Assembly (NCBI GenBank): GCA_944381495.1
Contig: CALWLJ010000003.1
Coordinates: forward strand, 124,001-188,000
Direction: 5' to 3'
DNA from: an uncultured Mediterraneibacter sp.
GTDB lineage: Bacteria > Bacillota > Clostridia > Lachnospirales > Lachnospiraceae
DNA length: 64,000 nucleotides
Shown here: positions 1 to 64,000 of the stretch, piece by piece
Layout of the letters: the number at the start of each line of letters is the position of its first letter
How positions within the stretch are numbered: the first letter of the stretch is position 1
Translations under genes and position numbers: made by a program
Notes under the pieces: generated by a model
Seen by the model: the letters and a program-made list of their open reading frames with translations, nothing else
Database searches by the model: none
Told to the model about the DNA's origin: nothing

Positions 1-213
1 ATAGCTGCCAAACGGCCAGCCGCCAGCCAGATTCCAGGCCGCCCATATACAGCATAACACAAGCAGTGAAGCCCCAATTCCTGTAAGCACACCTCTGACA
101 AATTTCCCCCGACGGCTGCGTGCTGAGCCGCCGGCGACAGCCTCATCCGCTTTTTCTTCCATTCCCGGTTCTTTCAACTCCTGTTCCGGTTCAAACTTCT
201 GATCCATAATCAT
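1..213 (-). CDS. N-terminus of a membrane-anchored protein (partial)
   Basis: Only the first 71 codons lie in the window; the gene runs off the left edge. The ATG at 213 follows GGAG at close spacing, and a second in-frame ATG at 207 is possible. The visible protein has an acidic, charged head of about 45 residues, then SARSRRGKF, then one hydrophobic segment (GASLLVLCCIWAAW), so it looks like a type II membrane anchor with an outside C-terminal domain. It follows ftsX but is separated by a terminator. In related Clostridia this position often holds an S41 or M23 cell-wall peptidase. That identity is an inference from position; no catalytic domain is visible. Confidence 0.6.
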   Translation of the reverse strand, partial: MIMDQKFEPEQELKEPGMEEKADEAVAGGSARSRRGKFVRGVLTGIGASLLVLCCIWAAWNLAGGWPFGSY

Positions 214-267
214 TTATCTCCATTCAAGATTGATTTACTTTCTTCAGCCACTTACATGGCTTATCGT

Positions 268-309
268 GAAAACGAAAGGACAAAGCGGAATACTTCTTCC
301 GCTTTGTCC
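268..309 (-). terminator. Rho-independent terminator after ftsX
   Basis: On the minus strand a 13-base stem (GGACAAAGCGGAA with its complement, 278-290 and 297-309) is followed by a T-rich run at 268-277. It ends ftsEX transcription before the partial gene at the window edge. Confidence 0.85.
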
Positions 310-422
310 TCCCTCTTTTATTATTATGCTATTGTGATTCTCTGTATTCCATGGAGTACAATCAGACTTTCCATTCTCTTCCTCCGGCTGGAATACAGCA
401 TAAACGACAGACATATCCGCCG

Positions 423-1373
423 CTATACTTTGAGATGCTTGCGCACAGTAAAGAAACTGCCCAGAAAACCGATGCCGATTCCCATGATCAGTCCGATGGG
501 AAGCAGATACCGGTAAACACTCCACACCGGAAGGAAATCAATGATATTCTGCAGAATACTGAATCTTGTCATAACATATTCCACAGCTTTATCATACAGA
601 ACATACAGCAGTCCCAGCGGGATCAGAGCACCAAAAACACCGATGATCAAACCTTCCAGTACGAAAGGAGACCGGACCACGAAATCCTTGGCGCCGATAT
701 ATTTCATAATAGCAATCTCTTCTCTTCTGACCGTGATACCCATGGTAACCGTATTACTGATCAGGAAAATAGACACTCCCAGCAGAATGATTATAATCGC
801 AATAGAAACATATGCAACAAGCAGATTAACGCTTGACAGTGTATTCGCAACAACATCTGATTTATTAACCTGCCGCACTCCATCCAGACTCTGGGCAAAG
901 GTAACAAGCGCTTTCTGCGTTTGTGAAAGAGACCTGCTTCTGGCCACCAGCCCCTGGTCCTCATTCATCGTCTTCATATACACTTCATAGTTGTCCGATG
1001 TAGCAAGCGGATTATCATCGGCAAATCCTTCTGCCAGCTCCGGATTATCCCCGAAATACTGTTTCTGGAACTCATCCCATGCCTCTTCAGCCGACACATA
1101 GACGACATCCTTAACGCCATCCTGCTTACGGAGCTCCTCTCCGATCTCCTTTTTCTGCTCATCTGTGGCGTCCTCATCGAAAAACACGGTTATGGCTACG
1201 CCTTCCTCAGCAGTCCGGATGATATACTGAAAGTTTAAAAGAATCGAAAAAAACAAACCAAACAGGAAGATACATGCCGACATTGTCGCAATGGATGCGA
1301 GAGAAAACATTTTGTTCCTCCAGATATTCTTGACTCCCTGTTTTCCTACGTATCCTAATGTACTAATTCTCAT
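423..1373 (-). CDS. ftsX: Cell division ABC transporter permease FtsX
   Basis: Membrane partner of FtsE. In Gram-positive bacteria FtsEX relays ATP hydrolysis to extracellular peptidoglycan hydrolases during division or elongation. The 316 residues give the family layout: a short cytoplasmic head (RISTLGYVGKQGVKNIW), a first membrane segment near 25-45, a large extracellular loop to about 170, then three membrane segments with a conserved ISNTVTMGITVRREEIAIMK stretch. The start is an ATG preceded by GGTGGG. It overlaps the end of ftsE by 11 bases, so the two are translationally coupled. The extracellular loop should contact a hydrolase or its activator, possibly encoded just downstream. Confidence 0.95.
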   Translation of the reverse strand: MRISTLGYVGKQGVKNIWRNKMFSLASIATMSACIFLFGLFFSILLNFQYIIRTAEEGVAITVFFDEDATDEQKKEIGEELRKQDGVKDVVYVSAEEAWDEFQKQYFGDNPELAEGFADDNPLATSDNYEVYMKTMNEDQGLVARSRSLSQTQKALVTFAQSLDGVRQVNKSDVVANTLSSVNLLVAYVSIAIIIILLGVSIFLISNTVTMGITVRREEIAIMKYIGAKDFVVRSPFVLEGLIIGVFGALIPLGLLYVLYDKAVEYVMTRFSILQNIIDFLPVWSVYRYLLPIGLIMGIGIGFLGSFFTVRKHLKV

Positions 1374-2049
1374 CTATATACCCACCTTTTTGTTCATCAC
1401 TGACAATCACACCCTGTTTCATTGTGATCACCCGCTCATTCATCTCATTTACGATTTCCTGGTTATGCGTAACCACAAGCACGGTTGTGCCGCGGTCATT
1501 AGCCTCTTTCAGCAGACTCATGATCTCCCATGAATTCGTCGGATCCAGGTTTCCGGTGGGTTCGTCGGCCAGCAGGATAGCGGGCTCATTGACAAGCGCC
1601 CTGGCAATTGCCACACGCTGCTGCTCTCCTCCTGACAGCTCTTTCGGAAAAGACTTGTATTTCTGAGCAAGCCCTACAAGCGACAGTGCCGCAGGCACCT
1701 TTTTCTTAATAATCCTTGTAGGTGTCTCCGTTACCCGGAGAGCAAACGCAATATTCTCATAAATGTTCCGATCTTTCAACAGACGGAAATCCTGGAATAC
1801 AACTCCAAGCCCTCTCCTGTATTTTGCTATGTTACGATGCCTCATCCGGTTCAAGTTCTGTCCATTTACAATAATGGTACCTTCTGTCGGATTCAGCTCT
1901 TTCATGATCAGACGGATCAGTGTTGATTTACCCGAGCCGCTGTCACCGACGATGAAGACGAACTCTCCCCGTTCAATCTTCACGGACACTCCGTTAATGG
2001 CGGGATTACCCTTGGAGTATTCCTTCGTCACATTTCTTAATTCAATCAT
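1363..2049 (-). CDS. ftsE: Cell division ATP-binding protein FtsE
   Basis: Cytoplasmic ABC ATPase that powers FtsX. The 228 residues contain a Walker A motif GDSGSGKST at 35-43, the signature LSGGEQQRV, Walker B with the typical FtsE form LLADEPTGNLDP, and an H-loop histidine in VVTHN. A strong AGGAGG precedes the ATG. It is the first gene of the ftsE-ftsX pair. The C-terminal tail (VIVSDEQKGGYIDEN) overlaps the start of ftsX. The regulator gene upstream ends about 150 bases away and may share a transcript. Confidence 0.96.
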   Translation of the reverse strand: MIELRNVTKEYSKGNPAINGVSVKIERGEFVFIVGDSGSGKSTLIRLIMKELNPTEGTIIVNGQNLNRMRHRNIAKYRRGLGVVFQDFRLLKDRNIYENIAFALRVTETPTRIIKKKVPAALSLVGLAQKYKSFPKELSGGEQQRVAIARALVNEPAILLADEPTGNLDPTNSWEIMSLLKEANDRGTTVLVVTHNQEIVNEMNERVITMKQGVIVSDEQKGGYIDEN

Positions 2050-2197
2050 ATGTTCCTCCTAATTATTCATACTCCTGACGCACCTGCACTAATGCAGCAA
2101 GTTATGAATCCCCTTCTGTGCTGTCTCCTGCCGTACCGCACGGATCCGCCGGCATGGTTGTCCGTATCCGCAGCAGTTCTGCAGCCCAAAACGGTTA

Positions 2198-3289
2198 TTA
2201 ATATTCCTGGGATTCCATATACTTCATATATTTTACGACCATCAGAGCGATCTTGAACGTGATCGCATCCTCAAACACACGCAGGTCCAGTCCGGTACTC
2301 TTCTGGAGCTTATCCAGACGGTATACAAGAGTATTCCTGTGAATGTAAAGCTGCCTGGACGTTTCTGACACATTAAGGCTGTTCTCGAAGAACTTATTGA
2401 TCGTAGTCAGCGTCTCTTCGTCAAAATCGTCCGGTGATTTCCCCTCAAAAATCTCTTTGATAAACATCTTGCACAGCGGGATCGGCAGCTGATAGATCAG
2501 GCGCCCGATACCAAGCGTGGTAAACGCCACAATATCCTTCTCGTCAAAGAAGATCTTGCCCACATCAAGAGCAAGCTTCGCTTCTTTATAGGACTTGGAA
2601 ACTTCCTTAATGTCATTGACGATGGTTCCATATGCGATGCGGATATCTTCCTCGCCCCCTTCGTTTCTGAGAGTCTCAAGCATCTCTCTGGCCATCTTCT
2701 CAAGTTCTCTGTTTCCATCCTTCTCGGAAAGTTCTTTCACGACAATGATATTTTTCTCATCAACGGCTGTGATAAAATCCCTGGCCTTACCGCCCAGGAG
2801 GTTGCGAACATTCTCCAGCGCGGCATTGTCTTTCTCGTGCGATGTCTCAATTATAAAGATAACACGTTTTACTTCTGTGTCAATATGTAATTTTTTTGCG
2901 CGGTTATAAATATCCACCAGCAGCAGGTTGTCCAGCAGAAGATTTTTTATAAAGTTATCCTTGTCAAAACGCTCTTTATAAGCAACAAGCAGACTCTGGA
3001 TCTGGAATGCGGCAATCTTGCCCACCATGTAAACATCCTCGCTCTCACCGGCGGCCAGAAGCACATACTCCAGTCGCTGCTCATCAAATATCTTAAAAAA
3101 CTGGCATCCCTGTATTACCTGGCTGTCCGCAGGGGATTCAACGAAAGAGAGAACGGCCTCTCCGGAATTCTGCGCTGCGTCAAAGGTTGCTGCCAGCTCC
3201 TTTCCTTCTGTATCCAATACACAGAAATCTATTCTTGTGATTGTCTTTAATCCATCAATTGTGTTCTGAAGTATCTGATTTGAAATCAT
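2198..3289 (-). CDS. PucR/CdaR-type helix-turn-helix regulator
   Basis: The 363-residue protein ends with a PucR-type helix-turn-helix (SETSRQLYIHRNTLVYRLDKLQ, about 310-340) of the kind found in CdaR and PucR regulators. The N-terminal half (ISNQILQNTIDGLKTITRID) resembles a sensory domain, and the middle has a GGDEF-like fold region as in CdaR proteins. A GGAGG lies seven bases before the ATG. The inducer is not visible; sugar diacids are the CdaR ligand but that should not be assumed. Its constant position upstream of ftsEX in related genomes is something I recall but cannot check here. Confidence 0.75.
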   Translation of the reverse strand: MISNQILQNTIDGLKTITRIDFCVLDTEGKELAATFDAAQNSGEAVLSFVESPADSQVIQGCQFFKIFDEQRLEYVLLAAGESEDVYMVGKIAAFQIQSLLVAYKERFDKDNFIKNLLLDNLLLVDIYNRAKKLHIDTEVKRVIFIIETSHEKDNAALENVRNLLGGKARDFITAVDEKNIIVVKELSEKDGNRELEKMAREMLETLRNEGGEEDIRIAYGTIVNDIKEVSKSYKEAKLALDVGKIFFDEKDIVAFTTLGIGRLIYQLPIPLCKMFIKEIFEGKSPDDFDEETLTTINKFFENSLNVSETSRQLYIHRNTLVYRLDKLQKSTGLDLRVFEDAITFKIALMVVKYMKYMESQEY

Positions 3290-3395
3290 CTTTTTTCCTC
3301 CACTCCCAGGCAGATTTCATGTACATTTTTCACAATAAAACCACCTTCAAAAATATACCGTTCACATATCCACGTTCTATATTAAGGCAAAACAT

Positions 3396-3438
3396 CAAAA
3401 AAAGAAAGAGGAAATCCATTTTTTTTATGCATTTCCTC
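3396..3438 (-). terminator. Rho-independent terminator after the WecG/TagA-like gene
   Basis: Read on the minus strand, GAGGAAAT and ATTTCCTC (3431-3438 and 3408-3415) form a stem followed by a run of T residues over 3396-3407. It lies 65 bases after the stop of the gene ending at 3504. Promoter elements for the PucR-type gene must lie between here and 3300 but none is convincing. Confidence 0.7.
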
Positions 3439-3503
3439 AAATCTTTTACAAAAAATTCACATTTGAAACTTTATACATTGTTCACAAAAGCTTCTGGCAG
3501 CTG

Positions 3504-4178
3504 TCAATTGCCTTTCTGCTGCCGTTCCACCCGGTGCCAGAATATTCTTTTCAGGAAAAACTTTCTGATCCGGACAGACAATTTACTCTCATCATAACTC
3601 CGCCAAAGTGCCCTGCCGCACCCCATCCATACTTTCGCATTCAACAGAGCTCTTCCCCGGGCTGCAAACTCTTCCTGGTACGGAGAGGAAAGAACTGACA
3701 GGATACAATCTGTCTCCGTGCCGTTGATATCATTGATCACATTCTCCTCTCGATTCTCTCCGGAACGGATTAAAGCATGTCCGGTTATCCGGATCCCGCG
3801 GCTGTATCTTCTGACCGCATCCTCTACCCGGGTAAGCTCCTCTTCTGTTTCCGCAAGAAGGTAAACTCTTTGATGATTCTTCTGAAGATATTTCATAAAC
3901 ATTCTGAGAAATGTCCGTTCTTCTGTCTCCCGCAGTATCTGGCGGTCGTCTATTCCGGCGGCCTCCAGGATTTCCTTCTCTCCCGGCAGGATCATCTGCA
4001 GCTCCCTGACCTGATCCCGCCATTCACTGTCCTCCTGTCCTGCCAGAAGCATGTCCATGGGAATGATCCCGATAGACTCCAGCGGACCGTCCTCCAGAAA
4101 CTGTATGGCACGCTTCATAGCCTCCTTCGCAGTAAGGCAGTCCATCTCTATTCCTAATACCTTTATCTTTTCTTCCAT
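3504..4178 (-). CDS. Degenerate WecG/TagA/CpsF-family glycosyltransferase-like protein
   Basis: The family transfers N-acetylmannosaminyl or similar groups to a lipid-linked sugar in teichoic acid or capsule synthesis. The opening KVLGIEMDCLTAKEAM, the central VYLLAETEEELTRVEDAV and the late LSSPYQEEFAARGRALLNAKVWMG follow the GT26 pattern, and 224 residues is near the usual length. The segment that normally reads D-G-x-G, with the catalytic aspartate, here reads LPGEKE, and the expected VGVGAxFD-type motif is MGCGRALW. I infer a catalytically inactive or altered paralogue. It is monocistronic between terminators. Confidence 0.6.
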   Translation of the reverse strand: MEEKIKVLGIEMDCLTAKEAMKRAIQFLEDGPLESIGIIPMDMLLAGQEDSEWRDQVRELQMILPGEKEILEAAGIDDRQILRETEERTFLRMFMKYLQKNHQRVYLLAETEEELTRVEDAVRRYSRGIRITGHALIRSGENREENVINDINGTETDCILSVLSSPYQEEFAARGRALLNAKVWMGCGRALWRSYDESKLSVRIRKFFLKRIFWHRVERQQKGN

Positions 4179-4346
4179 TACATATCACCCACAATCTTCT
4201 CAGATCGCTCATTCGTTCAATTGTACCAAAAAATTCCGTTTTTGTAAACTGAACAAATTACAGTTTTATGCTAGGAACCTGTTACATACCAAATGCATTT
4301 CCGGCTTCTCCTGACATTCCCGGATTGCCGCTGATAAAATGTAGAA

Positions 4347-4541
4347 TTATTTCTGCTGTTCCCCACGCTTCTTCTTCGTCACAAGACCTCCGATTCTTCC
4401 CGTCTCTTTTGAAGTCAGAGACTTCCATCCCTGCTCCATCACTTTATCCAGCAGGCCCAATTCCTCTGCCACTTCATACTTCAGCTTTTCCTCCGGTTCA
4501 AGTTGTTCCAGATTAACAGACTTTTCTTTCTTTTTACTCAT
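4347..4541 (-). CDS. Alpha/beta-type small acid-soluble spore protein (SspF-like)
   Basis: The 64-residue, charged protein contains KYEVAEELGLLDKVMEQGW followed by SLTSKETGRIGG, which matches the DNA-binding SASP signature, closest in spacing to Bacillus SspF. These proteins coat spore DNA and protect it from ultraviolet light and depurination. GAAGG lies six bases before the ATG. The gene stands alone, as is usual for ssp genes, and would be expected to be read by the forespore sigma factor G. The gene is good evidence that the organism forms spores. The tail KKKRGEQQK is lysine-rich. Confidence 0.85.
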   Translation of the reverse strand: MSKKKEKSVNLEQLEPEEKLKYEVAEELGLLDKVMEQGWKSLTSKETGRIGGLVTKKKRGEQQK

Positions 4542-4596
4542 AACAGACCTTCTTTCCGCTTTTCCGAAAGTATTGACAGAATAAAGCGGAAATATT

Positions 4597-4643
4597 CAGA
4601 AAACGCCCCAAAAAGTACCTGTCACTTTTCTGGGGCGTTTTCT
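4597..4643 (-). terminator. Terminator hairpin of the PadR operon, repeat-like core
   Basis: Arms CAGAAAACGCCCC and its complement flank a core containing AAAGT-ACCTGTC-ACTTT. It lies just after the pspC stop and reads as a terminator in both directions (T-rich on either side). The core resembles the GGGACAGG-type palindromes at 7053-7163, so this may also be a dispersed repeat recruited as a terminator. Confidence 0.75.
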
Positions 4644-4657
4644 GACAATTCAGTCCA

Positions 4658-4846
4658 TTATATCTCCGGGTTGTCTGGTATGATAATAGCCGCAATGATG
4701 TAAGCAAGTATCCCGGAACCGGTGCAGCACAGCAGCACCAGTCCCAGTCTCACCAGTGTAGGATCGATATTAAAATATTCACCGACGCCTCCGCACACAC
4801 CGCAGAGCATCCTGTTTTTTCTTGAACGGTACAGTCTTTTTTCCAT
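4658..4846 (-). CDS. PspC domain membrane protein
   Basis: A 62-residue protein consisting of a PspC domain: RLYRSRKNRMLCGVCGGVGEYF, then a hydrophobic segment GLVLLCCTGSGILAYIIAAIIIP. The start at 4846 is chosen because CAGGAGG lies seven bases upstream; a longer frame to 4921 has no such site. PspC proteins sit in the membrane and take part in envelope-stress responses, often signalling to partner proteins. Here it is the last gene of the PadR operon, so it probably acts with the DUF1700 and DUF4097 proteins encoded just upstream. Confidence 0.88.
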   Translation of the reverse strand: MEKRLYRSRKNRMLCGVCGGVGEYFNIDPTLVRLGLVLLCCTGSGILAYIIAAIIIPDNPEI

Positions 4847-4895
4847 GATGATTCCTCCTGTTATATAATTGTTATTCTGCTGTTTTCTATCTTTT

Positions 4896-5816
4896 CTATT
4901 TCTCTGTAAAAATAACTTCAATGCTGCCTATGCCGCATTCTGCTTTCAAAGTACGGCCGGCGTTATTGTCTATTTTCATTTTATTCCTGATGCCACTGTA
5001 TGATTCATCACCGATCATGATTTCGCCGATCTGGCTGCTCACCTCATAATCATAGTCGGAAGATGAACCCTGTGCGGTGTAGATCACTTCGCCGACTCCG
5101 CAGTCTATCTCGGCATCTCCGGTAACATTTCCGCTCATGATCAGCTGGCCCGCCCCGCAGTCCGCCCTCAGTTTTTCCGCCTCAAAATCTGTAATAATTC
5201 CCTGGCCGGCACCTACCTCGATCTCCGCCTCTTTAACGGATATCTCTTTCATTTCAAGGAAACCGGCTCCCACGTCAGCGGAAAGTTCCTCCAGAACTGT
5301 TCCAACAGGAAGGCTGATATAAACCGCCGCATCACTGCCCTGCGGTCTGTGCGCGCCCCAGTTTTTCTTCATGCTGACCTCAAGTTTACCATGTTCTCCA
5401 GACACCTGGATATTATCCCGGTAACGTTCGGGCAGGTTACTGATATCAACTGCCACATTCTCCACATCCTGTACTCCGACATATACTGCAAGATTCTTCA
5501 CATCCAGCTCTATCTCCCGGATCTCCGGATATTCTGTCACAGTATCTCCGTCCGGTTCCGCCGGTACATAGTCATCTTCGGGAAGCAGGCTGTCTCTCGT
5601 CATATCGGAGAGATCGCTGCTGATGTTCCCCAGTTCATCCTCAATATAGTCCGCATCCCAGTTGATCTCCGACAGCCATCCGCCCAGCAGTCGCCCATCC
5701 TCATTTCTAAGAAGCATACTCCCTGCTCCCATGACGAGACCGAGAACTGCAAACGCCAGGCCGGCCGCCGCCAGCACTCCACAGATGATCCAGAATCTCT
5801 TCCATCCCTTTCTCAT
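4896..5816 (-). CDS. DUF4097 beta-helix-type envelope protein
   Basis: The 306-residue protein has one N-terminal membrane segment (IICGVLAAAGLAFAVLGLVMGAG) and a long extracellular part made of repeated beta-strands. Phrases such as ADVGAGFLEM, IEVGAGQGII, ADCGAGQLIM and IDCGVGEVIY recur about every 17-20 residues, typical of the DUF4097 adhesin-like fold. It lies six bases after the DUF1700 gene, in the same operon as PadR and PspC. Related operons (such as Bacillus yvlABCD) respond to cell-envelope antibiotics; that role is inferred for this gene. Confidence 0.8.
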   Translation of the reverse strand: MRKGWKRFWIICGVLAAAGLAFAVLGLVMGAGSMLLRNEDGRLLGGWLSEINWDADYIEDELGNISSDLSDMTRDSLLPEDDYVPAEPDGDTVTEYPEIREIELDVKNLAVYVGVQDVENVAVDISNLPERYRDNIQVSGEHGKLEVSMKKNWGAHRPQGSDAAVYISLPVGTVLEELSADVGAGFLEMKEISVKEAEIEVGAGQGIITDFEAEKLRADCGAGQLIMSGNVTGDAEIDCGVGEVIYTAQGSSSDYDYEVSSQIGEIMIGDESYSGIRNKMKIDNNAGRTLKAECGIGSIEVIFTEK

Positions 5817-5822
5817 AACACA

Positions 5823-6587
5823 TCACACCGCCTTCCCGTAAAATGGCCTTCTGCACAGATTGATGATCCCTTTGAACATGGCCGGATACACGATCGCACA
5901 AAGCTTCACCGTACCCACTGTTGCCGCCATTCCCAGGGCAAACAGTATAAGGCCGATACCTCCGACGAGAAATGCCACAGGCAGGAAAGGGATTACCATT
6001 ACAACTGCCACACCGATCATGATAATGCCTGCGATCATTATCGCCGCGGATCCGATGACCAGTCCTGCAAAAATACCGATGGAGGCGCACACCAGGCCGA
6101 ACACGCACCCCAGGATTGCCAGAAGAACCCGCCACAGCCACGGGATCAGTGCCAGAGCAAGCAGCACCACGAGAAGGATCTTCATACGTCTGCTGGTCCC
6201 CGGCCCGCTCTGCTGACGGCTGTCCGATTCACTCCAGGCACCAGGTCCGCTCCCCGCTGCATCCTGTCTTCCGCTGTCATTTGCAGCATGATCAGCACCC
6301 TCGTTCCAGCCGGCATTTTCCTCCCGCCTGCGGGAGTTCTGTCCGTATTTTTCCATATAGGCTTTGTTATCGTAGTCCTCTTCCCGGAACTCCGTTCCAT
6401 AATAATCTGCCCGGATGGATGCGGCTGTCTTCTCCGGACCGCCAAGCTCCCGGATCACGTCCGCCTCATGCTCCGGACCTGCATCTGCGAAATAGTCTTC
6501 ATAATACTGGACTGCCGCTCTGCGCTCCTCCTCGGGGAGATCTGCAAGCAGACGCTCCAGCTCCTCTATAAATTCTCTGCGGCTCAT
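5823..6587 (-). CDS. DUF1700 family membrane protein
   Basis: The first 60 residues match DUF1700 (REFIEELERLLADLPEEERRAAVQYYEDYFADAG, here cited as a region at residues 4-37), a conserved cytoplasmic helix bundle. A glycine- and serine-rich linker of about 60 residues follows, then several hydrophobic segments from about 135 to 240. Its ATG overlaps the padR stop by four bases (ATGA). DUF1700 genes almost always follow a PadR regulator in Firmicutes, and the pairing suggests that the membrane protein and regulator act in one sensing circuit. No enzymatic motif is visible. Confidence 0.85.
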   Translation of the reverse strand: MSRREFIEELERLLADLPEEERRAAVQYYEDYFADAGPEHEADVIRELGGPEKTAASIRADYYGTEFREEDYDNKAYMEKYGQNSRRREENAGWNEGADHAANDSGRQDAAGSGPGAWSESDSRQQSGPGTSRRMKILLVVLLALALIPWLWRVLLAILGCVFGLVCASIGIFAGLVIGSAAIMIAGIIMIGVAVVMVIPFLPVAFLVGGIGLILFALGMAATVGTVKLCAIVYPAMFKGIINLCRRPFYGKAV

Positions 6588-6907
6588 AGATCCACACCTC
6601 CCTCAAATATCGCATTGATCTTACTGCTGTACCTCTTCCATTCCGACCGGTACAGCATCAGCTGCGCCGCTCCTCTGTCCGTCACCTTGTAATATCTCCG
6701 GTTCCTTCCGTCATACTGTCGGTCATAAACCTCCAGGCAGTCATCTTTCTGCAGTCTTCGAAGGACCGGATACAAGGTAGATTCCGAAACCTCCAGCACC
6801 TTCCGGACATCCTGCGTTATTTTGTACCCGTATGTGCCTTCCTTCTCCCGGGATACAACCGCCAGCACGATCGCGTCCAACAGTGCTGCCCCTGTGTTAA
6901 ATACCAT
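6584..6907 (-). CDS. PadR family transcriptional regulator
   Basis: A 107-residue winged-helix repressor of the short PadR class. The N-terminal ILDAIVLAVVSREKEGTYGYKI-type segment (split here at residues 10-30), STLYPVLRRLQKDD and GRNRRYYKVTDRG are the PadR hallmarks. The ATG at 6907 follows AGGG. It is the first gene of the operon padR-DUF1700-DUF4097-pspC, and a palindrome overlaps the operon promoter, so autorepression is the simplest reading. The inducing signal is probably an envelope stress, by analogy with related operons. Confidence 0.92.
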   Translation of the reverse strand: MVFNTGAALLDAIVLAVVSREKEGTYGYKITQDVRKVLEVSESTLYPVLRRLQKDDCLEVYDRQYDGRNRRYYKVTDRGAAQLMLYRSEWKRYSSKINAIFEGGVDL

Positions 6908-6989
6908 ATCATCACCCTCTCTGTATATGGTCCGTTTTCACTACCGTTCATACCATAGTTCTTTGACATCTGATATTGTATCGTTTTCT

Positions 6990-7020
6990 ATATTATATTT
7001 CATATAATATTATTCGTCAA
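6990..7020 (-). promoter_or_regulatory. PadR operon promoter with overlapping operator
   Basis: On the minus strand TTGACG (7020-7015) and a perfect TATAAT (6997-6992) are 17 bases apart. The segment 6990-7010 is a near-perfect A/T palindrome (ATATTATAT-TTC-ATATAATAT) covering the -10 box and half the spacer, where a PadR dimer would block RNA polymerase. Confidence 0.75.
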
Positions 7021-7052
7021 TATAATATTTCTTAAGGTTACTGAAGAATTTC

Positions 7053-7163
7053 TAAAGAAAAGGGACAGGGTGAATCTCAAAAAGGGACAGGGTGAAATTC
7101 AATTGGGGACGTAGCAAAATCTGATTTTGCTACGTCCCCAATTAAGATTTACCCTGTCCCTTT
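7053..7163. repeat. Nested palindromic repeat of REP type, also terminator of dapL
   Basis: An inner stem of 20 perfect base pairs (AATTGGGGACGTAGCAAAAT at 7101-7120 with 7124-7143, loop CTG) lies inside outer arms AAAGGGACAGGGT (7081-7093) and ACCCTGTCCCTTT (7151-7163). A second copy of the left outer arm sits at 7058-7071, so two left arms compete for one right arm. It begins four bases after the dapL stop. The form resembles palindromes associated with RAYT transposases; no transposase is present here. Confidence 0.75.
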
Positions 7164-7167
7164 TTCT

Positions 7168-8370
7168 TTAAAACAGTTTGTCAAACCGCTCCATTGCTTC
7201 AACTGTCTTCTCATGCAGACCGAAGGATGTGAGGCGGAAATAGTTCTTGCCGTTTTCTCCGAATCCCGCGCCGGGTGTTCCTACGACCTGAGCGTTCTCC
7301 AGCAGGTAGTCGAACAGCTCCCAGGATTCCATACCATTGGGGCACTTGAACCAGATATACGGAGAGTTCACGCCGCCGGTGAAGGGAATATTTTTCTTTC
7401 TGAGCGTATCAGCGATGACTTTGGCGTTCTCTTTATAATAGGAAATATTTTCCATGCACTCTTTCATGCCTTCCTCGCTGAATACCTTTGCGGCAGCGTA
7501 CTGGATGATGTACGGTGTGCCGTTGAACTTTGTGGACTGTCTTCTGTTCCACATATCATGCAGGCTCATCTCTGTTCCGTCTGAAGCCTTGAATACGAGT
7601 TCCTTCGGAACAATTGTGTAAGAGAAGCGGGTTCCTGTGAATCCTGCTGTCTTGGAAAGGGAGCAGAACTCGATGGCACACTCTTTCGCTCCTTCTACTG
7701 CATAGATGCTCCGAGGCAGGTCCGGCTCGGAAACAAACGCCTCATATGCAGCGTCGAAGAGGATTACCGCCTCATTTTTCTTTGCATAATCCACCCAGGC
7801 TTTCAGCTGCTCTTTGTTGTAGCATGCTCCTGTCGGATTGTTGGGTGAGCACAGATAAATGACGTCTGCCTTGACGGAATCATCCGGCATGGGAAGGAAA
7901 TCATTTTCTTCTGTTCCATTCATATAAACAATGTGCTTTCCATCCATTGTATTGGTATCAACATATACCGGATAAACCGGATCCGGCACCAGGATCGTAT
8001 TATCCTGTGCAAACAGTTCGGTAATATTTCCGGTGTCGCTCTTTGCGCCGTCAGAGATAAATACTGCATCCGCATCAATAGAAACGCCGTTTCTCGCATA
8101 GTAGTCAGCCACGGCATCACGGACAAATCCATATCCCTGCTCCGGTCCGTATCCCTTGAACGTCTCTGAAACTGCCTGCTCGTCTACTGCCTCATGAAGA
8201 GCCTGGATCACGCTCTTTGTAAGAGGACGGGTCACATCTCCGATTCCAAGACGGATGATATTGGCCGCTTTGTCCGGGTGTTCCTCTTCATACACCTTTA
8301 CTCTTCTCGCAATCTCCGCAAAAAGATAACTGTCTTTTACATTCAGATAATTTTCATTTAATTTTGGCAT
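7168..8370 (-). CDS. dapL: LL-diaminopimelate aminotransferase
   Basis: Converts tetrahydrodipicolinate directly to LL-2,6-diaminopimelate, using glutamate as amino donor, for lysine and cell-wall synthesis. The protein matches DapL throughout: NIIRLGIGDVTRPL near the N-terminus, GYGPEQGYGFVRDAV, the cofactor region SPNNPTG, and the PLP lysine in FCSLSKTAGFTGTR. The start at 8370 is chosen because AAGGAAG lies six bases upstream; it gives 400 residues, close to the usual 404-411. The gene is monocistronic, with the nested palindrome immediately after the stop. Confidence 0.95.
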   Translation of the reverse strand: MPKLNENYLNVKDSYLFAEIARRVKVYEEEHPDKAANIIRLGIGDVTRPLTKSVIQALHEAVDEQAVSETFKGYGPEQGYGFVRDAVADYYARNGVSIDADAVFISDGAKSDTGNITELFAQDNTILVPDPVYPVYVDTNTMDGKHIVYMNGTEENDFLPMPDDSVKADVIYLCSPNNPTGACYNKEQLKAWVDYAKKNEAVILFDAAYEAFVSEPDLPRSIYAVEGAKECAIEFCSLSKTAGFTGTRFSYTIVPKELVFKASDGTEMSLHDMWNRRQSTKFNGTPYIIQYAAAKVFSEEGMKECMENISYYKENAKVIADTLRKKNIPFTGGVNSPYIWFKCPNGMESWELFDYLLENAQVVGTPGAGFGENGKNYFRLTSFGLHEKTVEAMERFDKLF

Positions 8371-8586
8371 ATTCATCTTCCTTTCTGTCTGAGTCAGGGC
8401 ATTGTCTCGCAGCACGTCCGTAATCTGCCGGAGTTTGTCAGCCCTTACTGCAAAGTAATCTTATCAGAAAATCTCTCAAGATAAAAGGTTCTTTTGTCAA
8501 TTCTTTTATCATTTTGAAAAATAATTCTGCTTTCCGTGGTGTCCGGCCTCTCCATTCCTTGTCAGACTACGCAGCAAAGACAAGGA

Positions 8587-9348
8587 TCAGCCGCGCAGTG
8601 CTTCGGCCATCTTCTCCTTCGATTCCAGGACATACCCGGCAAGGACCCGGATCCTGTCGTCATCCATCCGGCTGACAGGAGCAGAAATACTGAAGGCATA
8701 TTTTGCTTTTCCCAGATAATCCTTCAGACTGCAGGCTATGCACCGCACGCCGGTCTCATTTTCTTCATTATCTAGTGCATATCCACGTTTCCTGGTCTGT
8801 TCCAGTTCCTTCTGAAACGCATCATAATCTGTGATCGTATAAGGTGTCAGACGCTCGATCCGGCTGCTGTTCCATATCTCCTCCGCCTCCCATGCATCCA
8901 TCTGTGCAACCATGGCCTTCCCCACACCGGAGCAGTACAAGGGGATCCGGCTTCCGATTCTGGACACCATCTGTATTCCGTTATTAAATGATTCTACCTT
9001 ATCTATATAGACTGCATCCAGTCCGTCCCGTTCCACAAGGTGGACCGTCTCTCCCGTCACTTCCATCAGATGTCTCAGATAGGGCCTTACAGTCTGCACC
9101 ACATCCACCTTGCTCATGATCTTGTTTGCCATATCTACGATCTTGAATGTAGGCTCATATTTCCCATCCGACTCATTCTGCCGGGCATATCCCATATAAA
9201 TAAGTGAATTCAGTACCCGATGGGCTGTACTTTTATTCAGGCCCAGAGTAGTGCTGAGATCCATCAGGCCAATGCTCCCGGTGTCAGCCAGGAGTTCCAG
9301 TGCATGAAACAGGCGGTCAGCCACCTGTATCGGATTTTTCTGTTCCAT
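8587..9348 (-). CDS. IclR family transcriptional regulator, probable uronate/KDG repressor
   Basis: Winged-helix N-terminus (LMDLSTTLGLNKSTAHRVLN) and a C-terminal effector domain (SRIGSRIPLYCSGVGKAMVA, GYALDNEENETGVRCIA) define an IclR/KdgR-type regulator of 253 residues. The start at 9348 has GGGAGG seven bases upstream. It is divergent from eda, and the shared 220-base region holds two TTTCA-N5-TGAAA palindromes, one next to each gene. By family and context it probably senses 2-keto-3-deoxygluconate or its phosphate and represses eda, itself and perhaps kdgK. Confidence 0.85.
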   Translation of the reverse strand: MEQKNPIQVADRLFHALELLADTGSIGLMDLSTTLGLNKSTAHRVLNSLIYMGYARQNESDGKYEPTFKIVDMANKIMSKVDVVQTVRPYLRHLMEVTGETVHLVERDGLDAVYIDKVESFNNGIQMVSRIGSRIPLYCSGVGKAMVAQMDAWEAEEIWNSSRIERLTPYTITDYDAFQKELEQTRKRGYALDNEENETGVRCIACSLKDYLGKAKYAFSISAPVSRMDDDRIRVLAGYVLESKEKMAEALRG

Positions 9349-9374
9349 CAAAACACCTCCCGCATCAGAAAACA

Positions 9375-9391
9375 GTTTCACAATATGAAAC
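9375..9391. promoter_or_regulatory. Candidate IclR operator 1
   Basis: GTTTCACAATATGAAAC is a palindrome with six-base arms and a five-base centre, 27 bases upstream of the iclR-type start. The same TTTCA-N5-TGAAA core recurs at 9533-9547, and the two are 158 bases apart centre to centre. Confidence 0.55.
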
Positions 9392-9471
9392 ATATATTAC
9401 CATAAAATACATTCTTGCACAACTATCCTATGTTTACAAAATAAAACTTAAAATTTGACACTTTTTTATAC

Positions 9472-9499
9472 TTGACTTTTTTCTGTAAGCAGGTATACT
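9472..9499 (+). promoter_or_regulatory. Candidate eda promoter
   Basis: TTGACT (9472-9477) and TATACT (9494-9499) are 16 bases apart. The second IclR palindrome lies about 33 bases downstream of the -10 box, a position suited to a roadblock or repression. Confidence 0.55.
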
Positions 9500-9532
9500 T
9501 GTAATTAGGATGTATCACATCGCGGAACATAT

Positions 9533-9547
9533 TTTCACATTATGAAA
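9533..9547. promoter_or_regulatory. Candidate IclR operator 2
   Basis: TTTCACATTATGAAA has the same arms and nearly the same centre as the palindrome at 9375-9391. It lies in the 5' leader of eda, 21 bases before the start codon. Confidence 0.55.
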
Positions 9548-9568
9548 CTCAAAAAAGGAGAGTCAAAG

Positions 9569-10210
9569 ATGAACGAAGTTTTAAAAGAAATTGAAAAGAT
9601 CGGTATTGTTCCTGTAGTTGTTCTGGACGATCCAAAAGACGCTGAGCCGCTGGCTCAGGCACTGTGTGACGGCGGTCTTCCCTGCGCGGAAGTTACTTTC
9701 CGTACAGGCGCAGCTGCCGAGTCTATCCGCATCATGGCTGAGAAGTTTCCGAACATGCTTGTAGGTGCAGGTACTGTTCTGACTACAGATCAGGTTGACC
9801 GCGCAGTAGAAGCAGGTGCGAAATTCATTGTCAGCCCGGGACTTAACCCGAGGATTGTAAAATACTGTGTAGAAAAAGGCATCCCGATCACACCCGGATG
9901 CGCAAACCCCAGCGACGTAGAGCAGGCTATTGAGAACGGACTGGATGTTGTAAAGTTCTTCCCGGCTGAGCAGGCTGGCGGACTTGCATATATCAAAGCA
10001 ATCGCAGCACCTTATGTAGGAATGAAATTCATGCCTACAGGTGGAATCAATGCCAAGAATGTAAGAGACTACCTTGCATATGACAGGATCCTTGCATGCG
10101 GCGGAAGCTGGATGGTTAAGGCTGATCTGATCCGTGCAGGCGAATTTGACAAGATCAGAGATCTGGTTAAAGAAGCAGCGGAAATTGTAAAGGAAAGCCG
10201 GAACAAATAA
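9569..10210 (+). CDS. eda: KDPG/KHG aldolase
   Basis: Cleaves 2-keto-3-deoxy-6-phosphogluconate to pyruvate and glyceraldehyde 3-phosphate, and often 4-hydroxy-2-oxoglutarate to pyruvate and glyoxylate. The 213 residues contain the family motifs: CAEVTFRTGAA, LVGAGTVLTTDQV, the Schiff-base lysine in DVVKFFPAEQAGG, and FMPTGGIN. AGGAG lies eight bases before the ATG at 9569; an upstream in-frame ATG at 9542 lacks a site. It is followed by a terminator and then kdgK, the kinase that makes its substrate. Confidence 0.95.
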   Translation: MNEVLKEIEKIGIVPVVVLDDPKDAEPLAQALCDGGLPCAEVTFRTGAAAESIRIMAEKFPNMLVGAGTVLTTDQVDRAVEAGAKFIVSPGLNPRIVKYCVEKGIPITPGCANPSDVEQAIENGLDVVKFFPAEQAGGLAYIKAIAAPYVGMKFMPTGGINAKNVRDYLAYDRILACGGSWMVKADLIRAGEFDKIRDLVKEAAEIVKESRNK

Positions 10211-10281
10211 TTTTGCCAACTAACTTTTATATAAACCCAAATTTGTAAACGGGATGCTGTCTGCCATGCGGCATCCCCTCC

Positions 10282-10313
10282 AAAATACCTCGCAGAGTCC
10301 TGCGGGGTATTTT
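10282..10313 (+). terminator. Terminator after eda
   Basis: AAAATACCTCGCA and TGCGGGGTATTTT form a 13-base stem with one wobble, ending in T residues. A smaller GGGATGC/GCATCCC hairpin lies just before it at 10251-10277. Confidence 0.8.
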
Positions 10314-10330
10314 GCTAAAGAGCAGCAGAA

Positions 10331-10344
10331 GAAACAAATGTTTC
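10331..10344. promoter_or_regulatory. GAAAC-AAAT-GTTTC palindrome before kdgK
   Basis: A perfect palindrome 23 bases before the kdgK start, just upstream of its AGGAGG. It looks like the KdgR boxes of enterobacteria, with arms inverted relative to the two TTTCA-N5-TGAAA sites near eda. Control of kdgK by the IclR-type regulator is an inference. Confidence 0.4.
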
Positions 10345-10366
10345 CAAATATACAGGAGGTAATAAT

Positions 10367-11389
10367 ATGAACAAATCCTTTGATCTTCTTTCTCTTGGGG
10401 AAGTCCTGCTCCGTCTTTCCCCTCCCAGCAACGAACGTCTCGTAAGAGGAGAAACACTCCAGAAACAGGTGGGAGGCGCCGAACTGAACGTTGTCTCCGG
10501 TGTATCCCTTCTCGGGCTCCGTACAGGAATTATTTCCAAGCTTCCCGCCAATGATATCGGTACATATGCAAAGAACAGAATCCGTTTCTGCGGCGTCAGC
10601 GACGATTACCTGGTGTATGATGATTCACCGGATGCCCGTCTGGGGATCTACTATTACGAAAACGGTGCATATCCCAGGAAACCAGGTGTCGTCTACGACC
10701 GGAGGCACTCCACCATCAACGCCATCTCTGTTGATGATTTTGACGAGTCGCTCTTCCACTCTACCCGTTGCTTCCACACAAGTGGAATCACCCTGGCCCT
10801 CAGTGAGCAGTGCCGGAACACAGCTGTCGAGATGATCCGCCGTTTCAAAGAAGCGGGAGCTCTGATTTCTTTCGACGTAAACTTCCGCGGAAACCTGTGG
10901 ACCGGAGACCAGGCAAGGGAATGTATTGAGAAAATCCTTCCTTATGTGGACATCTTCTTCTGTTCCGAGGAAACTGCCCGGCTTACCTTCTTAAAAGAAG
11001 GCGATGCGAAAGATATCATGAAGAGCTTTACAAAAGATTACCCGATCCGGATTGTGGCTTCCACTCAGCGAGTCGTACACAGCCCGAAGATCCATACTTT
11101 TGGTTCCATTATCTACGACGCTCAGAGTGACAAATATTACGAAGAAGAGCCTTACCGCAATATCGAAGTTGTGGACCGTATCGGAAGCGGAGACGCCTAT
11201 GTATCCGGTGTACTGTACGGGCTTCTCTCAGATCCGGACAACTGCCAGAGAGCTCTGGAAATCGGAAATGCTACCAGCGCCGTAAAGAATACAATCCCGG
11301 GCGACCTGCCTTCATCTGATCTGAAAGAAATTGAAAACGTGATCAAAGGACATAAAGCTGTCGGACCTCAGCTTGAAATGGACCGCTGA
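10367..11389 (+). CDS. kdgK: 2-Keto-3-deoxygluconate kinase (PfkB family)
   Basis: Phosphorylates 2-keto-3-deoxygluconate to the substrate of the aldolase encoded just upstream. The 340 residues begin with FDLLSLGEVLLRLSPP, have the first PfkB signature region (VGGAELNVVSGVSLLG) and the second as DRIGSGDAYVSGV, with serine where most members have alanine. SFDVNFRGNLW is the typical KdgK substrate segment. AGGAGG lies eight bases before the ATG. Assignment to KdgK rather than another PfkB sugar kinase rests on these segments plus the eda and uxaC neighbours. Confidence 0.88.
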   Translation: MNKSFDLLSLGEVLLRLSPPSNERLVRGETLQKQVGGAELNVVSGVSLLGLRTGIISKLPANDIGTYAKNRIRFCGVSDDYLVYDDSPDARLGIYYYENGAYPRKPGVVYDRRHSTINAISVDDFDESLFHSTRCFHTSGITLALSEQCRNTAVEMIRRFKEAGALISFDVNFRGNLWTGDQARECIEKILPYVDIFFCSEETARLTFLKEGDAKDIMKSFTKDYPIRIVASTQRVVHSPKIHTFGSIIYDAQSDKYYEEEPYRNIEVVDRIGSGDAYVSGVLYGLLSDPDNCQRALEIGNATSAVKNTIPGDLPSSDLKEIENVIKGHKAVGPQLEMDR

Positions 11390-11399
11390 TCAGCAAATA

Positions 11400-11449
11400 A
11401 AAACCCGCCCCGCTTTCTCTCTTTTCCGAGACAAAGCGGGGCGGGTTTT
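11400..11449. terminator. Bidirectional terminator between kdgK and uxaC
   Basis: AAAACCCGCCCCGCTTT (11400-11416) and its complement (11433-11449) form a 17-base stem with A and T flanks on both sides, serving convergent kdgK and uxaC. Confidence 0.85.
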
Positions 11450-11528
11450 CACTTTATGCTGCCACGGATTGCTCCGCATTTCATGCAGGCATGAAACACA
11501 TGGCCTTTTGCCCCTGGCATCATTCACA

Positions 11529-12947
11529 TTATTCTACTGTATCCAGATTAAATCCAAAGTATCTCACTGCATTATTGTAGGAAATGTCCTTTACAATTTT
11601 TCCGAGAACTTTCATATCCTTCGGATATTCTCCGTTCTCAACCCAGCCGCCGATGAGCTCACAGAGAATTCGTCTGAAATACTCATGTCTTGCATAAGAA
11701 AGGAAGCTTCTGGAATCCGTCAGCATTCCTACAAAGTTGCTCAGGCATCCAAGATTTGCCAGAGATGTCATCTGCTTCATCATACCGGTCTTATGATCAT
11801 TGAACCACCATGCGGAACCCTGCTGGATTTTTGCAGCAGCCGAGGAGTCCTGGAAACAGCCCAGAATCGTGCCGATTGCTTCATCATCATTGGGATTCAG
11901 GCTGTAGATGATCGTCTTAGGCAGTTCATCTGTCACATTCAGGGCATTGAGAAAATCTGCCGTCTGCCCAGAGGGGGCATAGTTGTTAATGCAGTCAAAT
12001 CCTGTATCCGGTCCAAGGCGGTCGAACATCGAGGTGTTGTTGTCCCTCTTGCATCCATAGTGAAGCTGCATCGCCCAGCCAAGCTTACTGTACTCTCTTC
12101 CCGCGAAGAGCATGAACTCCGTCTTGTATTTCAGTTCCTCTTCCTTCGTAATCTGACCGCCCGCCAGTTTCTTCGCAACAATAGCTTCGATTTCTTCCTC
12201 AGAGGCCGGAACATACATTACATACTCAAGAGCGTGATCGGAAGCACGGCATCCCATCTCATTGAAGAACGCCATTCTCTTCTTCAGCGCCTCTTTCATA
12301 TCGGCAAATGTCTTCACTTCCATGCCGGCTGCCTCTCCCAAAGTCTTCAGGTAATCTGCGAAACCAGGTTTCTCGATTCCCATCGCCTTGTCCGGACGCC
12401 ATGCAGGCAGTACCTGTACGTCAAAACTTTCATCCTCTTTCAGGACCTTGTGCCACTCAAGAGAATCCGCCGGATCATCCGTTGTACACAGCAGGGTAAC
12501 TCCTGACTGTTTGATCAGATTGCGGACTGTCATTCCATCCTCCGCCAGTTTCGCATTGCAGATATTCCATACTTCCTCTGCTGTCTCGCCGTTTAATACA
12601 CCATGATATCCGAAATATCTCTGCAGCTCCAGATGACTCCAGTGATACAGCGGGTTGCCGATGCCTCTCTCCAGTGTCTCAGCCCATTTCTGAAACTTCT
12701 CACGGTCGGAAGCGTCGCCAGTAATATATTTTTCCTCCACACCGTTGGAACGCATGAGACGCCACTTATAATGATCTCCTCCCAGCCATACCTGTGTGAT
12801 GTTGTCAAACTTTCTGTCCTCGGCAATCTCCTTCGGATTGATGTGACAATGATAGTCCAGGATCGGAGTCTTTGCCGCATATTCGTGATACAGTGCCTTT
12901 GCCGTATCTGTACTCAGAAGGAAATCCTCATCCATAAATTGTTTCAT
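11529..12947 (-). CDS. uxaC: Uronate isomerase (glucuronate/galacturonate isomerase)
   Basis: Interconverts D-glucuronate and D-fructuronate, or D-galacturonate and D-tagaturonate, the first step of hexuronate breakdown. The 472-residue protein matches E. coli UxaC from end to end: FMDEDFLLSTDTAKALYH, metal-binding DYHCHINP, GDHYKWRLMRSNGV, ASDREKF, NPLYHWSHLELQRYF, LPAWRPDKA and MLTDSRSFLSYARHEYFRRI. The reductase and dehydratase steps (UxaB/UxuB, UxaA/UxuA) are not in the window, so the pathway is completed elsewhere. The LacI-type regulator upstream and the IclR-type regulator nearby are the likely controllers. Confidence 0.96.
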   Translation of the reverse strand: MKQFMDEDFLLSTDTAKALYHEYAAKTPILDYHCHINPKEIAEDRKFDNITQVWLGGDHYKWRLMRSNGVEEKYITGDASDREKFQKWAETLERGIGNPLYHWSHLELQRYFGYHGVLNGETAEEVWNICNAKLAEDGMTVRNLIKQSGVTLLCTTDDPADSLEWHKVLKEDESFDVQVLPAWRPDKAMGIEKPGFADYLKTLGEAAGMEVKTFADMKEALKKRMAFFNEMGCRASDHALEYVMYVPASEEEIEAIVAKKLAGGQITKEEELKYKTEFMLFAGREYSKLGWAMQLHYGCKRDNNTSMFDRLGPDTGFDCINNYAPSGQTADFLNALNVTDELPKTIIYSLNPNDDEAIGTILGCFQDSSAAAKIQQGSAWWFNDHKTGMMKQMTSLANLGCLSNFVGMLTDSRSFLSYARHEYFRRILCELIGGWVENGEYPKDMKVLGKIVKDISYNNAVRYFGFNLDTVE

Positions 12948-13023
12948 AAGTTTTGTTCTCCTTTCTTGAATCCTCCTCCCGCCGGAGCAGAAGGCCTCTC
13001 CCGTTTTGTATATAATAAATCAT

Positions 13024-13066
13024 CGGTTCTTAATATGGCAGGGAAACAGCCATATTCCGGGAACCG
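13024..13066 (-). promoter_or_regulatory. Leader hairpin between the LacI gene and uxaC
   Basis: CGGTTC (13024-13029) pairs with GAACCG (13061-13066) and AATATGGC (13032-13039) with GCCATATT (13049-13056). No T-run follows, so it is not a standard terminator. A TATAAT lies upstream on the minus strand at 13113-13108, so the hairpin may sit in the uxaC leader. Confidence 0.45.
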
Positions 13067-13150
13067 CAACCCGCTTTTCCACAGCCCCGCAGCAGAAACC
13101 TTGCTTCTATTATACAGGTCCCAGTCTCCGGTCTGTTTACCGGCGCAGCA

Positions 13151-14152
13151 TCAGAAATCTGTAGTACACCGCTTTACGAGAGTACACTCCACCGGAATCT
13201 TTGCCGGAATCTTCTCTCCTTTTACTACTTTCATCAAATTATCAATGGTCATACTGCAAAGTTTCTCCCCCGTATTATCGACAGAAGTAAGTTCCGGCTC
13301 GCAGCAGATAGCATACTCCGAATTGTTGTATCCGATAACCGCCAGATCTTCCGGAATAGACAGTCCCTTGGCATGAGCATACTTAACCGCTCCTACGGCA
13401 AGTCCGTCATCTGTAGCCAGAACACTGTCAAAGACAAGAGTCCGCCGGGACAGTAAAATATCTCTCACGTACTGGATCTGATTTTTCAGACAGAGCTTCA
13501 GTTCCCCCAGTACGGGAAGCCCATTCTCCTTCAGCGCTCTCTCATATCCCGCCATTTTTTTCATCACACTGTATGTGTCCGAGTCCGTCAGGAAGAGGAT
13601 CCTCTGCCGTCCGGAGGCGATCAGTTCAGAAACAGCCTCATAAGCAGCCTGCTCGTCCTGGCTGTATACACAGTATATGTTATCTCCTTCCACCTCGCCA
13701 TTAATCAGAAATACCGGGATCTTTGCCGATGCTTTCCTGATATATTCACAACCGCTTCCCGCAGTCCCCACATCTGCGTAGGTGGACCCTACCAGGACAA
13801 GAGCGTCAATCCTCTTTTTCATGATCAGATCCACTGCATTTTCCTTTTTCTTCTGCTGATACCCGCTGCAGTACAGGATACAGTCATATCCATATCCCCT
13901 CAGCCGGTGTTCCAGACACGCCACAGCATTGGCCATATACATGTCTGCCACATCCGGGCAGATGATACCGATCGTCTGCATAGAATCCAGCCCCAATCCC
14001 CGTGCAAATACATTGGGAGTATAATTGTTTTCCTCCATAACAGCACGCACCTTCATCTTCGTCTTCTCACTGACCCGGGGGCTGTCATTCACCACCCGGG
14101 ATACCGTGGCAATGGAGACTCCGGCCAGTTCTGCAATATCATAAATATTCAT
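13151..14152 (-). CDS. LacI family transcriptional regulator
   Basis: A 333-residue repressor with the N-terminal LacI helix-turn-helix (NIYDIAELAGVSIATVSRVVN) followed by a periplasmic-binding-protein-like core (IGIICPDVADMYMANAV, VLATDDGLAVGAVKYA, AVIGYNNSEYAICCEPELTSV). The start at 14152 is preferred because AGGGAG lies nine bases upstream; ATG at 14161 directly abuts that site. It faces uxaC downstream on the same strand and has LacI-type operators around its own promoter. Control of uronate genes is inferred from position. Confidence 0.85.
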   Translation of the reverse strand: MNIYDIAELAGVSIATVSRVVNDSPRVSEKTKMKVRAVMEENNYTPNVFARGLGLDSMQTIGIICPDVADMYMANAVACLEHRLRGYGYDCILYCSGYQQKKKENAVDLIMKKRIDALVLVGSTYADVGTAGSGCEYIRKASAKIPVFLINGEVEGDNIYCVYSQDEQAAYEAVSELIASGRQRILFLTDSDTYSVMKKMAGYERALKENGLPVLGELKLCLKNQIQYVRDILLSRRTLVFDSVLATDDGLAVGAVKYAHAKGLSIPEDLAVIGYNNSEYAICCEPELTSVDNTGEKLCSMTIDNLMKVVKGEKIPAKIPVECTLVKRCTTDF

Positions 14153-14245
14153 ATTCTCCATCTCCCTGACAGGTCTGCTCTTCTTTTTGTGCGTTCAGAT
14201 TTTTCCTTTTCTTCTCTCCTGCCGTCTCCTATCACTCTCCTGGCA

Positions 14246-14297
14246 GGTAACCGCTTACATTTACTTACATTATACCGGATGCTTTCTGTCAGAGCAA
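14246..14297 (-). promoter_or_regulatory. Promoter of the LacI gene with operator at the start site
   Basis: On the minus strand TTGCTC (14297-14292) and TATAAT (14274-14269) are 17 bases apart. GGTAACCGCTTACA (14246-14259) lies where transcription would begin and has the form of a LacI-family operator with a central CG, so autorepression is likely. Confidence 0.6.
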
Positions 14298-14425
14298 TTC
14301 TTTTTCTGTTGTAAAATTTGCTGAAACTCTTTACATTATTTTGTCTAAAGTGCTGTTTTTGTCATATTTTATTCATATCATTCCTTTTTCGATCAACTCC
14401 GCCGGGAAAAGATTACAGGTTGGAA

Positions 14426-14439
14426 TGTAAGCTCTTACA
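14426..14439. promoter_or_regulatory. LacI-type operator palindrome
   Basis: TGTAAG-CT-CTTACA has perfect six-base arms and resembles the site at 14246-14259. The pair is 180 bases apart, suited to looping. Outside these sites the 344-base gap between 14153 and 14496 holds no gene I can support. Confidence 0.5.
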
Positions 14440-14496
14440 ATCATGCTGTCCAAAAAAGAGAGTTTTTCCTTATTCACACAATCCAGGCAAACAGAA

Positions 14497-14766
14497 TCAG
14501 AGTATCCTGCCCACAGCCCACAGGATCAGCAGGCAGTGCAGGATCAGCATCACAGGTACTCCCACATAAAACTTTGGCTTTTTGGTTTTGTGATGAAACA
14601 GAAACATCCCTGCCAGAGCGCCGGCAGAACCGCCGATCAGAGCAAGAAACAGCAGAGTCCTCTCCGGGATCCTCCACTTTCCTGTTTTTGCCTTCCATTT
14701 GTCCAGGCCGTATGTGATCCATGCAATAATATTTATTGTGATCAGATAATACATCACATATCTCAT
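14497..14766 (-). CDS. DUF1294 small membrane protein
   Basis: An 89-residue protein with three or four hydrophobic segments and the DUF1294 signature: YGLDKWKAKTGKWRIPERTLL, then GGSAGALAGMFLFHHKTKKPKFYVG. The cytoplasmic loop with DKxKA and the RxPE motif is conserved in the family. Its start overlaps the addA stop by four bases (ATGA), so it is translated from the addBA message. No function is established for DUF1294; the coupling to addA is positional only. Confidence 0.85.
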   Translation of the reverse strand: MRYVMYYLITINIIAWITYGLDKWKAKTGKWRIPERTLLFLALIGGSAGALAGMFLFHHKTKKPKFYVGVPVMLILHCLLILWAVGRIL

Positions 14767-17700
14767 AGCGGAATCTCCTTTCTCAAGGTAAAGGAATATA
14801 TGATCTTCTCCTTCACCGGTTTTTCAAGCAGCCTGGACAGGGCCTCCGCGTAATAGTCCAGCTGGGCGTGATATTTTTCTTTCAGTTCCGCTGCCGCCCT
14901 TACTTTATCCGTCTTATAGTCCAGCACTACCAGCCCGTCATCTTCCTCAAAATACACGTCAATAATCCCCTGAACCAGTATCATTTCCTGACTGTTTTCT
15001 TCCGGATAAATCTCTGCAGCGTCAACTCCCATTACAAAAGGCTGCTCTTTGTGAAGGCGTCCTCTGACCGCCGCCGCGGACATCCTCTGACCTGCGGAAC
15101 ACTTCAGAAAGCTCAGAATGTCCTCCGGACGGATGCACTCCGCCATCTCCCGAGTCAGCTTTCCCTGTTCCCGGAAACGATCTACGGCCTGCTTCAGTCC
15201 GTCTTCATCGTATGTCACTGTAAAATCAAGCAGCTCCAACAGTTTATGGTAGGCGCTTCCCCGTGAAGCCCCGGTCAGTCCCTCTTCCTCAGTCAGAAAC
15301 CGCGGGATCAGCGGCACCACCTCCGGTTCCTCATATAGTTCCTCTCCTGCCTCTTCCGCAAGGATCGAATATTTTTTCAGCTCAGATACTGTAAATTTTC
15401 TCTTCAGGCGGCCGTCATCTTCATATGGATAATGATAGTTCATCTGTTCCTTCAGACTCTGCCGCAGAGCAGGATCATATATGTTTTCCACATTCCAGCG
15501 GCGGAGTACATCCAGGGCGATTTCTTCCGCCTGTTCCTCTGCCTGTTCTCTTTCCCTCAGTTCTCCGGCCGTAAAAATCCGCACCGTGATCGGACAGTCC
15601 GGTTTTTTCCGGCCGGAAGCCATATCATAAATTGCAGGGAGAAGCCAGTCCAGACAGGTCTTCGCTTTCTCCAGTACATAAAGAGGAATTTCATTATACC
15701 CAGAGGTTCCGCCCCTTTCCGCATCTGCCGTTTCATCCCAAATATCTTCCGACGGATTCAGTATAACCTCAGGCAGACTGCCCGTCCCGGTCATGATCAG
15801 CTTTTCCTTCGCTCTGGTCATGGCAACATAAAGGATGCGCAGCTCTTCTGCCAGATTTTCAAGAGTGACCTCTTCCTGGATCACCTTCTTCAGAAAAGTT
15901 GGAGCCTTTGTCCTGCGCTCCAGGTCTACGTCATCCATTCCAACACCCAATTCGGGGTGAAGCACAATACTCCCTTTTGTATCCTGTGTATTGAACCGCT
16001 TTCCCATTCCCGCGGCAAACACTACCGGGAACTCCAGTCCCTTGCTCTTGTGAATACTCATGATCCGGACCGTATCCGCCTGCTCGTCCATTACACTGGC
16101 CTCGCCGTAATCTACATCATACTTTTTCAGCTGGTCGATATATCTGACAAAATTGAACAGTCCTTTATAGCTGGTCCCCTCGAAGGCTGATGCCTTCTCT
16201 ACCAGCATCTCCACATTTGCTGTCCGCTGAACGCCCCCGGGCATTGCCGCGATACTGACCCCGTATCCGGTCTCATCAAGAATCTCTGACAGCAGATCGT
16301 GAATCGCTGTATATGGTACTCTGCTCCGGAATCCTTCTGCCTGCCGGCAGAACCGCTTCAGCTTCTCTCTCAGCTCCGGAAGTATAGGGGCAGAGATGTC
16401 ACGTTCTTCCAGCTGCATTCCCGCATAGAGGGAAACTGCCTCGTAAAACGGCACATTGGGATATGTGATACGGATCTGAGCCATTTCCTTCGTATCCAGC
16501 CCGCCTATAGGAGAAGTCAGGACTGCTGCCAGCGGCAGATCCTGCCTGGCATTGTCCAGTATCTTCAGATAATCCAGAAGAACACTGACCTCATATGTCT
16601 CGAAGTATCCCTCTCTGCTGACGGAGTAGGCAGGGATCCCTTCCTCTGCCAAAACGGAGGCAAAAGTCTCCGCCCAGCCCCGGATGCTTCGGGTCAGGAT
16701 CACGATATCCCGATACTGGATTCTTCTGTATCCGCCGGTCTCTTTGTCCATCACAAGACCACAGCCGGTCAGTCCCCGGATCCTGCGGGCAATCATACGC
16801 GCCTCGGCCCTGCGCTCCTCCTCTCCATCCAGCTCGGACTTATCCAGCAGAAGCAGTTCTGTCCGGTCATCAAAAATTCCTTCTCTTATCTCCGGCGCAT
16901 CTTCCGGCAACGGCGGAAAATCAGCCCCGGGCCAGAGCGCTGCATTATCATCGTACTCGATCCCGCCAAATTCCCTGCGCATAATGCGCCGGAAAATATA
17001 GTTGGCGCCCTCCAGCACCTCCGGTCTGCTTCGGAAATTGCGGTGGAGGTCGATTCTCTGCCGGTCTCCTCCTTCCAGACTGTAAGTATGGTATTTCTCC
17101 ATAAACAGCTCTGGTCTGGACAGGCGGAACCGGTAGATGCTCTGCTTCACATCTCCCACCATGAAAATGTTATACTGCCCCGTCTCAATCCGGGCGACAC
17201 TGGTCAGGATTGCCTCCTGCACCAGGTTGCTGTCCTGATACTCGTCGATCATCACTTCCTCGAACTGTTCCTGATACTCCCGTGCCACAGCCGAGGGGAC
17301 CAGCCTGCCCTCACTTTCTTCTGTCAGGATGGCAAGAGCGAACTGCTCCATGTCGTTGAAGTCGATCATATTTCTCTCTGCTTTCTTTTCCCGGAGCATA
17401 ACAGCAAACCGCTTCACCAGCTCCCCCAGCATTTTCATCATGGGGGCAGTCTCTTCCATATCTTTCCGCCATACTTCCGGCGGAACGTAGAAGTATGCTT
17501 CCTGCAGATCCTTTACCAGCTTTTTCACCTGATCCCGTATCTTCTTTACCCGCTCCTTCTTCTCAGGAGAAACGGTCTCATCCTTCTTTGCAGACAGCCG
17601 TTTCCATGAGACGGTGCTGATCCGGTCATACATCTCTTCCAGACTCCCGGCCTGGCCGATTTTCCGGATTTCCTTCAGATCAGCCTCGATCATGTCACCG

Positions 17701-18446
17701 TACATATAGGGTCCGTCCGGCTCTTCACATATTTTCAGGGCAGCCCGGAGCATCTCTTCCATGTCCGCCGCCCTCCGTCCGGCCCTTTGAAGAGCCCGAG
17801 CGGACGGATCCCTTTCCGGTTCTCCGGCTGCGCCGACATTTTCAAACCGATATGCTGACACACAGCCATCCAGCCATCGGTCCGGCTGCGGATAACTACG
17901 GGAATATTCATACAGTTCCAGGATCAGCCCCTCGATCTTACGGTCATTCCGTCCGGTCCCGAACCGTTCTACAAATTCCAGAAAAGAGGGATCATCCTTC
18001 TCATAATACTCCTCCAACATTTCTTCCAGCACATCCTGCTTCAGCAGCTTCAGTTCGCCTTCCTCCGCCACCCGGAATCCCGGGTCAATACCGATCACAT
18101 GAAAATGATCCCGGATCACAGAAAGGCAAAAACTGTGGATTGTGGTGATGGATGCGCTGTGGATCAGGGTTGCCTGCTGCTCCAGCCTGACATCTCCGGG
18201 ACGCTCCGTCAGCTTTTTCTCAATGGCGGCTCCGATTCTTTCCTTCATCTCTGCCGCAGCTGCCTCGGTAAATGTAACGATCAGGAGACGGTCCACGTCC
18301 ACCGGATCTGACTCATCTGTGATCCGCTGTATGATCCGCTCTACCAGCACGGCAGTCTTACCGGATCCTGCCGCCGCAGAAACAAGAATATTGCAGTTTC
18401 TCAGATCGATCACTTTTTGCTGTTCTTCCGTCCATTTTACTCCCAT
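14763..18446 (-). CDS. addA: Helicase-nuclease subunit AddA
   Basis: Large subunit of the AddAB enzyme that processes double-strand DNA ends for RecA loading. The 1227 residues begin with the UvrD-type Q motif (KWTEEQQKVID) and Walker A in VSAAAGSGKTAVL. DEYQDSN (helicase motif II), GDVKQSIYRFR (III), IMSIHKSKGLEFPVVF (V) and LYVAMTRAKEKL (VI) follow. The C-terminal RecB-type nuclease reads GIIDVYF-x-VLDYKTDKV with an upstream SAYHKLLELLDF helix. Length is normal for the family. It overlaps addB by ten bases. Confidence 0.97.
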   Translation of the reverse strand: MGVKWTEEQQKVIDLRNCNILVSAAAGSGKTAVLVERIIQRITDESDPVDVDRLLIVTFTEAAAAEMKERIGAAIEKKLTERPGDVRLEQQATLIHSASITTIHSFCLSVIRDHFHVIGIDPGFRVAEEGELKLLKQDVLEEMLEEYYEKDDPSFLEFVERFGTGRNDRKIEGLILELYEYSRSYPQPDRWLDGCVSAYRFENVGAAGEPERDPSARALQRAGRRAADMEEMLRAALKICEEPDGPYMYGDMIEADLKEIRKIGQAGSLEEMYDRISTVSWKRLSAKKDETVSPEKKERVKKIRDQVKKLVKDLQEAYFYVPPEVWRKDMEETAPMMKMLGELVKRFAVMLREKKAERNMIDFNDMEQFALAILTEESEGRLVPSAVAREYQEQFEEVMIDEYQDSNLVQEAILTSVARIETGQYNIFMVGDVKQSIYRFRLSRPELFMEKYHTYSLEGGDRQRIDLHRNFRSRPEVLEGANYIFRRIMRREFGGIEYDDNAALWPGADFPPLPEDAPEIREGIFDDRTELLLLDKSELDGEEERRAEARMIARRIRGLTGCGLVMDKETGGYRRIQYRDIVILTRSIRGWAETFASVLAEEGIPAYSVSREGYFETYEVSVLLDYLKILDNARQDLPLAAVLTSPIGGLDTKEMAQIRITYPNVPFYEAVSLYAGMQLEERDISAPILPELREKLKRFCRQAEGFRSRVPYTAIHDLLSEILDETGYGVSIAAMPGGVQRTANVEMLVEKASAFEGTSYKGLFNFVRYIDQLKKYDVDYGEASVMDEQADTVRIMSIHKSKGLEFPVVFAAGMGKRFNTQDTKGSIVLHPELGVGMDDVDLERRTKAPTFLKKVIQEEVTLENLAEELRILYVAMTRAKEKLIMTGTGSLPEVILNPSEDIWDETADAERGGTSGYNEIPLYVLEKAKTCLDWLLPAIYDMASGRKKPDCPITVRIFTAGELREREQAEEQAEEIALDVLRRWNVENIYDPALRQSLKEQMNYHYPYEDDGRLKRKFTVSELKKYSILAEEAGEELYEEPEVVPLIPRFLTEEEGLTGASRGSAYHKLLELLDFTVTYDEDGLKQAVDRFREQGKLTREMAECIRPEDILSFLKCSAGQRMSAAAVRGRLHKEQPFVMGVDAAEIYPEENSQEMILVQGIIDVYFEEDDGLVVLDYKTDKVRAAAELKEKYHAQLDYYAEALSRLLEKPVKEKIIYSFTLRKEIPL

Positions 18447-21400
18447 GTCCCGTCACCTCCTTCCACATACTCCTTCATTTTCTCCACCGCTTCCTCCAGA
18501 GTATACTTTTCCAGTTTCCGGAAGTGATACCCTTCGATTCTCTGGTCGAAGCCGCATATGTCCCGGCAGGGGCAATAATCGCAGCCGGTGGCGCCGCCCA
18601 GCTCATAAGGCGTGGCCTGCACCTCTCCGTCATACATTTCTTTCTTCAGTTCCTTTTCCTTTGCTCTGGTGTAGGCCAGCACCGTGCGGAAAGCCTCCGG
18701 CGGAAGAGCGCGGGATGTTCTGCTCAGGGAACCGTCCTTATTCCGTCCAATAGGAAACAGGACCGAATTCCCTGACAGATCGTGCTCCAGATGGGACACT
18801 ACTTCCTCACTGCCATTGACCAGGCCATCCAGCCTCAGCTCCTTCAGAATACTTCTTTCCACTTCCTGATCACTGTCCTCCCTCTTTACGAAAGGGTCCT
18901 GGATCCGGTAATAAAAGATGCCCGCAGGCAGGATCTCTTTCCCGGGATGTTTTTTCTTTTCTGCCTCCAGCGCTGCGTTCAAGTACACCGGGAGCTGCAT
19001 CTGAAGCCCATGGTAGAAGGCCGTAATGTCAAATGTTTTCATGCCTGTCTTGTAGTCTGTTACCTTTACATAGACCCGGTTCTCATCCTCGCAGGTATCA
19101 ATCCGGTCAATCTTGCCGCTGCCGAACCGGAACTCATAGCCGCTGGGTATGAAGTCTCCTTTTTCCAGCTGCCTGGTCAACGCCCACACGGAACGCCGGA
19201 TCAGAGTTGTGATCCTCTGGATCATATACTCATTTCTGGCAGAGCTGAACAAAACTGTATTTCCATAATCGATCACACTTTCCTCCACACTCTCCTGGAT
19301 CAGTTCCTCCCGTTTCTCCTCCGGCATGGACACCCAGTCCAGCTTCTCCTTCTCTGCTTTCCGTGCAAAACGCTCCAGTGCCTGATGGGCAATATTCCCC
19401 AGATCCATCGCTTCGAATCCGTACTCCTCCCGGTCCGTAAGCCTCAGACCATAGTTAAGGAAATGTGCATAAGCGCAGGTTGCAAACTGCTCCAGCCTGG
19501 TGACACTGACATATTCCGGGTCTGTATACAGCCTTCCTGCAGTCTCTTTGCCCAGTTTCTCTCCGCTCTGCCTGCGAAATCCGGCCTGAAGCATCTGTTC
19601 AACCGCAGGCCCGCTCCTCTCATCCCGGGCAAACCAGGTATAGAGTTCCTTCCACTGGCTGTCCAGCCCTGCATGTTTCACACTGAGACCTGCCGCCAGC
19701 TCCCGGATACCGGTTTTCCGGGTAAGTTCTCTTCGTACAAGAGGCCGCTTCTCCTCATCCACCGTTTTCAGATCCGGGAAAAGACGGCGGAAATCCTGGA
19801 TCAAGTAAGCGGGACGGAGCGTTTTACCTTCTCCGGACACCTTTGCCCAGGAAAGATACAGCTTTTGCGTAGGCTTCGTCAGATTCATATATAAATAAAA
19901 CTTCTGAGTATACAGCTTTTCCTTTGGTCCCGGAGATAAAGCAATCTTCTCCTTCTGAAATTTCTCCCTGTCGCGCTGGGACAGCAGACCCCCGCTTCCT
20001 GTATTTCCGGGGAGAAGTATATCGTTGGCCCCCACAAAAAAGAGCGCCCGGATATCCCGGATCCTTGTTCTCTCTACATCTCCGATGACTACCTGATCCA
20101 GACTGGGCGGGATCACCCCCACCTTGGCTTCCTCCAGCCCTGCATCCAGCAGCTCACAGTATTCCTTCAGGGAAATAGGCTCATCTCCCAACAGCTCCAC
20201 AAACTTGTCAAACAACTCCATGACAATGCGGTAGACCTGGGAATACTCCTTCGCCAGAGCCAGCTCTCCCTGATCCTGGAACTGTTTCTCCATCTCAGAC
20301 AGCTTTTCCTGCAGCTTCTCCTGCACCAGATAGTCGTAAACCGCCAGAGTAATATCACGTACTGTCTTCTTTCTCTGTTTCAGGATCGTCATCAAAGAAC
20401 TGGTCTTCTCTACAAACTCTACCCGAAGATGATTCAGCGCCTGCAGTTCTTCCTCGTCTGTCAGCGGCGTGCGGCGCACCCATGCCTGCTGCCATTTCCG
20501 GTATCCTTTCATTCCAAGCGCCACCACATAATTCTCCATGCGGTCCGTCTCGTCTTCCGTAAAACCGCAGAGTCCTGTCCGCAGATGCCGGAATACACTC
20601 TCATAAGTAAAATTCTGCTCCGCCATGTTCAAAAGGCTGCGCAGATATTCCACAAAGGAATTCAAAAGAATGCTCTTCTTATAATCCATAAATACCGGAA
20701 TGTCCAGAGAACCGCATGCCTTCTCCAGAGCGTCTGCATAGACATTCATATCTGATGCGATCACCGCGATGTCTCTGTAACGCCATCCTTCTTTCCTTAC
20801 CAGGCGGCGGATCTCCTCCGCCACATAGCGCGCTTCTGCGGATGGATTTCTGGCTTCGTGAAGGCTCACAGAGTCCTGTTCTCCTTCAAACGTACGTCCG
20901 GAGTAGCGGAAAATCTCCGATTCCACAAAGGCCATAGCCTTGTTATCCCTGAAACGATAAGGCGGCACTTCATACAGATAAACAGGATCCTCCACCTCTG
21001 CCCCCGTCTCCGCTGCCGTCTGCATCAGAGATGTGACCATCTGCTTACTCAGCCCGAACAGCTGGTAAGGATGGCGGTATACAAAGGGATCTTCTCTTCT
21101 GTCCATGGTCACTGTCAGCATAACCTTGCTGCAGACCCGGAGCAGCTCCCCGATGAGCCGGTTCTGCACCGGAGTAAATCCGGTGAATCCATCCATAGCT
21201 ATCACACTGTCCTTCAGGATCCCGGAGTCCGGCACAACAGAACTGAGCACGTCCAGCATCTCTTCCTTGGTAATATATTTTTCGCTGAGATAGTCTTCAA
21301 ATCCCTCGTATACTTTCCGGATATCCTGCAGCTTATAATACAGGTAACTGTCCGGATTGACCGTCTCCATAAAGCTGTCCAGCCGCTCAAAATCCACTCC

Positions 21401-21796
21401 GTACTGGGTAAATTCCGAGATCACAGACTTCACTTCACTGATATACCCCTGCTTTTTCAGATTTCCGCCCAGCACTTTCAACTCATCGCCATAACCGCCC
21501 GCGATCCGGCGCAGGATCAGATTCTTCCCCTCATCGTCAAGGACAGTGATGTGATCCCCTCCCGTCTCCTCGAAAATACGGTGAGCCAGACGCCCGAAAC
21601 TAAGTACGTCAATGTTCATGATCCCTCCTCGGGGATGAGCGGCACAGAGATCCCTCTGTGTCTGCATGGTAAACTGTTCCGGCACCAGGACCAGGTAATT
21701 CCTGTCCGGATGCCGGATAGACTCTTCTACGATATACTGATATAGATAATGGGACTTTCCGCTTCCGGAGTTCCCGAAAATAAACTGTAATGACAT
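18437..21796 (-). CDS. addB: Helicase-nuclease subunit AddB
   Basis: Partner of AddA. The 1119-residue protein begins with SLQFIFGNSGSGKSHYLYQYI, whose Walker A motif is typical of AddB, and carries a C-terminal nuclease (VKVTDYKTGMKTFDI). The iron-sulfur cluster cysteines are visible: one in FATCAYAHFLNYGL and three in CDYCPCRDICGF near the end. This [4Fe-4S] staple holds the nuclease domain. GGAGG lies five bases before the ATG. It heads the addB-addA-DUF1294 operon. Confidence 0.96.
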   Translation of the reverse strand: MSLQFIFGNSGSGKSHYLYQYIVEESIRHPDRNYLVLVPEQFTMQTQRDLCAAHPRGGIMNIDVLSFGRLAHRIFEETGGDHITVLDDEGKNLILRRIAGGYGDELKVLGGNLKKQGYISEVKSVISEFTQYGVDFERLDSFMETVNPDSYLYYKLQDIRKVYEGFEDYLSEKYITKEEMLDVLSSVVPDSGILKDSVIAMDGFTGFTPVQNRLIGELLRVCSKVMLTVTMDRREDPFVYRHPYQLFGLSKQMVTSLMQTAAETGAEVEDPVYLYEVPPYRFRDNKAMAFVESEIFRYSGRTFEGEQDSVSLHEARNPSAEARYVAEEIRRLVRKEGWRYRDIAVIASDMNVYADALEKACGSLDIPVFMDYKKSILLNSFVEYLRSLLNMAEQNFTYESVFRHLRTGLCGFTEDETDRMENYVVALGMKGYRKWQQAWVRRTPLTDEEELQALNHLRVEFVEKTSSLMTILKQRKKTVRDITLAVYDYLVQEKLQEKLSEMEKQFQDQGELALAKEYSQVYRIVMELFDKFVELLGDEPISLKEYCELLDAGLEEAKVGVIPPSLDQVVIGDVERTRIRDIRALFFVGANDILLPGNTGSGGLLSQRDREKFQKEKIALSPGPKEKLYTQKFYLYMNLTKPTQKLYLSWAKVSGEGKTLRPAYLIQDFRRLFPDLKTVDEEKRPLVRRELTRKTGIRELAAGLSVKHAGLDSQWKELYTWFARDERSGPAVEQMLQAGFRRQSGEKLGKETAGRLYTDPEYVSVTRLEQFATCAYAHFLNYGLRLTDREEYGFEAMDLGNIAHQALERFARKAEKEKLDWVSMPEEKREELIQESVEESVIDYGNTVLFSSARNEYMIQRITTLIRRSVWALTRQLEKGDFIPSGYEFRFGSGKIDRIDTCEDENRVYVKVTDYKTGMKTFDITAFYHGLQMQLPVYLNAALEAEKKKHPGKEILPAGIFYYRIQDPFVKREDSDQEVERSILKELRLDGLVNGSEEVVSHLEHDLSGNSVLFPIGRNKDGSLSRTSRALPPEAFRTVLAYTRAKEKELKKEMYDGEVQATPYELGGATGCDYCPCRDICGFDQRIEGYHFRKLEKYTLEEAVEKMKEYVEGGDGTWE

Positions 21797-21910
21797 GGGT
21801 GCCTCCTGTATTTGTTCGATCGTTTGTCTTCCGGCGGAGGTGCGGCCAGGGCATACAATAGATCGGAACGATATTGAGTCGTTTGGTTGTGGTCATGATA
21901 ACGTGTTCAT

Positions 21911-21939
21911 ATTATAGCATATGGGATCAAGATGAGGAA
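21911..21939 (-). promoter_or_regulatory. Candidate addBA promoter
   Basis: On the minus strand an extended -10 element TGCTATAAT ends at 21911, with a weak TTCCTC at -35 spacing (21939-21934). It lies about 115 bases before addB. Confidence 0.45.
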
Positions 21940-22103
21940 GGAATTTCAGATTGCTTCATGTTGCAGAGCGACCGGGCAGCGTTATTGTTCAACCGCATCT
22001 CAGTATCCAGCCATAAGGAGCGGAAAGTTGAGAGCTTAACATTCATTCACCTTGCATTTCACTGGCCTCTGTTTTATAATACGGAAAAGCATTATTTTTC
22101 TAT

Positions 22104-22492
22104 ATGTCATACAGACAGTCAGTTCTGATATCTAAACCTGAACTTTATCTGCCGGAATGGTCTTATATAAAGGAAGAGCATCCTGCCCTGGAGCTGGAAG
22201 TGGTGGTACTGAACATCAACAAGGAATCCTTGAAGATTTTCTAAAAAAGAACAGAGCGGAGGCGATGAAGGTGAGTATCTACGAATATGATGCCCGGAAA
22301 CACATCGAAATGGAGAAGGAAGACAGCTATAAGGATGGCTATCAGGCCGGCGAAGCTGTATTACTTCAAATTGTCCAGAAAAAGTTGTCAAAGGGAAAAA
22401 CAATCCCACAGATTGCCGCTGATCTGGAGATAGATGAGGACAGTGTAACAGAATTGATCGGATTGATTGAGAAAAGAGACCTCCCGGATTGA
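22104..22492 (+). pseudogene. Remnant of an Rpn-family nuclease/putative transposase
   Basis: Two out-of-phase reading frames together resemble the C-terminal half of Rpn (PD-(D/E)XK) proteins. The first (22104-22244) contains LYLPEWSYIKEEHPALELEV and VVVLNIN, then stops. The second (to 22492) continues with DFLKKNRAEAMKVSIYEYD, HIEMEKEDSYKDGY and a C-terminal helix-turn-helix-like AADLEIDEDSVTELIGL. The catalytic N-terminal half is absent and about 25-40 residues between the frames appear lost. I call it a decayed gene; the second frame alone (111 residues) could still be translated. Confidence 0.65.
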
Positions 22493-22545
22493 AAATCTGA
22501 GAGATCCCGAGATGGGAATCAAACAGGACATCGCAGAAATCCGTC

Positions 22546-22574
22546 TTGACTTTCCCTCCGGAGTCTGCTATCCT
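22546..22574 (+). promoter_or_regulatory. Promoter of the ABC-F leader
   Basis: TTGACT (22546-22551), 17 bases, then TATCCT (22569-22574) with an upstream TGC that makes an extended -10. It precedes a 410-base leader to the ABC-F gene. Confidence 0.6.
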
Positions 22575-22621
22575 TTCAGAAGAATAAAGGGGATGCCCCC
22601 TGTAAGATTGGAGCTGAAAAG

Positions 22622-22642
22622 ATGATTATTATTTCCTGCTGA
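22622..22642 (+). CDS. Leader peptide MIIISC of the ABC-F attenuator
   Basis: A six-codon open frame (ATG ATT ATT ATT TCC TGC TGA) with GGAG eight bases upstream. It lies 50 bases after the promoter and 26 bases before an arm that can pair with the terminator stem. Short leader peptides of this kind let drug-stalled ribosomes switch on ABC-F resistance genes in other Firmicutes. Translation of this one is inferred. Confidence 0.55.
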   Translation: MIIISC

Positions 22643-22667
22643 TTTTTATCATGGTTTAACAGAACAT

Positions 22668-22930
22668 TTTCTCTGCCGTATATTCCGCAGAGATCGATCA
22701 TTTGTATCCGGATGTTGTGCCGGATGGTTCTGTTATACCTTCGCAGGAAAGTTTTCATCTTTCTCATCTCCATAGCCAAAAACCCCGCAGCAGCCAAATG
22801 GGCATGCAGATATGTCCATCGTTGCCCGCGGGAATAAAAATGTACCTGCCGCCGGGCATCCGGAGGGCAGTTTCGGACGTGTGAGATTGAGAACCGCAGA
22901 GAAACTTTTCTGCGGTTCTCTTTTATTTTC
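22668..22930 (+). promoter_or_regulatory. Transcription attenuator of the ABC-F gene
   Basis: A strong terminator (GAGAACCGCAGA at 22889-22900 with 22909-22920, then TTTTATTTTC) stands 64 bases before the gene. TTTCTCTGC at 22668-22676 can pair perfectly with GCAGAGAAA at 22896-22904 in the left terminator arm, forming an antiterminator. GCAGAGA at 22687-22693 competes for the same upstream arm. The mutually exclusive pairings are visible in sequence; the switching is inferred. Confidence 0.65.
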
Positions 22931-22994
22931 TTCGCAGCGTCGGGAGCAGGAAATATTCCGCCCCGATGCTGCTACAGATTGGAGGTATCTTATC

Positions 22995-24485
22995 ATGTCC
23001 ATCATACAGGTTAATCATCTGAATTTTACTTACGAAGGAAGCTTTGAACCGGTTTTTGAAGATGTGTCTTTTCAGATTGATACAGACTGGAAACTGGGCT
23101 TTATCGGCAGGAACGGCAAAGGCAAGACCACCTTTCTCCGTCTGCTCATGGGAATGTACGAATACAGCGGTACCATTACCGCATCCACAGATTTTGAATT
23201 TTTTCCTTTTCCGGTAAAGGATCCCTCACGCATGACTCTTGATATTCTGGAGGAGATCAATCCGCTCATGGAACAGTGGGAACTGATCCGGGAGCTGAAC
23301 CTGCTGGATACGGATGCAGAGATCCTGTACCGCCCTTTTTCCACCTTAAGCTTCGGAGAGCAGACGAAGGCCATGCTGGCCGCCCTCTTCCTGAAGGAGC
23401 ACGCCTTTCTTCTGATCGATGAGCCAACCAACCATCTGGACGGTCTTGCCAGGGAAAAGATAGCCGCTTATCTCGCACGCAAGAAAGGCTTCATCCTCGT
23501 TTCCCATGACCGGGATTTTCTGGACCGGTGCGTAGATCATGTGCTGGTGCTGAACCGGCGGTCTCTGGAAGTGCGGAAAGGGAACTTCTCGTCCTGGTAT
23601 CAGGACAAGACAGCGAAGGACCGGATGGAGATCCGGCAGAACGAACATCTGAGACAGGAGATCCGGAAACTGAAAGACGCTGCCCGTCAGGCCTCGGACT
23701 GGTCCGATAAGATCGAGAAAACCAAGACCGGATCCCGGATCGCCGGGCTGCGCCCGGACCGGGGACACATCGGCCATCAGGCCGCTAAGATGATGAAGCG
23801 GGCGAAAAATCTGGAAAACAGAAAGGAAAATGCTATCGAACAGAAACAATCTCTGCTGAAAGATGTGGAGACGCTGGACAGTCTGAAACTGAATCTCCTG
23901 CCCCACCACAGCAGACGCCTGGTGTCGCTGCAGGATGTGAGCGTCTCCTACGGGGAACACCCTGTTCTGGAACATTTCAGTCTGGAAGTCTCCCAGGGAG
24001 AACGGATCGCACTCTCCGGGAAGAACGGCTGCGGCAAATCCAGCCTGATCCGGCTGATCCTGGGGGATGACATTCCTCACACCGGGGAGGTATGGACCCC
24101 TTCCGGGCTCCGGATATCCTATATTTCCCAGGACACATCCCGGCTTGGCGGAACACTGGACGAATATGCGTCAGAGCATGATCTGGACAACGCCGTTTTC
24201 CGTACCGTGCTGCGCAAGCTCGGGCTGGAACGTTCCCAGTTCGACAAACAGATCCAGGACTACAGCGAAGGGCAGAAGAAGAAAGTACTTCTGGCAGGCT
24301 CGCTCTGTGAGCCCGCCCATCTGTTCCTGTGGGATGAGCCGCTGAACTTTATCGATGTATTCTCCCGGATCCAGATCGAAGAACTGCTCCTGTCCGCCCG
24401 GCCCTCCATGATCTTCGTGGAACATGACCGGGCCTTCCGGGAGAAAGTGGCGTCGAGGATCGTCTCGCTGGACCGGGAACTATAA
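22995..24485 (+). CDS. Lsa-type ABC-F ribosomal protection protein
   Basis: Soluble twin-ATPase of 496 residues without membrane segments. ABC-F proteins of the Lsa/Vga class bind the ribosomal E site and displace lincosamides, streptogramin A and pleuromutilins. The opening (VNHLNFTYEGSFEPVFEDV, SFQIDTDWKLGFIGRNGKGK) is close to Lsa(A). Walker A motifs are GRNGKGKTT (38-46) and GKNGCGKSS, with signatures LSFGEQTKAML and YSEGQKKKVLL. The linker between domains is long and charged. The start at 22995 has GGAGG nine bases upstream; an open frame back to 22812 spans the terminator and is not used. Resistance is predicted, not shown. Confidence 0.85.
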   Translation: MSIIQVNHLNFTYEGSFEPVFEDVSFQIDTDWKLGFIGRNGKGKTTFLRLLMGMYEYSGTITASTDFEFFPFPVKDPSRMTLDILEEINPLMEQWELIRELNLLDTDAEILYRPFSTLSFGEQTKAMLAALFLKEHAFLLIDEPTNHLDGLAREKIAAYLARKKGFILVSHDRDFLDRCVDHVLVLNRRSLEVRKGNFSSWYQDKTAKDRMEIRQNEHLRQEIRKLKDAARQASDWSDKIEKTKTGSRIAGLRPDRGHIGHQAAKMMKRAKNLENRKENAIEQKQSLLKDVETLDSLKLNLLPHHSRRLVSLQDVSVSYGEHPVLEHFSLEVSQGERIALSGKNGCGKSSLIRLILGDDIPHTGEVWTPSGLRISYISQDTSRLGGTLDEYASEHDLDNAVFRTVLRKLGLERSQFDKQIQDYSEGQKKKVLLAGSLCEPAHLFLWDEPLNFIDVFSRIQIEELLLSARPSMIFVEHDRAFREKVASRIVSLDREL

Positions 24486-26147
24486 TCCGTATTTTTCCAG
24501 AGCATAGACAGCTGCTCCGGCGGCGCCCACGATTTCCGGCTCCTGGCAGATATAAAGCTTCCCGCCGATCTTCTCTTCCACGGCACGCACTACTCCGGGA
24601 TTCTTGGCAACGCCGCCGGTCATCATGAAGTCCGGCTCCATTCCCACGCGGCGGAGCAGACCGGACGCCTTGTTTGCAATGGCGTGACAGACTCCGTCCG
24701 CGATATCCGCCTTCTCCTTGTTGTTGGCGATCAGAGAGATAACCTCGGACTCCGCGAACACGGAGCACATACTGGTGATCTCGATCTTCTCCGTCGAGGT
24801 CAGCGCGATGGCTCCCAGCTCGTCCAGGCTGACCTCCAGAGTGCGGGCGATCATCTCCAGGAAGCGGCCGGTCCCGGCGGCGCACTTATCATTCATGACA
24901 AAGTCTTTCACCTCTCCGTCCTCGCTTAAGCGGATAGCCTTGCTGTCCTGTCCGCCGATATCCAGGATCGTGCGGATCCTGGGATTAAAATAATGAGCCC
25001 CTTTACCGTGGCAGCTGATCTCCGTTACATTTTCGTCGGCAAAAGCGATGCTGATCCGGCCGTATCCCGTGGAAACGATCCAGGAGATATCTTCCCGTTT
25101 CAGTCCCGCCTTCTCCAGTACATCCTGCAGCGCTTTATCTGCGCTGACTCCGGATTTGGCTCCGGTGCGCACCACGGAGAACGCACGGATCTTCCTGTCC
25201 TGGTCCATGATCACCGCGTTAGTGGATGTAGAGCCGCTGTCTATTCCAAGTACATACATCGTTTTATCTCCCTTCATCTTTCTCTCCGGACGCTGCTTTC
25301 CAGAACCAAGTGATTCCAGAAATGCCTCGATCCGGGTCCGTACCTGTCCCCCGCTCTGTCTGGTATAATCTGTCTCCAGCAAAAGCATGGGCCGTTCCAG
25401 CCAGTCCTTGAGCCATGCGTATTCATAGGCGTAATTATCGCAGAACTGTACCGTATGGTAAATGATCCCGTCCACGCTTCCGGCAAACCGCCGGATCAGT
25501 TCATCCCGGTTGGCTGCCTGTTCCATCCTCATACATGGGAACTGGCTGAGAAGCCCCCGGACATAACCGGTCATCACCGCCTGGTCATCATAAAGCAGCT
25601 TGCGCCCAAGGCCGGTGCAGGTCAAGTCAAAGGCAACATTTGCCTGATTCTCATCCAGGATCTTCTTGATACTCTCGTTGGCTCTGGCGCCGATGATCCC
25701 GATATTCAGAGCGCTATTCTTCAGAGCATACTGCTGCTCTTCCTCTCTGCTTTTCAGATATTTCCCGAATGTCTCTTCATCAAAGATCTTTCCGGAAAAC
25801 TGCTCATATTCTCTGATCATGGCGCGGATCCGCTGTTCATAAAGCGTGATCCCCGCATCCTTTGTGATGCGGGGCGTGTCCAGCATATAGATGAACTTGT
25901 CCGGAAACTCCTCCGTCAGCACATCGTAAAGGCGTCGGATACTGTCGCAGCAGGTCGTCAGGATCACACCCTCATAATCTCCGCTCATGAGCTCTTCCAG
26001 CACCCCTTTTGCAAAGCTGCAGATATTGGGGTGCATGCGGATCTCCGCCTGATTGAAATTGGTCACATCCGGCTCAATCCGCTCCATCTGGACGCCCATG
26101 GATTCAAATATCTCCACAGGCGCATATTTACATATATAACCTAGCAT
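24480..26147 (-). CDS. 2-Hydroxyacyl-CoA dehydratase-type subunit fused to its activase
   Basis: Residues 1 to about 290 resemble the HgdB/FldC-type subunit (YICKYAPVEIFESMGV, cysteines in LTTCCDSIRR and VQFCDNYAYE). Residues 297-555 are an HgdC-type ASKHA ATPase (VLGIDSGSTSTNAVIMD, ILDIGGQDSKAI, the cluster cysteine regions NDKCAAGTGRFLEMIA and SMCSVFAESEVISL). Activases pass one electron to the dehydratase at the cost of ATP. They are usually separate proteins. GGGAG lies eight bases before an internal ATG at 25259, so free activase may also be made. It overlaps the next gene upstream by seven bases. Substrate unknown; related double-cubane cluster proteins are an alternative identity. Confidence 0.82.
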   Translation of the reverse strand: MLGYICKYAPVEIFESMGVQMERIEPDVTNFNQAEIRMHPNICSFAKGVLEELMSGDYEGVILTTCCDSIRRLYDVLTEEFPDKFIYMLDTPRITKDAGITLYEQRIRAMIREYEQFSGKIFDEETFGKYLKSREEEQQYALKNSALNIGIIGARANESIKKILDENQANVAFDLTCTGLGRKLLYDDQAVMTGYVRGLLSQFPCMRMEQAANRDELIRRFAGSVDGIIYHTVQFCDNYAYEYAWLKDWLERPMLLLETDYTRQSGGQVRTRIEAFLESLGSGKQRPERKMKGDKTMYVLGIDSGSTSTNAVIMDQDRKIRAFSVVRTGAKSGVSADKALQDVLEKAGLKREDISWIVSTGYGRISIAFADENVTEISCHGKGAHYFNPRIRTILDIGGQDSKAIRLSEDGEVKDFVMNDKCAAGTGRFLEMIARTLEVSLDELGAIALTSTEKIEITSMCSVFAESEVISLIANNKEKADIADGVCHAIANKASGLLRRVGMEPDFMMTGGVAKNPGVVRAVEEKIGGKLYICQEPEIVGAAGAAVYALEKYGL

Positions 26148-27445
26148 ATCTTTTTCTGTTCCTCTTCTTCCGATTCTTCCTGTTCTCCCTGCTCCAGCAT
26201 CTCAAGAAATGCCTCCAGCCGTGTCTTGATCTGTCCGTCATGGCTGTTGCGCCGGTCGATGCCGTCCCCATCCAGGATCAGCATGGGGATATCCATTTCC
26301 TGCATCTTTTCTTTCAGCAGGATGCTGCCTCCGGAGGACTGTTTGCAGCCCCAGTGGCAGAACTGGATCACCGCGTCCGGATGCAGGGTTTCAGCCAGCT
26401 TTCCGACCATTTCCGCTTTATGTGAATAAGAGCCATTGTACAGATTCCGTATGATCTTCTTTGCCAGGGCATGGAACGGTTTCGTATCATCCATTTCCTC
26501 CATAGAGTCCATGATGATATCACTGGCAATGATCTGATATTTCTGATTCGTATTAAAATAACTCTGCAGCGTCTCCTGATAGAACGGCAGCAGATGGATC
26601 CAGAGGATCTTCTTTCCCTCGAACTTCGGATATTTCCTGATATCCTCGATCATAAACCGGATCAAATCCAGAAACTCCTGGGTCCCGATGAGAAGATGCA
26701 TTCCCATCATCATATAGAGATGGCTGATCAGCTCTCCCGGATAGTATCTCTGGCTCTGAAGCCGGAAGAACTCCATCAGCGCCCGTCTGGTCTCGTTCTC
26801 GATCCGGATGGCGCTGTGCAGCTTCTCCTCATCAAACTTCTTGCCAAAGCGCCGTTCCAGCTCCCCGGTGAAATCCTTCAGCTGCTGCGCCAGATAATCC
26901 ACCGATGCCTCATCGTCTCTGTAAGGCACATCAAGAAACGTAAACGGCACACCCTTGCGCTTCTCCAGATACCGGAATGTATTCAGGTTCCCATCGCAGG
27001 ACAGCGACGTGGTCACTGCATATTCCGGCACCGGAACCGCGCCGCTGTCAATGGCTCCAACAAATGTTTTGTGATAGGAGCACAGCGTGGGAGCAATGCC
27101 CGTATTCTGCGCATAATCAATAAAATAATCCTCCAGGTGATACCCGCTGAAATAGCAGGAAAGACATTCAATGGACAGAGTGCTAAGGCCAAAGCATCCT
27201 ATGATCTCACAGGGCGCAAAGATATTGCCCCACACATAGCTGTCCGGACGGCCGAGGGAATCCGCCACCAGCGACATCATCATTGTCTCCAGCTTCTGAT
27301 ACCCCTTGGAAATTTCTTTCTTCGGAAGCAGCTTCATACGGAGCTTGTTCAGCTTGAAGCCCAGCAGCATCTGATCCCAGCTCTCGCCGGGATGCTCTAC
27401 TGTCTCTTCTTTTACATGATCGATATATTTATCTGCGATCCACAT
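26141..27445 (-). CDS. 2-Hydroxyacyl-CoA dehydratase family / double-cubane cluster-like protein
   Basis: A 434-residue partner of the fused protein downstream. Cysteines that could hold an iron-sulfur cluster occur in FAPCEIIGCFGLS, IECLSCYFSGYH and QFCHWGCKQSSGG, as in HgdA/HgdB-type and YjiM-type proteins. The start at 27445 is chosen because GGAGGG lies seven bases upstream; ATG at 27460 lies before that site. It is the first gene of a two-gene operon with a structured leader. Whether it dehydrates a 2-hydroxyacyl-CoA or is a double-cubane reductase cannot be decided here; no CoA transferase is adjacent. Confidence 0.78.
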   Translation of the reverse strand: MWIADKYIDHVKEETVEHPGESWDQMLLGFKLNKLRMKLLPKKEISKGYQKLETMMMSLVADSLGRPDSYVWGNIFAPCEIIGCFGLSTLSIECLSCYFSGYHLEDYFIDYAQNTGIAPTLCSYHKTFVGAIDSGAVPVPEYAVTTSLSCDGNLNTFRYLEKRKGVPFTFLDVPYRDDEASVDYLAQQLKDFTGELERRFGKKFDEEKLHSAIRIENETRRALMEFFRLQSQRYYPGELISHLYMMMGMHLLIGTQEFLDLIRFMIEDIRKYPKFEGKKILWIHLLPFYQETLQSYFNTNQKYQIIASDIIMDSMEEMDDTKPFHALAKKIIRNLYNGSYSHKAEMVGKLAETLHPDAVIQFCHWGCKQSSGGSILLKEKMQEMDIPMLILDGDGIDRRNSHDGQIKTRLEAFLEMLEQGEQEESEEEEQKKIC

Positions 27446-27533
27446 AGTAAATCCCTCCATAACTTACAGAGGGATCCCGTTTCAGAGCAGACGTCTTTGT
27501 CTGTCTTCATTCAGGAATCCCTCCGTGTAAAGA
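27446..27533 (-). promoter_or_regulatory. Structured leader with possible ribosome-binding-site switch
   Basis: Reading the minus strand, GAGGGAT (27523-27517), ATCCCTC (27475-27469) and GAGGGAT of the ribosome binding site (27457-27451) occur in order. The middle element can pair with either neighbour, so the site is free in one fold and hidden in the other. An inner hairpin CAGAC-AAAGAC-GTCTG lies in the first fold. No known riboswitch class is recognised. Confidence 0.5.
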
Positions 27534-27612
27534 TATACCACATTTCCACGAAAATTTCCAGGGGAAATATTCCCACGCAAATTCAAAATACTATTTCAAA
27601 ACTGCCCCATAC

Positions 27613-27662
27613 ATAAAAAAACAGGGAATCAGCGTACAGCATCCGCCATACCCCGATTCCCC
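27613..27662 (-). terminator. Terminator after trxA
   Basis: On the minus strand GGGGAATC (27662-27655) pairs with GATTCCCT (27630-27623), followed by a run of T residues at 27622-27613. Confidence 0.75.
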
Positions 27663-27683
27663 GAAACCATATTCTTTTTTCAG

Positions 27684-27992
27684 TTACTTCACCAGCTCCA
27701 GCAGCCTGCTCTTCGGCACTGCTCCTACCTGCTTACCAGCCACTTCTCCGTTTTTAAAGGAGATAAAGGTAGGAATGCTCATCACGCCATATCTCTGAGC
27801 CAGTTCGATCTGCTCGTCGATATTGATCTTACATACCTTGACGCCTGCCTCCTCATTGGAAATCTCCTCCACGACCGGTCCCATCATCTTGCAGGGTCCG
27901 CACCAGTCCGCATAAAAATCAACCAGCACCGGCTGATTCGCCTGCATAACTTCCTGTTCAAAATTATCTGTCGTCAGTTTTACTACTGCCAT
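27684..27992 (-). CDS. trxA: Thioredoxin
   Basis: Small cytoplasmic dithiol reductase of 102 residues. The active site WCGPCK follows VLVDFYADWCGPCKMMGPV, and the cis-proline loop MSIPTFISFKNGE is present, so both catalytic cysteines and the fold are intact. AGGAGG precedes the ATG. The gene is monocistronic between its own terminator and a repeat-bearing upstream region. It may supply electrons to ribonucleotide reductase and peroxidases; no dedicated thioredoxin reductase is adjacent. Confidence 0.96.
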   Translation of the reverse strand: MAVVKLTTDNFEQEVMQANQPVLVDFYADWCGPCKMMGPVVEEISNEEAGVKVCKINIDEQIELAQRYGVMSIPTFISFKNGEVAGKQVGAVPKSRLLELVK

Positions 27993-28046
27993 ATCTATAT
28001 CCTCCTTTTTCTGTCATCTTGTTCTGATGCTATTGGTATACCATGG

Positions 28047-28122
28047 TCACTAGGCTCGTGAAATACCTCGCCAAGTGTCCAGGCATATATTCTCACTAGG
28101 CTCGAAAACACCTTGCCAAGTG
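28047..28122. repeat. Tandem hairpin repeat upstream of trxA
   Basis: Two 30-base copies of TCACTAGGCTCG-N-CC(T)-GCCAAGTG (28047-28077 and 28093-28122), period about 46. Each can fold because CACTAGGC nearly complements GCCAAGTG. An outer TGGTATACCA (28033-28044) and TTATACCA (28129-28136) frame the pair. I see no copy elsewhere in the window. The rest of the 273-base gap holds nothing else I can support. Confidence 0.6.
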
Positions 28123-28265
28123 ATCATATTATACCACATTATTAATTTTTTTCCGTGACAAAATCACATTATTTGTAATTCCTCAGACTTCTATTCATCC
28201 CGCCTGCAGTCTCCAGGCAGAGAGCGCCCTGCCGGACGACACAGCGGACATGAACAGCAGCCTGC

Positions 28266-28931
28266 TTATATCTGCCCCAGTTTCCCTGCGTCAAGAACCT
28301 CCACCTTTCCCCGTCCCAGCCGGACCAGACCTTCCGTCTGGAACTGCTTCAACAGTCTGCTCACCACTTCTCTTGCCGTTCCCGCATCCCGGGCCAGCGC
28401 TTCATGTGTGACCGGGAACTCATCGCTTTCCGCCATGGCCCGGTGTTCCAGGAGAACGCCCGCCAGACGGGAGGCCACGTTGGAAAATACAAACTGGTTG
28501 AAGAGCCACATCATATCCGAGAACTTCTCCGAAACCATCTCCACGGTATAATCTTTGACCGCGCCGTTCTCGTCGTAGAGCCGCTTATAGACTTTCTTCG
28601 GGATTGTATAGACCACACAGTCCGTCTCCATCTCCATATCCAGTTCCACATCCATGCCGTTCAGCATACAGGCTGCGCTCAGGATGCTCACATCCCCGTC
28701 CATCAGACGGAAAAGAGTGATATCTCCTCCGTTTGGCGATGTGAGAAAGATACGGGCTCTGCCCTTTTCAATGATCTGTACTCCGGCACATTCGCCTCCG
28801 CCGAAATGAAGCCTTGTCTTCTTCTCGCACAACGTTCTGGTAGTGCCCAGTTCCATCAGCTCTTTCTGTTCCGCACTCAGTTCCTCCCAGAAAGGGAATG
28901 ACCGCCGGAATATTTCTGTCAGTTCTGCCAT
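28266..28931 (-). CDS. Crp/Fnr family transcriptional regulator
   Basis: A 221-residue regulator: an N-terminal cyclic-nucleotide-binding-type jelly roll (residues about 20-130, ILSAACMLNGMDVELDMEME region) and a C-terminal winged helix (THEALARDAGTAREVVSRLLKQF). No FNR-type cysteine cluster is visible, as only isolated cysteines occur. The start at 28931 follows AGGTGG; upstream in-frame ATGs have weaker sites. It is monocistronic and divergent from the alarmone synthetase gene. The signal and targets are not evident. Related Clostridia use such proteins for redox, nitrosative or carbon signals. Confidence 0.82.
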   Translation of the reverse strand: MAELTEIFRRSFPFWEELSAEQKELMELGTTRTLCEKKTRLHFGGGECAGVQIIEKGRARIFLTSPNGGDITLFRLMDGDVSILSAACMLNGMDVELDMEMETDCVVYTIPKKVYKRLYDENGAVKDYTVEMVSEKFSDMMWLFNQFVFSNVASRLAGVLLEHRAMAESDEFPVTHEALARDAGTAREVVSRLLKQFQTEGLVRLGRGKVEVLDAGKLGQI

Positions 28932-29211
28932 TTTATCTGTTCCACCTTTCCCCATCCGCCAGGCAATAAAAATCAAACGTCCTGCGCAGACTTTCCATTC
29001 AGGATGACTATTATCCCCAAAACAGCCATTATCCAAAATCAATATGGAACCAGTATAAAACACAGAATCTGATAAATCAAGCCACCTGCAGACACACCAT
29101 ATTTTCTTTTATATGTTCCCCAATCTTTATAAAATCATAAGATTCTATGCACGAATTTGTCACATTCTGGTCCTAAACTCATCTATGAACATTGAAGGGA
29201 GTATGATATCA

Positions 29212-29808
29212 ATGACAACAGAACAGTATTACTCGCTGATCCCGCCCTATCAGGACGCTCTCAGTCTGATCCTGACGCGTCTGGAGATCCTGGATCACGC
29301 AGTATACGAAAAGGAAGGATTCCGCCCGATCCACAGCATCACCCACCGGATCAAGGAGAAAGAGAGCATGGAAAAGAAACTGAAAAAGAAGGGGGCTGAC
29401 GAGACCTGTGAAAATGCCCGGACCATGCTCAAGGACATTGCCGGGATCCGGGTCATCTGCTTTTTCGAACAGGACATCCGTCATCTGGCTGAAGCGCTGA
29501 AAAAGCAGTCCGACCTTGTGATCATCCGGGAAAAGGATTACATAGCAACGCCAAAGCCCAATGGTTACCGGAGCTATCATCTGATCGTAGGTGTTCCCAT
29601 CTATCACATGGACAGCATGGAGTATTTCCCGGTGGAGATCCAGTTTCGGACCATTTCCATGGACTTCTGGGCTGCCATGGAACACCGGATCTGCTACAAG
29701 AACCAGCCGTTCAACGAGATGGAAATGAAAAGCGCTTTCCGCCAGTATGCGGAAATCCTGGAAAAAATGGAGAAGTCTTTTGAAGTTTACAGCGAAAACG
29801 GAGCCTGA
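29212..29808 (+). CDS. Small alarmone synthetase (RelQ/YjbM-type)
   Basis: Synthesises (p)ppGpp from ATP and GTP or GDP. The 198 residues are a single RelA/SpoT synthetase domain without HD hydrolase or regulatory domains: HSITHRIKEKESMEKKLKKK, DIAGIRVICFFEQDI, the substrate segment PKPNGYRSYHLIV and VEIQFRTISMDFWAAMEH. The start at 29212 follows AAGGGAG at ten bases; upstream in-frame ATGs at 29185 and 29203 are less well placed. Length fits RelQ/SAS1 (about 210). Its hairpin terminator overlaps the stop codon. Confidence 0.9.
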   Translation: MTTEQYYSLIPPYQDALSLILTRLEILDHAVYEKEGFRPIHSITHRIKEKESMEKKLKKKGADETCENARTMLKDIAGIRVICFFEQDIRHLAEALKKQSDLVIIREKDYIATPKPNGYRSYHLIVGVPIYHMDSMEYFPVEIQFRTISMDFWAAMEHRICYKNQPFNEMEMKSAFRQYAEILEKMEKSFEVYSENGA

Positions 29809-29825
29809 GCAGCTCCGTTTTTCTT
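29796..29825 (+). terminator. Terminator of the alarmone synthetase gene
   Basis: AACGGAGC and GCTCCGTT form an eight-base stem over the stop codon, followed by TTTTCTT. Confidence 0.7.
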
Positions 29826-29859
29826 GTCCGCCTGGTCCGCCGCTCGCGGAAATGATGAA

Positions 29860-29908
29860 TATGCAAGAGGGACAGATCTGTAAAACAGAATCCATCCCTC
29901 CTGCATAT
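29860..29908 (-). terminator. Imperfect hairpin after purD
   Basis: On the minus strand TATGCAGGAGGGA pairs with TCCCTCTTGCATA with one mismatch. The T-run is weak. It lies 25 bases after the purD stop. Confidence 0.5.
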
Positions 29909-29932
29909 AGATTATGAGCCATTCTGAACTTT

Positions 29933-31204
29933 CTAGGCTTCATCAATAGCCTTTCCGATGTCATGTCTCATATATTTATTCTCAAATTGTACCCATTCCG
30001 TAGCGGCATAAGCATTGGCTCTTGCCTCTTTCAGATCTTTGCCCTTCGCAGTCACACCAAGCACGCGTCCGCCGTTGGTCACGATCTGACCATCCTGGAA
30101 CTTTGTTCCGGCATGGAAGCAGTAGTAGCCCTCATGCTTCTTGAACTCATCCAGTCCGGTAATGGGGAATCCCTTCTCATACTTCACCGGATAACCATCG
30201 GAAGCCAGCACTACGCAGACCGCCGCATTGTCCTCAAACTGCAGGTCGATCTGATCCAGTGTCCCGTCGATGCATGCTTCCACAACATCGATGATATCAT
30301 TCTTCATCCTCGGAAGAACCACCTGCGCCTCCGGATCTCCGAAACGGGCATTGTACTCCAGCACCTTCGGTCCGTCTGCAGTGAGCATCAGTCCGAAGAA
30401 GATCACGCCTTTGAAGGGGCGTCCTTCTGCAGCCATAGCGTCAACAGTGGGCTGGTAAATATATTTCTGGCAGAACTCATCCACTTCCTTCGTGTAGAAA
30501 GGACTCGGGGAGAATGTTCCCATTCCGCCTGTGTTCAGTCCGGTATCACCGTCTCCCGCCCGCTTATGGTCCTGAGCGCTTGTCATGGTCTTGATGGTCT
30601 TTCCGTCCACAAAGGAAAGGACAGACACCTCGCGGCCGGTCATGAACTCCTCGATGACCATCTCATTTCCTGCGGAGCCGAACTTCTTGTCCAGCATGAT
30701 GGTGCGTACGCCTTCCTTCGCCTCCTCCAGGTTCTGACAGATCAGCACGCCTTTTCCAAGTGCAAGTCCGTCAGCTTTCAGAACGATAGGGAATTTTGCT
30801 GTCTCAAGATAGGCCAGCGCCTTGTCAGGATCTGTAAAATTCTCATAGGCAGCTGTCGGAATATTGTATTTCTTCATGAGATCCTTTGAAAATGCCTTGG
30901 ATCCCTCCAGGATAGCCGCATTCTTTCTGGGGCCGAAGGTACGGATACCTGCCTCCTCCAGGATATCTACCAGGCCTCCCACCAGAGGATCATCCATTCC
31001 TACGATACACAGATCGATCTCTTTCTCTCTGGCAAATGCCGCCAGCTTGTCAAATTCCATTGCGCCGATGTCCACGCACTCCGCATACTCTGCGATCCCG
31101 GCATTGCCCGGAGCACAGTAGATCTTATCCGCTTTCGGGCTCTTCGCCACGCTGGCTGCGATGGCATGCTCTCTTCCGCCGCTTCCTACTATCAGTACCT
31201 TCAT
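29933..31204 (-). CDS. purD: Phosphoribosylamine-glycine ligase
   Basis: ATP-grasp enzyme that joins glycine to phosphoribosylamine in purine synthesis. The 423 residues start VLIVGSGGREHAIAASVAKS and contain KADGLALGKGV, the family signature RFGDPEAQVVLPR, and NTGGMGTFSPSPF. Spacing to purN is 30 bases. It is the last gene of the cluster purE-purM-purN-purD. The remaining de novo genes (purF, purL, purC, purH, purB) are not in the window. Confidence 0.97.
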   Translation of the reverse strand: MKVLIVGSGGREHAIAASVAKSPKADKIYCAPGNAGIAEYAECVDIGAMEFDKLAAFAREKEIDLCIVGMDDPLVGGLVDILEEAGIRTFGPRKNAAILEGSKAFSKDLMKKYNIPTAAYENFTDPDKALAYLETAKFPIVLKADGLALGKGVLICQNLEEAKEGVRTIMLDKKFGSAGNEMVIEEFMTGREVSVLSFVDGKTIKTMTSAQDHKRAGDGDTGLNTGGMGTFSPSPFYTKEVDEFCQKYIYQPTVDAMAAEGRPFKGVIFFGLMLTADGPKVLEYNARFGDPEAQVVLPRMKNDIIDVVEACIDGTLDQIDLQFEDNAAVCVVLASDGYPVKYEKGFPITGLDEFKKHEGYYCFHAGTKFQDGQIVTNGGRVLGVTAKGKDLKEARANAYAATEWVQFENKYMRHDIGKAIDEA

Positions 31205-31234
31205 AAGTGCCTCCTTTTCCTTGTATCAGACTGA

Positions 31235-31858
31235 TCAGTCTATCACTGTTTTATTGCCTTCTACTCTGACTCTGCCGTTTGCGATCAGATCAATCGCTCT
31301 TGGCAGGATCTTCCACTCTGCCTGCTCCATCACTCTTCTCTGAAGCACCTCCGGTGTATCTCCCTGTTCCACTTCCACTGCCTTCTGCAGGATGATCGGC
31401 CCGGTATCCGTGCCCTCATCTACAAAATGTACAGTTGCTCCTACAACCTTCACTCCCCGGGCTAGGGCGGCTTCATGCACCTTCAGCCCGTAATATCCCT
31501 TTCCGCAGAAGGAAGGGATCAGAGACGGATGAATATTGATCATCCGGTTCCGGTACCTCTGGATCATAGCCGGCGGGATCACCACCAGGAATCCTGCCAG
31601 GACAATCAGATCCGGCTGCAGTCCGTCCACTGCCTCAAGGAGCTTCTCATTGAAGATCTCTCTGGTCTCATAGTCCTTCGGAGAAACGCACAGGGACGGG
31701 ATTCCGTTCTCCTCCGCCCTCTTAAGAGCATAGGCATTCCGGTTGTTGCTGATGACTCCAACGATCTCGGTGTTGGTGATCGTCCCGTCTTTCACTCCGT
31801 CGATGATGGCCTGAAGGTTGGTTCCCCCTCCGGATACCATCACTGCGATCCTTAACAT
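31235..31858 (-). CDS. purN: Phosphoribosylglycinamide formyltransferase
   Basis: Transfers a formyl group from 10-formyltetrahydrofolate to GAR. The 207 residues contain IAVMVSGGGTNLQAI, VISNNRNAYALKRA, the catalytic Asn-His-Asp set in MINIHPSLIPSF and HFVDEGTDTGPII. It overlaps purM by seven bases and precedes purD, so purine synthesis steps two, three and five are encoded together. Confidence 0.96.
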   Translation of the reverse strand: MLRIAVMVSGGGTNLQAIIDGVKDGTITNTEIVGVISNNRNAYALKRAEENGIPSLCVSPKDYETREIFNEKLLEAVDGLQPDLIVLAGFLVVIPPAMIQRYRNRMINIHPSLIPSFCGKGYYGLKVHEAALARGVKVVGATVHFVDEGTDTGPIILQKAVEVEQGDTPEVLQRRVMEQAEWKILPRAIDLIANGRVRVEGNKTVID

Positions 31859-32877
31859 AAAGTCACTCCCTTTTCTCCGGCCTCGATCTGGCCCACTACA
31901 TAAGGATCCTCTCCCGCGGCACGGATTGCCTCCATGGCCTTATCCACATCTTTTTCATCTACTGCAACGATCATTCCCAGGCCCATGTTGAATGTATTGT
32001 ACATCATGTGTTCCTCTACATCGCCCTCTTCCGCGATCATAGCGAATACCGGCGGTACCGGATAGCTGTCTTTGCGGATCACGGCCCGGGTGCCTTCCTT
32101 CAGCATACGGGGAACATTCTCATAGAACCCGCCGCCTGTGATATGGCTGCAGGCTTTCACAGTCACCCCTGCATCCTTAATGCTCTTCAGCGCCTTCACA
32201 TAAATCTTCGTAGGAGCCAGCAGCGCTTCACCCAGAGTGCAGCCCAGTCTGTCATAATAAGTGTCCAGTGCTTCTCTCTCCATGGGGAACACCTTTCTCA
32301 CGAGAGAAAATCCGTTGCTGTGCACCCCTGAGGAAGCCATTCCGATCAGCACATCCCCTGCTTTCAGGTCCTCCCCTGTGATCATATCCTTTTTATCACA
32401 TACACCTACAGCAAATCCGGCCAGATCATATTCCTCCGGCGCCATCAGGCCCGGGTGCTCTGCCGTCTCGCCGCCGATCAGCGCCGCGCCGGACTGCAGA
32501 CATCCTTCAGCCACACCCTTTACGATATCCGCGATCTTCTCCGGCTCATTCTTGCCGCAGGCAATATAGTCCAGGAAGAAAAGGGGCTCTCCGCCTGCAC
32601 AGGCAATATCATTTACACACATGGCAACAGCGTCGATCCCGATAGTATCATGCTTGTCCAGGATCATAGCGAGCTTCACCTTGGTTCCGCAGCCATCCGT
32701 ACCGGACAGCAGCACCGGTTCTTCCATCTCTTTGATCTTCGCCAGAGAAAAGGCGCCGGAGAATCCTCCCAGACCGCCCAGCACTTCCGGGCGCATGGTC
32801 TTCTTCACATGTTCCTTCATAAGTTCCACTGATTTGTAGCCGGCTTCAATATCAACGCCCGCATTCTTATAATCCAT
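31852..32877 (-). CDS. purM: Phosphoribosylformylglycinamidine cyclo-ligase
   Basis: Closes the imidazole ring to form AIR. The 341 residues include YKSVELMKEHVKKTMRPEV, GTDGCGTKVKLA, the substrate region IGGETAEHPGLM, and ACSHITGGGFYENVPRML near the C-terminus. It overlaps the purN start and follows purE after about 67 bases. Confidence 0.97.
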   Translation of the reverse strand: MDYKNAGVDIEAGYKSVELMKEHVKKTMRPEVLGGLGGFSGAFSLAKIKEMEEPVLLSGTDGCGTKVKLAMILDKHDTIGIDAVAMCVNDIACAGGEPLFFLDYIACGKNEPEKIADIVKGVAEGCLQSGAALIGGETAEHPGLMAPEEYDLAGFAVGVCDKKDMITGEDLKAGDVLIGMASSGVHSNGFSLVRKVFPMEREALDTYYDRLGCTLGEALLAPTKIYVKALKSIKDAGVTVKACSHITGGGFYENVPRMLKEGTRAVIRKDSYPVPPVFAMIAEEGDVEEHMMYNTFNMGLGMIVAVDEKDVDKAMEAIRAAGEDPYVVGQIEAGEKGVTLC

Positions 32878-32944
32878 ACTGTTGTCTCCTTTTATATACG
32901 CAGGACCGCACTGTGCGTCAGCCGGTCCCGCTTCCCGTTTTCTC

Positions 32945-33457
32945 TTATTTCTCCTTCAGGTACTCCTCGTATCCGACTACTTTCAGACGGTCAGACTTTG
33001 CCTGAACTGTATTCTTCATCTCTTCTGAATAAGCTTTCAGTTTTCCAAGGATCTCATCATCAGAAACTGCAAGGATCTTCGCCGCAAGGATCGCAGCGTT
33101 CATCCCGCCGTCAATGGCAACTGTAGCGACCGGGATTCCCGGCGGCATCTGTACGATGGAGTAAAGTGCATCCACACCGTCCAGATTCTTGGATGACATG
33201 GGAACACCGATCACCGGCATGGGGAACAGTGCGGCACACATTCCGGGGAGATGCGCGGCCATTCCTGCACCAGCGATGATCACCTTGATCCCTTTTCCTT
33301 CCGCTGACTTCGCCCAGTCAAAAAACACATCCGGCATACGGTGTGCGGAGATGATCGTCATCTCATAATCGATCCCCAGCTTGTCCAGCATAGCGGCAGC
33401 CTTGCTCATCACTTTCAGGTCAGAGTCGCTGCCCATCACGATTCCTACTTTTGGCAT
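32945..33457 (-). CDS. purE: N5-carboxyaminoimidazole ribonucleotide mutase
   Basis: Class I PurE, 170 residues. GIVMGSDSDLKVM binds the phosphate, SAHRMPD carries the catalytic histidine, and AGAGMAAHLPGMCAA is the central loop. Class I enzymes need PurK upstream, which is not in this window. The start overlaps the end of the M29 peptidase gene by 13 bases, so purE is read from a transcript that begins upstream of that peptidase. Confidence 0.96.
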   Translation of the reverse strand: MPKVGIVMGSDSDLKVMSKAAAMLDKLGIDYEMTIISAHRMPDVFFDWAKSAEGKGIKVIIAGAGMAAHLPGMCAALFPMPVIGVPMSSKNLDGVDALYSIVQMPPGIPVATVAIDGGMNAAILAAKILAVSDDEILGKLKAYSEEMKNTVQAKSDRLKVVGYEEYLKEK

Positions 33458-35544
33458 ATCGTTACCTCCTTCAATGGCTCATTTAAAACTTCTGTTCCAG
33501 GTAATACGAATCTTCCGTTCTTTATTAGTATAATGTCTTTGCCTTCTTTTGTCACTACACTTATTTCTTCTAATTCTTCATAAGGTATGGTTATATCTGT
33601 ATGGCAGTTGAGATAAGCCTTTGACACATCCTCTTTTCTCCGGATGGACACAGAATTATCCTTTGCCACGATCTCTTTTCCGTTGGGATTGTAAACCCGG
33701 ATATCCTCACTCCAGGAATAACAGGTATCTCCCACTGCAAAATGGGGGCCCGTCTTCTCCGCGATCAGGATCGGCATCTTGTCTTCGATGCCATATTTCT
33801 TCGCCGTCACATAAGCAGTGGTATTCGTGCCGATCGCAAACTCACCCAGAGGAAGAGTTTCATGATTTTTCAGCACATTGTCATAAATGTACTTTCTTCC
33901 TTCCTCTTCACTGTCAAAGTTGGAGCAGGAATACTCTGTCACTTTGCCGTCCTCAAATCTGAGACGAAGGTTGCGGTACTCCAATCCTTCCAGGAATACC
34001 CGGCTCACATGGAGAACGCCGGAAGTTCCCTCCAGCACAGGAGACGTAAACACCTCTCCAACCGGTATATTCACATCTGCCACGCAGTTCTCGAACTTGG
34101 TCTCCTTCTCCGGATCTTTCAGGTCACAGAGACGTACCCGGATGTCCGTCTGATTCTCCCCTTTACCAAGGATGTGCACGTACTCTCCCTGATCCAGGGC
34201 GTCGATCATGGTCTGCTGTACCTGTGAATACAGTTTTGCATCCAGTGTATTGATGCGGATCACATCTTCAAATATATCGGCATACTTTTCCCCGATTTCC
34301 GGCACAGGCCATGCAATGATCGTAAAGCTTCTCTCATCGCCCTTGATATACTCGTTGGTCATCTGGCCGGATCTGCTGTCATAGAGAAGGGCCAGCTCAC
34401 GCTGTTCCTCTGTATAGGAAGGAGCCGCCTTCTTTGCCTCCGGTGAAAAAGGCTTTTCTCCAAAAGTCTCCATCACGGCCGGACCAGCAAAGCCTGCTGC
34501 CAGCTCCCGGTTCTTCTCATACACATTTCGCATCACTTCCAGCTTCCGCTCAATATAGCGCTTATCCATGAAAAGAGCCTGGTCCTGGCGGTGGTCATAT
34601 TCATACTGCCAGTTTGCCACAGCGCCGTGGTACCCGATTTTATGATGCTCTCTCTTTGTGATCACGCCGGGCGCCGCCCTGTAGATCACCGGCTCCAGCC
34701 CCATTTTACAGAAATTATCTATGGCAATGCGGACAACACGCTCAAATCCCAGAGTATACCGGATATTTACCGTGGATTTCTTCGACAGATCCTTTCCCGT
34801 ATTGATAAATCCGATCCTGTAACCTTCTGTATAAACGTCCGCCATCTTCCGTATCGTTTCCTCAGGAAGCTCTCTCAGGAATCTGGCTGTTCCCAGCTCA
34901 TTCTCTGAAATATATTCTCCGAACCGGTAGAGATACCGGTCATTGCTCAGATCTGCATTTTCTATGATGTCCGCTGCAAAAGAACACCGGGGATCGATCT
35001 GTTCCATAACTCTGTCCGCCAGGAACACATCGCAGTAATCACTTGCATACCAGTAGATGATATCCCGGATTTCCTTTACTTCCGGCTCCTCATCCCCTTC
35101 AAAACAGTTATATACTTCGATAAAAAGTTCAAACAGGATCGTCAGATAATCCATCTTTCCCTCGAACGCGTACGGGATGCCTGACCGCATCTCTGCATAG
35201 AGACAAGAAAGCAGTCTTCCCATCTGCTCTCCAAAGACTTCCGATGCATAGGCCGGATTCGCAAAGCTTGTTTTATAATTTTCTCCCAGTATATCGCTAT
35301 AGAGGATTTCATTTAAGCTTTCCATCTCCTCCAGACTGATGCTCTCCCATATCCCTTCCTGCAGCTTTCTGCTGACATTTTCCAGCTCCAGAAGGAAAAT
35401 GCCCGTATCCTGGAAATAAGCGCGGTACCACTCCGGCACAGTCTCCTCTGTGACCAGACTTCTCAGTCTGTCCACCGCCAGGGAATGTCTTTCCATTATC
35501 TGTTCATTTCTCTCTTTCTGCTGTTCACTCATCTTTATTTCCAT
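33445..35544 (-). CDS. M29-type (leucyl) aminopeptidase
   Basis: The C-terminal half follows the thermophilic M29 aminopeptidase fold: SFTIIAWPVPEIG, TDIRVRLCDLKD, NIPVGEVFTSP, EGRKYIYDNVLKN, GEFAIGTNTTAYV and the metal-site segment EKTGPHFAVGDTC. The N-terminal 300 residues are an extra helical domain, so the protein (699 residues) is longer than classic M29 enzymes of about 410. The start at 35544 shares its first base with the upstream stop (TGATG) and has AGGAGGG eight bases before it. Coupling to purE is unusual; a peptide-salvage role is a guess. Confidence 0.78.
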   Translation of the reverse strand: MEIKMSEQQKERNEQIMERHSLAVDRLRSLVTEETVPEWYRAYFQDTGIFLLELENVSRKLQEGIWESISLEEMESLNEILYSDILGENYKTSFANPAYASEVFGEQMGRLLSCLYAEMRSGIPYAFEGKMDYLTILFELFIEVYNCFEGDEEPEVKEIRDIIYWYASDYCDVFLADRVMEQIDPRCSFAADIIENADLSNDRYLYRFGEYISENELGTARFLRELPEETIRKMADVYTEGYRIGFINTGKDLSKKSTVNIRYTLGFERVVRIAIDNFCKMGLEPVIYRAAPGVITKREHHKIGYHGAVANWQYEYDHRQDQALFMDKRYIERKLEVMRNVYEKNRELAAGFAGPAVMETFGEKPFSPEAKKAAPSYTEEQRELALLYDSRSGQMTNEYIKGDERSFTIIAWPVPEIGEKYADIFEDVIRINTLDAKLYSQVQQTMIDALDQGEYVHILGKGENQTDIRVRLCDLKDPEKETKFENCVADVNIPVGEVFTSPVLEGTSGVLHVSRVFLEGLEYRNLRLRFEDGKVTEYSCSNFDSEEEGRKYIYDNVLKNHETLPLGEFAIGTNTTAYVTAKKYGIEDKMPILIAEKTGPHFAVGDTCYSWSEDIRVYNPNGKEIVAKDNSVSIRRKEDVSKAYLNCHTDITIPYEELEEISVVTKEGKDIILIKNGRFVLPGTEVLNEPLKEVTICQK

Positions 35545-35918
35545 CAGCCGATCCCTCCTATAAAAATCGCACAGAACAGGAGCAGCACCACTCCGCTCAC
35601 CGGCAGCCCGATCCTGCATGTGATATAATTTCGCTCTCTCTCACGCAGTCCCTTTACTGATGTGACCACGCCGATCACTGCAAGGACACAAGGAATCAGC
35701 ATGATGCCTCCGACGATCCCGGCAGTATTTCCTCTCATCACATATGCGTAAAGGATACAGCCCGCCAGCACCGCGAACGCCGTTCCGCCGCAGCAGCAGG
35801 ACACCACTCCGCCATGGGAATGCTTATATCTGCTCTGTCCGTATTTTCTGGATCCGCGTTTCTTTCTTTCTTTTTCCCGCCGTCTTTCCTCAGCGCTTTT
35901 TCCGTTTCCGAACATCAT
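35544..35918 (-). CDS. Small membrane protein with basic head (DUF6142-like)
   Basis: A 124-residue protein: a very basic head (EERRREKERKKRGSRKYGQ), then a glycine-cysteine motif GGVVSCCCGGTAFAV and four hydrophobic segments. The composition resembles DUF6142 proteins of Lachnospiraceae, an assignment from memory. ATGs at 35918 and 35915 are both possible behind AAGGAG. It overlaps the VanZ-type gene upstream by 29 bases and touches the peptidase gene downstream. Function unknown. Confidence 0.65.
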   Translation of the reverse strand: MMFGNGKSAEERRREKERKKRGSRKYGQSRYKHSHGGVVSCCCGGTAFAVLAGCILYAYVMRGNTAGIVGGIMLIPCVLAVIGVVTSVKGLRERERNYITCRIGLPVSGVVLLLFCAIFIGGIG

Positions 35919-36381
35919 ACCTTCTCCTTATCAGATTACACATCGAAAAAATAATATATCCCAGCACTCCTCCAATGGTATTGAGGAGGATATCATCTAC
36001 ATCAAAGCTCCCTACCCGGGTAAAGAGCTGCGCGATCTCCACACAGAGGCTGAGCCCCATACTGTAGAACAACGTCCGGAAGAAGCCTCTCTTCTTTCCG
36101 GCCATGGAAATAAAAAAACCATAGGGGACAAAAATCAGGATATTGCCGAAAAGGTTGGCAAAAACCGCAAATGTGCCCAACTGCTCTCTGTATGTGATAA
36201 AACGCCTGATCTCCCGGAACAGCTCCAGATTGTACCGGTACTCTTCCGTCACTCCGCTCCTGCCGTACCACTCAGCAAGGAACAGGAAATAGATCAGAAA
36301 AACAATATATAGTATAAACAGGACCTTTCCCAGAGCCCTGAGTAATTTCGATCTTCTGCTGCTCAAGATAAACCCTCTCAA
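35890..36381 (-). CDS. VanZ family protein
   Basis: A 163-residue membrane protein with about five hydrophobic segments and the VanZ pattern: NLFGNILIFVPYGFF, LSLCVEIAQLFTRVG and SFDVDDILLNTIGGVLGY. VanZ proteins are linked to teicoplanin resistance but most homologues, like this one, have no known drug role. It begins the run VanZ-DUF6142-peptidase-purE-purM-purN-purD on the minus strand with overlapping genes. Confidence 0.88.
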   Translation of the reverse strand: MRGFILSSRRSKLLRALGKVLFILYIVFLIYFLFLAEWYGRSGVTEEYRYNLELFREIRRFITYREQLGTFAVFANLFGNILIFVPYGFFISMAGKKRGFFRTLFYSMGLSLCVEIAQLFTRVGSFDVDDILLNTIGGVLGYIIFSMCNLIRRRYDVRKRKKR

Positions 36382-36400
36382 TATTCTTTTTTACGAAGAT

Positions 36401-36427
36401 GGGACAGGCCCCGGGAGGGTCTGTCCC
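36401..36427 (-). terminator. GGGACAG hairpin between small genes
   Basis: GGGACAG (36401-36407) pairs with CTGTCCC (36421-36427) around a GC-rich centre. No T-run follows on the minus strand, so termination may be weak. The arm resembles the palindrome family at 7053-7163. Confidence 0.5.
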
Positions 36428-36435
36428 CTATCAGA

Positions 36436-36585
36436 TCAAAATGTGATCTCTTTTTTATTTTTCAGAAGTCTTGCACCGTTCACGATGGAAATGACCCCAG
36501 CCGTAATTCCTGTGGCCAGAACGATGACCCCCAGCGCAATGGATCCAGCGCCGACTCTCTTCATTGTACGATATGCCCTTTCCAT
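36436..36585 (-). CDS. Small membrane protein downstream of pyrE
   Basis: A 49-residue frame starting at 36585 with AGGAGG eleven bases upstream. It reads MERAYRTMKRVGAGS, then one hydrophobic segment (IALGVIVLATGITAGVISIV) and ends with NGARLLKNKKEITF. The clear membrane segment, basic flanks and good binding site support a real gene, although it is too short for most gene callers. It lies 20 bases after pyrE on the same strand and may be co-transcribed. Function unknown. Confidence 0.6.
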   Translation of the reverse strand: MERAYRTMKRVGAGSIALGVIVLATGITAGVISIVNGARLLKNKKEITF

Positions 36586-36605
36586 AATATAGCGCGCCTC
36601 CTGTT

Positions 36606-37286
36606 CTATTTCACTCCATATGTTGCATAGTATGCGTCGATCGCCGCTTTTAATGTATCATCGATGATAACACGCCCTTTATAAGGTCTGTTGTACAGAT
36701 GTTCCACTACTTCCTCCATAGTCACGATCGCCGCCGTGTCAAATCCATACAGATCTTTTATCTCCTCCAGCGCGCTCTTCTCTCCGCCTTTTCCTACTTC
36801 CATACGGTTCAGGGACACGATCAGTCCGACGATAGTAACATCCGCCGCCCCTCTTACCTTCGGCACGGTCTCTTCCATAGATTTTCCAGATGTAGTGACA
36901 TCCTCGATCATGATCACCCTGTCTCCGTCTTTCAGCTTACTTCCCAGGAAACTTCCCTTGTCCGCTCCGTGATCCTTCTCTTCCTTGCGGTCTGAACAGT
37001 AGCGGACCTCTTTTCCGTACAGTTCGCTGTACGCCACTGCCGTCACGACTCCAAGCGGGATCCCCTTGTACGCCGGCCCGAACAGCACGTCAAAATCATC
37101 GCCGTACTTGTCATGGATCGCCTTTGCGTAATACTCACCCAGTTTCTTCAGCTGAGAGCCCGTCACATATGCTCCCGCGTTCATGAAAAAGGGAGACTTT
37201 CTCCCGCTCTTCAGTGTGAATTCTCCGAACTTCAGCGCCTCACAGTCCACCATAAACTCGATAAACTCCTGCTTGTACTGTTCCAT
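36606..37286 (-). CDS. pyrE: Orotate phosphoribosyltransferase
   Basis: Joins orotate to PRPP to form OMP. The 226 residues contain FGEFTLKSGRKSPFFMNAG, FGPAYKGIPLGVVTAV, DRKEEKDHG, and the PRPP motif VIMIEDVTTSGKSMEE. The start at 37286 has GGGAGG seven bases upstream; an open frame continues to 37370 without one. It is far from pyrF-pyrK-pyrD at 55-58 kb. No attenuator is visible in the short leader. Confidence 0.95.
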   Translation of the reverse strand: MEQYKQEFIEFMVDCEALKFGEFTLKSGRKSPFFMNAGAYVTGSQLKKLGEYYAKAIHDKYGDDFDVLFGPAYKGIPLGVVTAVAYSELYGKEVRYCSDRKEEKDHGADKGSFLGSKLKDGDRVIMIEDVTTSGKSMEETVPKVRGAADVTIVGLIVSLNRMEVGKGGEKSALEEIKDLYGFDTAAIVTMEEVVEHLYNRPYKGRVIIDDTLKAAIDAYYATYGVK

Positions 37287-37422
37287 ATGTGTACCTCCCT
37301 GTATATATGATAAATAAAATTTCTTCCTTAAATTCTTTACAATTCTAACATACATGCCTGAGTTTTTCAATGATTCTATTCCATCTCAGATGGCTGTAGC
37401 TGTTCACTTGTTCCGGGTGTCC

Positions 37423-37566
37423 GCCATTAAAGCCTGCTGTATTGCCCCGGCGGCCACGCTCGCGCTCGGAGCAGAGCGCAACGGACACATAGGGCCGCAA
37501 AGGACGCGGCCCAAATGCCGGCGCTCTGCTACGGGCCTTCGTGACAATACAGCAGGCTTTATGGCT
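37423..37566. repeat. 144-base inverted-repeat element (MITE-like)
   Basis: Arms TAAAGCCTGCTGTATTG (37428-37444) and CAATACAGCAGGCTTTA (37545-37561) are perfect over 17 bases and extend with one bulge. The 100-base interior is much richer in G and C than its surroundings and has its own short repeats (GCGCTCGGAGCAGAGCGC region, GGGCCGC/GCGGCCC). It carries no open frame. It fills much of the 433-base gap before the AAA gene. Confidence 0.65.
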
Positions 37567-37719
37567 GGATAACGAGAAACGTTTGAACAATAGCAGACGC
37601 TTCACATCGCATTATAGCTGAAATTAATCAGAGCAATAACGAAGTGCGGCTTGATAAACGTATGGTTCCAATGATAAAATAAGAGCGATGCATATCCTAT
37701 CAAGAAAGGGGACAGACAG

Positions 37720-39408
37720 ATGAACAGAACTTTTAATACAGATGGATACTGCGATCCCGAAATTAATTATATGGTCGATCTGTCTGATCGGCTTGCCAGG
37801 ATAAAGGCTATGGTTGATTCTGAAAAATATTTTACGATCAACCGGGCAAGGCAATACGGAAAAACTACAATACTTACTGCACTTGCCGATTATTTGAAGA
37901 ATGACTATGAAGTTGTAAGCCTAGATTTTCAGACCTTAAGCACACTTTCCTTTGAGAGCGAAGAAGCATTTGTCGCGTCTTTTGCTGAAGAACTGTTGGA
38001 CAACGTACAGCAGTTCCCTGACGATATCAAAGTAAAACTCTCTGCATTTGCAGAAAGAAGGGCTTCGATCAACTCACTGCAGATGCTGTTCAAAACATTA
38101 AAATCATGGTGTTCAAAGTCTGAAAAAAGGATTGTCCTGATCATTGATGAAGTAGATACTGCTGCCAACAATCAGGTGTTTCTGGATTTTCTCTCGCAGC
38201 TGCGCGCATATTATCTGAAAAGGCGAAGGACTCCCACATTTCAATCAGTAATCCTGGCTGGAGTCTATGACATCAGAAACATCAAAAGAAAACTCCATCC
38301 CGGTGATGAACACAAGCAGAACAGTCCTTGGATTACTCGCGAAGGCAACGAGGAAAATGAGAGTTCACTCTCATTTGACGACTGCCCGCGGGATCATAAG
38401 GGACTTGTCCCTTATGATATCGCTGCTGATTTTCTTATTGATATGAGTTTTTCACAATCTGATATTGCCGGTATGCTTCAAGATTATGAATCTGATCATC
38501 ATACTGGAATGGACGCCAATCTTATTTCCAGTCTACTGTATGATTATACGTCCGGCTACCCTTATCTGGTTTCTCGAATGTGTAAATTAATGGATGAACG
38601 CATTGTCGGAACCAGCATGTATACGGATCTTTCCAGAGTATGGACCCGTGAAGGATTCATGACTGCATTAAAAATGCTTCTGGAAGACAATAATCCGCTT
38701 TTTGAATCGTTGATGGGAAAATTGAATGATTTTCCAGAGCTGAATAGAGTTATCTCACGCCTGCTGTTTCAGGGACAAAGCATTGCCTACAACGCAGACG
38801 ATATTGCTGTTCAAAACGCCCTGATGTTTGGTTTTGTAAAAATAGTCAACTCCACTGTTATGCTGGCAAACAGAATATTCGAGATGCGTTTATACAACAA
38901 GTTTCTCCTAGACTATAAAGAACAGAACAGCAGCATATATAACGAAGGTGCGCGCCAGAAAAATCAATTTATTATTGACGGACATCTGAACGTAAGGCTT
39001 GTACTTGAGAAATTCGCCGAAACATTCGATTATCTCTACGGTGATAGAACTGAATCTTTTCTGGAAGACGAGGGCAGAAAATATTTCATGCTGTTTTTAC
39101 GCCCGATCATCAACGGAACCGGAAACTGTTATGTCGAGGCACAAACCAGAAACCGTGAACGCATGGATCTTGTCATAGACTATCTTGGAGAACAGCATAT
39201 TATAGAAATGAAAGTCTGGCATGGAAATGCATATAACGAACGCGGAAGGCAGCAGCTCTCTGATTACCTGGATTATTTCCATTTAAAAAAGGGATATATG
39301 CTCAGCTTCAATTTCAATAAGAAGAAAGAAATCGGGGTAAAAGATATTGTTATAGGCGATCGGACCATCGTAGAAGCTGTTGTTAAACGGCACGAGGGGA
39401 TTGTTTGA
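37720..39408 (+). CDS. AAA-like ATPase with C-terminal PD-(D/E)XK nuclease-like domain
   Basis: The 562-residue protein has a P-loop variant NRARQYGKTT (41-50), a Walker B IVLIIDEVD, and a second half typical of the AAA-ATPase-like/DUF1703 family. Near residues 480-500, RMDLVIDYLGEQHIIEMKVWHG (residues 482-503) has the D-x(n)-ExK spacing of a PD-(D/E)XK nuclease. AAAGGGG precedes the ATG. A strong terminator overlaps the stop codon. Its base composition is poorer in G and C than its neighbours and it sits beside an inverted-repeat element, which suggests acquisition. The family is common in anaerobes; its function is not established. Confidence 0.75.
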   Translation: MNRTFNTDGYCDPEINYMVDLSDRLARIKAMVDSEKYFTINRARQYGKTTILTALADYLKNDYEVVSLDFQTLSTLSFESEEAFVASFAEELLDNVQQFPDDIKVKLSAFAERRASINSLQMLFKTLKSWCSKSEKRIVLIIDEVDTAANNQVFLDFLSQLRAYYLKRRRTPTFQSVILAGVYDIRNIKRKLHPGDEHKQNSPWITREGNEENESSLSFDDCPRDHKGLVPYDIAADFLIDMSFSQSDIAGMLQDYESDHHTGMDANLISSLLYDYTSGYPYLVSRMCKLMDERIVGTSMYTDLSRVWTREGFMTALKMLLEDNNPLFESLMGKLNDFPELNRVISRLLFQGQSIAYNADDIAVQNALMFGFVKIVNSTVMLANRIFEMRLYNKFLLDYKEQNSSIYNEGARQKNQFIIDGHLNVRLVLEKFAETFDYLYGDRTESFLEDEGRKYFMLFLRPIINGTGNCYVEAQTRNRERMDLVIDYLGEQHIIEMKVWHGNAYNERGRQQLSDYLDYFHLKKGYMLSFNFNKKKEIGVKDIVIGDRTIVEAVVKRHEGIV

Positions 39409-39438
39409 GCGAATGCGAGTTGCCCCTCGTGCCGTTTT
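39385..39438 (+). terminator. Terminator overlapping the AAA gene stop
   Basis: AAACGGCACGAGGGG (39385-39399) and its complement at 39423-39437 form a 15-base stem followed by TTGTTTTT. Confidence 0.85.
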
Positions 39439-39596
39439 GTTTTTAAACAGTTTTTCCTTCCTTTAGATTCTTCCCAGATTCCGGAACGGAACATGACCCA
39501 CACATCTCCTCATCCAGAATACGAGCAGCCAATGATTCCGCCCCGCTTCCGGATGTTTTCTGAGAAAACGCTATTGCGCTAAACAGCCAACTTTTA

Positions 39597-40535
39597 TTAT
39601 TCTTCATCCTCCAGCACTTTCAGGATCATCCTGTCCCTTTTCTTCTCTTCATTTTCCAGATCGCTCTCTCCGTAGGTATAGAAGCCTTTTCCTGTGGCAA
39701 TACCAAGATTTCCTTCCCTGACCAGGTCTTCCAGAAGTCTGTTTTCTTTTTTCTCATCGGACAGATCCGGATACAGGTATCTGGCAACATCCCGGAAGAC
39801 TTCGACGCCGCCCAGATCTACGATCTTAAAAGGTCCGGAGCAGGTATATCTGAGGCCGTTTCCATAGCGGATCGTGCGGTCGATATCTTCAGGATCAGCG
39901 ACGCCGCTTTCCACCAGATATGTTGCTTCTCTCAGCAGAGCAAACTGCAGTCTGTTGGAGAGAAATCCTTTTACATCTTTTTTCAGGCGTACCGGCTTTT
40001 TATCCATTGAAGCAAAAAGCTCATAGAGGATATCGCAGGTCTCCTGGCTTGTCCTGCTGCCCTTTGTGATCTCTACCAGGGGGATAATGTGGGGCGGATT
40101 CAGGAAATGAGTCCCGCAGAATCTCTCCGGATGGGATACAAAGGCGCTCAGATCATCGATGGAGATGGCCGAAGTGTTACTGGTCAGGATGGCGTCTTCT
40201 TTTACAAAAGATGATATTTCTTCATAGAATTCCTTTTTCATCTCAATGTGTTCCGGGATCGCTTCGATGACCAGATCTGCGTCTCTGAAGCATTCCTTAT
40301 CTGTTGTAAGACAGATGGATTCTTTTATTTTTTTTGATTCTTCTGCTGTCAGTCTGCCATTTTCCACAAGCACCTGCTGACTTTTATCGATCACATGACA
40401 GGCCTTTACAAAGTCCATCTCACTGACGCTGTAAAGCACTGTATCGTAGCCATACTGCGGGAACATCTGGCTGATTCCCGCGCCCATAAGTCCGCCTCCG
40501 GCGATAACAACTTTACGGATTTCTTTTATACTCAT
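39597..40535 (-). CDS. 3-Hydroxyacyl-CoA dehydrogenase
   Basis: NAD-dependent enzyme of 312 residues. The dinucleotide fold reads VVIAGGGLMGAGISQMFPQYGYD, ILTSNTSAISID and FCGTHFLNPPHIIPLVEI contain the catalytic serine and histidine, and VKGFLSNRLQFALLREA with a later GNGLRYTCSGPFKIVDLGG is the C-terminal domain. It resembles 3-hydroxybutyryl-CoA dehydrogenases but is closer in style to 3-hydroxyacyl-CoA/L-gulonate-type enzymes, so substrate is open. It is transcribed away from the 4-hydroxybutyrate dehydrogenase gene, and both have MerR-type promoters in the shared gap. Confidence 0.85.
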   Translation of the reverse strand: MSIKEIRKVVIAGGGLMGAGISQMFPQYGYDTVLYSVSEMDFVKACHVIDKSQQVLVENGRLTAEESKKIKESICLTTDKECFRDADLVIEAIPEHIEMKKEFYEEISSFVKEDAILTSNTSAISIDDLSAFVSHPERFCGTHFLNPPHIIPLVEITKGSRTSQETCDILYELFASMDKKPVRLKKDVKGFLSNRLQFALLREATYLVESGVADPEDIDRTIRYGNGLRYTCSGPFKIVDLGGVEVFRDVARYLYPDLSDEKKENRLLEDLVREGNLGIATGKGFYTYGESDLENEEKKRDRMILKVLEDEE

Positions 40536-40625
40536 ATCTTGAATTCCTCCCTTGTCTTGATAAATCAGATCCCAGTCATGATATGTTCTCTGATATCTGT
40601 AAACGGATCAAAAACTACGGAACTA

Positions 40626-40656
40626 AGGATAAACCTTGTTTTCGTAACAGAGTCAA
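40626..40656 (-). promoter_or_regulatory. MerR-type promoter A (3-hydroxyacyl-CoA dehydrogenase)
   Basis: On the minus strand TTGACT (40656-40651), a 19-base spacer CTGTTACGAAAACAAGGTT, then TATCCT (40631-40626). The spacer carries the dyad ACTCTGTT/AACAAGGT. Spacers of 19-20 bases are the hallmark of promoters activated by MerR-family proteins. Confidence 0.7.
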
Positions 40657-40756
40657 TACTTTAAAATATAAGAATATTTCATCTGATATACGCTTCAAAT
40701 ACTGTTGAATACGTTTCTGCATCTTTTCCCGCTATAAGAATTACCTGATTTTTCAC

Positions 40757-40787
40757 TTGACTCTGTCTCAGGGACAGGTATTAAAAT
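40757..40787 (+). promoter_or_regulatory. MerR-type promoter B (4-hydroxybutyrate dehydrogenase)
   Basis: TTGACT (40757-40762), a 19-base spacer CTGTCTCAGGGACAGGTAT, then TAAAAT (40782-40787). The spacer dyad is CTGTC/GACAG. It lies 93 bases before the start codon. Promoters A and B point away from each other and are about 100 bases apart; the rest of the 344-base gap is A/T-rich leader. Confidence 0.7.
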
Positions 40788-40879
40788 AACGAAGATAATT
40801 ATATAATTATCGCTGACAACAACGGACAGAATATCTGTCCTTTGATTTATTATGTATAACAGGAAAGGCAGTGATTATC

Positions 40880-41995
40880 ATGAATACATTTCAGATCAGA
40901 CCAGAAATTCATTTACTCGATAAGGCCGGGGAGCTGACAGAGCTTTTTCCTCTTACGGAAAGAGATCTTGTATTTACAAGCAGACATGTCTATCAGAACT
41001 ATTTCGACGGTGCCTTTGCTCCGGCAAGGGTTATCTTTCATACAGATTACGGGACCGGGGAGCCATCGGACCGCTTTTTCGAGACCATGCTGGATGATAT
41101 CGATCTTGACCGGTACGACAGGATCATCGCCATCGGAGGCGGCACCATTCTGGACACGGCCAAGCTGCTCACACTCCGCAGGATCCGACCGGTCGGGGAT
41201 CTGTTTGATAAGAAGTTCCCGGCTGAAAAGGTCCGCAGCCTGATCCTGGTTCCCACGACATGCGGAACCGGAAGTGAAGTTACGAATGTCTCCATCCTGG
41301 AATTTGTAGACAGGCACACCAAATTCGGACTGGCGGTGGACGCCCTCTATGCAGATCACGCTGTTTTGATCCCGGAGCTGATCGAGAAGCTTCCCTTCTC
41401 TGTATTTGCCACAAGCTCCATCGACGCCTTTATCCACGCCATAGAGTCCTACGTATCTCCGAAGGCCACTGTATTTTCAGAGATGTACTCGAAGAAGGCC
41501 ATGGAAATGATCCTCAATGGATACATGAAGATTGCAGGAGAAGGGCATGCTGTGCTTCCTTCTCTGACAAAAGACTTTCTTACAGCCAGCTGCTACGGCG
41601 GGATTGCCTTTGGCAATGCAGGAACCGGTCCGGTCCACGCCATGAGCTATCCGTTAAGCGGTACGTACCACGTGCCTCACGGCGAATCCAACTATGTTTT
41701 TTTTACAACTGTCTTCCACAAATATCAGGAGCTGAAACCGGACGGAAAGATTGCGGAGCTGAACCGTTTTCTCGGAAATATACTGGGCTGTACGCCGGAT
41801 GACGTATATACAGAACTGGAAAAACTGTTCAACCAGATCATTACCAAAAAGTCCCTCTCCGAATATGGTGTAACAGAAGAAGACTTGCCTGCATTTGCAG
41901 AAAATGTCTGCACGAAGCAGGGACGTCTCATGCAGAATACTTATACTCCGCTGAGTTATGATGTTATTCTGGAAATGTTCCGGTCTCTGATGTAA
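40880..41995 (+). CDS. 4-Hydroxybutyrate dehydrogenase (iron-containing alcohol dehydrogenase family)
   Basis: Reduces succinate semialdehyde to 4-hydroxybutyrate with NADH. The 371 residues match the Clostridium kluyveri enzyme in length and in long segments: IIAIGGGTILDTAKLL, LVPTTCGTGSEVTNVS, HAIESYVSPKATVFS, KAMEMILNGYM, GIAFGNAGTGPVHAMSYP and YHVPHGESNY with metal-binding histidines. The ATG at 40880 is preferred to a GTG at 40871 because it gives the family N-terminus. It starts a three-gene run with an iron-sulfur protein and a Sel1-like protein, under promoter B. Confidence 0.88.
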   Translation: MNTFQIRPEIHLLDKAGELTELFPLTERDLVFTSRHVYQNYFDGAFAPARVIFHTDYGTGEPSDRFFETMLDDIDLDRYDRIIAIGGGTILDTAKLLTLRRIRPVGDLFDKKFPAEKVRSLILVPTTCGTGSEVTNVSILEFVDRHTKFGLAVDALYADHAVLIPELIEKLPFSVFATSSIDAFIHAIESYVSPKATVFSEMYSKKAMEMILNGYMKIAGEGHAVLPSLTKDFLTASCYGGIAFGNAGTGPVHAMSYPLSGTYHVPHGESNYVFFTTVFHKYQELKPDGKIAELNRFLGNILGCTPDDVYTELEKLFNQIITKKSLSEYGVTEEDLPAFAENVCTKQGRLMQNTYTPLSYDVILEMFRSLM

Positions 41996-42100
41996 AAGGG
42001 CTGCTCAGCCGGCACGAATGCCGCGCAGAACTGCTGTTGCTGAAAGAACCTCTGTAATATATAAAAGCCGCACACCATCAGCGGCGGAATGGAGATATTT

Positions 42101-42838
42101 ATGACACTGAGTCAGGAAATCGAAAAACTTATATCTGCCATGGCGGAGAATCATGCAAAAAGCCGGTATTACCGCAGACCGATCGTAGGATATGCAAGCG
42201 CGGAAGACCCTCTGTATGACCAGCTGGATAAGATCATCGGAAACCCTCAGATCCATCCCCGTGACATGCTCCCCGGGGCCAGGACCGTGATCGTCATTTT
42301 TCTTCCATATTCAGAAATCGTATATAATGACATGAAAAACGGGCTTCTGACTTCATCCGTATACTCGGACGCATATATGCACACCAACGCGCTGCTGGAC
42401 GATATGGCCGCAAAGACAGGAGAGCTGCTGGCATCAAAAGGATACCGCAGTGCCAGCGAACCTCCTACGGAAAACTTTAACCACGTGACAAAGACCGCAA
42501 GCTGGGGGCACAAGTCCAACGCAGTCATTGCCGGGATCGGCACCTTCGGTCTGAATCATCTGATCATCACCAGATCCGGGTGTCTGGGCCGCATGACCAG
42601 TATCGTTACAGACGCATACATCGAGCCGGGAAAGCGGCCGGAGCGTTCTTACTGCCTGTTCTATCAGACAGGAAAATGCCGGAAATGTGTGGACAACTGT
42701 CCGTCCGGAGCGCTCTGTTCGGACGGAACTATTGATAAAAGGCGGTGTGACGCCTATCTGGAAGGAAAAAATATACATGACTGGCAGCAAGGCTGTCCAC
42801 AGTGCGCTCTGGGGCCCTGCGCCATGCGGGGATTCTGA
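42101..42838 (+). CDS. Double [4Fe-4S] cluster protein, epoxyqueuosine reductase-like
   Basis: A 245-residue protein with a QueG-like N-terminal region (DMLPGARTVIVIFLPYSEIV, GHKSNAVIAGIGTFGLNHLIIT) and a C-terminal cluster region CRKCVDNCPSGAL plus later cysteines in RRCDAYLEG and GCPQCALGPC, enough for two [4Fe-4S] clusters. It lacks the full QueG C-terminus, so a tRNA-modifying role is doubtful; such short homologues often act as electron carriers or activators beside anaerobic enzymes. The start at 42101 has GGAG six bases upstream. It follows the 4-hydroxybutyrate dehydrogenase gene by 105 bases. Confidence 0.72.
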   Translation: MTLSQEIEKLISAMAENHAKSRYYRRPIVGYASAEDPLYDQLDKIIGNPQIHPRDMLPGARTVIVIFLPYSEIVYNDMKNGLLTSSVYSDAYMHTNALLDDMAAKTGELLASKGYRSASEPPTENFNHVTKTASWGHKSNAVIAGIGTFGLNHLIITRSGCLGRMTSIVTDAYIEPGKRPERSYCLFYQTGKCRKCVDNCPSGALCSDGTIDKRRCDAYLEGKNIHDWQQGCPQCALGPCAMRGF

Positions 42839-42951
42839 GATCCTGCGCTTATTGTACGATCCTGCAGTTATTGTATGGTCAGGTATACTGCGAATAAAAC
42901 CTGCCAACGAATTTACCCAAAGACATTTTCTTCAGAAAGGAGACAGGACAT

Positions 42952-43908
42952 ATGAGTATCTATACAGAAGCAGAACACGCAGTTGCTCTCACAGATACCA
43001 TGCGCTGGATCAAGCATCCGCCCATGACGCCGGAAGAACGATACAGATACGGCCGCTATCACTGGCGGCTGAAAGACTACAATGAAGCCTTCCGCTGGTT
43101 CAGCATGGCTCTGGAAGATCGCGTGGAGGCCGCCTGGTTTGATATCGGACTGGGCCTGATCAATGACTTCTTTGACCCGGAAAAATGCGGTCAGAATACA
43201 GGGGGCCTTGCTGTCACAGAGGATGCAGCCTCTGTGACGTCTGATCCCGCCGTATGCTTCCGGCACGCCTGGAATTATTACTCCTCCATCGCCGAACCGG
43301 ACTCCGAAGAACTGTTCCGGAAGGCATGGATGCTGCGCCGGGGACTTGGAACGGAAGCAGATCCCGAAGCCGCCCGCGTAATGTTTGAACAGATTCCCGG
43401 GATGCATCCCGATCTGAAACCAGAAGATTTTGAAATATACTGCGAATACACCGTAGAAGGCTCCGACGCCTCCGCTGCAACAGATATCTGCAAACTTCCC
43501 ATAGGAGACGCCTTTCTGGAACTGGCCACATACGAACTGGAGTCCATCCTGAAAGAGACAACAGTGAAGACTGCCGGCAGGAACTGCCCGGATTCGGAAA
43601 GCATCCGGGCTGGCCGTCATCTGCTGAAGAAAGCCTGCGATTTTCACTGTGAAGAAGCGCAGTTTCTGGACTACAGGCTCTTCGGCGACGACTTTGGGAA
43701 ATATGAATACCAGGATGAGATCCGGCAGCTTTACAGTTTCCGGATTGGACAGTACGGACGGGTATGTGATGTGAATCCGTCCCGCAAGGCTTATCTCCGG
43801 ATGATCCGGATGTATGAAAACGGATTCCCGGGGGACGGTCCGGAGAGACGCGAAGATTTCGCCCGGAAAGCCAAGAGATATTATAAGAAGATTGAAGCAA
43901 TGGGTTAA
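42952..43908 (+). CDS. Sel1/TPR-like repeat protein
   Basis: A 318-residue helical protein. Segments such as RYGRYHWRLKDYNEAFRWF, AWMLRRGLGTEADPEAARVMF and RMIRMYENGFPGDGPERREDF resemble Sel1-like repeats, which mediate protein contacts. No catalytic motif, signal peptide or membrane segment is visible. AAGGAG lies nine bases before the ATG. It is the third gene after promoter B and ends in a terminator shared with the convergent operon. Its role in the regulon is unknown; similar proteins sit beside unrelated metabolic genes in Lachnospiraceae. Confidence 0.6.
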   Translation: MSIYTEAEHAVALTDTMRWIKHPPMTPEERYRYGRYHWRLKDYNEAFRWFSMALEDRVEAAWFDIGLGLINDFFDPEKCGQNTGGLAVTEDAASVTSDPAVCFRHAWNYYSSIAEPDSEELFRKAWMLRRGLGTEADPEAARVMFEQIPGMHPDLKPEDFEIYCEYTVEGSDASAATDICKLPIGDAFLELATYELESILKETTVKTAGRNCPDSESIRAGRHLLKKACDFHCEEAQFLDYRLFGDDFGKYEYQDEIRQLYSFRIGQYGRVCDVNPSRKAYLRMIRMYENGFPGDGPERREDFARKAKRYYKKIEAMG

Positions 43909-43923
43909 GCAAAGACAGAACAG

Positions 43924-43973
43924 AAAACCGGTGAGCGCGATCAGACTTCTAACTGATCACACTCACCGGTTTT
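43924..43973. terminator. Bidirectional terminator between convergent operons
   Basis: AAAACCGGTGAG and GATCAG (43924-43943) pair with CTGATC and CTCACCGGTTTT (43953-43973). It covers the stop codon of the D-2-hydroxyacid dehydrogenase gene and ends both operons. Confidence 0.8.
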
Positions 43974-45013
43974 CCATGGAGATAAGAGATATAATTTTCC
44001 ACTGCAATCTTTACAGCTCGCAGCCGCGCTTCACGCGGCTGCCATGCAATATGGGAAGTAATATATGTATAGGGGCTTTCCATGAGAGGGAGCCTTTCAG
44101 CTGGAGGCTCTTCTGCGACCACATCCAGCCCCGCCATATAGACTTTCCTTGTGTTCAACGCATCCAGAAGCGCGTCTTCGTCGATAATCCCGCCTCTTGC
44201 GGTATTGATCAGAATCACTCCTCTGCGCATTCGTTCAAAGGCACTGCGGTCAAACATCCGCTCTGTCTCACTGGTCAGAGGGCAATGGATCGATATAACG
44301 TCCGCCCGCTCCAGCAGTTCCTCAAAGGAAACCTGTTCCACCGTTCCCCCCGCAACTTTTAGCGAGTCTGCCGGTTTTGCGGAAGACGCTCCGGGTTTTC
44401 CTGTTCTCCTGCAGGCAATTACCTTCATGCCCATTCCCAGGGCCATCTCAGCCATACGGCTGCCAATCTTTCCGAGCCCCACGATTCCCAGTGTCTTTCC
44501 AGACAGTTCGATCTGCGGAGTCATGACGCTGAAGTAATTTACATCTTCATTTCTGCTCCTTTTCTCCCAGTATTCGTTCTTTGTAAAATGGCTGTTCCTT
44601 GACACATCATGGCATATATTCAGCAGAAGCGCCATGGCATATTGGGCGATCGTACGGTCGCCGTAAATCGTATTCGTTACAGTGACACCATATTTCTTCG
44701 TAATATTCCGGTCAAATTCCCGGTACCCGTGATCCAGTGTCGCTATATATTTTACATTAGGATGCAGCTGAAAAAATGTCTCATTGACAAGTCCCGGATG
44801 TATCCCCGGACCAAGTACAGCATCCGCGTCCCCTATCTCATCCCGGAAACTGTCCGCCCGCAGACTGCCCTTCATCAACATGATCCGGTAAGCACCGATT
44901 TCAGCGGGATATTTGCCAAGTTCACGTTTCCACTGATCCGCCATATCCTGCCATGAAAGCTGATCCAGATGAGGATCTGACTGAAAAATGACCAGTTTCT
45001 TTTTCTGTCTCAT
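43949..45013 (-). CDS. D-2-hydroxyacid dehydrogenase family protein
   Basis: A 354-residue NAD-dependent dehydrogenase. The nucleotide fold is LGIVGLGKIGSRMAEMALGMGM; catalytic residues are in INTARGGIIDED (Arg), VVAEEPP (Glu) and SHIAWQPREA (His). The middle contains DRTIAQYAMALLLNICHD, as in glycerate, glyoxylate and D-lactate dehydrogenases. It is the last gene of the transporter operon. The substrate could be a 2-oxoacid produced by the neighbouring lyase and aminotransferase enzymes; it cannot be named from sequence. Confidence 0.85.
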   Translation of the reverse strand: MRQKKKLVIFQSDPHLDQLSWQDMADQWKRELGKYPAEIGAYRIMLMKGSLRADSFRDEIGDADAVLGPGIHPGLVNETFFQLHPNVKYIATLDHGYREFDRNITKKYGVTVTNTIYGDRTIAQYAMALLLNICHDVSRNSHFTKNEYWEKRSRNEDVNYFSVMTPQIELSGKTLGIVGLGKIGSRMAEMALGMGMKVIACRRTGKPGASSAKPADSLKVAGGTVEQVSFEELLERADVISIHCPLTSETERMFDRSAFERMRRGVILINTARGGIIDEDALLDALNTRKVYMAGLDVVAEEPPAERLPLMESPYTYITSHIAWQPREARLRAVKIAVENYISYLHGKPVSVIS

Positions 45014-45029
45014 CTGTAATCCTCCCGCT

Positions 45030-46064
45030 TTATTTTATTCCGGTTCCTCCACAGAGAATATCCCCGATCCGGTCAATATCCCAGTTTCCCGACGTCAGAA
45101 CAAATGCGATATTCTCATCAGGTTCCGCTTTATATTCACCGCTGAGCAAGGCAGCGATTCCTACAGAAGAGGAGGGTTCTGCAATAAGCTTGGCCTCTGC
45201 TGCAATCAGTCTTACAGCCTCACGAATATCATCTTCTCCTACAGAGATCCATTCATCTACATATTTTTCAAGAATGGGGTAGGGATTGATCCCTGGTTTC
45301 CGCGCAGTCAGCCCATCAGCAATCGTAGGTGTCAGCTCAATTTCAACCGGATGTCCTGCTTTCATGCTCTGAACATATCCGTCATTTCCTTTTGCCTGTA
45401 TCCCCACTACTTTCACAGTGGACTTCAGGGTTTTTACTGCAGTGGCAACTCCGGACAGGAGACCGCCGCCTCCTACCGGCACAATCACTGTATCAATGCC
45501 CGGCATATCTTCCATGATCTCAAGGCCAAGCGTACCCTGTCCGGCCATGACTTCATAGTCTTCGTAAGCATGAACAATGGTATAGCCGTGTTTTGCAACT
45601 TCTTCCCGCACCATTTTCCAGCGTTCATCATAAATACGGGGGCCTATCAGTACCTCGCCGCCCAACCGTTCAATATCTCCTATCTTGGCTTTCGGCACAT
45701 CTTCCGGCAGAACCACGATTACCCGTATTCCCATCATCTTCCCGATCAGAGCACAGGCTTTCCCGTGATTTCCAGAGGAGCTGCATATGATTCCTCTTTC
45801 CCGTTCTTCCTGTGTAAGTCCGAGAATTTTGTTCAGCGCTCCTCTCATCTTAAAAGCTCCGGAAATCTGAAGCATCTCCGGCTTCACCCAGGCTCTGCAT
45901 TTCAGTCTTTCATCCATTGACCGTTCTCTGAGCAGCGGCGTTCTCCGGATATATGGGCGGATTCTCTCTGCCGCACATCGTATTTTTTCTATATTTAATG
46001 CTTTTTCAATCAGCTCTTTTTCTTCCATAGTAAATATACTCCCTGCGGATTTGCTTTGTTTCAT
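45030..46064 (-). CDS. Threonine dehydratase-like PLP enzyme (beta-hydroxy amino acid dehydratase)
   Basis: Fold-type II PLP enzyme of 344 residues (332 if translation starts at 46028, which also has a GGGAG site). The cofactor lysine is in LQISGAFKMRGALN, the asparagine loop in SSSGNHGKACAL, the phosphate loop in VPVGGGGLLSGVA. There is no ACT domain, so it is a catabolic or specialised enzyme rather than IlvA. It follows the ornithine cyclodeaminase-family gene by 18 bases. The same two families pair as BhcB/BhcD in the beta-hydroxyaspartate cycle and EutB/EutC in hydroxyectoine use, so a dehydratase feeding an imine reductase is likely. Confidence 0.8.
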   Translation of the reverse strand: MKQSKSAGSIFTMEEKELIEKALNIEKIRCAAERIRPYIRRTPLLRERSMDERLKCRAWVKPEMLQISGAFKMRGALNKILGLTQEERERGIICSSSGNHGKACALIGKMMGIRVIVVLPEDVPKAKIGDIERLGGEVLIGPRIYDERWKMVREEVAKHGYTIVHAYEDYEVMAGQGTLGLEIMEDMPGIDTVIVPVGGGGLLSGVATAVKTLKSTVKVVGIQAKGNDGYVQSMKAGHPVEIELTPTIADGLTARKPGINPYPILEKYVDEWISVGEDDIREAVRLIAAEAKLIAEPSSSVGIAALLSGEYKAEPDENIAFVLTSGNWDIDRIGDILCGGTGIK

Positions 46065-46082
46065 CAGATTCGTTCCTGAAAA

Positions 46083-47075
46083 TCAGGCAAGGAAATCATA
46101 CGTAGTTCCCAGCCCCATTTTCACTGCCTTAGCATAAATGGCTGCTGCTGTCACAGTATCCTGGATCGCCATGCCTACAGTATCGAAGATTGTAATTTCA
46201 TCCGGATTTTCCCTTCCGGGTTTCCTGCCCAAAATGATCTCTCCGATTTCTCCATAAACATCCGTCTCTTTTATAATTCCTTCTTCTACCGCATGATGCG
46301 TCTCTCCGTTTTTCAGGCAGAGTCCGGTAGAATCTGTTACTGCTTTCGCCCCTGCAAATATATCCGCGCTTAACTCCTGCTTATCCGGCATGTCAGATCC
46401 GATAGCGGCAATATGAGTGCCGGGCTTCAGCCATTCTCTCTTCACTGCCGGTCCCCGGCGTCCTCTTGTGGCGGTAACCACGATATCTGCCTGGCGGACC
46501 GCTTCTTCTGCTGAATTGCAGACATGTACCGGTATGGAAAGCTCCGCTTCCATCTCCTTTGCGTACTCCGCGGCATGTTCTTCACTGTAGCTCCACACAT
46601 AAATATTTTTCAGTGACCGGACTCTGGAAATGGCTCGAAGCTGGCGGCGCGCCTGATTCCCCGATCCGATCATACAGAGTGTATCCGCATCCTCACGCGC
46701 CAGATATTTTACTGATATCGCCCCTGCCGCTGCGGTGCGGCAGCCAGTAATCCATGTTCCGTCCATAGCGCATATCAGCTCACTTGTATCCGCAGCATAG
46801 AGATAGACCATGTTCAGTCCTGTAGGAAGACCCAGCTTCGGATTATCCGGATAACCGCCGGAAGAGGACTTCATCGTTATGTACCCGCTTCCCATATCCA
46901 GACCGCCTTTAAAATCAAACCCGGTATGAGTCCCGGGTTTTACAATAGACATAAAATCTGGCATCACTACTTTCCCGCTGCAGAAGGAAGCATATCCCGA
47001 TTCCACTGCCGCAAGCACTTCATCCAGATCTATACATGTTCCCACTTCTGTTTTGTTCAGTAATAATGTTGGCAT
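46083..47075 (-). CDS. Ornithine cyclodeaminase/mu-crystallin family reductase
   Basis: NAD(P)-dependent enzyme of 330 residues. The nucleotide-binding segment is TLCMIGSGNQARRQLRAI, preceded by TGCRTAAAGAISVKYLA, the family substrate region, and followed by VVTATRGRRGP and HIAAIGSDMPDKQEL. Members act as ornithine cyclodeaminase, alanine dehydrogenase, ketimine reductase or iminosuccinate reductase. The absence of a proline-pathway context and pairing with a threonine dehydratase-like enzyme favour an imine reductase. Two bases separate it from the kinase-like gene upstream. Confidence 0.82.
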   Translation of the reverse strand: MPTLLLNKTEVGTCIDLDEVLAAVESGYASFCSGKVVMPDFMSIVKPGTHTGFDFKGGLDMGSGYITMKSSSGGYPDNPKLGLPTGLNMVYLYAADTSELICAMDGTWITGCRTAAAGAISVKYLAREDADTLCMIGSGNQARRQLRAISRVRSLKNIYVWSYSEEHAAEYAKEMEAELSIPVHVCNSAEEAVRQADIVVTATRGRRGPAVKREWLKPGTHIAAIGSDMPDKQELSADIFAGAKAVTDSTGLCLKNGETHHAVEEGIIKETDVYGEIGEIILGRKPGRENPDEITIFDTVGMAIQDTVTAAAIYAKAVKMGLGTTYDFLA

Positions 47076-47077
47076 AT

Positions 47078-47686
47078 TTATCCTTCCTCCTTCTGCCCGA
47101 ATCTTTTTTTCACAAGCTCAGCCAGATACTGTGCGGTCCCTTCCACTCCCAGAAGACTGCTGTTGATCATAAGATCCTTGTAATTTACATCATCCGGAGA
47201 GTATCCCGCATAGTGTCTGTGATACAGATCCCTGGCTTTGTCCACTTCCCGGATCATACGTTTTGCCTCTGCCGGATCCATAAAAAGTTCATTTACACAG
47301 TTATCCAGACGTTTTTCATAGGGCGCATAGATGTAGATCCGGATATGATTTTTTTTGCTTTCAAGTATATAATCTGAACATCTCCCAACAATGATGCAGC
47401 TTTCTTTTTCCGCAAGATTCAGTATGATCTCCCTCTGTACAGCAAACACCTTGTTTTTTACCTGCGTTGTATTCTGGCCCAGCGGGAACATCATCTGAAA
47501 GAAATTGGAATGCATTCTTTCATCCGCCTCTATAACAGTCGATCTGGGCATTCCGGTTTTTTCCGCCACTGCATCTACAATGTCCCGGTCGTAGTATTCG
47601 ATCCCCAGTATTTCTGACATCTGACGTGCGATCGGGCGCCCAAGACTTCCAAACTGACGTGCAATGGTAATCACATATTTTTCCAT
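47078..47686 (-). CDS. Cytidylate kinase-like family protein
   Basis: A 202-residue P-loop protein of the cytidylate kinase-like family: YVITIARQFGSLGRPIARQM at the N-terminus with an altered loop (no GKS/GKT), YYDRDIVDAVAEKTG, and IIVGRCSDYILESKKN. It is separate from the housekeeping CMP kinase. Such proteins are common in Lachnospiraceae near transporters but have no proven substrate. Its place inside an amino-acid uptake and breakdown operon, 16 bases after the permease gene, suggests a regulatory or salvage role; that is open. Confidence 0.75.
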   Translation of the reverse strand: MEKYVITIARQFGSLGRPIARQMSEILGIEYYDRDIVDAVAEKTGMPRSTVIEADERMHSNFFQMMFPLGQNTTQVKNKVFAVQREIILNLAEKESCIIVGRCSDYILESKKNHIRIYIYAPYEKRLDNCVNELFMDPAEAKRMIREVDKARDLYHRHYAGYSPDDVNYKDLMINSSLLGVEGTAQYLAELVKKRFGQKEEG

Positions 47687-47702
47687 TCTTTTTCACCTCC
47701 GG

Positions 47703-48407
47703 TTATCTTGTAGAATATTTACGGCTGTGTTTCTCCATGAGCTCTACTGCAAACTGACAGATCGTACAGATAATAAAGTAAACGATCGCTGCTACAATAT
47801 ATGCTTCAAGGAACTTGGAGGACCGTCCTGCAACAATCCTTGCACGCCCCAGTATCTCAGGAATGGCAACGGCAAATGCAAGGGAAGCGTCCTTGATCGC
47901 TCCGATAAAGTTATTACCGATATTCGGAAGCGCTGTCGAAAAGGCCTGGGGCAGAACCACCCGGATCATTCCCTGACGGGTCGTCATACCTACTGTGTAA
48001 CACGCTTCCAGCTGTCCCGGATCAACCGCTTCAATACAGCTGCGGAACATTTCTGTCATATAGGAGCCGTAATAAAGCGAGAAACAGAAAAACATGAAAT
48101 AAATCGCCGGAATACTGTTTACATTCATATTCGTGCCCCATCGATAATTCAGGTACTCCAGAATTCTCGGTATGCCATAGTATGTTACAAGAATCTGAAC
48201 CATCAGCGGAGTTCCCCGGATAATGGCGATATAAACACCTACGATCTGACGCAGGACAGGCACCTTAAAAAAACGAACCAACGCACACAGAAGACCTATG
48301 ATTCCTCCTGCCAAAAGTGCAACTACCGCGATAATAATCGCATTGGGCACTCCCCGTATAATCTCCGGGAAACACTCGAACATATACTGTATATCTAAAC
48401 CTCGCAT
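47703..48407 (-). CDS. Amino acid ABC transporter permease
   Basis: A 234-residue inner-membrane protein of the polar amino acid (HisM/GlnP) class with five hydrophobic segments and the EAA loop EACYTVGMTTRQGMIRVVLP. Other family segments are YIAIIRGTPLMVQILVTYYG and LPNIGNNFIGAIKDASLA. The start at 48407 is preferred (AAGGAG nine bases upstream, overlapping the ATPase stop). Only one permease gene is present, so it probably forms a homodimer. Confidence 0.9.
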   Translation of the reverse strand: MRGLDIQYMFECFPEIIRGVPNAIIIAVVALLAGGIIGLLCALVRFFKVPVLRQIVGVYIAIIRGTPLMVQILVTYYGIPRILEYLNYRWGTNMNVNSIPAIYFMFFCFSLYYGSYMTEMFRSCIEAVDPGQLEACYTVGMTTRQGMIRVVLPQAFSTALPNIGNNFIGAIKDASLAFAVAIPEILGRARIVAGRSSKFLEAYIVAAIVYFIICTICQFAVELMEKHSRKYSTR

Positions 48408-48413
48408 AAGCAT

Positions 48414-49160
48414 TTACTCCTTTATCTTATTCAGGAACTGTCTTGTCCGTTCATTCTGAGGATGATCGATCACTTCCGCAGGAGTTCCTTCTTCTACAAC
48501 AACCCCGCCATCCATGAAAACAACTTTGGACGCCACATCATGAGCGAATCCAATCTCATGGGTTACAACAATCATGGTGATTCCTGTCTCCGCAATTTCT
48601 TTCATCGTTTCAAGCACCTCGCCTACCAGCTCCGGATCAAGAGCAGATGTAGGTTCATCAAAAAGTATGACGTCCGGCTGAAGCACCAGCGCTCTGGCGA
48701 TTCCTGCTCTCTGCTGCTGTCCTCCGGACATCTGAACCGGGTAGTAATTCAACCGGTCTCCCAAACCGACGCGCCTGAGCATTTCTTCACTTCGTTCTCT
48801 TGCTTCCCGTTTTCCCACCTTCTGGACAACAGTAAGTCCTTCCATTACGTTTTCCAGCACTGTTTTATTCTTAAACAAGTTATAATTCTGAAAGACCATT
48901 GCCGTTTTTCTGCGAAGCTCAAGGATCTGACGTTTTCCCGCTGTCCTGCAGGGCACTTCATATCCATTAACGGCTATCGATCCGTGATCCGCACGCTCCA
49001 GAAAATTAATGCATCTGAGAAAAGTAGTTTTCCCGGAGCCGCTCGGCCCCAGGATAGAAACTACTTCGCCTTTGTTTACAGTAAGGTTCACGCCCTTCAG
49101 TACTTCCAGATCACCAAAGGACTTATGTATTTCTGAACATTTAACAATTATCTCACTCAT
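48414..49160 (-). CDS. Amino acid ABC transporter ATP-binding protein
   Basis: A 248-residue ATPase of the polar amino acid uptake family: Walker A GPSGSGKTT, AMVFQNYNLFKNKTVLENV, signature MSGGQQQRAGIARAL, Walker B ILFDEPTSALDPELVGEV and VVTHEIGFAHDVA. GGAG lies eight bases before the ATG at 49160; a GTG at 49169 is less likely. It energises uptake together with the permease and lipoprotein genes on either side. Confidence 0.93.
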   Translation of the reverse strand: MSEIIVKCSEIHKSFGDLEVLKGVNLTVNKGEVVSILGPSGSGKTTFLRCINFLERADHGSIAVNGYEVPCRTAGKRQILELRRKTAMVFQNYNLFKNKTVLENVMEGLTVVQKVGKREARERSEEMLRRVGLGDRLNYYPVQMSGGQQQRAGIARALVLQPDVILFDEPTSALDPELVGEVLETMKEIAETGITMIVVTHEIGFAHDVASKVVFMDGGVVVEEGTPAEVIDHPQNERTRQFLNKIKE

Positions 49161-49174
49161 CCGACCCACTCCAA

Positions 49175-50080
49175 TTATGATTCATGTGCTGCCTGGTACT
49201 CTTCCAGCGTTGCCTCCTTAAATACACCGTTTTCCGGCATACTCGTTACTCCGCTGTCTGTTCCAAGATATTCATTAGCCAGTTTTTCCAAAGTTCCGTT
49301 ATAATACAGTTCCGGCAGATATTTATCAAAGATATCTGCTATTTTCTGTCCTTTGTCTGTTTTTGCGAAAAGGAAATAACTAAAACCACCGTTATAGATT
49401 TCGTCTGAAATATGCAGCCGGTCTTCAATTCCTATGATTGCCGCTCTGTCATGTGCTGCCGAAGGATCGTTAAATGTAGCGTCCACACGCCCGTTGACAA
49501 TTTCTTCCAGCATCTGCGGAAGTGTTCCATCCAGATACTGAATGGTAAATGCATCCGGATGATCATCCAGATATTCTTCCAGCTGTGTAGTAAATGAACT
49601 TCCTACAATTGCTCCAACCGTTTTTCCCTTCAGATCTTCCAGTGTATCCAGCGGTTCATCAGCAGAAGAGATAACCGCAGAACCACAAAATAGGAACGGA
49701 ACCTTCGGATACAGATACATTTCCTCTCGTTCATCTGTGATTCCCAGCTGATTTGTTACCAGGTCATATCTGTCCGCGTCAAGTCCGGGAAGCAATGTAT
49801 CCCACTGTGTATAGGAATACTCACATTCAATCTCCGGAGCCAGTTCATCAATGGCACGAATCACTTCGATATCATATCCGGTAATATTATCGTTTTCATC
49901 TACATATGTATACGGATCGTAATCCGGCGTCCCTGCGACTCTCACTGTAATTACCGAAGAATCACTGCTGTCATCTGTTTCTGATCCCTCTGCCGTGCCG
50001 GAATCCGATGAACTACATGCAGCAAGACTTCCTGTCATTGCCACTGCCAAAAGTACTGCAAGCCACTTTCTTCTTTTCAT
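49175..50080 (-). CDS. Amino acid ABC transporter substrate-binding lipoprotein
   Basis: A 301-residue extracellular lipoprotein. The signal peptide KRRKWLAVLLAVAMTGSLAAC ends in lipobox LAAC at the start of the mature protein; a serine-rich linker follows. The family signature GTPDYDPYTYVDENDNITGYDIEVI and NQLGITDEREEMY mark a polar amino acid receptor (SBP_bac_3). The start at 50080 has AGGAGG nine bases upstream; an open frame to 50257 is not used. It heads the operon under MerR-type promoter C, so its ligand is probably related to the MerR inducer. Confidence 0.92.
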   Translation of the reverse strand: MKRRKWLAVLLAVAMTGSLAACSSSDSGTAEGSETDDSSDSSVITVRVAGTPDYDPYTYVDENDNITGYDIEVIRAIDELAPEIECEYSYTQWDTLLPGLDADRYDLVTNQLGITDEREEMYLYPKVPFLFCGSAVISSADEPLDTLEDLKGKTVGAIVGSSFTTQLEEYLDDHPDAFTIQYLDGTLPQMLEEIVNGRVDATFNDPSAAHDRAAIIGIEDRLHISDEIYNGGFSYFLFAKTDKGQKIADIFDKYLPELYYNGTLEKLANEYLGTDSGVTSMPENGVFKEATLEEYQAAHES

Positions 50081-50111
50081 AATAATCATCCTCCTGATCT
50101 TGATTTCTGTA

Positions 50112-50165
50112 TAAAACAAAAAAAGAAAGAAACTCCGTGTATGAAACCCCGTTGTTTCTTTCTTT
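50112..50165 (-). terminator. Leader terminator directly after promoter C
   Basis: On the minus strand AAAGAAAGAAAC (50165-50154) and GTTTCTTTCTTT (50133-50122) form a 12-base stem followed by TTTTGTTTTAT. It can end merR transcription, but it also begins at the expected start site of promoter C, so it may attenuate the transporter operon. Confidence 0.65.
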
Positions 50166-50171
50166 TCCCAT

Positions 50172-50202
50172 ATGCTAAACTCTGTTCCCGTAACAGAGTC
50201 AA
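50172..50202 (-). promoter_or_regulatory. MerR-type promoter C (transporter operon)
   Basis: On the minus strand TTGACT (50202-50197), a 19-base spacer CTGTTACGGGAACAGAGTT, then TAGCAT (50177-50172). The dyad ACTCTGTT-ACGGG-AACAGAGT is perfect over eight bases per arm, the best of the four sites. It lies 15 bases after the merR stop. Confidence 0.75.
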
Positions 50203-50216
50203 GAACTTTTTTATTT

Positions 50217-51059
50217 TTATTCTTCCAGCAGGATCTGCACCTCATATGGACACTCATGGTATTCTACCAGATTATCCTCATATTCATTGGCGATCACATA
50301 TGCCGGCTTTTTGTATTTTTTCATATATTTCCGCAGAAGTCCGGATTCCCATTCCCCTGCACAGATACGGGACCGGAAGCAGAGATATATTCCCGCAGGC
50401 AATTCCATGATGTTTGGATGGTCGAAAACTCTGTCCCTGACATAGACAAAATACTTCTTCGGAGCAAAGTCTCCTGCTGCCAGAGCATCGTAGTCTGCCA
50501 GGAATCCGAATTGCCGCTGATACCTGAGCCGGTCCATACCCTCGCTGTTTTTCAGGGCCGCCAGCCGTGTCTCCACAGTCTCCACATTATCTTCAGCTCC
50601 ATAATCCACTGTCAGGATCCATCGCTTCTCATGTCTTACCAGATAAGGAACTCCTTCAAAGTCATACTGCTGCAGATAGGAAAAATATTCCTGATACCAC
50701 AAAATATCTTCATACATCTCATTGATATGTTTCCGCTCTTCCTCAACCTTCTCCCGCTGCTTCTCCAGCAGTTTCTGCATGGTCTCGACCGTTCCTTCCC
50801 GCAGAATCTCCTGGATATCCGACAGAGACATTCCCAGACTCCTCAGATATTTGATCCTGTCTATGTAGTGAAACTGACGGAAAGAGTAATATCTGTATCC
50901 GCTCTCTTCATCCACCACATCCGGCGTAAGAAGTCCTGCGTTGGAATAATTTCTCAACATCTGCACGGAAATTCCCATCAGCCTTGCTGTCTCTCCGATG
51001 GAATACAAATGGAGATGCGTTTCTTCATCATTTCTTCTCTCTTCGTTACTTTTCTCCAT
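50217..51059 (-). CDS. MerR family regulator with C-terminal effector domain
   Basis: A 280-residue regulator. The N-terminal winged helix reads YSIGETARLMGISVQMLRNY and GYRYYSFRQFHYIDRIKYL; a long dimerisation helix follows (about 85-125). The C-terminal 150 residues resemble the GyrI/BmrR-type small-molecule-binding domain. No metal-binding cysteine pattern of MerR or CueR is seen, so an organic ligand is likely. The start at 51059 has GGAGG six bases upstream and overlaps the PLP lyase gene by 14 bases. Four promoters with MerR architecture lie within 15 kb. Confidence 0.85.
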   Translation of the reverse strand: MEKSNEERRNDEETHLHLYSIGETARLMGISVQMLRNYSNAGLLTPDVVDEESGYRYYSFRQFHYIDRIKYLRSLGMSLSDIQEILREGTVETMQKLLEKQREKVEEERKHINEMYEDILWYQEYFSYLQQYDFEGVPYLVRHEKRWILTVDYGAEDNVETVETRLAALKNSEGMDRLRYQRQFGFLADYDALAAGDFAPKKYFVYVRDRVFDHPNIMELPAGIYLCFRSRICAGEWESGLLRKYMKKYKKPAYVIANEYEDNLVEYHECPYEVQILLEE

Positions 51060-52248
51060 AAGCCGCCTCCAGTGCATTCAGGAAATCATGGATGATATCC
51101 TGCTCTTCCTCGATTCCCACGGACACTCTCAGCAGACCGTTGCTGATCCCCATTGCCTTTCTCTCTTCTTCCGGTACGTTGGAGTGAGAAGAAAGCGGCG
51201 GATAGGAAAGCGTGGTCCGGTATCCGCCCAGCGTCATTGCATAATGAGCCAGATTCATACTCCTCAGGAACAGATTCATCTTGTCTCTGTCCTCATCCAC
51301 CTCAAAACTCAGCATACCGCCGTAATACGGACCGAATTCTCTCTCAGCGATGTCATGCTGCGGATGATCCGCAAGACTTGGATGAAATACCTTCTTCACA
51401 TAAGGCGACTTCTCAAGAGCTGCAGCCAGAGCCGCCGCATTTTCACTCTGTCTCTTCACTCTCAGGTTCAGAGTACGGATACCTCTGCACACGAGCCAGG
51501 AGGAAAATGGATCTGCCTGAGTGCCAAGAAGGACCTGAAGATTATACATCTTGCGGATCAGCTCCTCACTTCCCGTAGCGGCGCCGCAGACCGCGTCGGA
51601 ATGACCGTTGGCGAACTTGGTCAGACTGTTAACCACGATATCTGCGCCCAGCTTCAGCGGCTGGACCTGCGCCCCGGTCATAAACGTATTGTCTACGATC
51701 AGAATGGCTCCGTTTTCGTGAGCAATCTCCGCTGCCGCGCTAATATCCGGAACACCGATCAGCGGATTGGAAACTGTTTCTGTATAAAGGATTACCGTAT
51801 TATCCTTTATTTTAGACCGGACATCGTCCAGATCCGTAAAGTCCGCAAACGTAGTTTCTACCTGATATTTACTCAGGATATCTTCAAATATCTCTATCGT
51901 CTCCCCATAAAGGGTCTGGTCCGAAAGGATATGATCCCCCGCCTTCGTATTGGCAATGAGAGCCGTTGAGATTGCCGCCATTCCGGAAGAACAGGAGATG
52001 GATGCCGCTCCTCCTTCCAGGCAGTTCATCAGTTCATTCAGCGCTGTCCGGTTAGGATTGCGGTTTCTGTTATAGCAATAGCCGCCCACTTCATAACGGC
52101 GCTCCAGATCTTCCAGATCATTTACATTGTGTGCTGTAGACATATGGATCGGAAGCGCCTCCGGATTGGTGGTTTCGCGGTCAAAGTATGCCCCCTCATT
52201 CAGCAGCTTTGTTCCAAATCCCCACTGTTCATCTATTTTTCCTATCAT
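51046..52248 (-). CDS. Cys/Met metabolism PLP-dependent lyase/transferase (copy 1)
   Basis: Fold-type I enzyme of 400 residues of the cystathionine gamma-lyase, gamma-synthase and methionine gamma-lyase family. The cofactor lysine is in VVNSLTKFANGHSDAV, the substrate arginine near the C-terminus in GLLRVSVGIEEEQDIIHDF, and YCYNRNRNPNRTALN and CSSGMAAISTAL are family motifs. The start at 52248 has AGGAGGG seven bases upstream. It precedes merR on one transcript. A divergent second copy lies next door; the exact reaction (gamma-lyase, beta-lyase or synthase) cannot be read. Confidence 0.85.
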   Translation of the reverse strand: MIGKIDEQWGFGTKLLNEGAYFDRETTNPEALPIHMSTAHNVNDLEDLERRYEVGGYCYNRNRNPNRTALNELMNCLEGGAASISCSSGMAAISTALIANTKAGDHILSDQTLYGETIEIFEDILSKYQVETTFADFTDLDDVRSKIKDNTVILYTETVSNPLIGVPDISAAAEIAHENGAILIVDNTFMTGAQVQPLKLGADIVVNSLTKFANGHSDAVCGAATGSEELIRKMYNLQVLLGTQADPFSSWLVCRGIRTLNLRVKRQSENAAALAAALEKSPYVKKVFHPSLADHPQHDIAEREFGPYYGGMLSFEVDEDRDKMNLFLRSMNLAHYAMTLGGYRTTLSYPPLSSHSNVPEEERKAMGISNGLLRVSVGIEEEQDIIHDFLNALEAAYGEK

Positions 52249-52355
52249 GATCTTCCCTCCTGTTTCTGCCTTATTCTTATTGAAATCTTCCTGCAGCCGC
52301 CTGCCGGACAAATGTCAGCTCTTTCAGGAAAGAGGACGCCTGCCCGGCTTATCGC

Positions 52356-52395
52356 CAAAAAAAGAAAAGGACGCCTGACAAAATGCCAAGCGCCC
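52356..52395 (-). terminator. Leader terminator of the lyase-merR operon
   Basis: On the minus strand GGGCGCTTG (52395-52387) pairs with CAGGCGTCC (52377-52369) using two wobble pairs, then TTTTCTTTTTTT. No gene on this strand lies upstream, so it is a true leader terminator. A second CAGGCGTCC at 52344-52336 could compete for the same left arm. Confidence 0.6.
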
Positions 52396-52411
52396 TTGCT
52401 GCATGCTATGT

Positions 52412-52441
52412 ATTCTATATCAGTTATTTTTCATTTGTCAA
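52412..52441 (-). promoter_or_regulatory. Promoter of the lyase-merR operon
   Basis: On the minus strand TTGACA (52441-52436) and TAGAAT (52417-52412) are 18 bases apart. It lacks the MerR dyad and may give basal merR expression. It is back to back with promoter D. Confidence 0.6.
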
Positions 52442-52477
52442 GAGCCTTCCTCAAGAAAATATTTTTTGTTTTTCTGC

Positions 52478-52508
52478 TTGACTCTAACCTCAGGACAGAG
52501 TGTATAAC
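52478..52508 (+). promoter_or_regulatory. MerR-type promoter D (lyase-gabT operon)
   Basis: TTGACT (52478-52483), a 19-base spacer CTAACCTCAGGACAGAGTG, then TATAAC (52503-52508). The dyad is reduced to ACTCT/AGAGT. It lies 31 bases before the start codon. Confidence 0.68.
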
Positions 52509-52538
52509 CGATTTATAAAAATTTTGGAGGTTGGACTT

Positions 52539-53750
52539 ATGGAAAAATTTGAATTTGACGATATCACATTTTCTGAAGACACAAGGCTTCTCTACGAGGG
52601 ACACCATGTAAACGGTATGGACATCTCACCGGAGGCATTTCCCCTGTTCATGACAACAGCCTTTAATATGGGAAATCTGGACGATGTGGCAAGAACCTAT
52701 GATGAGAAAGGCTACACCTACATCCGTACCCGCAACCCCAACCGGAAATCTCTGGCGGATGTGCTGACATTTCTGGAGCAGGGCGCGGATTCTCTGATCT
52801 TCTCATCCGGCATGGGCGCCATCACGACTACATATTTCGCCCTTTTTAAACCCGGAGACCATATGATCTGCAACTCCAATATATATGGAGAGACTTTTGA
52901 CGCCATTACTTCTCTCGTCAAAAACTATGGTGTGGAGACAGACTTTGTACCCTTTGATGACCTGGATGCCGTCAAGGCAGTGATCCGTCCCAATACCCGT
53001 ATGCTCTATACAGAAGTGGCAAGCAATCCGACAGATCGTCTCTGCGATATCGAAACTCTGGCCGGGATCGCTCACGACGCCGGCGCCCTGCTGATGGTAG
53101 ACAATACATTTACAACACCTTTCTGCATCAAGCCGCTGACACTTGGCGCAGACATCGTCATCAACAGCCTGACCAAATTCCTGAACGGCCACTCCGACGC
53201 CCTTGCCGGATCCATCACAGTAAAGGATATGGCTCTCTATGAGCAGATCCATACCGTCCGTATGCTCACCGGTACATCCGGATGCCCCTTTGCATCATGG
53301 ATGATCTTCCGCGGTATCCACACCGCCGGGCTCAGGATCAAAACCCAGTGTGAAAATGCAGCAAAACTTGCTCTGGCACTGGATCAGAATCCTCATGTAA
53401 AGACTGTCAATCATCCTGCGGTACCAAGCCATCCTCAGCATGACCTGGCGGAGAAACTTTTCTCTTCTCCTTACCTGGCGACAGGAATGTTCAGCTTCGA
53501 GATGCCGAATGACCGTGCGAAGATCAACGCTTTTATGGACCGGCTGCACATTGCCAACTACGCGCCTACTCTGGGCGGTATCCGCACCACACTGTCCTAT
53601 CCGCTGCTCTCCTCCCACATGCATGTGCCGGAAGAAGACCTGAAGAAGATGAACATCAGCGGCGGACTGATGCGTGTGTCCACCGGAATCGAAAGCGCTG
53701 ATGATCTGATCAAAGATTTCACACAGGCTCTGGAAGTCTTTGACGATTAA
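52539..53750 (+). CDS. Cys/Met metabolism PLP-dependent lyase/transferase (copy 2)
   Basis: A 403-residue relative of copy 1, clearly diverged from it. The cofactor lysine is in VINSLTKFLNGHSDALAG; YTYIRTRNPNRKSLADVL, IFSSGMGAITTTYF and LMRVSTGIESADDLIKDF are family motifs. GGAGG lies eight bases before the ATG; an upstream start at 52500 falls inside the promoter -10 region and is rejected. It heads the operon with gabT under promoter D. Two paralogues flanking one regulator suggest successive or alternative substrates. Confidence 0.85.
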   Translation: MEKFEFDDITFSEDTRLLYEGHHVNGMDISPEAFPLFMTTAFNMGNLDDVARTYDEKGYTYIRTRNPNRKSLADVLTFLEQGADSLIFSSGMGAITTTYFALFKPGDHMICNSNIYGETFDAITSLVKNYGVETDFVPFDDLDAVKAVIRPNTRMLYTEVASNPTDRLCDIETLAGIAHDAGALLMVDNTFTTPFCIKPLTLGADIVINSLTKFLNGHSDALAGSITVKDMALYEQIHTVRMLTGTSGCPFASWMIFRGIHTAGLRIKTQCENAAKLALALDQNPHVKTVNHPAVPSHPQHDLAEKLFSSPYLATGMFSFEMPNDRAKINAFMDRLHIANYAPTLGGIRTTLSYPLLSSHMHVPEEDLKKMNISGGLMRVSTGIESADDLIKDFTQALEVFDD

Positions 53751-53775
53751 TCTATAAAATGCGGAGTGATCCGCA

Positions 53776-53811
53776 GCTGTCAGGGGCAGGCTTCCTTTCG
53801 CCCCTGGCAGC
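53776..53811 (+). promoter_or_regulatory. Intercistronic hairpin before gabT
   Basis: GCTGTCAGGGGC (53776-53787) pairs with GCCCCTGGCAGC (53800-53811) with one mismatch. No T-run follows. A smaller GCGGA-GTGA-TCCGC hairpin lies just before it. Parts of this region recur near 11455-11525. Confidence 0.5.
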
Positions 53812-53844
53812 ATAAAACACGAAATATGAAAGAAGGTTGTTAAT

Positions 53845-55200
53845 ATGCTTAGAACGGATTTACCTGAGATCATAACAGATACACTGCCCGGACCGAAAGC
53901 AGCGGCCGTGATCGAACGAAGGAAAAATGCGACTCCCTCTGCCATCGGCTGCGTTTATCCCGTAGTTATCAAACGGGGCGAAGGAGCCATGATCGAGGAT
54001 GTGGACGGAAATAAATTTCTGGACTGGGTAGGCGGCGTAGGCGTGCTGAACATCGGCTATTCCCAGCCTGAGATCATCGAGGCAGTCAAAGAGCAGGCAG
54101 ACCGGTATTTTCACGGGATGTTTAATATCGTAACACATGAAGGATATGTAAGCCTGGCAGAAAAACTGACAGAAATCGCTCCTGTTAAGGGTGATAAGAA
54201 GAAAGCCTTCTTCGCCAACAGCGGCGCCGAGGCAGATGAAAACGCCGTAAAGATCGCCAAAGCTTATACCGGACGCCCCAACATCATCGTCTTTTCCGGC
54301 GCTTTCCATGGCCGCACCATGCTGACCATGACCATGACTTCTAAAAAGGCCTATACCAGAAAACTGGGTCCGCTGGCGCCGGGTGTTTTCCGGGCACGGT
54401 TCCCGTACTATTACAGGAATCCCGAGGGAATGCCTCAGGAAAAGGCACTGGACTATTACATGCAGTCTATCCGGAATGTATTTGAAGAATGCGGAGCTCC
54501 GGAGACTATCGCTGCCATGGTCGTGGAACCCCTTCAGGGAGAAGGCGGATTCATACCAGCTCCTATCGAGTGGATCCAGGCGGTCCGGAAAGTCTGTGAC
54601 CAGTACGGCATCCTGCTCATCGCCGATGAAGTTCAGAGCGGCTTCTGCCGTACCGGAAGGATGTTTGCTTCTGACTACTGGAAAGAGGCCGGCGTGCTGC
54701 CGGATATTCTGGCTACAGCCAAATCCATCGCGGCTGGCATCCCTCTTTCCGCCATTGTCGCAGGCGCTGACATCATGGATGCTGTCGCCCCGGGTACCAT
54801 CGGTGGCACATTCTGCGGAAATCCTCTGGCCTGTGCCGCTTCGCTCAAGACCATTGAGATCATGGAAAGAGATCATCTGGCGGAGCGTGCCTGCCAGATC
54901 GGCGAAAAAGTCTCTGCCCGCTACAGAGATATGATGGATCGTTATCCGGTCATCGGAGATGTACGCGGCATGGGAGCCATGATCGGAATTGAGTTTGTCA
55001 AAGACAAAGAGACAAAAGAGCCGGCTCCGGAACTGACAGCCGCTGTCATTCAGAACTGTGCATCCATGGGGCTCATCGTAGAAGGTGCCGGAACGTACAA
55101 CAATGTCATCCGTTTCCTTGCTCCCCTTGTGATCACTGATGAACAGCTGGAAGCAGGACTCGATATTTTTGAAAAAGCAGTCAAAATGAGTATAAATTAG
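53845..55200 (+). CDS. gabT: 4-Aminobutyrate aminotransferase
   Basis: Class III PLP aminotransferase of 451 residues, similar to E. coli GabT along its length: FLDWVGGVGVLNIGYSQPEI, FFANSGAEADENAVKIAKAY, FSGAFHGRTMLTM, VVEPLQGEGGF, LIADEVQSGFCRTG, the cofactor lysine in TAKSIAAGIPLSAIV, GGTFCGNPLACAA and GDVRGMGAMIGIEF. It would convert GABA to succinate semialdehyde, the substrate of the 4-hydroxybutyrate dehydrogenase at 40880, which has the same promoter type. Other omega-aminotransferase substrates remain possible. It is second in the promoter D operon and is followed by a terminator. Confidence 0.85.
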   Translation: MLRTDLPEIITDTLPGPKAAAVIERRKNATPSAIGCVYPVVIKRGEGAMIEDVDGNKFLDWVGGVGVLNIGYSQPEIIEAVKEQADRYFHGMFNIVTHEGYVSLAEKLTEIAPVKGDKKKAFFANSGAEADENAVKIAKAYTGRPNIIVFSGAFHGRTMLTMTMTSKKAYTRKLGPLAPGVFRARFPYYYRNPEGMPQEKALDYYMQSIRNVFEECGAPETIAAMVVEPLQGEGGFIPAPIEWIQAVRKVCDQYGILLIADEVQSGFCRTGRMFASDYWKEAGVLPDILATAKSIAAGIPLSAIVAGADIMDAVAPGTIGGTFCGNPLACAASLKTIEIMERDHLAERACQIGEKVSARYRDMMDRYPVIGDVRGMGAMIGIEFVKDKETKEPAPELTAAVIQNCASMGLIVEGAGTYNNVIRFLAPLVITDEQLEAGLDIFEKAVKMSIN

Positions 55201-55201
55201 C

Positions 55202-55236
55202 AAAATGGCACTGGTTTATCTTTCCAGTGCCATTTT
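55202..55236 (+). terminator. Terminator after gabT
   Basis: AAAATGGCACTGG (55202-55214) and CCAGTGCCATTTT (55223-55235) form a 13-base stem ending in T residues; it can also serve convergent pyrD. Confidence 0.85.
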
Positions 55237-55248
55237 ATACTTTCCGTC

Positions 55249-56151
55249 TTATTTCACAATACCGATCATTTCCTCTACACTTTGGAAATGATTATCTTCC
55301 ATATATTTCTCAATTCCATCTATCACTTTCAGAGTCACAGCCGGATCATGGAAGTTTGCTGTTCCCACAGATACAGCGCTGGCTCCCGCCAGTATCATCT
55401 CGATGGCATCCTCCGCCGAAGCGATTCCTCCCATTCCGATAACCGGAACACGAACTGCATTTGCAGCTTCATAGACCATCCTCACCGCAATGGGATGAAT
55501 GGCCGGTCCGGAAACTCCTCCGGTCCGGTTGGCGAGGACAAAGGTTTTTCGATTAATATCAATTTTCATTCCCGTAATGGTATTGATCAGGGAAACCGCA
55601 TCCGCGCCTCCCGCTTCCACTGCCTTTGCCATTTCAGCAATGCTTGTCACATTCGGACTGAGCTTCATGATCACCGGCTGCTTCGCATATTTCTTCACAG
55701 CCTTTGTAATCTTCTCAGCTGCTTTCGGATCCTGTCCAAAGGCAATTCCGCCCTCTTTTACATTCGGGCAGGAAATATTAATCTCCAGCATATCTACGTC
55801 TTCCCCTGCCAGGCGCTCTACTACCTGACAGTAGTCTTCCTCTGAACGGCCGCATACATTAACGACGATCTTTGTGTCATACTGCCGAAGGAAGGGGATG
55901 TCCCGTTCACAGAACACATCAATCCCCGGATTCTGCAGGCCCACTGCATTCATCATCCCGCCGTAAGTCTCCGCCACTCTGGGAGTGGGATTTCCTTCCC
56001 ACGGAACATTAGCCACTCCTTTCGTCGTCACGGCTCCAAGCCTGTTCAGATCAACAAAATCTGCATACTCTGCGCCAGACCCAAACGTTCCGGAGGCCAC
56101 CGTTACTGGATTTTTCCACTCGACTCCTGCTATATTCACACGCATATCCAT
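55249..56151 (-). CDS. pyrD: Dihydroorotate dehydrogenase B, catalytic subunit
   Basis: NAD-dependent class 1B enzyme with FMN. The 300 residues contain VTVASGTFGSGAEY, GLQNPGIDVF, the catalytic cysteine loop LEINISCPNVKEGG, SLINTITGMKIDI and VIGMGGIASAEDAIEMILAGA. It starts at the shared base of a TGATG with pyrK, its electron-transfer partner. The operon pyrF-pyrK-pyrD covers UMP synthesis steps four and six. Confidence 0.96.
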   Translation of the reverse strand: MDMRVNIAGVEWKNPVTVASGTFGSGAEYADFVDLNRLGAVTTKGVANVPWEGNPTPRVAETYGGMMNAVGLQNPGIDVFCERDIPFLRQYDTKIVVNVCGRSEEDYCQVVERLAGEDVDMLEINISCPNVKEGGIAFGQDPKAAEKITKAVKKYAKQPVIMKLSPNVTSIAEMAKAVEAGGADAVSLINTITGMKIDINRKTFVLANRTGGVSGPAIHPIAVRMVYEAANAVRVPVIGMGGIASAEDAIEMILAGASAVSVGTANFHDPAVTLKVIDGIEKYMEDNHFQSVEEMIGIVK

Positions 56152-56933
56152 CAGATTTCCACCTCCGTAGACAGAAATACCGGACCATCCTTACAGATCC
56201 GCCGGTTGTTCACATTGCTGTGGTGGTCTTTCTCCTTTGTTTTACAGACGCATGCCAGACAGGCGCCGATCCCGCAGGCCATCCGCTCCTCCAGAGAAAG
56301 CCAGCACTCCATCTGTCTCTCCTCCGCATAAGCCTTCAGCGCCCGGAGCATGGGAGTCGGGCCGCAGGCGTAGATCACATCTGCCTCCAGGCCATTCTCC
56401 CGGATAGCATCCATAACGTTTCCTTTCGTTCCCACACTTCCATCCTCTGTGGAAATATAGACTTCACCGTTCTCCTCAAATTCCTCTTTCAGGAATGTTT
56501 CCTCATTTCTGTATCCCACTATAATCTGCTTCTTGTCACACTCCAGCTGCTTTGCCAGTTCCAGGATCGGCGGAACTCCAATACCGCCTCCAATCAGGAA
56601 AACCCGTTTTCCGGCCGCTCTCTCAAGAGGAAATCTATTTCCCAGCGGTCCGATTACCGGCACGATATCTCCCTCTTTCATACGGGAAAACAGCTCCGTT
56701 CCCGTTCCGCTTCCAGTCACCCGGTAAACTACCCGCAAAGCCCCTTTTTCCCTGTCAATCTCACAAATACTGATCGGACGCGGCAGAAGCTTGCTTCCGT
56801 CGTTTGTATACATAGATATAAACTGTCCCGGCTTTGCTTCCTCCGCTGCTTCCGTCTTCAGCCACATACTGTAAATGCCGTCTGCAATCTTCTCCTGAGA
56901 GAGGATTGCAGAATTCTCTTTCTTTTTCGCCAT
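56151..56933 (-). CDS. pyrK: Dihydroorotate dehydrogenase B, electron transfer subunit
   Basis: Ferredoxin reductase-type protein of 260 residues that passes electrons from dihydroorotate to NAD. FAD-binding LLPRPISICEID, the NAD segment FLIGGGIGVPPILELA, and the [2Fe-2S] cysteines in CGIGACLACVCKT plus the later CKDG are visible. It follows pyrF after 24 bases and is coupled to pyrD. Confidence 0.95.
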   Translation of the reverse strand: MAKKKENSAILSQEKIADGIYSMWLKTEAAEEAKPGQFISMYTNDGSKLLPRPISICEIDREKGALRVVYRVTGSGTGTELFSRMKEGDIVPVIGPLGNRFPLERAAGKRVFLIGGGIGVPPILELAKQLECDKKQIIVGYRNEETFLKEEFEENGEVYISTEDGSVGTKGNVMDAIRENGLEADVIYACGPTPMLRALKAYAEERQMECWLSLEERMACGIGACLACVCKTKEKDHHSNVNNRRICKDGPVFLSTEVEI

Positions 56934-56957
56934 ATATACTCCTTTTATCAGAATATT

Positions 56958-57887
56958 CTACAAATTTCCTTCCAAAGCCCCTCTGATATCACTGATCATT
57001 GCTTCAACAGCAGCTCTGGATGCATCGCCGAAGTTCTCTGCTCCATACTTTGCATAAGCCTCCTGCTTATATGCTGCAATGATTCCTCTGGAAGAATTGA
57101 CAATGGCGCCCAGTCCGTCTTTATTAAAGAAATGAACCAGATCTTTGCCCTGACCGCCCTGCGCGCCGTAACCCGGAACGAGGATATAGGACTTCGGCAT
57201 GATCTCACGAAGTACCTTGCCCATCTCCGGATAGGTAGCGCCTACTACCGCGCCGATATAACTGTACTCGTCTCCCATGCAGTCAGCGCCCCACTCGGCG
57301 ACCTTCTCCCCAACCAGCTCGTACAGAGGTCTGCCGTCGATCAGCTGATCCTGGAACTCACCACTGGAAGGATTGGATGTCTTCACAAGGATAAAAAGTC
57401 CTTTCTTCTCTGCTTTGCAGACATCAATAAAAGGATTCACACCGTCAGATCCCAGATAAGGGTTCACTGTCACGAAATCTTCATCAAAAGGTGCATACTC
57501 TTTGCTTCCCACTTTTACTTTTCCAATATGGCCTGTTGCATAGGCCGCTGAGGTCGATCCGATATCTCCTCTCTTGATATCTCCGATCACCACCAGATCT
57601 TTTGATTTACAGTAGTCAACTGTTTTCTTAAAAGCCTGCAGCCCCGGGATGCCGAACTGTTCATACATGGCAATCTGCGGCTTTACCGCAGGAATCAGAT
57701 CATAAGTCTTATCCACGATCTCCTTATTGAACTGCCAAACAGCCTCAGCTGCACCTTCCAGCGTCTCTCCATATTCAGCGAACGCCTTATCCAGCACATG
57801 CTGAGGAATATAATTCAGCATGGGATCCAGTCCCACAACGATAGGCGCTCCCGTCTTTTTGATCTTTTCAACCAGTTTATTGATCAT
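56958..57887 (-). CDS. pyrF: Orotidine 5'-phosphate decarboxylase, type 2
   Basis: Forms UMP from OMP. The 309 residues are the longer type 2 form: PIVVGLDPMLNYIP, AVKPQIAMYEQFG, the catalytic VVIGDIKRGDIGSTS, VNPYLGSDGV, ILVKTSNPSSGEFQD and VPGYGAQGGQGKDL. It is the first gene of the operon; its leader holds a promoter and a short hairpin but no recognisable PyrR attenuator. Confidence 0.96.
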   Translation of the reverse strand: MINKLVEKIKKTGAPIVVGLDPMLNYIPQHVLDKAFAEYGETLEGAAEAVWQFNKEIVDKTYDLIPAVKPQIAMYEQFGIPGLQAFKKTVDYCKSKDLVVIGDIKRGDIGSTSAAYATGHIGKVKVGSKEYAPFDEDFVTVNPYLGSDGVNPFIDVCKAEKKGLFILVKTSNPSSGEFQDQLIDGRPLYELVGEKVAEWGADCMGDEYSYIGAVVGATYPEMGKVLREIMPKSYILVPGYGAQGGQGKDLVHFFNKDGLGAIVNSSRGIIAAYKQEAYAKYGAENFGDASRAAVEAMISDIRGALEGNL

Positions 57888-57923
57888 ACTCTTTCCTCCG
57901 TTCTTTTCATTTCATAGCCAGAC

Positions 57924-57968
57924 AGACCGATTCCCTCGGTCTGGATTATGCTTTGCGCACTCATTATA
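57924..57968 (-). promoter_or_regulatory. pyrF promoter -10 element and leader hairpin
   Basis: On the minus strand TATAAT (57968-57963) is followed after 20 bases by AGACCGA (57942-57936) and TCGGTCT (57930-57924), a seven-base stem. The -35 box is weak. The hairpin lacks the PyrR-binding loop and a T-run. Confidence 0.45.
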
Positions 57969-58019
57969 CCATGCTCCCCGTCCTCGCGAAATACCTTTGT
58001 CTGCAAATCCGGCATATGC

Positions 58020-58487
58020 TCAGAAATATTTTTCCATCCCTCCCGGCGCCAGCAGTTCAAAGGGGAATACCGGAATATTCCTCAGCGCTCCGTACACCAG
58101 GATCAGGATCAGAACCGCAGCCAGAAGCTTGACGCTAATCCTGCGGTCCACGTGATTCTTTCCCGTAATGATCCAGTCCATTCCCCTCACCACAACATAG
58201 AGTCCGATAAAGGGGAGCAGCAGCGTCATCAATGGATTATAACAAAATGCATCCAGAATATGCCCATGCAGGAGAGCATAACTGGCCCGCCCTGCGCCGC
58301 AGCCCGGGCAGTACAGACCAGTCAGGAAATAAAACATACACGGAAGCGGATACTGATATGGGTCATGAAAATACAGATAGGACGCTCCGGCCAGAGCACA
58401 TGCACAAAGCACTCCCGCCACAGCCGCTCTCCGGCCTCTTTTCTCTTTGATGTACTGCCATAACCATCGTCCCCGGCTTTCCTGCAT
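58020..58487 (-). CDS. DUF2752 membrane protein
   Basis: A 155-residue protein with three hydrophobic segments and the DUF2752 signature LTGLYCPGCGAGRASYALLHG, whose CPxCG motif is shared by the family. The N-terminus is strongly basic (YIKEKRGRRAAVAG). It often neighbours CD225-type membrane proteins, as it does here with the next gene upstream. No function is established. Confidence 0.85.
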   Translation of the reverse strand: MQESRGRWLWQYIKEKRGRRAAVAGVLCACALAGASYLYFHDPYQYPLPCMFYFLTGLYCPGCGAGRASYALLHGHILDAFCYNPLMTLLLPFIGLYVVVRGMDWIITGKNHVDRRISVKLLAAVLILILVYGALRNIPVFPFELLAPGGMEKYF

Positions 58488-58554
58488 CCGCTTTCTCCTC
58501 CCTCTCCTATTTCATAATCTGGTATAAGCCATAAACAGCACCAGTCCGTTATTA

Positions 58555-58959
58555 TTAATAGTAGTAATAGTATTCACTGATGCCCCCGGCCACTCCAAGA
58601 GCCATAAAGCAGAGTTCTGCAAACAGCCCCACCACAAACGCCACGATGATCCAGATTTTGGCATTTCTTGCCGCACGGCGCGCTTCTGCATGATTCCCCG
58701 CATAAGTAGCACTATTGATCTTCGCTGCAAACACGATTGCCACGATACCGAAAGGCGGACAGCAGCATATCGTGGAAACGATAGCCAGGATCAGATAAGG
58801 CACCCAGTTCACCGGTTCTTCCCGATCATACTGTCGATAACCGTTCTGTCCTGCACCCGGATCATATTCCTGCTTTGCCGGCTCCGGCTGCTTTGCTCCG
58901 CAGTAAGGACAGAACCTGGCGTCATCCGGTATCTCCTTGTAACAGTTGATACAGTTCAT
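58555..58959 (-). CDS. Zinc-ribbon CD225/dispanin-type membrane protein
   Basis: A 134-residue protein. The start at 58959 has GAGG seven bases upstream. Residues 1-25 are a zinc ribbon (CINCYKEIPDDARFCPYCG), followed by a tyrosine- and glycine-rich linker and a CD225 region (WVPYLILAIVSTICCCPPFG, AIVFAAKINSATYAGNHAEA) and a second membrane segment. The C-terminus is a run of five tyrosines. CD225 proteins in bacteria have no assigned role; the eukaryotic relatives alter membrane curvature. Confidence 0.85.
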   Translation of the reverse strand: MNCINCYKEIPDDARFCPYCGAKQPEPAKQEYDPGAGQNGYRQYDREEPVNWVPYLILAIVSTICCCPPFGIVAIVFAAKINSATYAGNHAEARRAARNAKIWIIVAFVVGLFAELCFMALGVAGGISEYYYYY

Positions 58960-59064
58960 TCTCATACCTCACTCTCTTCAGCCCCTCTCTTACAGGGCGT
59001 TCTGATAAATTATAATCAGACAGCCCGCACCAACAGAACACGCGAACTGCCACGATAAATTTTA

Positions 59065-59088
59065 TGCCGCGGCAGGAACGCCGCGGCA
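59065..59088 (-). terminator. GC-rich hairpin after the ECF gene
   Basis: TGCCGCGGC (59065-59073) and GCCGCGGCA (59080-59088) form a nine-base stem; on the minus strand TAAAATTTATC follows. Confidence 0.6.
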
Positions 59089-59138
59089 CCTATGGTCTAA
59101 TCATATCATCTTTTCATTTAAAAAGCTATTCTTTTCCC

Positions 59139-59744
59139 TTAAGCTTCTTTTACCTTCGGCCGGTGGATCAGACCTGATCTGAGAAGCACCGGACGAAGCA
59201 CGTTATAGAGAACTCCTACCAGAACTACAGATATCACTGCATTTACAAATGTGGACGCTGTACTCCACTTTGCCAGAACACTTGCCATCTGCTGAGGCTG
59301 CCCCAGAATATACTGATTATAGAAGAATCCCACAAGAGGATCTGCAATCACATTAAAGCCCAGCCCCGCTGCAGATGCGATGATACTCCAGCGGCAGACA
59401 TATTTGCGGTCCGTGCTCTCATCAATCTTTGCAATATGATGGGCCACCAGTCCTACGATCAAACCAATGCAGAGTTTCAACACAAATGTCTTCGGAGCCC
59501 CTGTGATATACACCGGATCCATAATATCCGCAATCCCCATGCCGATTGCTCCTGCAAGACCGCCGTACCATCCTCCCAGGATCAGCGCTGCCAGCACACA
59601 GAACGCATTTCCGATGTGAATCGATGTAGCGTCTCCTCCCGGAAGCGGGATCTTAATCTGCAAAAACGTAAATGACACAAAGCAAAGAGCTGCCATCAAA
59701 GCTGTCTGAGCAAGTTTTATAACGGTTTCATTTCTTCTTTCCAT
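59139..59744 (-). CDS. ECF transporter S component
   Basis: A 201-residue substrate-binding membrane subunit of an energy-coupling factor vitamin transporter with about six hydrophobic segments. LAQTALMAALCFVSFTF, IPLPGGDATSIHIGNAFCVLAALILGG (residues 32-58) and ADIMDPVYITGAPKTFVLK are typical. It has no adjacent ATPases, so it uses a shared EcfAAT module. The start at 59744 has AGAGGA eight bases upstream. Repeats in its promoter region resemble MocR/PdxR operators, which hints at a vitamin B6 vitamer as substrate, but the vitamin cannot be read from the protein. Confidence 0.85.
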   Translation of the reverse strand: MERRNETVIKLAQTALMAALCFVSFTFLQIKIPLPGGDATSIHIGNAFCVLAALILGGWYGGLAGAIGMGIADIMDPVYITGAPKTFVLKLCIGLIVGLVAHHIAKIDESTDRKYVCRWSIIASAAGLGFNVIADPLVGFFYNQYILGQPQQMASVLAKWSTASTFVNAVISVVLVGVLYNVLRPVLLRSGLIHRPKVKEA

Positions 59745-59814
59745 AATAAATTTCCTCTTTTCATTTATAGACTTTATGAAATATTTCATGTTCGCTACTG
59801 GTATACTATCACCG

Positions 59815-59866
59815 AACTGGTCATATTAAAACGTCCAGTTTTCACTTTTTTATACAGTCCAGTTTT
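59815..59866 (-). promoter_or_regulatory. Two direct and one inverted CTGGAC repeats
   Basis: GTCCAGTTTT occurs at 59833-59842 and 59857-59866 (period 24), and the inverse AACTGGTC at 59815-59822. Two direct repeats plus one inverted repeat is the layout reported for MocR/PdxR-type operators. A TATACC lies downstream at about 59806-59801 on the minus strand. Confidence 0.5.
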
Positions 59867-59872
59867 GGAAAT

Positions 59873-62632
59873 TTATTTTTCTTTTCTGCCAAGCCTTACC
59901 TGTTCCAGCCGTTTTGCCTCACCATCGTCCAGATAATCAAAAAGATAATTCCCCAGCCTGCCTGTACGGCTCAGATGTTCCTGCCGGACTTCCTTCAGCG
60001 CCAGCTCCACCTCTTCCCTCAATCCGGCCGCCGACATTCTCCTCGCCCCGGCTCCCAGGATGATGACCTGTTCCAGAGCATCAGAAGTAGCCACTGTCAC
60101 ATCCGCATTTTTCGCAATCCTGCGCACAGTCTTCTCGATATACTGATCCGCAGTCTCCGCCTCCTTTGTATAGACGACGTGAATGTTGTGATATTTCGTC
60201 ACTTCCCCGGGATTCCCCTCCACTTTATATGCGTCAAAAACAAGGATTAATGTACAGTTCCGGTATCCCTGGTAATTGGACAGGATATCCATCAGTTTCC
60301 CCCGTGCAGCGCCGATGTCTCTCTGGGCAAGAGAATCCAGCTCCTCCCATGCAAAGATAATGTTATATCCGTCTACAAGTAGATATTCCTCGCGCTCTCC
60401 CTGTTCCTTCTTCCAGCGGGTCCACTTACTGTCAGGATCAGGCTGCCGCTCCTGTGCATGTACCGTGACCGGCGTGCTGCTTACCCGGCGCTTTACCGGA
60501 TCCGGCGTACGGACATAGATCGCATCCAGCTCTTCCTGCGTCAGCTCGATCCTGGAACCGCTCCTGTGAGGAACTGCCGCCAGCTTTTCCTTCCATTCCT
60601 CTGACGCTCCGTCCTCTGCCGGAACGACACTCTCAAGATGCATATAATCCTCTACTTCATACCATGGGACAATAAAACCGGCGCCATGAGCACAGAATAC
60701 AGAACCGGTAGGATTCTCAATATCCGCCTCTGAATCATATCCTGCAGCCGCCACAGCCTCGTCCGTATTATGACACACATCATATCCCTTCAGCGTACAG
60801 AAAAGCCTCCCGCGTCCGCCGGTATAAGCGGCAAATTCCGTCTGGTATCCCCGCATGGTAGAAACCGGCGCACTGCCCGTCAGCACTGCTGTATCCCCCT
60901 CTGTCAGAGGAGGTTCAAAATCACCATACATCCGCTGCACATCTGTCATGGCTCTTCCCACACAACCAGAAGGCATCTCCATGCGGAACTCATACCAGGG
61001 CTCCAGAAGGATGCTCTCCGCCTTCTTCAGTCCCTGCCGTACGGCTCTGTATGTAGCCTGCCGGAAATCTCCGCCCTCAGTATGCTTCTGATGGGCCCTG
61101 CCGGACATAAGTGTGATTTTCATATCCGTGATCGGGGATCCGGTCAACACACCGGGATGTTCCCGTTCCTCCAAATGGGTCAGGATTAACCTCTGCCAGT
61201 TCCTGTCCAGTACATCCTCAGGACATTCCGAGGCAAACTGCATCCCCGAGCCTCTCTCTCCCGGCTCAAGCATAAGGTGGACTTCAGCGTAGTGCCGGAG
61301 AGGTTCAAAATGTCCGACTCCTTCCACCGGAGCCGCAATCGTCTCCTTATATACTATGCTGCCTTCTCCAAAACGCACGAGAACTCCATAGCGTTCTTTT
61401 ATCAGCTGCTTTAATATCTCAGTCTGCACCTCTCCCATAAGCTGTACGTGAATCTCTCCCGTCTGCTCCTGCCAGAGGATGTGCAGCTCCGGTTCCTCCT
61501 CTTCCAACTGACGGAGATTGCGCAGCATAACATGGACATCGCACTCCTCCGGGAGCTCCAGACTGTACGTAAGCACCGGTTCCAGCACCGGCATCCCCGA
61601 TGCCTTCTCGGCACCCAGCCCCTGTCCCGGCCGGGTGCTCTCCGGTCCTGTCACGGCACAGACACGGCCGGCCTCCACCTGCTGGACCAGCTCATACTTC
61701 TCCCCGGAATAAATACGGATCTGATTGATCTTCTCCTCTGTCCCGGGAAGGATCTCCTTCACCCGCAGCGAGCCGCCCGTGATCTTCATCCATGTCAGGC
61801 GGGTGCCCTGAGCGTCGCGGGATATCTTGTAAACTTTTGCGCCAAACGCTTCCGGATATACAGATACCGGAGCATATCTTACAAGTCCATCCAACAATTC
61901 TTCCATTCCCTCGCCCCGGAGCGCAGAACCGAACCAGCAGGGAAATATTTTCCTCTCCCCAGTTGCTTTTCGAACACTTTCTGAGCTAATATGCCCGGTT
62001 TCCAGATACTCTTCCAGCATGTTCTCATCACAGACTGCCGCATTCTCCTCCCAGGAGTCCTCGTCTTCCGCTTCCACTCCAGTATTCCGCCCTGCCTTCC
62101 AGCTGTCAAAAGCCACACAGTTTCCACTGAGCTGCTCCTGCAGCTGAGCCAGCACCTGCTCCCCGTCGGTGCCCTCTTGATCCATCTTATTGATGAACAG
62201 GAACACAGGGATCTGATACTGCTTCAGAAGCCTCCATAACGTAACAGTATGCCCCTGTACACCGTCAGCCGCACTGATCACCAGCACCGCACAGTCCAGC
62301 ACCTGCAGCGTCCGCTCCATCTCCGCCGAGAAATCCACATGCCCCGGCGTATCCAGCAGAGTTATCCCCACACCTTTCCAGTTCATCTCCGCCTGTTTGG
62401 AAAAAATGGTGATTCCCCGCTCCCGTTCCAGTTCATATGTATCCAGAAACGTATCCCCGTGGTCCACCCTTCCCTGTTTCCTTATGCTGCCGCTCAGATA
62501 AAGCATGCCTTCGGACAACGTGGTTTTCCCCGCATCCACATGGGCAACAAGACCCACATTCATATTCCTTAATGGCATCTCTGCCGCCTTTTTTCCTGTA
62601 TTGTTTTTACTGTTTACAGACGTATTTTCCAT
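59873..62632 (-). CDS. Tet(M)-like translational GTPase fused to a Rae1/YacP-like NYN ribonuclease domain
   Basis: The first 650-700 residues follow ribosomal protection proteins: G1 AHVDAGKTT (30-38), RGITI (72-76), DTPGH (94-98), NKMD (148-151), GSALRGEGMEELL, and EF-G-like domains after that. From about 747 to 890 lies an NYN domain close to Bacillus Rae1/YacP: LLVDGYNII, LVFDAYKVEG, KEAETADQYIEKTV, VATSDALEQ and ARRMSAAGLREEVE. All acidic residues expected of the nuclease are present. Tet(M) is about 640 residues and Rae1 about 170, so 919 fits a fusion. AAGGGG precedes the ATG. I infer an A-site factor carrying its own mRNA nuclease. Tetracycline resistance should not be assumed. Confidence 0.85.
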   Translation of the reverse strand: MENTSVNSKNNTGKKAAEMPLRNMNVGLVAHVDAGKTTLSEGMLYLSGSIRKQGRVDHGDTFLDTYELERERGITIFSKQAEMNWKGVGITLLDTPGHVDFSAEMERTLQVLDCAVLVISAADGVQGHTVTLWRLLKQYQIPVFLFINKMDQEGTDGEQVLAQLQEQLSGNCVAFDSWKAGRNTGVEAEDEDSWEENAAVCDENMLEEYLETGHISSESVRKATGERKIFPCWFGSALRGEGMEELLDGLVRYAPVSVYPEAFGAKVYKISRDAQGTRLTWMKITGGSLRVKEILPGTEEKINQIRIYSGEKYELVQQVEAGRVCAVTGPESTRPGQGLGAEKASGMPVLEPVLTYSLELPEECDVHVMLRNLRQLEEEEPELHILWQEQTGEIHVQLMGEVQTEILKQLIKERYGVLVRFGEGSIVYKETIAAPVEGVGHFEPLRHYAEVHLMLEPGERGSGMQFASECPEDVLDRNWQRLILTHLEEREHPGVLTGSPITDMKITLMSGRAHQKHTEGGDFRQATYRAVRQGLKKAESILLEPWYEFRMEMPSGCVGRAMTDVQRMYGDFEPPLTEGDTAVLTGSAPVSTMRGYQTEFAAYTGGRGRLFCTLKGYDVCHNTDEAVAAAGYDSEADIENPTGSVFCAHGAGFIVPWYEVEDYMHLESVVPAEDGASEEWKEKLAAVPHRSGSRIELTQEELDAIYVRTPDPVKRRVSSTPVTVHAQERQPDPDSKWTRWKKEQGEREEYLLVDGYNIIFAWEELDSLAQRDIGAARGKLMDILSNYQGYRNCTLILVFDAYKVEGNPGEVTKYHNIHVVYTKEAETADQYIEKTVRRIAKNADVTVATSDALEQVIILGAGARRMSAAGLREEVELALKEVRQEHLSRTGRLGNYLFDYLDDGEAKRLEQVRLGRKEK

Positions 62633-62670
62633 GAAAATACCCCTTTCTGTACTATGATCATATCTTACTA

Positions 62671-62699
62671 ATCATAGCACAGAGAGGGGCGTAAGTCGA
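62671..62699 (-). promoter_or_regulatory. Promoter of the GTPase-nuclease gene
   Basis: On the minus strand TCGACT (62699-62694), 17 bases, then an extended TGCTATGAT with -10 at 62676-62671. It lies 39 bases before the start codon. No leader peptide of the Tet(M) type is visible in this short leader. Confidence 0.55.
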
Positions 62700-62759
62700 C
62701 ACATCATTCTCTGAGGGGCAATTCCGGGTTCCCGGATTGTTCTCTTTTATGATCCCACA

Positions 62760-64000
62760 TCAATCCCGCTGTACTGTTTTTCTATATCTGCGTCCTTTGT
62801 TCTTTCCCGTTGCATCTATTTTCTTAAGCCTTATCAATTCTCTCACCAATTCACGGGCTCTTGTTTCTTTAATCCCGAGAAATTCTGCTATCTCAGCTAT
62901 TCTATATTCTCTATCTATCTCCATCCACTCTATTATTTTTTCTAACTGCTGCCTTGTCTTATTGGTAAGTTTCTTTTTATCAGCGCTTTTTATCAACGCT
63001 TTTTTATCAGCGCTTTTTATCAGCGTTTCTTTATTAACGCTTTTCACAAACGATAATTTCAAAATAGTTCTGTCAGGCCCGTATTCTTCTATGACCTCCG
63101 GTTGCTTCCACCCCTGCTGTTCCCACACGCTGTATATATCTGGCACGCCGCTTCCGGCCCTCTCGCCAATACCGATCAGATTAAACATCTTCATCAACGC
63201 TTTGTTGCGTGGATCGGATATACCGCCTTTCAGCATCTGAGCTTTCCCAGTCCGAATGCTTCCCGGATTTTCCATTACGATAGAATCTGCCTCTTTCCGG
63301 ATCACAATCCCTCTCGGAAAATAAAAGTCTGTATTTACTAGACAGTTCGCCAAAGCTTCTCTCAATGCCTTGTGTACAGGTGTATCATCTACCCGAGTTA
63401 TACCATCCAGCTTAAAAGGGATCTTCAAATCTTTTACAAGTTTTCCATAAACGCGGAAGAAAAAATCAAATATATTTCCCGTCCAGTCGCCTGAGCTGGA
63501 CTGTAGCCTGTCCGTCCAACGGATTGTCGGATCGAGAACTTCCCGGTAGTCCAAGAAATACTCAGGGAATTCATATAAAATCTTATATTCTTCTCCAAAC
63601 ATAAGAAGTCCGGCAGCCGTAGGATGCAAAGTATGATCTCTGACAGACATCTTTGCAGCTCCTATCCTCTCTAAATATTCTTCATCGCTCAGCCTCTCCC
63701 ATACATGTTCTGTTCGATACGCCATGTGTCGGTTGCGGTAGGCACGCACAGTCTCTGGATTAAGCACTTCAAGAAACATATCCTGCAAAATTTTCATATC
63801 TGCAGTTTCTTCCGGCTGATCCCGGAGCATTGCGAGCACCTCGCTGCGGTCACAGTGATAATCGCCCTCCCAGTTTCTGCGGAAAGTTCCACTAAACATA
63901 TCTCCGTTTATATATACCGGCTTCTGCTCACGCTTTGCCTTTGGAACATGGATAACCATTATGATACCGTTGTTTTCCTCAAATATCTCCACATCATCAT
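62760..64000 (-). CDS. AlbA_2/Schlafen-type ATP-binding transcriptional regulator (5' end outside window)
   Basis: The C-terminal 413 residues are visible and the frame is open to the window edge. The domain order is the end of an AlbA_2 (Schlafen AAA_4) domain (VIHVPKAKREQKPVYINGDM), a GHKL-like ATP-binding region (HKALREALANCLVNTDFYFP, GIGERAGSGVPDIYSVWE) and a C-terminal winged helix (YRIAEIAEFLGIKETRARELVREL). Between them a linker repeats LIKSADKKA. A GTG at 63992 is unlikely to be the start because the domain continues upstream. Family members are putative regulators; target and ligand unknown. Confidence 0.8.
   Translation of the reverse strand, partial: DDVEIFEENNGIIMVIHVPKAKREQKPVYINGDMFSGTFRRNWEGDYHCDRSEVLAMLRDQPEETADMKILQDMFLEVLNPETVRAYRNRHMAYRTEHVWERLSDEEYLERIGAAKMSVRDHTLHPTAAGLLMFGEEYKILYEFPEYFLDYREVLDPTIRWTDRLQSSSGDWTGNIFDFFFRVYGKLVKDLKIPFKLDGITRVDDTPVHKALREALANCLVNTDFYFPRGIVIRKEADSIVMENPGSIRTGKAQMLKGGISDPRNKALMKMFNLIGIGERAGSGVPDIYSVWEQQGWKQPEVIEEYGPDRTILKLSFVKSVNKETLIKSADKKALIKSADKKKLTNKTRQQLEKIIEWMEIDREYRIAEIAEFLGIKETRARELVRELIRLKKIDATGKNKGRRYRKTVQRD
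62970..63050 (-). repeat. 27-base tandem repeats encoding a basic linker
   Basis: Two near-identical and one diverged 27-base units encode (A)LIKSADKK within the AlbA-type gene. The in-frame unit length means copy number changes would keep the protein open. Confidence 0.6.

What the first reader, a model, noticed from the sequence alone, without database searches (positions are those of the whole stretch)
39597..55200. A MerR regulon with four 19-base-spacer promoters spanning 15 kb
Four sites (40626-40656, 40757-40787, 50172-50202, 52478-52508) share TTGACT followed by CT, exactly 19 bases of spacer, a dyad of ACTCTGT/ACAGAGT type and a -10 box. Each lies in an intergenic region and points at a gene of one locus that encodes a MerR regulator with an organic-ligand-type domain. 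I found no such site elsewhere in the 64 kb. Targets are a 3-hydroxyacyl-CoA dehydrogenase, a 4-hydroxybutyrate dehydrogenase, an amino-acid ABC operon and a lyase-gabT operon. MerR proteins usually control one or two promoters, mostly for metals or drugs; control of a whole amino-acid fermentation locus would be new to me.
Basis: partly seen in the sequence, partly recalled or inferred. Interest (0 to 1): 0.85.

Follow-up and report, generated by a model that had tools for sequence, protein, structure and literature searches.

The report
Amino-acid breakdown switch with four promoters
A drug-sensor-like bacterial switch protein appears to turn on, through four matching DNA sites, a whole set of genes for taking up and fermenting amino acids; the same wiring recurs in distant relatives, which makes it a real but still untested regulatory system.

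Summary
The four sites are where stated, each with TTGACT, a 19-base spacer and a -10 box. They are the only 0- or 1-mismatch matches in the 3.19 Mb genome. A matrix trained only on 19 sites from other genomes finds exactly these four above 10 bits in the 64 kb. In the nine nearest relatives' genomes (regulator 44-54% identical) the same kind of site occurs, and in all ten genomes, window included, one precedes the same lyase gene. One relative has eight sites, one about 50 kb away and one on another contig. Selected on -35 plus operator alone, 33 of 34 matches have a -10 box at exactly 19 bases. Outside this group the sites are often weak or missing.

The regulator has the full-length fold of BmrR, a multidrug sensor. 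Best reading: a BmrR-type activator-by-distortion that senses an amino-acid-like ligand and switches on uptake plus catabolism. Binding, activation and ligand are inferred.

MerR-family control of several amino-acid operons is known (LiuR, PMC3223726). New, as far as searched, is the BmrR-fold, 19-base-spacer version in Bacillota.

The parts
40626..40656 (-). Site 1: TTGACT-19-TATCCT promoter/operator for the 3-hydroxyacyl-CoA-dehydrogenase-like gene
   Evidence: 31 of 31 bases kept in sister species G350
40757..40787 (+). Site 2: TTGACT-19-TAAAAT promoter/operator for Fe-ADH, Fe-S protein, Sel1-like protein
   Evidence: 29 of 31 bases kept in G350
50172..50202 (-). Site 3: TTGACT-19-TAGCAT promoter/operator (8 of 8 dyad pairs) for the seven-gene ABC operon
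52478..52508 (+). Site 4: TTGACT-19-TATAAC promoter/operator for lyase2-gabT
50217..51077 (-). MerR-family regulator, BmrR fold over its full length
   Evidence: Pfam MerR_1; phmmer to BmrR; AlphaFold2 pLDDT 87.7; Foldseek top eight hits all BmrR
39597..40535 (-). 3-hydroxyacyl-CoA-dehydrogenase family protein (HAD3), target of site 1
   Evidence: Pfam 3HCDH_N and 3HCDH
40880..41995 (+). Fe-type alcohol dehydrogenase, 4-hydroxybutyrate-dehydrogenase-like; target of site 2
   Evidence: Pfam; nearest solved chain 30sm Cvir-Hbd2, 384 bits; curated 4-hydroxybutyrate model 96.6 bits, cut-off 500
42089..42838 (+). Fe-S protein distantly like QueG, probably same operon (gap 93 bases)
   Evidence: weak matches below cut-off; relatives in site-led operons of L037, L039, L040, L043, L044, L045
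42952..43908 (+). Sel1-like protein (weak match), probably same operon
   Evidence: Sel1 25.7 bits, cut-off 30.7
49175..50080 (-). Amino-acid ABC substrate-binding protein, first gene after site 3
   Evidence: best model: cystine type, below cut-off
47703..49169 (-). ABC ATPase (48414-49169) and permease (47703-48413)
   Evidence: best models: cystine type, below cut-off
43949..47686 (-). Rest of site-3 operon: cytidylate-kinase-like, OCD/mu-crystallin, PLP (PALP), D-2-hydroxyacid dehydrogenase
   Evidence: intergenic gaps of 2-18 bases
51046..52248 (-). lyase1: Cys/Met-metabolism PLP enzyme, same strand as and overlapping merR; no site of its own
   Evidence: no further matrix hit of 10 bits or more in the window
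52539..53750 (+). lyase2: Cys/Met-metabolism PLP enzyme (methionine/cystathionine-lyase type), most conserved target
   Evidence: preceded by a site in 10 of 10 genomes of the regulator's group
53845..55200 (+). GabT-like aminotransferase, probably same operon as lyase2
   Evidence: TIGR00700 504.1 bits, cut-off 506.65

Best explanation
The locus is a self-contained amino-acid catabolism regulon. The MerR protein at 50217-51077 is a BmrR-type dimer with a DNA-binding head and a small-molecule pocket. It binds the operator inside the 19-base spacer of four promoters. Without ligand these promoters are poor because the -35 and -10 boxes are 2 bases too far apart. When an amino-acid-like ligand (probably the substrate of lyase2 or a related amine) fills the pocket, the dimer kinks the spacer so RNA polymerase can use both boxes. 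This switches on uptake (ABC transporter) and breakdown (lyase2, GabT, Fe-ADH, 3HCDH, PALP, OCD, D-2-hydroxyacid dehydrogenase): 13 of the 15 genes of the locus, operons inferred from strand and gaps. Shown here: the sites, their rarity, the fixed 19-base spacing, the BmrR fold, and conservation of the array with the regulator in its own group. Inferred from BmrR and MerR biology: binding, activation by distortion, the kind of ligand.
For: Matrix without window sites returns exactly the four sites. Matrix from the four window sites alone has a true site as top hit in 14 of 15 foreign loci, chosen from those known to carry sites (miss: L049). Full matrix: 1 hit of 20 bits or more in 684,749 bases of control MerR neighbourhoods, against 23 of 23 training sites at 26 or more. 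In the regulator's group (9 rows with support 98/94, plus L051 as next branch, joined at only 87/64) 10 of 10 genomes have a site, 9 of 10 have two or more, and in 10 of 10 a site precedes lyase2. In 299 family genomes several matches (four each, up to 1 mismatch) occur only in the two foreign genomes with the regulator; G042 and G194 have one each; reversed control 0. Those two genomes' sites helped design the pattern, so only the absence elsewhere is informative. Spacing: 33 of 34 matches have 4 or more of 6 -10 matches at 19 bases, at most 11 of 34 at any other spacing from 14 to 23. BmrR fold: phmmer about 4e-11, profile 1.1e-28, Foldseek 1.5e-13, TM 0.73. BmrR E253 aligns with E267, nearly invariant in 22 sequences (its role in the pocket is recalled). 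BmrR activates a 19-bp-spacer promoter by distortion (PMC7722741, passages).
Against: No binding or expression data. Sister species G350 has no regulator match at 1e-20 (genome 89% complete) yet keeps sites 1 and 2 and an intact Fe-ADH, so the sites are not strictly tied to the regulator; recent loss fits, as the 3HCDH gene there is already cut to 137 codons. 7 of 22 wider-family loci (L048, L052-L056, L059) have no site of 22 bits or more; L052 and L055 have a lyase2-like gene all the same. Of 28 short order-level loci only 11 have a site of 20 bits or more; L103, L104, L111, L112, L116 and L118 have regulator and lyase2-like gene side by side without one. Site 2 has a weak dyad. Several site-led genes elsewhere are exporters, so a detoxification role is not excluded. 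Curated enzyme models were not reached, so the substrate is open.
Confidence: 0.8

Rival explanations
1. The regulon is real but defensive: the BmrR-like protein senses a toxic amino-acid analogue (for example a plant non-protein amino acid) and the lyases, hydrolases and exporters destroy or expel it, rather than fermenting a nutrient.
For: BmrR fold is a multidrug sensor. Exporter-type genes are first after a site in G340 (MatE), G508 (MatE), L060 (EamA) and L057 (MFS), and lie further down site-led operons in G054 (MatE) and L045 (EamA). An AstE/AspA-type hydrolase follows sites in L040 and L175, an M20 peptidase in G026.
Against: Importers (amino-acid ABC, oligopeptide ABC, Na+:alanine symporter) are site-led in window, L039, L040, L043-L045, L050, L060, L172, L175-L177, and redox enzymes typical of fermentation accompany the lyase in the window and in L040.
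Confidence: 0.2
2. The four sites are operators of a different MerR-family regulator elsewhere in the genome, and the local MerR controls something else.
For: Sites 1 and 2 persist in G350 without a detected local regulator. The -35/ACTCT half is shared by many MerR operators. Some relatives with the regulator lack strong sites.
Against: Sites in foreign genomes sit next to orthologues of this regulator and precede the same gene in ten genomes. Among 299 family genomes the multi-site ones are those with the orthologue.
Confidence: 0.08
3. The sites are ordinary sigma-A promoters that look alike by chance or by recent duplication.
For: Only four sites in this genome; the -35 box is near consensus.
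Against: 19-base spacing in 33 of 34 matches, matrix cross-validation, and conservation of 31/31 and 29/31 against 76/100 for the sequence between them in G350.
Confidence: 0.03

Closest known systems
BmrR of Bacillus subtilis (MerR family, multidrug-binding)
   Same: Full-length fold (Foldseek E 1.5e-13, TM 0.73), 19-base-spacer promoter (PMC7722741, passages), glutamate aligned with BmrR E253.
   Different: BmrR regulates a drug-efflux transporter (abstract of PMC7722741 as seen); here four promoters of uptake and catabolic genes. Only 18-20% identity to BmrR in the fold alignment.
LiuR regulon of Proteobacteria
   Same: MerR-family regulator of amino-acid catabolism over many operons (predicted, nine in Shewanella; PMC3223726, passages).
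   Different: Described as a repressor, in Proteobacteria, for branched-chain amino acids. LiuR sequence and sites were not compared here.
GlnR/TnrA of Bacilli
   Same: MerR-family proteins with regulons in Bacillota; a GlnR regulon paper on Streptococcus mutans (PMC4959772) was seen in search listings only.
   Different: Match to this regulator only weakly and in the head (E 0.0013 and 0.059 or worse). Role in glutamine/nitrogen genes and different operator mode are recalled, not tested.
MerR-MatE pairs of related genomes (G340, G508)
   Same: Related regulator (38% and 28% identical) and matching site.
   Different: One site in front of one MatE-type gene in the stretch read; no array found there.
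Ornithine-fermentation operon with the same regulator type (G517)
   Same: MerR relative (40%) beside a matching 19-base-spacer site leading into 2,4-diaminopentanoate dehydrogenase, PALP and ornithine aminomutase genes.
   Different: One site, one operon, another amino acid; separate branch of the regulator tree.

Membership tests
MerR family of transcription regulators | MerR winged-helix DNA-binding domain and dimerisation helix | tested here: met
   Pfam MerR_1 54.8 bits (cut-off 21.6), MerR, MerR-DNA-bind; model with helix 97-137
MerR family of transcription regulators | Operator dyad inside a 19-20-base promoter spacer | tested here: met
   33 of 34 matches with -10 at 19 bases; dyad full in site 3, partial in 1 and 4, weak in 2
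MerR family of transcription regulators | Ligand-dependent activation by DNA distortion | not testable with these tools
   Inferred from BmrR (PMC7722741)
BmrR-type (GyrI-like ligand domain) subfamily | GyrI-like C-terminal ligand domain | tested here: met
   Top eight Foldseek hits are BmrR over 274-285 columns; profile match to BmrR; no Pfam model matched the C-terminal part at E up to 10
BmrR-type (GyrI-like ligand domain) subfamily | Acidic pocket residue (E253 in BmrR) | tested here: met
   Aligned with E267, nearly invariant in 22 sequences; function of E253 recalled
BmrR-type (GyrI-like ligand domain) subfamily | Binds cationic lipophilic drugs | not testable with these tools
   no ligand data
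LiuR regulon | Orthology to LiuR | not tested
   LiuR sequence was not compared
LiuR regulon | Control of branched-chain amino-acid (liu, ivd, bkd, ldh) operons | tested here: not met
   No such operon recognised among the window targets

The most novel reading that the evidence does not exclude
A multidrug-sensor fold (BmrR) has been recruited, across Lachnospiraceae, Negativicutes and other Bacillota, as a dedicated sensor of free amino acids that controls whole fermentation programmes through arrays of 19-base-spacer promoters, with sister branches assigned to other amino acids such as ornithine.
Probability: 0.5. Interest if true: 0.65.

Novelty: new variant of a known kind. Interest (0 to 1): 0.52.

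Why it matters
Regulation of amino-acid fermentation in gut and other anaerobic Bacillota is poorly mapped (my judgement). A sequence-readable operator with a conserved regulator gives a direct way to predict which genes act together in an unknown amino-acid pathway, and a small set of candidate ligands to test. It also widens what the BmrR multidrug-sensor fold is used for. Nine full-text searches listed no paper on a BmrR-type amino-acid regulon in Bacillota; that library holds only open-licence papers, and only the listed results were looked at.

Tried and rejected
Tried without result: single-protein scan of genome contigs (no relative); Rfam over 36-58 kb at gathering thresholds (none) and over 52200-52540 at E up to 10 (seven matches, all below their gathering scores); literature searches for a MerR family regulator with methionine gamma-lyase (0 papers), with canavanine lyase (nothing relevant among the 8 listed), with ornithine genes (PMC8803604 checked, its only 'merr' is an author name).

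Rejected: a larger hidden regulon in the own genome, because matches up to 3 mismatches (83) do not exceed the reversed control (117). The genus-wide scan at up to 1 mismatch (23 matches in 17 of 58 genomes, against 36 reversed-control matches in 29 genomes by my count of the table) is no more than chance plus other MerR sites; 0-mismatch hits were G000 (4), G350 (2) and G346 (1, context not looked at). Rejected: ectoine degradation as the pathway, considered because EutB/EutC models score on PALP/OCD; both fall far below cut-offs.

Left open: the substrate. The three ABC components score best on cystine-type models but below cut-off, and lyase2 is nearest methionine gamma-lyases among solved chains. 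A sulphur or homoserine-type amino acid is therefore a guess.

Counting notes: L042 and L051 are the same genomes as G054 and G026 and were left out of the target list. Two of the 34 matches are palindromic reverses, so 32 separate sites. Matrix training sites come mostly from the regulator's group, hence the cross-validation; its 15 foreign loci were picked from loci already known to carry sites (L050 and L058, which also carry sites, and the loci without sites were not given to it). L034/L035 and L036/L037 are pairs from two genomes. In some searches Fe-ADH was given without its first codon (from 40883).
Full report
Observation. The four sites are present as described. All have TTGACT, CT, 19 bases to a -10-like box, and lie between genes, in front of HAD3, Fe-ADH, an amino-acid ABC operon and lyase2-gabT. 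The pattern built from them gives 8 matches in the window up to 3 mismatches against 0.99 expected; no other match has fewer than 3. In the 3.19 Mb genome the four are the only matches with 0 or 1 mismatch; five have 2, and the total (83) is below the reversed control (117), so only the four stand out. Of the 79 others, 25 were scored with the full matrix and reach at most 13.6 bits.

Independent test. Because a pattern made from four sites matches them by construction, I trained a matrix on 19 sites from other genomes. Its only hits of 10 bits or more in the 64 kb are the four sites. Conversely, a matrix from the four window sites alone ranks a real site first in 14 of 15 foreign loci, which were chosen from loci known to carry sites (the miss is L049). 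The full matrix has one hit of 20 bits or more in 684,749 bases of 41 control loci, which are themselves neighbourhoods of more distant MerR genes. 24 of those 41 control loci carry MerR-type sites of the same general build (25 hits), so the -35/ACTCT half is generic; the shared operator and the array are what define this regulon.

Spacing. Choosing matches by -35 and operator only (25 columns) in ten genomes gives 34, of which 2 are palindromic reverses. At 19 bases 33 of 34 have 4 or more of 6 matches to TATAAT; at other spacings from 14 to 23 bases at most 11 of 34 do. The operator columns were trained largely on these same sites, but the -10 columns were not used in the selection.

Relatives. 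The regulator is rare in its family: at E 1e-30, 3 of 299 family genomes including its own; at 1e-20, 2 of 58 genus genomes including its own, the second (G340) a 37% match to the head region only. With a three-sequence profile, 29 of 392 order genomes match at 1e-30, many with more than one copy. A scan of named genomes gave 63 loci, 22 of them (L039-L060) at E 1e-25 or better, from Lachnospiraceae, Selenomonadaceae (Pectinatus, Propionispira), Bacillaceae and others. Of these 22, 15 have at least one site of 22 bits or more and 7 do not (L048, L052, L053, L054, L055, L056, L059). A tree of 45 regulators puts the window protein in a supported clade of 9 (98/94), with L051 as the next branch (87/64, weak); the tool warned of long branches, L051 among them. 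All 10 of these genomes have sites, 9 have two or more, and in all 10 a site precedes lyase2. Genome G026 (= L051) has eight sites: six around the regulator, one about 50 kb away before a kinase-like gene and an oligopeptide-type ABC operon, and one on another contig before a PALP gene. So the regulon would act in trans there.

Limits of conservation. Outside this group the picture is weaker. L052 and L055 have regulator and a lyase2-like gene but no strong site. Of 28 short order-level loci (L103-L130) 11 have a site of 20 bits or more and 17 do not; L103, L104, L111, L112, L116 and L118 have regulator and lyase2-like gene side by side without one. These may use a different operator or be paralogues. 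I lowered the probability of the widest reading from 0.55 to 0.50 when recounting this.

Presence and absence. In the family, the clade-type pattern (up to 1 mismatch) occurs in 4 of 299 genomes: four sites each in G026 and G054, the two foreign genomes with the regulator, and one each in G042 and G194, next to MatE-like genes judged by eye; the reversed control is 0. The window's genome is 0 in that scan because its operator differs (mostly GT...AC where relatives have AT...AT).

Natural deletion. In sister species G350 (same genus, 85-97% identical DNA in the aligned blocks) the stretch from about 43557 to 55247, with regulator, lyases, ABC operon and gabT, is missing at this place, and HAD3 is cut to 137 codons, but Fe-ADH is intact. 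No regulator was found elsewhere in that genome at 1e-20; the other genes were not sought elsewhere. Site 1 is kept 31/31 and site 2 29/31, against 76/100 between them. This footprint argues that the sites were under constraint; their survival without the regulator argues for a recent loss or a second user, and counts against a strict one-to-one link.

Protein. The regulator has a MerR head and matches BmrR over most of its length by sequence (phmmer about 4e-11; profile 1.1e-28). The AlphaFold2 model (mean pLDDT 87.7, pTM 0.64) has BmrR entries as its top eight Foldseek hits, TM 0.69-0.73. BmrR E253 aligns with E267, nearly invariant among 22 relatives; that E253 is the key pocket residue is recalled. 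In the recognition region the window protein has M40 where the other 21 rows have T or S, a candidate cause of the changed operator (inference).

Targets and function. Site 1: HAD3. Site 2: Fe-ADH, an Fe-S protein, a Sel1-like protein. Site 3: substrate-binding protein, ATPase, permease, kinase-like, OCD, PALP, D-2-hydroxyacid dehydrogenase with gaps of 0-18 bases. Site 4: lyase2, gabT. That is 13 of 15 genes; lyase1 and merR have no site. Operon membership is inferred from strand and gaps. Fe-ADH is nearest a chain named Cvir-Hbd2, GabT falls just below the curated GABA-aminotransferase cut-off (504.1 of 506.65), and the ABC genes score best on cystine-type models, below cut-off. In relatives, site-led genes are amino-acid or oligopeptide importers, Na+:alanine symporters, lyases, hydrolases, and some exporters. 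In G517 a related regulator and site lead into the ornithine 4,5-aminomutase and 2,4-diaminopentanoate dehydrogenase genes. The common theme is amino-acid uptake and breakdown. The ligand is unknown.

Mechanism. BmrR activates a 19-bp-spacer promoter by kinking DNA, and 28 surveyed MerR promoters all have 19- or 20-bp spacers (PMC7722741, passages). By homology I infer the same here.

Novelty. Multi-operon amino-acid control by a MerR-family protein exists: LiuR, described as a repressor of branched-chain amino-acid use, predicted to control nine operons in Shewanella (PMC3223726, passages), and the GlnR regulons of Bacilli (PMC4959772, listing only). A BmrR-fold, 19-base-spacer array version in Bacillota was not among the papers listed by the nine searches. 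I rate it a new variant of a known kind.

Noticed in passing
window 52248-52441 (-): The lyase1-merR operon has a near-consensus promoter (TTGACA-18-TAGAAT) followed at once by a 14-pair terminator-like hairpin with a T tail (52397-52367), then a further leader: a possible attenuator, matching no Rfam family at gathering score. The scan found 3 terminator-like sites where shuffles give 2.0, so the hairpin alone is weak evidence.
   Followed up: partly
window about 43557-55247 versus L170/L171 (G350): A roughly 11.7-kb block with the regulator and most of its targets is absent at this place in a sister species, with the neighbouring 3HCDH gene truncated.
   Followed up: partly
L180 8934-15324 (genome G517): Related BmrR-like regulator beside a matching site leading into an ornithine-fermentation operon.
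   Followed up: partly
L179 7061-8072 (genome G323): Another MerR gene flanked on both sides by a nearly identical operator (TTGACTCTGCAGTTACTACAGGATTTA), each leading to a large unidentified gene; G355 has a like pair of sites.
   Followed up: no
L047 188 and 6738 (Bacillus sp. 03113): Two identical 31-base sites 6.5 kb apart in one locus, one of them before lyase1.
   Followed up: no
genomes G427, G446, G468, G570, G638 (family f17): Three matches to this regulator in one genome (some partial), with site-led Na+:alanine symporters, lyases and hydrolases in the stretches read.
   Followed up: partly
L103, L104, L111, L112, L116, L118: Regulator and lyase2-like gene side by side but no site of this type in the short stretch held: a possible second operator type.
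   Followed up: no
window 36606-37370 and 55249-57887 (-): The locus lies between genes that read by eye as pyrE and pyrD-pyrK-pyrF (names recalled, not tested).
   Followed up: no
window 50217-51077, residue 40: Window regulator has Met in the recognition helix where 21 relatives have Thr or Ser, alongside a changed operator half-site.
   Followed up: no
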